From positions 1 through 28,140 of the forward strand of contig NZ_JAUFQT010000004.1 of NCBI RefSeq assembly GCF_030409905.1: a DNA stretch of 28,140 nucleotides, in the 5' to 3' direction. Under the pieces are notes generated by a model that had not been told where the DNA came from, ran no database searches, and saw only the letters and a list, made by a program, of their open reading frames with translations. Each line of letters opens with the position of its first letter. Position 1 is the first letter of the stretch. This stretch comes from Echinicola jeungdonensis (lineage in GTDB: Bacteria > Bacteroidota > Bacteroidia > Cytophagales > Cyclobacteriaceae). Shown here in pieces: positions 1-28,140 of this stretch. The position numbers and the translations under genes were made by a program.

Positions 1-953
1 CAGATTTGGTCACATGGCCAATAAAATGGACATCTGGATGCTTTTCTAATTTATCGAAATCCTCCTGCTTAATGGTAAAAAGCAGCTCATAATCTTCTCC
101 TCCATTCAATACACAGGTAATCGGATCCAGCCCAAATTCCACTGCAGAATCATATGTTTGTTTATCAATAGGCAATTTATCCTCATATATTCTTACTCCA
201 ACACCAGACTGCTTGCAAATATGAAAAAGTTCAGAGGCAAGTCCATCAGAAATATCAATCATACTGGTAGGAACTACATTTAAATCGCGAAGTTCATGGA
301 TGATATCCATTCTGGCATCTGGGCGAAGTTGCCTACCGGTAACATAGGCATATTTTCCAACTGGGGTTGCATTTTGGGATCGGCCATAAACACCTCTTTT
401 CCCTTTCCAAAACCTGAAGGCCCATCAAAGCCCCTCCCAGGTCACCTGTTGCACAAATGATATCCTTATCTTTGGCCCCAGACCTTAACACTTCTTTTCC
501 TTTTTCCACCTCTCCTAATACAGTAATAGAAATCACCAATCCTGCCCGGGAGGAAGTAGTGTCTCCACCAATGATGTCCACATTATAATGTTCGGCTGCA
601 GCATTTACTCCTGCATACAAAGCATCTACAGCCTCAACAGAAAACCGGTTGCTTAATCCCACGCTGACTGTAATTTGCTTAGGAATCGCATTCATTGCAG
701 CAATATCAGAAACATTGACAGCCACGGCTTTGAACCCCAAATGCTGTAATGGAGTGTAAGACATATCAAAATGAACTCCTTCCAGTAACAGGTCGGTAGA
801 AATCACCTGGACAAAATCCCCCTTGTCCAGTATTGCAGCGTCATCACCGACGCCTTTTATGGTACTTGGATGTCGAAGCTTTATATTTTCATTTAAATGA
901 TCAATTAGACCAAACTCTCCCAATTCACTTATTTCCGTTCGCTTTTCCTTCAT
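1..953 (-). pseudogene. thiL: Thiamine-monophosphate kinase ThiL, partial, frame-broken copy
   Basis: Left-arm copy of thiL. The start codon is at 951-953 (protein begins MKEKRTEISELGEFG) and the 3' end runs off the window. Two A-runs, read as T at 353-356 and 397-400, are each one base shorter than in the right arm. The frame is lost after residues LEREK. These are probably sequencing errors, so this should not be called a real pseudogene. An open frame continues upstream to 1124, but the conserved start is at 953; the longer version adds unrelated residues and is not supported. Confidence 0.9.
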
Positions 954-1105
954 GATATATTGTAATTTATTTTGAAGGCCTAACGCCTTAACCTTTCCTT
1001 CTTTTCTGGTAAATCCACCAATTTTATTTTTTGGAAGGTATTGCTCTCCTCCCAAATTTCCATTGGAGGGTAAATAACATTTATGTTTTTCCCTGTAAAT
1101 GAATT

Positions 1106-1506
1106 TTATTGAGTCGATTGACAAATCTCCACTAACACCCCATTGGTGCTTCGGGGATGCAAAAATACAACTAATTTATGATCAGCCCCGGTTTTGGTTG
1201 TTCATTTAACAATTCAAACCCCTCCTTTTTCAATCGCTCCATTTCTTTTTGAATATCCTCCACTTCAAATGCGATATGATGGATTCCTTCCGCCCTCTTT
1301 TCCACAAACTTGGAAATTGGGGAATCAGGTCCAGTTCCTTCCAATAATTCCACCTTGGTATCGCCAACCTGAAAAAAGGACGTTTTCACCCCTTCACTGT
1401 CTACCATTTCCTCTTTATAAGCCTTATTTCCCAACAGTTTGGCAAACAATTCATTGGATTGTTTCAAGTCTTTTACCGCAATTCCAAGATGTTCAATTTT
1501 TCTCAT
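1106..1506 (-). pseudogene. mce: Methylmalonyl-CoA epimerase, frame-broken copy
   Basis: Left-arm copy of the epimerase. An A-run (T at 1192-1195) has four bases instead of the five in the right arm, so the frame shifts after NEQPK and ends early at about 1171. The rest, down to the original stop at 1106-1108, is still present. The intact 133-residue version is at 26620-27021. Likely a read error. Confidence 0.9.
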
Positions 1507-1546
1507 CCTTTAAATTTGTATATTTGTATTAGGAATTATTTCCAAG

Positions 1547-1567
1547 GTAAGCATGTTTTATGCTTAC
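1547..1567. promoter_or_regulatory. Perfect 8-bp inverted repeat between mce and the Fe-S carrier
   Basis: GTAAGCAT, five bases, then ATGCTTAC, in the 94-base divergent intergenic region. On the mce strand its end overlaps TACCTTGG, one base off the Bacteroidota -7 consensus TAnnTTTG. On the carrier-gene strand, matches TAAATTTG (1511-1518) and TATATTTG (1519-1526) lie just upstream of the repeat. The position suits an operator controlling one or both divergent genes. The regulator is unknown, and a chance palindrome is possible. Confidence 0.4.
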
Positions 1568-1600
1568 TTAAAATCAATTTGCATTAAAAAGCACAACAAT

Positions 1601-1927
1601 ATGATCATCGTTTCAGATAAAGCTAAAGCACGTATTAATGAATTAAGAGAGCAGGAAAGCCGAAGCGAAGAGGAAAACATCCGGGTTTCGGTAAAAGGTG
1701 GAGGATGCTCAGGTCTGATGTATGACCTGGGTTTTGATGCCAACATTGCTGAAAATGATCAGGTTTTTGAAGACAAAGGCATTAAAATCATTGTGGACAA
1801 AAAAAGCCTCCTATACCTGGCTGGTACTACCTTGGAATTTACAGATGGATTAAATGGAAAAGGTTTCCAATTTGTCAACCCCAATGCTTCCAGAACCTGC
1901 GGATGCGGTGAAAGTTTCTCGATTTAA
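1601..1927 (+). CDS. A-type Fe-S cluster carrier (HesB/IscA/ErpA family)
   Basis: A 108-residue cytoplasmic protein that in this family carries and delivers iron-sulfur clusters to apo-enzymes. The three family cysteines are present: Cys36 in GGGCSGL and Cys100/Cys102 in the C-terminal CGCG motif. Length is typical. I chose the ATG at 1601 because MIIVSDKAKARI aligns with the family start; the upstream ATG at 1553 adds 16 residues and would begin inside the inverted repeat at 1547-1567. The gene is divergent from mce, and a strong hairpin terminator follows 22 bases after the stop. The sequence alone does not decide between IscA, ErpA and SufA roles. The copy at 26199-26525 is identical in frame. 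Confidence 0.93.
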   Translation: MIIVSDKAKARINELREQESRSEEENIRVSVKGGGCSGLMYDLGFDANIAENDQVFEDKGIKIIVDKKSLLYLAGTTLEFTDGLNGKGFQFVNPNASRTCGCGESFSI

Positions 1928-1949
1928 AAATTTCTTAATTATTTTTTCG

Positions 1950-1979
1950 AGCACGGCAGACCTAAGCCGTGCTTTTTTT
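1950..1979 (+). terminator. Intrinsic terminator after the Fe-S carrier gene
   Basis: Stem AGCACGGC / GCCGTGCT (8 bp) with an 8-base loop, followed by seven T. It also has an A/T-rich run before the stem. It separates the carrier gene from susC. Confidence 0.88.
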
Positions 1980-2147
1980 ATGCCTTCCTCCCGATATACT
2001 CCAAACTGCTATCAAAATATCAAAAATTTTTTTATTGCATTTTCTTCAAAATCAAGACATTATTTTTATTTTGATAAAAACTATTGGAATAATCTAATAA
2101 AAGACCATTAGTCCTTTTCAATTTTTAACACCCAACTCTAATAACCC

Positions 2148-5100
2148 ATGAAACAATGTTTAATAATGGCCATTGTTTTAATATTGTTTTCCAGTATTAG
2201 GACATTAGCTCAAAACAGATCAATCACCGGAACGGTTCTCTCCGCTGAGAATAATAGTGCCTTGCCCGGTGTGAATATCCGGATCAAAGGCACCACTAAG
2301 GGAACCTTTACCGATATTGATGGAAAATATCGCATTCAAGCCTCTGAGGATATGGTCCTGATATTTTCCTTTGTGGGTTTCCATCCCGTGGAAGTCCCTG
2401 TAGCCAACCAAAGCATTATTGATGTGGTTATGGAAACCGATGCCCGGATTTTAAGTGAAATTCTGGTGGTAGGTTATGGTAACATCAACAGGAGGGACCT
2501 AACAGGTTCTGTAGCACAAATTAGTGAACAGACCATTCAGGATATACCTGCCATTGGGATTGACCAAGCCATGCAAGGAAGGATGGCAGGAGTCCAGATT
2601 AATCAAAACTCTGGGATTCGGGTGCAGCAATTTCAGTTAGGGTCAGGGGCTCTTCCTCCATTTCTGCCAGCAACCGGCCTTTATTTGTCATTGATGGAAT
2701 CCCCATGCTTACGGGCAGTCCTTCCCAGTTTGATTATGGTGGTCAGTCCATAGACGCAATTACAGACCTTTCCCCTCAGACATTGCCTCCATTGAGGTTT
2801 AAAGGATGCCTCTGCATCTTCCATTTATGGATCACGGGCAGCCAATGGAGTGATTTTGATCACCACCAAAAGAGGGGCCGACCAGAAAACCCAATTTAAC
2901 CTTAATGTATATGGCGGATTCCAGGAATTATGGCGTAAACCTGAATTCCTGAATAGAGACCAATATTTGTTGCTATTCAAAGATGCTTTTGCTGAAGATT
3001 TCTTTGGGGAGCCTGCTGAAGAAATTTCCGACAATGAAATTCTTAACTTTTATTATGGGGGGCTTCCCTATCCTGAAAATACCGATACAGACTGGGTGGA
3101 CGAAGTTACCCGAAAAGGCCCCATTCAAAACTATGAATTAAGCGCCAGGGGTGGAAATGATAAAACCCAGTTTTACATTTCAGGAAATTATTTTGATCAA
3201 AAGGGGGTACTCATCAATAGTCGGTTCCAAAGGATTTCAAGCCGATTTAACCTAGACCACTATATTAATGACAAGTTTTCCATTTCCCTAAACTCCGGTA
3301 TTACCCGATCCACACAAAACCGAGTTTCCTCTGACAACACCCTATACAGCCCATTTTCCAATGCATTGGCTGCTTCCCCCCTATGGCCGGTTTATGAATC
3401 AGATGGTTCATACACCAGACCACAATTCTTCTATACCAACCCTGTAGCTGAAGGGACCGAAAATGATGATGAAAATCAATCCATAAGGGTATTTGCAAAC
3501 GTACTGGGTTCATATGAAATACTTGATGGACTAAGCATTAATGTCAGGGGCGGAGGGGACATGCTTTACTTCCATGAAAGGAGCTATATCCCGACAGTTA
3601 CCCAGGAAGTTTATCTACTCCCCAAGGAGGCTCAGGAACCTTTGCAACCTCTAATGTCAACAAATGGATGGTCGAAGGATTTCTGGATTACAAAAAGGTC
3701 CTCAACAACCTCCATATCCTTAATGTAGTTATAGGACATAACCGGGAAGAAAACCTCAGCTCTTCCTCCAGTGTCACCGGGATCCAGTTTCCGGGTGAGC
3801 GATTCCGCTATATTGGGGCTGCCGCCACCGTCAACCAGGGTTCAAATGGGGCTGGAGGCAGTGGCCTGGAATCCTATTTCGGTAGGACCAACTATTCTTA
3901 TGAAGACAAATATTTATTCAGCGCTTCATTCCGGGCTGATGCATCTTCCCGTTTTGGGCCCAATAACCAATGGGGATTTTTCCCATCGGTTTCCGGAGGC
4001 TGGAAGATCAACGAGGAGGAGTTTATGGATGACCAAGAGTTCATTTCTGATCTAAAAATCAGGGCAAGTGTGGGTAAGGCAGGCAACCAGTCCATTGGAG
4101 GCTTTGCCTGGAAAAACCTGGTTGGAGCAGGTAATTACCTGGAAACATCCACCATTGTTCCGGTACAGTTGGGCAACCCGGATCTAAAATGGGAAAGCAC
4201 CACGCAGACAGATGTGGGGATTGATGCCGGATTTCTGGATGGTAGAATCTATTTGATAGCCGATTATTATTACAAAAAAACAACTGACCTTTTGTTTGCC
4301 AGGCCCATTGCAACGCAAAATGGTTTTGGGGCTTATCAGTCCAATATTGGGAGCATAGAAAATAAAGGTTTTGAACTGACCATTTCTTCTATAAACATCA
4401 ATAATTCAGCAATAGACCTTCAATGGAGATCCAATTTTAATATCACTTTCAACAAAAATAAGGTTCTAGAACTTTACAACAATGAGGATATATTCTATGG
4501 TTTCAATGGGAACTCCCTTGTATTAAGAGAGGGCGAACCTATTGGTTCTTATTATGGATTAATTGCAGATGGGGTGTTTATGACCCAGTCTGATGTTCCG
4601 GAATCCCGTCGGATACAAGGTATCCAAGCAGGGGACATGAATTACAGGGATATCAACGGGGATGGCGTTATTACAGATGATGACTTTACAATCATTGGCA
4701 ATGCACAGCCCAAGTTTTATGGAGGATTAACCAATGAAGTGGAATTTAAAGGTTTTGACCTTCAACTTTTCCTGCAGTATTCTGTCGGAAATGATCAGTG
4801 GTTTGCCTCCGGGGCATTCCAGGAGGGAATGTTTGCTAACTTTTTTGATGATAATAACCGAACAACTGTCCTGGATCGTTGGCGATCGGAGGATGACCCA
4901 GGAAATGGGGAGATCCCTAGAGCAGCTTATGATGTTTCTGTCAACCGGAACAACCAACCCAATACCACCCGTTTTGTGGAAGATGGGTCCTATCTAAGAA
5001 TTAAAAACCTGGTCATCGGCTATAAATTGCCCAAAGATCTTTTGGACCGGTTAAAAATGAGAAAGATCAGGATTTTCGCACAGGCGCAGAATTTATTCAC

Positions 5101-5229
5101 CTTTACCGAATACACCGGTTTTGACCCTGAAATAAATTTTGCTGGTACTTCTAATGCAACACTGGCTACGGACTTTTACACTTTCCCCAGCCCAGAACTT
5201 ATACTTTCGGTATTAACGTAGGATTTTAA
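2148..5229 (+). pseudogene. susC: SusC/RagA-type TonB-dependent transporter, frame-broken copy
   Basis: Left-arm copy of susC. Compared with the right arm it lacks one base at each of five places: near 2619 (C), 2775 (T), 2798-2800 (T), 3590 (C) and 5182-5186 (C). The first three cancel out after about 180 bases, so a stretch with the wrong residues sits in the plug domain. The last loss destroys the normal end, which with five C reads FPQPRTYTFGINVGF and stops at 5227-5229. The left arm is correct where the right arm fails (residues about 27-30 and the EYTGFDPEINF segment). See 22893-25977 for function. Confidence 0.9.
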
Positions 5230-5234
5230 TAGAT

Positions 5235-6605
5235 ATGGACAAGGCAATTAAGATCAACCAAATAATATATGCGGCTTGTTTCCTGTTTTTTGGAGCACCG
5301 CCTGTGATACTTTGGACCAGGAACCGGTAAACACTATCGAAACCGAAGGAGCCATCACCTCTTTTAGTGATGCCCAGCTCGTCCTCAAAGGCATGTATGA
5401 TGAGCTTCAAAGCGGTAATTATTATGGCCTAAGGTACCTGTATTATCAGGATGTATATGCAGACAACCTTTTACATTCTGGTACATTCACCACGGACCAG
5501 GAAATCAGTTCCCGTAGGATTAACCCATCCAACTTGCAAATTTCAGTACTTGGGCAACTTTATACAAAATTATCGGGACTGCCAAATTCATGTTAGAAGT
5601 TTTACCTGACATTCAGAATTTAAGTTCAAGTCAGGCTGCTGCTATTGAGGGAGAAGCAAGGTTTGTAAGAGCATTAGTTTATTTTGACCTGCTAAAAATC
5701 TTTGGAGGCGTACCCATTGTTACAGATTTTGTTACCACCACCTCCGAAGTTTCACTTGCGGGGAGGGCTTCCGAAACCGAGGTTTATAATTTTATCATTG
5801 AGGATTTGGAATTTGCTGAAAACAATTTGGGTAATACGCCCAATGCGCCATTCCGAGCCAATAATTGGGCAGCCACTGCACTTTTGGCAAGGGTGCATTT
5901 GCAGGTTGGCAATTACGCTCTTGCCATTCAAAAAGCCACAGAGGTGATCAATGCGGGCTATATCTTGCTACCCAATTATGGGGATATTTCCAGAATCAAG
6001 GGCAATAATGAAATGATTTTCGAACTGAATTTCACCAACAATGTTGGGGATCAAAATGGTTTAGCCATTTCATCAGACCCTTCCACAAGTGGACAAAAAT
6101 TTTATGTCCGCCCCGCCTTTTACAATGCTTTTGTTGCTTCTGCCAACCAAGGGGATGAAAGATTTTCCACCTCTGTTTTGGAGCAAGGCAATAATTTAAG
6201 AGTAATCAAATATTTTAGGGTAAGTACAAGTGACGACAATGTTCCTATTTTAAGGTTAGCAGAAATGTACTTGATCCGTGCCGAGGCAAATGCCCGTCGA
6301 ATCGGATCTGGCTTTACCACTGGAGCCATTATTGATGATATTAATATCATCCGGCAAAGGGCCGATTTAGACCCATTATTATTAACAGATATTCCTACAA
6401 TTGCCGGAGCATTGGAGGAAATATTGGAACAAAGAAGGTTTGAGTTGCCTTTGAGGGGCACCGCTACTCAGACCTCAGAAGATACGGCCTGGCCGATGAC
6501 TTGTTTCCTCCTGGTGAAAGTTTCCGGGAACTCTGGCCCATTCCATTGCAGGAGCTGGAACTCAACGAAAATCTTGTCCAAAACAATGGGTATTCCAGTG
6601 AATAA
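5235..6605 (+). pseudogene. susD: SusD/RagB-like lipoprotein, frame-broken copy
   Basis: Left-arm copy of susD, starting five bases after the susC stop. It lacks one base at three places relative to the right arm: the G-run near 5292 just before the lipobox, the C pair near 5544, and the T-run near 5 bases after 6440. It also has the only substitution I found between arms, A at 5586 where the mirror strand gives C, changing Asn to Lys. The intact 457-residue reading frame is at 21514-22887. Confidence 0.9.
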
Positions 6606-6612
6606 AACCCGT

Positions 6613-6651
6613 AAAAAGGCCTCATTTTAATTGAAAATGAGGCCTTTTTTT
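6613..6651 (+). terminator. Terminator after susCD
   Basis: Stem AAAAAGGCCTCATTTT against AAAATGAGGCCTTTTT with a 5-base loop and a run of seven T, starting 8 bases after the susD stop. The A-run on the other side makes it usable in both directions. It marks the end of the susC-susD transcript. Confidence 0.9.
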
Positions 6652-6866
6652 ATCCAATTCCTTAAGGTATTTTTCCCTAAACATCAACTATCCTTTGACT
6701 TTCAGAGCCTTAGAGGCCTTTCATTTTATTCCCCACTTATTTTTTTCAAATTGCCAAGAAGATCAGATGAAAGAAAAATCATTTGCATTGAAACCCTGCT
6801 GCTTCCTGGTGTTAAATAAACCAACCGCATTTGGGAACAAGATTCGTAATGTTATCCCTCATTTAT

Positions 6867-6874
6867 TACCTTTG
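6867..6874 (+). promoter_or_regulatory. Candidate -7 element of gcvT
   Basis: TACCTTTG matches the Bacteroidota -7 consensus TAnnTTTG and is identical to the element before bioF. It lies 26 bases before the gcvT ATG, which would give a leader of about 20 bases. A good -33 TTTG at the right distance is missing (only TTCG), so support is moderate. The rest of 6652-6900 shows no gene; short open frames there lack family features. Confidence 0.45.
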
Positions 6875-6900
6875 CCGAAACAGTAACCAAATCTTTTTTC

Positions 6901-7994
6901 ATGGAAAATACTATCAAGAAAGTTGCATTAAATGACACCCATGAGGAATTGGGGGCAAAAATGGTCCCATTTGCCGGATATAACATGCCTGTCCGTTACT
7001 CTTCCGACAGGGAAGAACACAATACTGTCCGAAAGGACTTGGGGATATTTGATGTATCCCATATGGGAGAATTTTTAGTCAAGGGTCCTCAAGCCCTTAT
7101 TTTGATCCAAAAGATAACTTCCAATGATGCATCAAAGTTGGCAATCGGCCAAGCACAATATTCCTGTTTACCTAATGAAACCGGAGGCATCGTTGATGAT
7201 TTGTTGGTCTATAAAATCCATGAAGAAAAATACCTGCTGGTTGTTAATGCTTCCAACATTGAAAAAGATTGGAATTGGATCCAACAGCATAACCAAGTAG
7301 GGGCTGAATTGGAGGATATTTCTGACCAAACTTCCCTCTTTGCCGTCCAAGGTCCCAAAGCCACTAAGGCCCTGCAAACTCTAACTCCAGTAAATCTGGA
7401 TGAAATTAAATTTTACCATTTTGAAATAGGTGAATTTGCCGGAGTACCTGATGTCATCATTTCGGCAACTGGTTATACAGGTGCGGGTGGATTTGAGATT
7501 TATGTTCCCAATGATCATGCGCAAAAAGTATGGGATGCCATATTGATGCAGGGAAAGATTTGGGGATTAAGCCCATCGGTTTGGGGGCAAGGGACACACT
7601 TCGCTTGGAAATGGGGTATTGCCTATATGGAAATGATATTGACGAAACAACCTCACCAATTGAAGCAGGATTGGGCTGGATCACCAAATTCAACAAAAAA
7701 TTCATCAACCGGGACCAATTAGCCAAACAAAAAGAAGAAGGTGTTTCGCGAAAGCTGGTAGGTTTTGTTTTGCAGGAAAAAGGAATCCCCAGAGCACACT
7801 ATCCCATTGTTAACCTACATGGAGAACAAATCGGTGAAGTTACTTCCGGAACCCTCTCCCCCAGCATGGGAATAGGCATAGGTTTAGGGTATGTGGATTC
7901 CAAATACGCAAAGCCTGGCACATCCATTGCAATAACTGTCCGGAAAAAAAACCTGGAAGCCAAAGTGAAAAAGTTACCTTTATTGGATATTTAA
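6901..7994 (+). pseudogene. gcvT: Aminomethyltransferase GcvT (glycine cleavage T-protein), frame-broken copy
   Basis: Left-arm copy, 1094 bases, one short of a 364-residue frame. The N-terminal two thirds read cleanly, including the FAVQGPKATKALQ segment that is broken in the right arm. A T is missing at 7543-7544 (CATATTGATG instead of CATATTTGATG), so the frame shifts after VWDAI. The C-terminal part, [22 protein letters not shown] to the end, continues in another frame to 7994. Joining this N-terminus to the right-arm C-terminus gives the full protein. T-protein transfers the aminomethyl carbon from lipoyl H-protein to tetrahydrofolate; [10 protein letters not shown] (residues 95-104) holds the conserved acidic folate-site residues. 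Confidence 0.93.
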
Positions 7995-8083
7995 AACCAA
8001 CTTTTAATAAGCATTACATTACAATTAACCCGGTTAGCCCAGGCGGATTATTAAATCCTAATGGTTGGTCGAATAACAATAAA

Positions 8084-8812
8084 ATGAAAAAAATAGAAAT
8101 TTGCTTAAGTCCTGAACTGATTCACCTTCATGATTTAAAAGGGAAAATTGTAGTCGTGGTGGATATTTTCAGGGCTACTTCAACCATGGTTACAGGCCTT
8201 GCCAATGCAGTTCAATCCATTACTCCCGTAGCTGGCCTTGAAACTTGTCGGGCCATGAAAAAGGAAGGGTACATCATTGCCGGAGAAAGAAATGGCCAGA
8301 CCGCCGAAGGATTTGAGCTGGGCAACTCTCCCTTGAGTTACCTGAAAAAAGCTTATGAAGGGAAAAAAATAGCAGTGACAACCACCAATGGCACCTTAGC
8401 CATTGAATTATCCAAAAAAGATGCAGATGAAGTAATTCTTGGTGCCTTTTTGAATTTGCAAGCCACTGCTGATTATTTAGTTCAAAAAAATAAGGATGTG
8501 GTCATCCACTGTGCTGGCTGGAAGGGCATGTTTAACTTGGAAGATTCCTTGTACGCAGGTGCCCTGGTAAAAAGGCTTGCTGGGCATTTTACTTTTGATT
8601 GTGATGGAGCCATAGCCATGAAATCCCTTTTTGAGCAGCACCAAAACAACCTTCAAGGCTTTTTAAACCAGGCTTCTCATGCCAAGAGATTGCAAAATCA
8701 CAATATCGAAGCGGATATTGACTTTTGCCTGACTATGGATAAATATGATTTGGTGGGAAAACTTCAGGGAGAAGCCTTGATCAAGGTAAATCCTCAAAAG
8801 GAAACTACTTAG
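8084..8812 (+). CDS. comB: ComB-like 2-phosphosulfolactate phosphatase family protein
   Basis: A 242-residue cytoplasmic protein of the ComB family (COG2045). In methanogens ComB is a Mg-dependent phosphatase that makes sulfolactate for coenzyme M; the role in Bacteroidota is not settled. Family blocks are all visible: VVVVDIFRATSTM with Asp27/Arg30, AGERNG near residue 66, GNSP near 80, TTTNGT near 99, GWKGMFNLEDSLYAG near 144-158, and a C-terminal block EADIDFCLTMDKYDLV. Length is normal. It lies 89 bases after gcvT on the same strand; the gap contains no clear terminator, so co-transcription is possible. The mirror copy (19307-20035) translates identically. The family call is firm; the exact substrate is not. 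Confidence 0.88.
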   Translation: MKKIEICLSPELIHLHDLKGKIVVVVDIFRATSTMVTGLANAVQSITPVAGLETCRAMKKEGYIIAGERNGQTAEGFELGNSPLSYLKKAYEGKKIAVTTTNGTLAIELSKKDADEVILGAFLNLQATADYLVQKNKDVVIHCAGWKGMFNLEDSLYAGALVKRLAGHFTFDCDGAIAMKSLFEQHQNNLQGFLNQASHAKRLQNHNIEADIDFCLTMDKYDLVGKLQGEALIKVNPQKETT

Positions 8813-8881
8813 ATTTGATTAGGCAAATTACTTAAGTTAGGGACTTTTTATACCAAGTTTCAGATGGATCCTACATGGAAT

Positions 8882-8904
8882 ACCCCCTTGATAAGTATGG
8901 GGGT
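8882..8904 (+). terminator. Weak hairpin after comB
   Basis: ACCCCC / GGGGGT stem of 6 bp with an 11-base loop, 69 bases after the comB stop. Only three T follow, so this is a weak terminator candidate at best. Confidence 0.35.
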
Positions 8905-9006
8905 TTATGAACAATGATCACGGAACTTTTACCTCAATTTTTTTTAAGGTTAATTTGGAACACCTAGCGAGAGGTAATTTGCTAAAAACCAAAGAGGAGG
9001 TAATTC

Positions 9007-9040
9007 AAATGATAAATACCGAAATCGGAATTTATCATTT
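9007..9040. repeat. 34-base near-perfect palindrome
   Basis: AAATGATAAAT pairs with ATTTATCATTT (11 bp), and inside it CCG pairs with CGG; only one A-A mismatch on the stem and an AAAT loop. A pyrimidine tract with six T begins within a few bases, so it could be the real terminator of the comB transcript, or an operator. The sequence does not decide. Confidence 0.55.
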
Positions 9041-9101
9041 CCCTTTTTTAATTGCCTTAGTTCTTTCCTCCCGGCACTTTGGTCTTTATTAGCGGAGCTT
9101 A

Positions 9102-9129
9102 GGAACTGGGAAGTTCCCTGCTGGGAACT
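9102..9129 (+). promoter_or_regulatory. Overlapping mutually exclusive hairpins upstream of bioF
   Basis: GGAACT (9102-9107) pairs with AGTTCC (9112-9117) around a 4-base loop. The same middle strand AGTTCCC (9112-9118) can instead pair with GGGAACT (9123-9129) around TGCT. As RNA this gives two alternative hairpins; as DNA it gives two overlapping operator-like dyads. It lies 72-99 bases before the bioF ATG, upstream of the candidate promoter, so an operator fits better than an attenuator unless transcripts read through from comB. Confidence 0.4.
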
Positions 9130-9163
9130 CCACACCAAAAAAGCTTAGCAGATTCAAAGCCCC

Positions 9164-9194
9164 TTTGCAATCCCACTGATCTGGTTTACCTTTG
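9164..9194 (+). promoter_or_regulatory. Candidate Bacteroidota promoter of bioF
   Basis: TTTG (9164-9167), 19 bases, then TACCTTTG (9187-9194), matching the -33 TTTG / -7 TAnnTTTG promoter of this phylum with near-ideal spacing. The -7 box ends six bases before the ATG at 9201, so the predicted transcript would have almost no leader. Confidence 0.55.
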
Positions 9195-9200
9195 TGGTTC

Positions 9201-10325
9201 ATGGAGAATATTCACCAATTTATTCAACAAAAATTGACCCAAGCGGAGGCTGCTAACCAATTAAGAAGCCTCAAACCAAATGATAAGCACAAGGTGGATT
9301 TTTTCTCCAATGATTACCTGGGTTTTTCCCAAAAAGGATTACTCCAAAAGCAAATCACCTCAACAAAAGTTTCTTCCGACTGGATGGGGGCAACGGGCTC
9401 CCGCTTAATCAGTGGAAATCATTTGGAAATTATCCAATTGGAAAAGCTGGTAGCCCAATCCATGGAAAGTCCTGCTGCCCTTTTATACAATACCGGATAT
9501 TTGGGCAATTTGGGTTTACTTTCGGCCATTGGGGATAAGGATAGCCTGTTTATATATGATGCACAGGTTCATGCCAGCATCAAAGAAGGCATGAGGTTGA
9601 GTTTTGGACAAAAGGTGTCTTTTAAACATAATGACACTGAAGACCTGAAAAAAAAACTGCAACTACATTCGAATAATCCAAAAAAGATTTATGTGTTGAC
9701 CGAGGGGCTTTTTTCCATGGATGGGGATTTTCCTGATTTAGCCAAAACCCTCAGCCTTTGTGAGCAATATAATGCGGGATTGATCATTGATGAAGCGCAT
9801 TCATTGGGAACCCTTGGTGAAGACCAAAAGGGATTGGCCCACCAATTTCGGAATCACCCGCATTTATTGGCAAGGGTCATCACCTTTGGGAAAGCTGCGG
9901 GAAGTCATGGTGCCATGGTATTGGGAAGTGAAGAATTGATACAATTTCTGGTCAATTTTAGCAGGGCTTTTATTTATACCACTGCTCCTTCTTTTGAGCA
10001 AGTGATGACCCTCAATGCTTCTTGGAAGTTGCTGGAGCAAAAAACCAATTTTCAAAACCTGGAAAAGATAATCCAAAAGTACCTGGAGTTGGTGCCTTCT
10101 AAAGCCAATTCCTTTTCCAAAAATAAAAGCCCCATTCAAGCTTGGTTTTGTTCAGACATTGGCCTGCTCAAACAAAAAGCTGCCAGGTTAAATGAAGCTG
10201 GTTTCAATGTGTACCCTATTCTTTCCCCCACAGTTAAAAAAGGAACTGAACGGATACGGATTGTATTACATGCATTTAATACCCCGGAAGAAATTTCACA
10301 ACTAATTGAAATTCTGAATCATTAA
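9201..10325 (+). CDS. bioF: 8-amino-7-oxononanoate synthase BioF (PLP, alpha-oxoamine synthase family)
   Basis: A 374-residue PLP enzyme that condenses pimeloyl thioester with L-alanine to form KAPA, the first ring-forming step of biotin synthesis. Visible features: FFSNDYLGFS near residue 34, GATGSRLISGNH near 63, cofactor-stacking His124 in DAQVHAS, DEAH at 197-200 with the PLP-N1 Asp197, and Schiff-base Lys231 in TFGKAAGSHGA. The length fits BioF and is shorter than 2-amino-3-ketobutyrate ligase, and bioD follows one base after the stop, which supports BioF over the ligase. I use the ATG at 9201; a TTG three codons upstream is unnecessary. This left copy is intact; the right copy has a one-base deletion. 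Confidence 0.92.
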   Translation: MENIHQFIQQKLTQAEAANQLRSLKPNDKHKVDFFSNDYLGFSQKGLLQKQITSTKVSSDWMGATGSRLISGNHLEIIQLEKLVAQSMESPAALLYNTGYLGNLGLLSAIGDKDSLFIYDAQVHASIKEGMRLSFGQKVSFKHNDTEDLKKKLQLHSNNPKKIYVLTEGLFSMDGDFPDLAKTLSLCEQYNAGLIIDEAHSLGTLGEDQKGLAHQFRNHPHLLARVITFGKAAGSHGAMVLGSEELIQFLVNFSRAFIYTTAPSFEQVMTLNASWKLLEQKTNFQNLEKIIQKYLELVPSKANSFSKNKSPIQAWFCSDIGLLKQKAARLNEAGFNVYPILSPTVKKGTERIRIVLHAFNTPEEISQLIEILNH

Positions 10326-10326
10326 A

Positions 10327-10926
10327 ATGAAGGATAAAATATTTGTCACAGGCATAGGAACTGGAATTGGCAAGACGGTCGTTTCTGCTTCCATTTGCAA
10401 GACTTTTGGTCATGCTTATTGGAAACCAGTGCAATGCGGGGATTTGGATGAGTCAGACTCTCATTTTGTGGCCAAGCATGTTCCTCATGCCCGGGTCCAT
10501 TTGGAGGCCTATCGACTTGAAACCCCACAAAGTCCTCATTGGGCAGCGGAAATTGAGAATACTCAAATTGACCTGAACCACAATCACCTCCCTTCTGAAG
10601 CAGGCAAACTTTGTGTGGAGGGAGCAGGTGGATTGATGGTTCCCTTGAATGATCAGGAGACCTATTTAGATTTTCTCCTAAAAACTGACCTACATCCTGT
10701 CGTGGTGATCCGCCATTATTTGGGCAGCATCAATCACAGCATGCTGACCTTAAAAGTATTAGAAAATGCAGGATTCAAAGATTTCACTATTATTTGGAAT
10801 GGATATCCGGTACCAAGTTCTGAAAGTGCTATTCTACAAAGGTTTTGTCCCTCACAGGTCTACCGATTGGAAGAATGGGAAAACCAAAATGAAGAAATAC
10901 CAAAATTGATGGCAGAAAATCAATAA
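10327..10926 (+). CDS. bioD: Dethiobiotin synthetase BioD
   Basis: A 199-residue ATP-dependent ligase that closes the ureido ring of dethiobiotin from DAPA and CO2. The P-loop GIGTGIGKT is at residues 9-17, the substrate lysine region YWKPVQCG at 31-38 (Lys33), and the Mg/carbamate-binding EGAGG at 98-102 followed by LMVPL. Slightly shorter than the enterobacterial enzyme (about 225 residues). One base separates it from the bioF stop, so the two are translationally linked. bioA and bioB are not in the window. The mirror copy 17194-17793 is identical in translation. Confidence 0.94.
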   Translation: MKDKIFVTGIGTGIGKTVVSASICKTFGHAYWKPVQCGDLDESDSHFVAKHVPHARVHLEAYRLETPQSPHWAAEIENTQIDLNHNHLPSEAGKLCVEGAGGLMVPLNDQETYLDFLLKTDLHPVVVIRHYLGSINHSMLTLKVLENAGFKDFTIIWNGYPVPSSESAILQRFCPSQVYRLEEWENQNEEIPKLMAENQ

Positions 10927-11038
10927 AATTCCATCCCAGGAAAAGTAATTCGGCAAGGTTTCTTTAAATCATAAAACCTTTCCCCGGGAATTGATATAAT
11001 AATTCAGGAATTGATTAAAAAAAGCTTAGGGAAATTCA

Positions 11039-12184
11039 ATGGAAAATAATTTCATCACCATAAAGAAAGGCATTGGCATCAATCCATTGGGATTATTTCC
11101 CTCGGAGGAAAACCAAAGATATGCTTCACCTTGCCACCAATTATCTATCAATGCCAAAGGAGATTGGGCAGGAAACATTGAACCCGAATTATGGAAAAGG
11201 GTGGATCAATACATTCAAGGGGAAGGCCACAAGGCGGAACGGTTTCCATCGGAAGCCAGATTGCTATCTTATTTGATCCAAAAAATGGACCTCAAGGCTC
11301 ACCCCCATCAAATGATCAATGCAGCTACATCCAGGGGAAGCATTGATTACCTTGTCCAAACCCAACGGAAACACTCCAAATTACCTGTATGGACTTCACC
11401 TCATTCCACCTTGGGTTTGCGAGTAGTTGGCCGGGATTACTTCATAGCTCCAAATCCCCATTGTTTTTTCAGTCTTCCACTTGCAGCAGTTTTGGACTTA
11501 CACTTCAAAATGCTTTTGCCTGGCTTAATAGTGGAATGGCTGAAGATTTTATCGCAGCAGCGGTAGAATGTCCCACCGGGCCGTTAACTATCGACCAGAT
11601 GAAATCCATTAGGATTTATGCCCCATTTGGAAATGAAATTGATTATCCAAGCCGTTCCATGGATTTTAATAAAGCTCAAAATACCATGGTTTTGGGGAAG
11701 GGGCTTATGCTTTTCAGTTAAGTAAGGATAAGGGAGAAGGATTGGCCTTACTTAAAGGGGTTGGGTCTTCAATAGAAAAAATTCATCATTCAACAGAGTT
11801 ATCCCCCAATGGAAATTGCATTGTTGGGGCTGCTCAAAAAGCAATGGATATGGCGGAGATCAGTCATGTCGATATGATCATGGGCACTTCCCTGGAACCA
11901 AACTTGGGGACCTTGCAGAGAAAACTGCTTATGAAAGGGTTTTTGGGGATAAGGTGCCCTATACCATTTCCAATAAATGGAAAGTTGGCCATTCTTTGGG
12001 ATCCAGCTTAGCTGCCAATTTGGATCAGGCCATTTCTATTCTTCAAGGTCAATACCTTCCTGAAATGCCTAATTATGTCCCAATTCCAAAAAATGTGCCT
12101 GACAAAATCGAGAATATTTTGATCACTGCCCTGGGATTTGGTGGACAGGCCATTAGTGCGGTAGTAGGCAATATGGAGGGGTGA
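11039..12184 (+). pseudogene. Beta-ketoacyl synthase-like protein, frame-broken copy
   Basis: Left-arm copy of a KAS-like gene, three bases short of a 382-residue frame. One base is missing in the T-run at 11416-11418, in the G-run at 11694-11697, and near 11880-11881. The N-terminus is correct here (INPLGLFPSEENQRYASP) where the right arm is frame-shifted. Function and residues are described at 15935-17082. The gap of 112 bases after bioD holds an A-run that differs by one between the arms and no clear terminator. Confidence 0.88.
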
Positions 12185-12219
12185 ATATTATATGGGGATT
12201 GCACTCCTTATTATTCTTA

Positions 12220-12242
12220 GGTCCTGATTGTAAATCAGGACC
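12220..12242. terminator. Hairpin between convergent KAS-like and MazG-like genes
   Basis: GGTCCTGATT / AATCAGGACC, a perfect 10-bp stem with a 3-base loop, 35 bases after the KAS-like stop and 56 bases after the convergent mazG-like stop. No T-run on either side, so it may be a bidirectional Rho-assisted or mRNA 3'-end-protecting structure. Confidence 0.55.
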
Positions 12243-12298
12243 AGCTTAACGGCTATAAAACACCGTAATTTCGAAAGACTTAAATTCCGCACAACACG

Positions 12299-12625
12299 CT
12301 ATTTCAACTTTTCATTACCCTTATGCCGGTCTTTATCCCGGATATTTTTCTTTTCAAAATTCCTTTCCAATGCCTGAGTCAAATCAATCCCGGTTTGATT
12401 AGCCAAACAGATCAAAACCCAAAGTACATCTGCCATTTCATCCCCAAGATCCTTGTTTTTATCACTTTCCTTAAAAGACTGTTCCCCATATTTCCTGGCA
12501 ATGATCCTGGCTAACTCCCCCACTTCCTCCGTTAAAATGGCCATATTGGTCAGCTCATTAAAGTACCTTACACCAACGGTATTAATCCATTCATCCACTT
12601 TTTTCTGCGCTTCTTCTATTGTCAT
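12299..12625 (-). CDS. MazG-like nucleotide pyrophosphohydrolase
   Basis: A 108-residue single-domain all-alpha NTP pyrophosphohydrolase of the MazG/dUTPase-like superfamily, expected to hydrolyse nucleoside triphosphates to monophosphate and pyrophosphate for housecleaning. The metal-binding pattern is visible: Glu33/Glu34/Glu37 in LTEEVGEL and Glu63/Asp66 in GDEMADVLWVL. The C-terminal tail is lysine-rich. Typical length for short MazG-like proteins. It lies 62-87 bases downstream of the ABC gene on the same strand, so may share its transcript. The mirror copy (15494-15820) is identical. The substrate is not predictable. Confidence 0.88.
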   Translation of the reverse strand: MTIEEAQKKVDEWINTVGVRYFNELTNMAILTEEVGELARIIARKYGEQSFKESDKNKDLGDEMADVLWVLICLANQTGIDLTQALERNFEKKNIRDKDRHKGNEKLK

Positions 12626-12687
12626 TTTATTTAAATTAGATTATAAATGCTTTAACCTAACAGGAACGATTTTACAAAGTCAACATT

Positions 12688-14053
12688 CTAACTTTTAAAA
12701 CCTCCCAAATTTCTAAACCTTTTAACGACTTTTCCTTCTTCAAGTACCAATTCCCGGTCAACTACCTGGGGAATGTCGGCTTCATAATGGCTAACATAAA
12801 TCAAGGAAACATCAGGGTGACGACCAATATGGTCGATGGTCTGGCGGAAAAGCACCCTTTGCTCATCATCCATCCCCTGGGCTGCTTCATCCAATATCAG
12901 CAAAGCTGGTGATTTTATCATGGCCCGAGCCAACAAGCAAAATCTTTGGTTTTCCAATGAAACCTGGTTTAATCGCAGCTTTGCCACCTGTTCTATTCGG
13001 AATAATTTTAACCAGTCAAGGGCAAGTTGTTCCTGATCAGGGCTTGTTTTTTTGTATAGCCCAATGCTATCAAACAAACCAGACAAGACCACTTGCAGGC
13101 AATTTTGGTTTTTGGGAAAATACCGGACCAGTTCTGGTGAAACAAAACCTATGGGCCTTTTGATATCCCAAATAGTTTCTCCAGATCCGCGTTTCCGGTC
13201 AAATAATTTGATGTCATTGGCATAGGCTTGAGGATTTTCTCCATTGATCAAGCTCAACAAGGTAGACTTTCCAGCTCCATTATGGCCCGCAATACCCAGC
13301 ATTCTCCCTGCTTGATTTCCCAATTTACCTTATCGAGAATAACATTTCCATTATATTGAATATGGATTTGATTCATTTTGACTAATTCTTGATACATCTC
13401 AATCGGTTTTTTTTCAATGAAGGCATCCAATTTTTGATGGTCAAATTGGGATAAAGCGGCATGATGGACCAAGTCAGAGGGATGAAAAGCGGTTTTTTCC
13501 ACAGCCTCCAAAATTTTACCATTTTCAATAATGGCCACATGGGTTATGGCATCCGGAATTTCTTCTGGGGAGGTTGTCATTATCACTTGAATGCCTGATG
13601 CCACAATAGCATCCAATACTTCATTGAAGTGCCTCCTGGTTTCCACATCCAAGCCAGTTAAAGGTTGGTCCATAAGAAATAATCTGGGGTTTTCCAGCAA
13701 AGCTCCGGCAATAGCCAACCTCCGGGATTCACCATTGACAACTTGATCAGGGATTTGTCCCTCAGTTCATTTAGTTCAAGCAAATCCATTACTTTTGCTA
13801 CATCCCAATAACCTGGCAGAGGAGCCTCCACTTGGCCCAAATGTTCCACTACAGTGGCTGCCTCTTCAGATCGTAAGAATTGAACCTTTGCTGGTAATAA
13901 AAATTCTGGATGTTGGATTTATTTTTGAAGGTATTTCTGGGAGACCACAGCAATCAAATCCCTAAAACTATTTATTTGCCCTTTAGCGGTCATTCTTGAT
14001 AATCCTGTGCAAAGGTCTGACATCCTTCCCTCCACCAAATTGGTATGTCCTAA
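12688..14053 (-). pseudogene. ModF-like ABC ATPase, 5'-truncated at the axis, frame-broken copy
   Basis: Left-arm copy. It is cut by the palindrome axis and damaged by several indels: one missing G in the second Walker A (near 13290), a missing T near 13739, a missing A near 13870, two missing bases near 13935, and six missing bases within 80 bases of the axis. It is correct at three places where the right arm is wrong: FYYQQRFNS (near 13890-13910), NGKILEAVEK (near 13515) and GSGETIWDIK (near 13180). The last frame runs through to 12688 as VKRFRNLGGFKS; with one more A it would stop at 12713, as in the right arm. Confidence 0.85.
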
Positions 14054-14069
14054 TAGTTAGGACATACCA
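14041..14069. other. Palindrome axis
   Basis: The turn-around point. TGGTATGTCCTAA (14041-14053) and its exact reverse complement (14057-14069) flank the unpaired triplet TAG. The axis lies 15 bases from the window midpoint. It sits inside an open reading frame, so neither arm has the start of the ABC gene. Within 80 bases of the axis the arms already differ at three places (a base in GGATAG, a T-run, and four A bases in an A-rich stretch). Confidence 0.95.
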
Positions 14070-15406
14070 ATTTGGTGGAGGGAAGGATAGTCAGACCTTT
14101 TGCACAGGATTATCAAAAAGAAATGACCGCTAAAGGGCAAATAAATAGTTTTAGGGATTTGATTGCTGTGGTCTCCCAGAAATATACCTTCAAAAATAAA
14201 TCCAACATCCAGAATTTTTTACCAGCAAGGTTCAATTCTTACGAATCTGAAGAGGCAGCCACTGTAGTGGAACATTTGGGCCAAGTGGAGGCTCCTCTGC
14301 CAGGTTATTGGGATGTAGCAAAAGTAATGGATTTGCTTGAACTAAATGAACTGAGGGACAAATCCCTGATCAAGTTGTCTAATGGTGAATCCCGGAGGTT
14401 GGCTATTGCCGGAGCTTTGCTGGAAAACCCCAGATTATTTCTTATGGACCAACCTTTAACTGGCTTGGATGTGGAAACCAGGAGGCACTTCAATGAAGTA
14501 TTGGATGCTATTGTGGCATCAGGCATTCAAGTGATAATGACAACCTCCCCAGAAGAAATTCCGGATGCCATAACCCATGTGGCCATTATTGAAAATGGTA
14601 AAATTTGGAGGCTGTGGAAAAAACCGCTTTTCATCCCTCTGACTTGGTCCATCATGCCGCTTTATCCCAATTTGACCATCAAAAATTGGATGCCTTCATT
14701 GAAAAAAAACCGATTGAGATGTATCAAGAATTAGTCAAAATGAATCAAATCCATATTCAATATAATGGAAATGTTATTCTCGATAAGGTAAATTGGGAAA
14801 TCAAGCAGGGAGAATGCTGGGTATTGCGGGGCCATAATGGAGCTGGAAAGTCTACCTTGTTGAGCTTGATCAATGGAGAAAATCCTCAAGCCTATGCCAA
14901 TGACATCAAATTATTTGACCGGAAACGCGGATCTGGAGAAAACTATTTGGGATATCAAAAGGCCCATAGGTTTTGTTTCACCAGAACTGGTCCGGTATTT
15001 TCCCAAAAACCAAAATTGCCTGCAAGTGGTCTTGTCTGGTTTGTTTGATAGCATTGGGCTATACAAAAAAACAAGCCCTGATCAGGAACAACTTGCCCTT
15101 GACTGGTTAAAATTATTCCGAATAGAACAGGTGGCAAAGCTGCGATTAAACCAGGTTTCATTGGAAAACCAAAGATTTTGCTTGTTGGCTCGGGCCATGA
15201 TAAAATCACCAGCTTTGCTGATATTGGATGAAGCAGCCCAGGGGATGGATGATGAGCAAAGGGTGCTTTTCCGCCAGACCATCGACCATATTGGTCGTCA
15301 CCCTGATGTTTCCTTGATTTATGTTAGCCATTATGAAGCCGACATTCCCCAGGTAGTTGACCGGGAATTGGTACTTGAAGAAGGAAAAGTCGTTAAAAAG
15401 GTTTAG
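14057..15406 (+). pseudogene. ModF-like ABC ATPase with two nucleotide-binding domains, 5'-truncated
   Basis: Best copy of a soluble tandem ABC ATPase of the ModF/PhrA type (E. coli ModF is about 490 residues). About 450 codons are present; the first 40-50, with the first Walker A, lie beyond the axis and are lost. Domain 1 keeps signature LSNGESRR and Walker B LFLMDQP, with Gln in place of the catalytic Glu. Domain 2 has Walker A GHNGAGKST, Walker B LLILDEA and H-loop YVSHYE, but its signature is VSLENQRF rather than LSGGQ. No membrane segments. Indels: a net 3-base loss turns the family motif FYYQQRFNS into FLPARFNS near 14214-14228, one T is missing near 14603 and one extra A lies near 14940. 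The role of ModF-like proteins is uncertain; molybdate link not shown here. Confidence 0.85.
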
Positions 15407-15493
15407 AAATTTGGGAGGTTTTAAAAGTTAGAATGTTGACTTTGTAAAATCGTTCCTGTTAGGTTAAAGCATTTATAATCTAATTTAAATAAA

Positions 15494-15820
15494 ATGACAA
15501 TAGAAGAAGCGCAGAAAAAAGTGGATGAATGGATTAATACCGTTGGTGTAAGGTACTTTAATGAGCTGACCAATATGGCCATTTTAACGGAGGAAGTGGG
15601 GGAGTTAGCCAGGATCATTGCCAGGAAATATGGGGAACAGTCTTTTAAGGAAAGTGATAAAAACAAGGATCTTGGGGATGAAATGGCAGATGTACTTTGG
15701 GTTTTGATCTGTTTGGCTAATCAAACCGGGATTGATTTGACTCAGGCATTGGAAAGGAATTTTGAAAAGAAAAATATCCGGGATAAAGACCGGCATAAGG
15801 GTAATGAAAAGTTGAAATAG
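15494..15820 (+). CDS. MazG-like nucleotide pyrophosphohydrolase (mirror copy)
   Basis: Right-arm copy of 12299-12625, with the same 108 residues including TEEVGEL and GDEMADVLW. It starts 87 bases after the ABC stop on the same strand and converges on the KAS-like gene. No difference from the left copy. Confidence 0.88.
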   Translation: MTIEEAQKKVDEWINTVGVRYFNELTNMAILTEEVGELARIIARKYGEQSFKESDKNKDLGDEMADVLWVLICLANQTGIDLTQALERNFEKKNIRDKDRHKGNEKLK

Positions 15821-15876
15821 CGTGTTGTGCGGAATTTAAGTCTTTCGAAATTACGGTGTTTTATAGCCGTTAAGCT

Positions 15877-15899
15877 GGTCCTGATTTACAATCAGGACC
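15877..15899. terminator. Convergent-gene hairpin (mirror copy)
   Basis: Mirror of 12220-12242: GGTCCTGATT, 3-base loop, AATCAGGACC, between the mazG-like and KAS-like stops, with no T-tract. Confidence 0.55.
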
Positions 15900-15934
15900 T
15901 AAGAATAATAAGGAGTGCAATCCCCATATAATAT

Positions 15935-17082
15935 TCACCCCTCCATATTGCCTACTACCGCACTAATGGCCTGTCCACCAAATCCCAGGGCAGTGATCAA
16001 AATATTCTCGATTTTGTCAGGCACATTTTTTGGAATTGGGACATAATTAGGCATTTCAGGAAGGTATTGACCTTGAAGAATAGAAATGGCCTGATCCAAA
16101 TTGGCAGCTAAGCTGGATCCCAAAGAATGGCCAACTTTCCATTTATTGGAAATGGTATAGGGCACCTTATCCCCAAAAACCCTTTCATAAGCAGTTTTCT
16201 CTGCAAGGTCCCCAAGTTTGGTTCCAGGGAAGTGCCCAATGATCATATCGACATGACTGATCTCCGCCATATCCATTGCTTTTTGAGCAGCCCCAACAAT
16301 GCAATTTCCATTGGGGGATAACTCTGTTGAATGATGAATTTTTTCTATTGAAGACCCAACCCCTTTAAGTAAGGCCAATCCTTCTCCCTTATCCTTACTT
16401 AACTGAAAAGCATAAGCCCCTTCCCCCAAAACCATGGTATTTTGAGCTTTATTAAAATCCATGGAACGGCTTGGATAATCAATTTCATTTCCAAATGGGG
16501 CATAAATCCTAATGGATTTCATCTGGTCGATAGTTAACGGCCCGGTGGGACATTCTACCGCTGCTGCGATAAAATCTTCAGCCATTCCACTATTAAGCCA
16601 GGCAAAAGCATTTTGAAGTGTAAGTCCAAAACTGCTGCAAGTGGAAGACTGAAAAAACAATGGGGATTTGGAGCTATGAAGTAATCCCGGCCAACTACTC
16701 GCAAAACCCAAGGTGGAATGAGGTGAAGTCCATACAGGTAATTTGGAGTGTTTCCGTTGGGTTTGGACAAGGTAATCAATGCTTCCCCTGGATGTAGCTG
16801 CATTGATCATTTGATGGGGGTGAGCCTTGAGGTCCATTTTTTGGATCAAATAAGATAGCAATCTGGCTTCCGATGGAAACCGTTCCGCCTTGTGGCCTTC
16901 CCCTTGAATGTATTGATCCACCCTTTTCCATAATTCGGGTTCAATGTTTCCTGCCCAATCTCCTTTGGCATTGATAGATAATTGGTGGCAAGGTGAAGCA
17001 TATCTTTGGTTTTCCTCCGAGGGAAATAATCCAATGGATTGATGCCAATGCCTTTCTTTATGGTGATGAAATTATTTTCCAT
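15935..17082 (-). pseudogene. Beta-ketoacyl synthase-like protein (KAS II fold) next to bioFD, one frameshift
   Basis: Consensus of both arms gives 382 residues, a little shorter than FabF (about 412). The Claisen-condensing triad is complete: Cys149 in SSTCSSFG, His284 in GHFPGTKLGD and His319 in KWKVGHSLGSS, aligning with FabF Cys163/His303/His340. The C-terminal GFGG loop is at 367-370. Between them lie the FabF-like blocks PFG and GEGAYAFQL. The right copy lacks one G near 17031, so the frame changes after INPL; from the first Met after the break the remaining 328 residues are open. It follows bioD by 112 bases on the same strand, suggesting a job in making the pimeloyl precursor. A general fatty-acid or polyketide role is not excluded. 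N-terminal 120 residues are divergent. Confidence 0.85.
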
Positions 17083-17193
17083 TGAATTTCCCTAAGCTTT
17101 TTTAATCAATTCCTGAATTATTATATCAATTCCCGGGGAAAGGTTTTATGATTTAAAGAAACCTTGCCGAATTACTTTTCCTGGGATGGAATT

Positions 17194-17793
17194 TTATTGA
17201 TTTTCTGCCATCAATTTTGGTATTTCTTCATTTTGGTTTTCCCATTCTTCCAATCGGTAGACCTGTGAGGGACAAAACCTTTGTAGAATAGCACTTTCAG
17301 AACTTGGTACCGGATATCCATTCCAAATAATAGTGAAATCTTTGAATCCTGCATTTTCTAATACTTTTAAGGTCAGCATGCTGTGATTGATGCTGCCCAA
17401 ATAATGGCGGATCACCACGACAGGATGTAGGTCAGTTTTTAGGAGAAAATCTAAATAGGTCTCCTGATCATTCAAGGGAACCATCAATCCACCTGCTCCC
17501 TCCACACAAAGTTTGCCTGCTTCAGAAGGGAGGTGATTGTGGTTCAGGTCAATTTGAGTATTCTCAATTTCCGCTGCCCAATGAGGACTTTGTGGGGTTT
17601 CAAGTCGATAGGCCTCCAAATGGACCCGGGCATGAGGAACATGCTTGGCCACAAAATGAGAGTCTGACTCATCCAAATCCCCGCATTGCACTGGTTTCCA
17701 ATAAGCATGACCAAAAGTCTTGCAAATGGAAGCAGAAACGACCGTCTTGCCAATTCCAGTTCCTATGCCTGTGACAAATATTTTATCCTTCAT
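17194..17793 (-). CDS. bioD: Dethiobiotin synthetase BioD (mirror copy)
   Basis: Right-arm copy of 10327-10926 with an identical 199-residue translation, including the P-loop and EGAGG motif. It begins one base after the bioF stop on this strand. Confidence 0.94.
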   Translation of the reverse strand: MKDKIFVTGIGTGIGKTVVSASICKTFGHAYWKPVQCGDLDESDSHFVAKHVPHARVHLEAYRLETPQSPHWAAEIENTQIDLNHNHLPSEAGKLCVEGAGGLMVPLNDQETYLDFLLKTDLHPVVVIRHYLGSINHSMLTLKVLENAGFKDFTIIWNGYPVPSSESAILQRFCPSQVYRLEEWENQNEEIPKLMAENQ

Positions 17794-17794
17794 T

Positions 17795-18918
17795 TTAATG
17801 ATTCAGAATTTCAATTAGTTGTGAAATTTCTTCCGGGGTATTAAATGCATGTAATACAATCCGTATCCGTTCAGTTCCTTTTTTAACTGTGGGGGAAAGA
17901 ATAGGGTACACATTGAAACCAGCTTCATTTAACCTGGCAGCTTTTTGTTTGAGCAGGCCAATGTCTGAACAAAACCAAGCTTGAATGGGGCTTTTATTTT
18001 TGGAAAAGGAATTGGCTTTAGAAGGCACCAACTCCAGGTACTTTTGGATTATCTTTTCCAGGTTTTGAAAATTGGTTTTTTGCTCCAGCAACTTCCAAGA
18101 AGCATTGAGGGTCATCACTTGCTCAAAAGAAGGAGCAGTGGTATAAATAAAAGCCCTGCTAAAATTGACCAGAAATTGTATCAATTCTTCACTTCCCAAT
18201 ACCATGGCACCATGACTTCCCGCAGCTTTCCCAAAGGTGATGACCCTTGCCAATAAATGCGGGTGATTCCGAAATTGGTGGGCCAATCCCTTTTGGTCTT
18301 CACCAAGGGTTCCCAATGAATGCGCTTCATCAATGATCAATCCCGCATTATATTGCTCACAAAGGCTGAGGGTTTTGGCTAAATCAGGAAAATCCCCATC
18401 CATGGAAAAAGCCCCTCGGTCAACACATAAATCTTTTTTGGATTATTCGAATGTAGTTGCAGTTTTTTTTTCAGGTCTTCAGTGTCATTATGTTTAAAAG
18501 ACACCTTTTGTCCAAAACTCAACCTCATGCCTTCTTTGATGCTGGCATGAACCTGTGCATCATATATAAACAGGCTATCCTTATCCCCAATGGCCGAAAG
18601 TAAACCCAAATTGCCCAAATATCCGGTATTGTATAAAAGGGCAGCAGGACTTTCCATGGATTGGGCTACCAGCTTTTCCAATTGGATAATTTCCAAATGA
18701 TTTCCACTGATTAAGCGGGAGCCCGTTGCCCCCATCCAGTCGGAAGAAACTTTTGTTGAGGTGATTTGCTTTTGGAGTAATCCTTTTTGGGAAAAACCCA
18801 GGTAATCATTGGAGAAAAAATCCACCTTGTGCTTATCATTTGGTTTGAGGCTTCTTAATTGGTTAGCAGCCTCCGCTTGGGTCAATTTTTGTTGAATAAA
18901 TTGGTGAATATTCTCCAT
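17795..18918 (-). pseudogene. bioF: BioF, frame-broken mirror copy
   Basis: Right-arm copy of 9201-10325. The T-run after GAGGGGC has five bases (A at 18406-18410) instead of six, so the frame ends shortly after LTEGLF; the PLP-binding half reads on from 18403 in another frame. The left copy is whole, and the PLP domain order requires one chain, so this is an error and not two genes. Confidence 0.92.
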
Positions 18919-18924
18919 GAACCA

Positions 18925-18955
18925 CAAAGGTAAACCAGATCAGTGGGATTGCAAA
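18925..18955 (-). promoter_or_regulatory. Candidate bioF promoter (mirror copy)
   Basis: Mirror of 9164-9194: TTTG at 18952-18955 and TACCTTTG at 18925-18932 on the minus strand, six bases before the bioF start codon. Confidence 0.55.
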
Positions 18956-18989
18956 GGGGCTTTGAATCTGCTAAGCTTTTTTGGTGTGG

Positions 18990-19017
18990 AGTTCCCAGCA
19001 GGGAACTTCCCAGTTCC
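18990..19017 (-). promoter_or_regulatory. Alternative hairpins upstream of bioF (mirror copy)
   Basis: Mirror of 9102-9129, with no base difference. The identical sequence in both arms means the triple repeat is not a read error. Confidence 0.4.
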
Positions 19018-19078
19018 TAAGCTCCGCTAATAAAGACCAAAGTGCCGGGAGGAAAGAACTAAGGCAATTAAAAAAGGG

Positions 19079-19112
19079 AAATGATAAATTCCGATTTCGG
19101 TATTTATCATTT
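19079..19112. repeat. 34-base near-perfect palindrome (mirror copy)
   Basis: Mirror of 9007-9040 with identical sequence. Confidence 0.55.
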
Positions 19113-19214
19113 GAATTACCTCCTCTTTGGTTTTTAGCAAATTACCTCTCGCTAGGTGTTCCAAATTAACCTTAAAAAAAATTGAGGTAAAAGTTCCGTG
19201 ATCATTGTTCATAA

Positions 19215-19237
19215 ACCCCCATACTTATCAAGGGGGT
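19215..19237 (-). terminator. Weak hairpin after comB (mirror copy)
   Basis: Mirror of 8882-8904: ACCCCC/GGGGGT with an 11-base loop and only three T on the comB strand. Confidence 0.35.
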
Positions 19238-19306
19238 ATTCCATGTAGGATCCATCTGAAACTTGGTATAAAAAGTCCCTAACTTAAGTAATTTGCCTAA
19301 TCAAAT

Positions 19307-20035
19307 CTAAGTAGTTTCCTTTTGAGGATTTACCTTGATCAAGGCTTCTCCCTGAAGTTTTCCCACCAAATCATATTTATCCATAGTCAGGCAAAAGTCA
19401 ATATCCGCTTCGATATTGTGATTTTGCAATCTCTTGGCATGAGAAGCCTGGTTTAAAAAGCCTTGAAGGTTGTTTTGGTGCTGCTCAAAAAGGGATTTCA
19501 TGGCTATGGCTCCATCACAATCAAAAGTAAAATGCCCAGCAAGCCTTTTTACCAGGGCACCTGCGTACAAGGAATCTTCCAAGTTAAACATGCCCTTCCA
19601 GCCAGCACAGTGGATGACCACATCCTTATTTTTTTGAACTAAATAATCAGCAGTGGCTTGCAAATTCAAAAAGGCACCAAGAATTACTTCATCTGCATCT
19701 TTTTTGGATAATTCAATGGCTAAGGTGCCATTGGTGGTTGTCACTGCTATTTTTTTCCCTTCATAAGCTTTTTTCAGGTAACTCAAGGGAGAGTTGCCCA
19801 GCTCAAATCCTTCGGCGGTCTGGCCATTTCTTTCTCCGGCAATGATGTACCCTTCCTTTTTCATGGCCCGACAAGTTTCAAGGCCAGCTACGGGAGTAAT
19901 GGATTGAACTGCATTGGCAAGGCCTGTAACCATGGTTGAAGTAGCCCTGAAAATATCCACCACGACTACAATTTTCCCTTTTAAATCATGAAGGTGAATC
20001 AGTTCAGGACTTAAGCAAATTTCTATTTTTTTCAT
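19307..20035 (-). CDS. comB: ComB-like phosphatase family protein (mirror copy)
   Basis: Right-arm copy of 8084-8812, same 242 residues with no frame difference. Its agreement with the left copy makes this one of the most reliable sequences in the window. Confidence 0.88.
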   Translation of the reverse strand: MKKIEICLSPELIHLHDLKGKIVVVVDIFRATSTMVTGLANAVQSITPVAGLETCRAMKKEGYIIAGERNGQTAEGFELGNSPLSYLKKAYEGKKIAVTTTNGTLAIELSKKDADEVILGAFLNLQATADYLVQKNKDVVIHCAGWKGMFNLEDSLYAGALVKRLAGHFTFDCDGAIAMKSLFEQHQNNLQGFLNQASHAKRLQNHNIEADIDFCLTMDKYDLVGKLQGEALIKVNPQKETT

Positions 20036-20124
20036 TTTATTGTTATTCGACCAACCATTAGGATTTAATAATCCGCCTGGGCTAACCGGGTTAATTGTAA
20101 TGTAATGCTTATTAAAAGTTGGTT

Positions 20125-21218
20125 TTAAATATCCAATAAAGGTAACTTTTTCACTTTGGCTTCCAGGTTTTTTTTCCGGACAGTTATTGCAATGGATGTG
20201 CCAGGCTTTGCGTATTTGGAATCCACATACCCTAAACCTATGCCTATTCCCATGCTGGGGGAGAGGGTTCCGGAAGTAACTTCACCGATTTGTTCTCCAT
20301 GTAGGTTAACAATGGGATAGTGTGCTCTGGGGATTCCTTTTTCCTGCAAAACAAAACCTACCAGCTTTCGCGAAACACCTTCTTCTTTTTGTTTGGCTAA
20401 TTGGTCCCGGTTGATGAATTTTTTGTTGAATTTGGTGATCCAGCCCAATCCTGCTTCAATTGGTGAGGTTGTTTCGTCAATATCATTTCCATATAGGCAA
20501 TACCCCATTTCCAAGCGAAGTGTGTCCCTTGCCCCCAAACCGATGGGCTTAATCCCCAAATCTTTCCCTGCATCAAATATGGCATCCCATACTTTTTGCG
20601 CATGATCATTGGGAACATAAATCTCAAATCCACCCGCACCTGTATAACCAGTTGCCGAAATGATGACATCAGGTACTCCGGCAAATTCACCTATTTCAAA
20701 ATGGTAAAATTTAATTTCATCCAGATTTACTGGAGTTAGAGTTTGCAGGGCCTTAGTGGCTTTGGACCTTGGACGGCAAAGAGGGAAGTTTGGTCAGAAA
20801 TATCCTCCAATTCAGCCCCTACTTGGTTATGCTGTTGGATCCAATTCCAATCTTTTTCAATGTTGGAAGCATTAACAACCAGCAGGTATTTTTCTTCATG
20901 GATTTTATAGACCAACAAATCATCAACGATGCCTCCGGTTTCATTAGGTAAACAGGAATATTGTGCTTGGCCGATTGCCAACTTTGATGCATCATTGGAA
21001 GTTATCTTTTGGATCAAAATAAGGGCTTGAGGACCCTTGACTAAAAATTCTCCCATATGGGATACATCAAATATCCCCAAGTCCTTTCGGACAGTATTGT
21101 GTTCTTCCCTGTCGGAAGAGTAACGGACAGGCATGTTATATCCGGCAAATGGGACCATTTTTGCCCCCAATTCCTCATGGGTGTCATTTAATGCAACTTT
21201 CTTGATAGTATTTTCCAT
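20125..21218 (-). pseudogene. gcvT: GcvT, frame-broken mirror copy
   Basis: Right-arm copy of 6901-7994. One base is missing near 20764-20765 (GGTCCAAAG for GGTCCCAAAG on the gene strand), so the frame shifts after FAVQGPK. The downstream part is intact where the left arm fails: [28 protein letters not shown] continues to LPLLDI. The consensus of both arms is 364 residues, typical of T-protein. The rest of the glycine cleavage system (gcvH, gcvP) is not in the window. Confidence 0.93.
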
Positions 21219-21244
21219 GAAAAAAGATTTGGTTACTGTTTCGG

Positions 21245-21252
21245 CAAAGGTA
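21245..21252 (-). promoter_or_regulatory. Candidate gcvT -7 element (mirror copy)
   Basis: TACCTTTG on the minus strand; mirror of 6867-6874. Confidence 0.45.
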
Positions 21253-21467
21253 ATAAATGAGGGATAACATTACGAATCTTGTTCCCAAATGCGGTTGGTT
21301 TATTTAACACCAGGAAGCAGCAGGGTTTCAATGCAAATGATTTTTCTTTCATCTGATCTTCTTGGCAATTTGAAAAAAATAAGTGGGGAATAAAATGAAA
21401 GGCCTCTAAGGCTCTGAAAGTCAAAGGATAGTTGATGTTTAGGGAAAAATACCTTAAGGAATTGGAT

Positions 21468-21506
21468 AAAAAAAGGCCTCATTTTCAATTAAAATGAGGC
21501 CTTTTT
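21468..21506 (-). terminator. Terminator after susCD (mirror copy)
   Basis: Mirror of 6613-6651: GGCCTCATTTT hairpin with a seven-base T-run on the minus strand. Confidence 0.9.
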
Positions 21507-21513
21507 ACGGGTT

Positions 21514-22887
21514 TTATTCACTGGAATACCCATTGTTTTGGACAAGATTTTCGTTGAGTTCCAGCTCCTGCAATGGAATGGGCCAGAGTTCCCGGAAACT
21601 TTCACCAGGAGGAAACAAGTCATCGGCCAGGCCGTATCTTCTGAGGTCTGAGTAGCGGTGCCCCTCAAAGGCAAACTCAAACCTTCTTTGTTCCAATATT
21701 TCCTCCAATGCTCCGGCAATTGTAGGAATATCTGTTAATAATAATGGGTCTAAATCGGCCCTTTGCCGGATGATATTAATATCATCAATAATGGCTCCAG
21801 TGGTAAAGCCAGATCCGATTCGACGGGCATTTGCCTCGGCACGGATCAAGTACATTTCTGCTAACCTTAAAATAGGAACATTGTCGTCACTTGTACTTAC
21901 CCTAAAATATTTGATTACTCTTAAATTATTGCCTTGCTCCAAAACAGAGGTGGAAAATCTTTCATCCCCTTGGTTGGCAGAAGCAACAAAAGCATTGTAA
22001 AAGGCGGGGCGGACATAAAATTTTTGTCCACTTGTGGAAGGGTCTGATGAAATGGCTAAACCATTTTGATCCCCAACATTGTTGGTGAAATTCAGTTCGA
22101 AAATCATTTCATTATTGCCCTTGATTCTGGAAATATCCCCATAATTGGGTAGCAAGATATAGCCCGCATTGATCACCTCTGTGGCTTTTTGAATGGCAAG
22201 AGCGTAATTGCCAACCTGCAAATGCACCCTTGCCAAAAGTGCAGTGGCTGCCCAATTATTGGCTCGGAATGGCGCATTGGGCGTATTACCCAAATTGTTT
22301 TCAGCAAATTCCAAATCCTCAATGATAAAATTATAAACCTCGGTTTCGGAAGCCCTCCCCGCAAGTGAAACTTCGGAGGTGGTGGTAACAAAATCTGTAA
22401 CAATGGGTACGCCTCCAAAGATTTTTAGCAGGTCAAAATAAACTAATGCTCTTACAAACCTTGCTTCTCCCTCAATAGCAGCAGCCTGACTTGAACTTAA
22501 ATTCTGAATGTCAGGTAAAACTTCTAACATGAAGTTGGCAGTCCCGATAATTTTGTATAAAGTTGCCCAAGTACTGGAAATTTGCAAGTTGGATGGGTTA
22601 ATCCTACGGGAACTGATTTCCTGGTCCGTGGTGAATGTACCAGAATGTAAAAGGTTGTCTGCATATACATCCTGATAATACAGGTACCTTAGGCCATAAT
22701 AATTACCGCTTTGAAGCTCATCATACATGCCTTTGAGGACGAGCTGGGCATCACTAAAAGAGGTGATGGCTCCTTCGGTTTCGATAGTGTTTACCGGTTC
22801 CTGGTCCAAAGTATCACAGGCGGTGCTCCCAAAAAACAGGAAACAAGCCGCATATATTATTTGGTTGATCTTAATTGCCTTGTCCAT
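21514..22887 (-). CDS. susD: SusD/RagB-like nutrient-binding outer-membrane lipoprotein
   Basis: Best copy, 457 residues in one frame. SusD-like proteins sit as a lid on their SusC partner at the cell surface and capture glycans or peptides. A type II signal runs from the N-terminus to lipobox STAC with lipidated Cys24, followed by DTLDQEP, the usual SusD start. Further marks are EGEARFVRALVYFDLLKIFGG near 137, the TPR-like WAATALLARVHLQVGNY region, LRLAEMYLIRAEANAR near 350, and the C-terminal RRFEFAFEGHRYSDLRRYG and ELELNENLVQNNGY. The start is five bases after the susC stop, so the pair is one transcription unit. No sulfatase, glycoside hydrolase, SusE or ECF sigma/anti-sigma gene is adjacent, so the substrate cannot be predicted. 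Confidence 0.95.
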   Translation of the reverse strand: MDKAIKINQIIYAACFLFFGSTACDTLDQEPVNTIETEGAITSFSDAQLVLKGMYDELQSGNYYGLRYLYYQDVYADNLLHSGTFTTDQEISSRRINPSNLQISSTWATLYKIIGTANFMLEVLPDIQNLSSSQAAAIEGEARFVRALVYFDLLKIFGGVPIVTDFVTTTSEVSLAGRASETEVYNFIIEDLEFAENNLGNTPNAPFRANNWAATALLARVHLQVGNYALAIQKATEVINAGYILLPNYGDISRIKGNNEMIFELNFTNNVGDQNGLAISSDPSTSGQKFYVRPAFYNAFVASANQGDERFSTSVLEQGNNLRVIKYFRVSTSDDNVPILRLAEMYLIRAEANARRIGSGFTTGAIIDDINIIRQRADLDPLLLTDIPTIAGALEEILEQRRFEFAFEGHRYSDLRRYGLADDLFPPGESFRELWPIPLQELELNENLVQNNGYSSE

Positions 22888-22892
22888 ATCTA

Positions 22893-25800
22893 TTAAAATC
22901 CTACGTTAATACCGAAAGTATAAGTTCTGGGCTGGGGGAAAGTGTAAAAGTCCGTAGCCAGTGTTGCATTAGAAGTACCAGCAAAATTTATTTCAGGGTC
23001 AAAACGGTGTATTCGGTAAAGGTGAATAAATTCTGCGCCTGTGCGAAAATCCTGATCTTTCTCATTTTTAACCGGTCCAAAAGATCTTTGGGCAATTTAT
23101 AGCCGATGACCAGGTTTTTAATTCTTAGATAGGACCCATCTTCCACAAAACGGGTGGTATTGGGTTGGTTGTTCCGGTTGACAGAAACATCATAAGCTGC
23201 TCTAGGGATCTCCCCATTTCCTGGGTCATCCTCCGATCGCCAACGATCCAGGACAGTTGTTCGGTTATTATCATCAAAAAAGTTAGCAAACATTCCCTCC
23301 TGGAATGCCCCGGAGGCAAACCACTGATCATTTCCGACAGAATACTGCAGGAAAAGTTGAAGGTCAAAACCTTTAAATTCCACTTCATTGGTTAATCCTC
23401 CATAAAACTTGGGCTGTGCATTGCCAATGATTGTAAAGTCATCATCTGTAATAACGCCATCCCCGTTGATATCCCTGTAATTCATGTCCCCTGCTTGGAT
23501 ACCTTGTATCCGACGGGATTCCGGAACATCAGACTGGGTCATAAACACCCCATCTGCAATTAATCCATAATAAGAACCAATAGGTTCGCCCTCTCTTAAT
23601 ACAAGGGAGTTCCCATTGAAACCATAGAATATATCCTCATTGTTGTAAAGTTCTAGAACCTTATTTTTGTTGAAAGTGATATTAAAATTGGATCTCCATT
23701 GAAGGTCTATTGCTGAATTATTGATGTTTATAGAAGAAATGGTCAGTTCAAAACCTTTATTTTCTATGCTCCCAATATTGGACTGATAAGCCCCAAAACC
23801 ATTTTGCGTTGCAATGGGCCTGGCAAACAAAAGGTCAGTTGTTTTTTTGTAATAATAATCGGCTATCAAATAGATTCTACCATCCAGAAATCCGGCATCA
23901 ATCCCCACATCTGTCTGCGTGGTGCTTTCCCATTTTAGATCCGGGTTGCCCAACTGTACCGGAACAATGGTGGATGTTTCCAGGTAATTACCTGCTCCAA
24001 CCAGGTTTTTCCAGGCAAAGCCTCCAATGGACTGGTTGCCTGCCTTACCCACACTTGCCCTGATTTTTAGATCAGAAATGAACTCTTGGTCATCCATAAA
24101 CTCCTCCTCGTTGATCTTCCAGCCTCCGGAAACCGATGGGAAAAATCCCCATTGGTTATTGGGCCCAAAACGGGAAGATGCATCAGCCCGGAATGAAGCG
24201 CTGAATAAATATTTGTCTTCATAAGAATAGTTGGTCCTACCGAAATAGGATTCCAGGCCACTGCCTCCAGCCCCATTTGAACCCTGGTTGACGGTGGCGG
24301 CAGCCCCAATATAGCGGAATCGCTCACCCGGAAACTGGATCCCGGTGACACTGGAGGAAGAGCTGAGGTTTTCTTCCCGGTTATGTCCTATAACTACATT
24401 AAGGATATGGAGGTTGTTGAGGACCTTTTTGTAATCCAGAAATCCTTCGACCATCCATTTGTTGACATTAGAGGTTGCAAAGGTTCCTGAGCCTCCTTGG
24501 GGAGTAGATAAACTTCCTGGGTAACTGTCGGGGATATAGCTCCTTTCATGGAAGTAAAGCATGTCCCCTCCGCCCCTGACATTAATGCTTAGTCCATCAA
24601 GTATTTCATATGAACCCAGTACGTTTGCAAATACCCTTATGGATTGATTTTCATCATCATTTTCGGTCCCTTCAGCTACAGGGTTGGTATAGAAGAATTG
24701 TGGTCTGGTGTATGAACCATCTGATTCATAAACCGGCCATAGGGGGGAAGCAGCCAATGCATTGGAAAATGGGCTGTATAGGGTGTTGTCAGAGGAAACT
24801 CGGTTTTGTGTGGATCGGGTAATACCGGAGTTTAGGGAAATGGAAAACTTGTCATTAATATAGTGGTCTAGGTTAAATCGGCTTGAAATCCTTTGGAACC
24901 GACTATTGATGAGTACCCCCTTTTGATCAAAATAATTTCCTGAAATGTAAAACTGGGTTTTATCATTTCCACCCCTGGCGCTTAATTCATAGTTTTGAAT
25001 GGGGCCTTTTCGGGTAACTTCGTCCACCCAGTCTGTATCGGTATTTTCAGGATAGGGAAGCCCCCCATAATAAAAGTTAAGAATTTCATTGTCGGAAATT
25101 TCTTCAGCAGGCTCCCCAAAGAAATCTTCAGCAAAAGCATCTTTGAATAGCAACAAATATTGGTCTCTATTCAGGAATTCAGGTTTACGCCATAATTCCT
25201 GGAATCCGCCATATACATTAAGGTTAAATTGGGTTTTCTGGTCGGCCCCTCTTTTGGTGGTGATCAAAATCACTCCATTGGCTGCCCGTGATCCATAAAT
25301 GGAAGATGCAGAGGCATCCTTTAAAACCTCAATGGAGGCAATGTCTGAAGGGGAAAGGTCTGTAATTGCGTCTATGGACTGACCACCATAATCAAACTGG
25401 GAAGGACTGCCCGTAAGCATGGGGATTCCATCAATGACAAATAAAGGCCGGTTGCTGGCAGAAATGGAGGAAGAGCCCCTGACCCTAACTGAAATTGCTG
25501 CACCCGGAATCCCAGAGTTTTGATTAATCTGGACTCCTGCCATCCTTCCTTGCATGGCTTGGTCAATCCCAATGGCAGGTATATCCTGAATGGTCTGTTC
25601 ACTAATTTGTGCTACAGAACCTGTTAGGTCCCTCCTGTTGATGTTACCATAACCTACCACCAGAATTTCACTTAAAATCCGGGCATCGGTTTCCATAACC
25701 ACATCAATAATGCTTTGGTTGGCTACAGGGACTTCCACGGGATGGAAACCCACAAAGGAAAATATCAGGACCATATCCTCAGAGGCTTGAATGCGATATT

Positions 25801-25977
25801 TTCCATCAATATCGGTAAAGGTTCCCTTAGTGGTGCCTTTGATCCGGATATTCACACCGGGCAAGGCACTATTATTCTCAGCGGAGAGAACCGTTCGGTG
25901 ATTGATCTGTTTTGAGCTAATGTCCTAATACTGGAAAACAATATTAAAACAATGGCCATTATTAAACATTGTTTCAT
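22893..25977 (-). pseudogene. susC: SusC/RagA-type TonB-dependent transporter (consensus 1028 aa), two frameshifts
   Basis: Outer-membrane beta-barrel that imports the ligand delivered by SusD, powered by TonB. With both arms merged it is 1028 residues. Order: signal peptide (1-22, ending TLAQ), a CarboxypepD_reg-like domain (about 25-100), a TonB-box-like EILVVGYG (104-111), plug domain (about 115-225, with VRVRGSSSISASNRPLFVIDGIPM), the barrel, an EF-hand-like DINGDGVITDDD late in the barrel, and the terminal TYTFGINVGF ending in Phe. This copy lacks one base near 25896 (after RSIT) and one near 23005 (in EYTGFDPE); 958 residues between are open. Start codon 25975-25977, stop 22893-22895. 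Confidence 0.93.
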
Positions 25978-26145
25978 GGGTTATTAGAGTTGGGTGTTAA
26001 AAATTGAAAAGGACTAATGGTCTTTTATTAGATTATTCCAATAGTTTTATCAAAATAAAAAATAATGTCTTGATTTTGAAGAAAATGCAATAAAAAAATT
26101 TTTGATATTTTGATAGCAGTTTGGAGTATATCGGGAGGAAGGCAT

Positions 26146-26175
26146 AAAAAAAGCACGGCTTAGGTCTGCCGTGCT
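26146..26175 (-). terminator. Terminator after the Fe-S carrier gene (mirror copy)
   Basis: Mirror of 1950-1979: 8-bp AGCACGGC stem, 8-base loop, seven T on the minus strand. The A/T run before the stem is one base longer here than in the left arm. Confidence 0.88.
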
Positions 26176-26198
26176 CGAAAAAAATAATTAAGAAATTT

Positions 26199-26525
26199 TT
26201 AAATCGAGAAACTTTCACCGCATCCGCAGGTTCTGGAAGCATTGGGGTTGACAAATTGGAAACCTTTTCCATTTAATCCATCTGTAAATTCCAAGGTAGT
26301 ACCAGCCAGGTATAGGAGGCTTTTTTTGTCCACAATGATTTTAATGCCTTTGTCTTCAAAAACCTGATCATTTTCAGCAATGTTGGCATCAAAACCCAGG
26401 TCATACATCAGACCTGAGCATCCTCCACCTTTTACCGAAACCCGGATGTTTTCCTCTTCGCTTCGGCTTTCCTGCTCTCTTAATTCATTAATACGTGCTT
26501 TAGCTTTATCTGAAACGATGATCAT
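26199..26525 (-). CDS. A-type Fe-S cluster carrier (mirror copy)
   Basis: Right-arm copy of 1601-1927 with the same 108 residues and Cys36/100/102. The start at 26523-26525 is preferred over the upstream ATG at 26573. Confidence 0.93.
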   Translation of the reverse strand: MIIVSDKAKARINELREQESRSEEENIRVSVKGGGCSGLMYDLGFDANIAENDQVFEDKGIKIIVDKKSLLYLAGTTLEFTDGLNGKGFQFVNPNASRTCGCGESFSI

Positions 26526-26558
26526 ATTGTTGTGCTTTTTAATGCAAATTGATTTTAA

Positions 26559-26579
26559 GTAAGCATAAAACATGCTTAC
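26559..26579. promoter_or_regulatory. Inverted repeat between mce and the Fe-S carrier (mirror copy)
   Basis: Mirror of 1547-1567, with identical 8-bp arms. It lies 40 bases before the mce ATG on this strand, where TACCTTGG immediately follows. Confidence 0.4.
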
Positions 26580-26619
26580 CTTGGAAATAATTCCTAATAC
26601 AAATATACAAATTTAAAGG

Positions 26620-27021
26620 ATGAGAAAAATTGAACATCTTGGAATTGCGGTAAAAGACTTGAAACAATCCAATGAATTGTTTGCCAAACTGTTGGGAAAT
26701 AAGGCTTATAAAGAGGAAATGGTAGACAGTGAAGGGGTGAAAACGTCCTTTTTTCAGGTTGGCGATACCAAGGTGGAATTATTGGAAGGAACTGGACCTG
26801 ATTCCCCAATTTCCAAGTTTGTGGAAAAGAGGGCGGAAGGAATCCATCATATCGCATTTGAAGTGGAGGATATTCAAAAAGAAATGGAGCGATTGAAAAA
26901 GGAGGGGTTTGAATTGTTAAATGAACAACCAAAAACCGGGGCTGATCATAAATTAGTTGTATTTTTGCATCCCCGAAGCACCAATGGGGTGTTAGTGGAG
27001 ATTTGTCAATCGACTCAATAA
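26620..27021 (+). CDS. mce: Methylmalonyl-CoA epimerase
   Basis: Intact copy, 133 residues, VOC/glyoxalase fold. It interconverts (2S)- and (2R)-methylmalonyl-CoA in the propionyl-CoA to succinyl-CoA route. Two beta-alpha-beta-beta-beta modules are visible: MRKIEHLGIAV with metal ligand His6, the mid segment GDTKVELLEGTGPDSPISKF, the second module GIHHIAFEVEDI with His76/77, and the end HPRSTNGVLVEICQ with Glu127. Length and the STNGVLVE ending are typical of the Bacteroidota enzyme. Divergent from the Fe-S carrier gene; thiL follows on the same strand after 153 bases. Methylmalonyl-CoA mutase genes are not in the window. Confidence 0.93.
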   Translation: MRKIEHLGIAVKDLKQSNELFAKLLGNKAYKEEMVDSEGVKTSFFQVGDTKVELLEGTGPDSPISKFVEKRAEGIHHIAFEVEDIQKEMERLKKEGFELLNEQPKTGADHKLVVFLHPRSTNGVLVEICQSTQ

Positions 27022-27174
27022 AATTCATTTACAGGGAAAAACATAAATGTTATTTACCCTCCAATGGAAATTTGGGAGGAGAGCAATACCTTCCAAAAAA
27101 TAAAAATTGGTGGATTTACCAGAAAAGAAGGAAAGGTTAAGGCGTTAGGCCTTCAAAATAAATTACAATATATC

Positions 27175-28140
27175 ATGAAGGAAAAGCGAACGGAAATAAG
27201 TGAATTGGGAGAGTTTGGTCTAATTGATCATTTAAATGAAAATATAAAGCTTCGACATCCAAGTACCATAAAAGGCGTCGGTGATGACGCTGCAATACTG
27301 GACAAGGGGGATTTTGTCCAGGTGATTTCTACCGACCTGTTACTGGAAGGAGTTCATTTTGATATGTCTTACACTCCATTACAGCATTTGGGGTTCAAAG
27401 CCGTGGCTGTCAATGTTTCTGATATTGCTGCAATGAATGCGATTCCTAAGCAAATTACAGTCAGCGTGGGATTAAGCAACCGGTTTTCTGTTGAGGCTGT
27501 AGATGCTTTGTATGCAGGAGTAAATGCTGCAGCCGAACATTATAATGTGGACATCATTGGTGGAGACACTACTTCCTCCCGGGCAGGATTGGTGATTTCT
27601 ATTACTGTATTAGGAGAGGTGGAAAAAGGAAAAGAAGTGTTAAGGTCTGGGGCCAAAGATAAGGATATCATTTGTGCAACAGGTGACCTGGGAGGGGCTT
27701 TGATGGGCCTTCAGGTTTTGGAAAGGGAAAAAGAGGTGTTTATGGCCGATCCCAAAATGCAACCCCAGTTGGAAAAATATGCCTATGTTACCGGTAGGCA
27801 ACTTCGCCCAGATGCCAGAATGGATATCATCCATGAACTTCGCGATTTAAATGTAGTTCCTACCAGTATGATTGATATTTCTGATGGACTTGCCTCTGAA
27901 CTTTTTCATATTTGCAAGCAGTCTGGTGTTGGAGTAAGAATATATGAGGATAAATTGCCTATTGATAAACAAACATATGATTCTGCAGTGGAATTTGGGC
28001 TGGATCCGATTACCTGTGTATTGAATGGAGGAGAAGATTATGAGCTGCTTTTTACCATTAAGCAGGAGGATTTCGATAAATTAGAAAAGCATCCAGATGT
28101 CCATTTTATTGGCCATGTGACCAAATCTGAAGAAGGAAAA
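27175..28140 (+). CDS. thiL: Thiamine-monophosphate kinase ThiL, 3' partial
   Basis: Best copy, 322 codons open to the window end; the family is about 330-350 residues, so only a short tail is missing. ThiL phosphorylates thiamine monophosphate to thiamine diphosphate with ATP. PurM/AIR-synthase-like motifs appear in order: GVGDDAAIL (35-43), STDLLLEGVHF (52-62), GFKAVAVNVSDIAAM (73-87), IIGGDTTSS (127-135), IDISDGLASEL (233-243) and NGGEDYELLF (284-293). The ATG at 27175 gives the conserved MKEKRTEISELGEFGLI start; no strong ribosome site precedes it. It probably shares a transcript with mce. Confidence 0.95.
   Translation, partial: MKEKRTEISELGEFGLIDHLNENIKLRHPSTIKGVGDDAAILDKGDFVQVISTDLLLEGVHFDMSYTPLQHLGFKAVAVNVSDIAAMNAIPKQITVSVGLSNRFSVEAVDALYAGVNAAAEHYNVDIIGGDTTSSRAGLVISITVLGEVEKGKEVLRSGAKDKDIICATGDLGGALMGLQVLEREKEVFMADPKMQPQLEKYAYVTGRQLRPDARMDIIHELRDLNVVPTSMIDISDGLASELFHICKQSGVGVRIYEDKLPIDKQTYDSAVEFGLDPITCVLNGGEDYELLFTIKQEDFDKLEKHPDVHFIGHVTKSEEGK

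Follow-up and report, generated by a model that had tools for sequence, protein, structure and literature searches.

Does a contig that runs out over one 14-kb stretch and then, reverse-complemented, back to its start represent a structure present in the cell, or does it stem from the way the DNA was read? The window analyzed here, 28,140 bases in length, is all of contig C4 of the assembly, i.e., a complete contig and no excised piece. Its left arm starts at the first base, its right arm ends 11 bases short of the last one, and an almost identical sequence is read in both.

Fold geometry and the unfolded locus in C1

Alignment of the window to its own reverse complement (minus-strand self-alignment) shows 99.69% identity over positions 1–28129; there are 2 mismatch columns, and gaps are opened 79 times. 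In such a self-alignment every difference between the arms is counted twice. The sequence-only reading had described a near-perfect 14-kb palindrome with a 3-base spacer, and both claims hold: the left arm recurs reverse-complemented as the right arm, and the trinucleotide TAG separates the two (Table 1). Chance is no explanation for the origin of 14-kb arms at such identity.

The 3.2-Mb contig C1 carries the same locus unfolded at positions 597653–611748 and extends beyond it on both sides. The path of C4 on C1 leads from 597664 to 611748 on the plus strand, and then from 611744 to 597653 on the minus strand. When window positions 1–3000 and 11000–17000 are compared with the whole genome, C1 yields the sole long match besides C4 itself; the complete arm aligns to C1, the part between positions 3000 and 11000 having been aligned to C1 only. 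At position 611748 C1 makes no turn, and passes through a whole 504-aa gene into further genes. The outer ends of the window both stop at one place of C1 (597664 for the left end, 597653 for the right end); hence the first pass begins 11 bases after the point where the second one stops, and positions 28130–28140 are left with no partner inside the window. The terminal 22-mer of C4 has exactly two occurrences in the genome, at C1:597653–597674 and at the end of C4, and the unpaired 11-base tail is genuine neighbouring sequence. Unique flanks on the two sides of a duplication were not found here, as C4 is without flanks and has both ends at one place of C1.

Table 1. Coordinates of the window, of the genes cut by the fold, and of other folded or chimaeric stretches of the assembly (window positions, unless given as C1 or C2).
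Feature	Position	Strand	Remarks
Left arm	1..14053	+	copy of C1:597664-611744
Axis spacer TAG	14054..14056		C1 bases 611745-611747, the next three after the arm
Right arm	14057..28129	-	second copy of the left arm's C1 stretch, opposite strand
Unpaired tail, 11 bases	28130..28140	-	C1:597653-597663
ABC-ATPase gene, broken pieces	12688..13718	-	axis inside gene
ABC-ATPase gene, second, mirrored set of broken pieces	14072..15406	+	same gene as at 12688..13718
TonB-dependent receptor (SusC-type) gene, broken pieces	2148..5221	+	intact in C1, 1028 aa (L009:9816-12902)
TonB-dependent receptor (SusC-type) gene, mirror image	22988-25864		likewise incomplete
C5 fold-back	C1:476283-485786
C6 fold-back	about C1:1080907-1094326		three passes (out, back, out), two axes
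C7 and C8 fold-backs	C1:833891-842636		one common axis, outer ends within 1 base
C9, C12 and C13 fold-backs	C1:47665-55310		one common axis, outer ends within about 80 bases
C3 chimaera	C1:878562-879695 joined to C2:988614-1003255
C10 chimaera	C1:840738-842310 joined to C1:2025916-2039760		C11 is a near-copy
C1 start fold-back	C1:1-36063		axis near 18,030
C1 end fold-back	C1:3189641-3227711		38 kb, axis near 3,208,690

The axis had been placed in mid-gene from the letters of the window, and this agrees with C1, where the ABC-ATPase gene that spans it is intact (C1:610392–611906; 504 aa, with two ABC-ATPase stretches). At its outer ends the window is cut off within an AIR-synthase-related gene of 379 aa (C1:597590–598729). 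Since the axis and both outer ends fall inside genes, the fold and the ends respect no gene boundary. The gene for GcvT, like that of the TonB-dependent receptor, is intact in C1 (364 aa) and broken in C4. For each of the 12 proteins scanned against Pfam, the match is to a metabolic, transport, SusC/SusD-type, or MazG-type family; replication and telomere-resolution families are matched by none of these 12. The idea of a separate replicon, linear or circular, was considered and rejected, the arms being chromosomal throughout and both ends stopping mid-gene in the same gene; nor do the arms, a chromosomal stretch, provide the molecule of its own, with replication and telomere-resolution genes, that a hairpin-ended linear replicon calls for.

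The differences from C1 are distributed independently over the two arms. In the left arm, 1 substitution, 29 deleted bases, and 1 inserted base are counted up to position 14057, where the BLAST match ends; in the right arm, over positions 14057–28140, there is no substitution, while 10 bases are deleted and 2 inserted. Deletions account for 39 of the 42 indel bases of both arms, and an identical base adjoins 37 of the 42. In the three-way alignment, a difference from C1 is confined to the left arm in 36 columns and to the right arm in 12, and is common to both arms in none; a single shift of the alignment at a repeat accounts for 6 of the 36. As set beforehand, the count omits the 11-base tail and the columns that lead outwards from the axis. 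The differences are of sequencing-error type, and the two arms are independent noisy readings of one sequence.

Other folds in the assembly and the locus in relatives

The assembly consists of 13 contigs with 4,534,283 bases, i.e., C1 (3,227,711 bases), C2 (1,098,264 bases), and eleven small contigs of 15–35 kb each, which sum to 208,308 bases. Eight of the eleven small contigs are fold-backs (C4, C5, C6, C7, C8, C9, C12, and C13), and the remaining three (C3, C10, and C11) are chimaeras. Searches against the own genome were performed with C3, C5, the first 20,000 bases of C6, C7, C9, C10, and two stretches of C4; C8, C11, C12, and C13 are among the matches of these searches, and for C8, C12, C13, and the remainder of C6 there are also alignments to stretches of C1.

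Both ends of C1 are false hairpins. At the start, C2:1081606–1098264 matches C1 outward from the axis, while past the axis, in the inward direction, C2 goes on with other sequence; since C2 reads straight through this axis, C1 is spurious over roughly its first 18 kb. At the end, C2:11153–30844 matches C1:3189001–3208690, and C2 then goes on beyond the axis. Trimming of the two hairpins would allow C1 and C2 to join at both ends, and together they probably form a single circular chromosome, for which the coordinates give an estimate of about 4.24 Mb. The folded loci total seven, five from small contigs (the window included) and two at the ends of C1.

Several repeats were also observed. At C1:27570–29711, about 28 units follow one another with a period of 76 bases, and a 43-base stretch of the unit is well conserved from copy to copy; by its layout the array appears CRISPR-like. 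The outer ends of C9 carry a 1.7-kb repeat (L036:14–1713), listed at six other places of C1 and C2 with 99% identity, which is probably an insertion sequence; other repeat families, about 2.4 kb and 1.36 kb long, are seen in C10.

A query of 2.1 kb round the axis of the window has matches in 13 of 39 genomes, the own genome included. Comparison with related genomes had been proposed as a check on the sequence-only reading, and its outcome is uniform: in each of the 10 other genomes of the genus that were searched, both halves of the query match one same place. An inverted self-match of at least 200 bases is seen in none of 24 loci from other genomes, of which 15 include four distant relatives (Bacilli and Shewanella) and 9, of about 4 kb, come from the matches to the axis query; the unfolded C1 stretches (L009, L010, and L059–L062) are likewise without such a self-match. 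Four named matches exceed 70% identity with the ABC protein, all of them from Echinicola, and the genome is therefore probably a member or near neighbour of that genus.

Origin of the fold

C4 combines out-and-back mapping, an unfolded original that continues past the axis, independent errors of the arms, and recurrence of the fold at unrelated places, and is almost certainly a read fold-back artefact, by whatever route, rather than a real feature of the organism. An artefact had already been suspected from the letters of the window, and the suspicion is borne out by the unfolded copy in C1, the lack of any difference common to both arms, and the seven folded loci. By itself, the sequence of the window is compatible with a closed 28-kb molecule, and fold-back inversions do occur in real biology. 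A real inverted duplication, a circular inverted dimer, or a hairpin-ended linear molecule in the cell is nonetheless scarcely credible, and a real duplication is rejected, since C1 holds the locus unfolded, every arm difference is an error private to one arm, and the same fold appears at separate loci of one assembly; the halt of both outer ends at one mid-gene place, and the unfolded state of the locus in the relatives, speak against it as well. It is also most improbable that the fold-backs were formed in cells (e.g., from hairpin-capped broken ends left unprocessed) and sequenced faithfully; if they were, the folded contigs would show that fold-back in vivo is unusually frequent in this bacterium.

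As for the route, a PacBio-type hairpin-adapter (SMRTbell) library is likely, with the adapter of one end unrecognized and uncut, or with the insert end closed by fold-back. Reading of one library molecule covering C1:597653–611747 would have followed one strand as far as the molecule's end, at about 611747; the read would have continued round the closed end, and back along the complementary strand to the start. The two-pass read would then have been error-corrected, could not have been placed in the chromosome contig, and would have been kept as a small contig of its own. In this course of events, we infer which platform was used, that the read was corrected, and what exactly closed the end of the molecule. 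The replicate contigs, the three-pass zigzag of C6, and the deletion-rich homopolymer errors fit subreads from hairpin adapters with one insert end closed without a recognized adapter; in particular, the common axis and outer ends of the replicates would fit subreads of one molecule, unlike independent genomic fragments. Four fragments of the adapter sequence have no exact match in any of the eleven small contigs; the absence of such a remnant fits removal at correction, and equally a fold-back without any adapter.

Such a course is described in the Discussion of PMC4134206, where unremoved SMRTbell adapters lead to forward-then-reverse subreads, the adapters being lost at read correction, and where false hairpins and small spurious contigs are considered possible from missed adapters. 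The adapter is reported there in only 0.29% of the subreads of that study, and the artefact is judged highly unlikely for its own small contigs, which are deemed real prophage inversions; that text thus backs the mechanism, and is no instance of the artefact itself. C4 is the same as the missed-adapter subreads of that account in having the insert forward and then in reverse, with no adapter left, in a small separate contig, and the hairpins at the ends of C1 are also alike; nothing of substance differs from what is described there, the closed end being here an adapter or a fold-back. The fold-back artefact is not universal in PacBio data: PMC12870357 reports three PacBio samples without evidence of systemic fold-backs, with virtually none in two and 0.03% in the third. 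The fold-back artefact reads characterized in that paper share with C4 the location of each half on one strand of one place, the near-middle axis, and the almost absent spacer; they were found in Oxford Nanopore data, and were not systemic in the PacBio samples of that study.

Template-then-complement reading of one molecule by Nanopore, which would make the fold an artefact too, has little to recommend it, as the replicates C7/C8 and C9/C12/C13, the chimaera copies C10/C11, and the zigzag of C6 would result when a circular hairpin-adapter template is read repeatedly, and not from a single pore pass. The main rival is whole-genome amplification, again an artefact, by which the fold would precede the library: a displaced 3' end would have been re-primed on its own product, and a phi29-type polymerase would have copied back. 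Amplified Arabidopsis libraries contain 40–50% palindromic reads, compared to 0.5% in the unamplified control, according to PMC6218980 (Pacasus), and their palindromes are the same as the fold of C4 in that one stretch is inverted-duplicated, sometimes several times; the same paper notes that missed SMRTbell adapters give reads with the same structure as these palindromes. Chimaeras from multiple displacement amplification (MDA) are inverted in 85% of cases, with junction complementarity of up to 21 bp, as stated in PMC1855051, and the assembly also holds chimaeras of distant loci (C3, C10, and C11). Most of the MDA chimaeras described, however, have an intervening deletion along with the complementarity, whereas the window has a spacer of 3 bases and a junction overlap of 1 base, which is reached by 38% of simulated random folds. 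Junction overlap was measured at the axes of the window, C5, C6 (twice), C7, C8, and the C9/C12/C13 group. Only the latter is unusual, its 5-base overlap being reached by about 1% of 6000 simulated random folds; the other values are 0 for C5, -4 and -5 for C6, -5 for C7, and 2 for C8, by a measure disturbed by local errors. Short inverted repeats at which self-priming might start were also looked for in C1: at 5 axes the best perfect stem within 12 bases has a length of 3–6, a value that in every case at least 14% of random positions attain; at the axis of the window the sign of self-priming is negative, and the overlap is as by chance. Moreover, replicate contigs with a common axis and common outer ends point to one library molecule read repeatedly. 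Amplification is on balance doubtful. The sequence-only reading had offered a single-molecule read and a whole-genome-amplification chimaera side by side; the artefact stands, and between the two routes the evidence favours the hairpin-adapter library, although the choice is not settled.

Consequences for the genome

The fold has no biological importance in itself; its weight lies in the use of the assembly. Of the 4,534,283 bases, 208,308 duplicate parts of the two large contigs in folded or chimaeric form, and the largest contig, C1, bears a false hairpin at each end. These copies may be part of the reason for the reported contamination value of 2.46%. Anyone who counts genes, analyzes duplications, or looks for palindromes in this genome will be misled by them.
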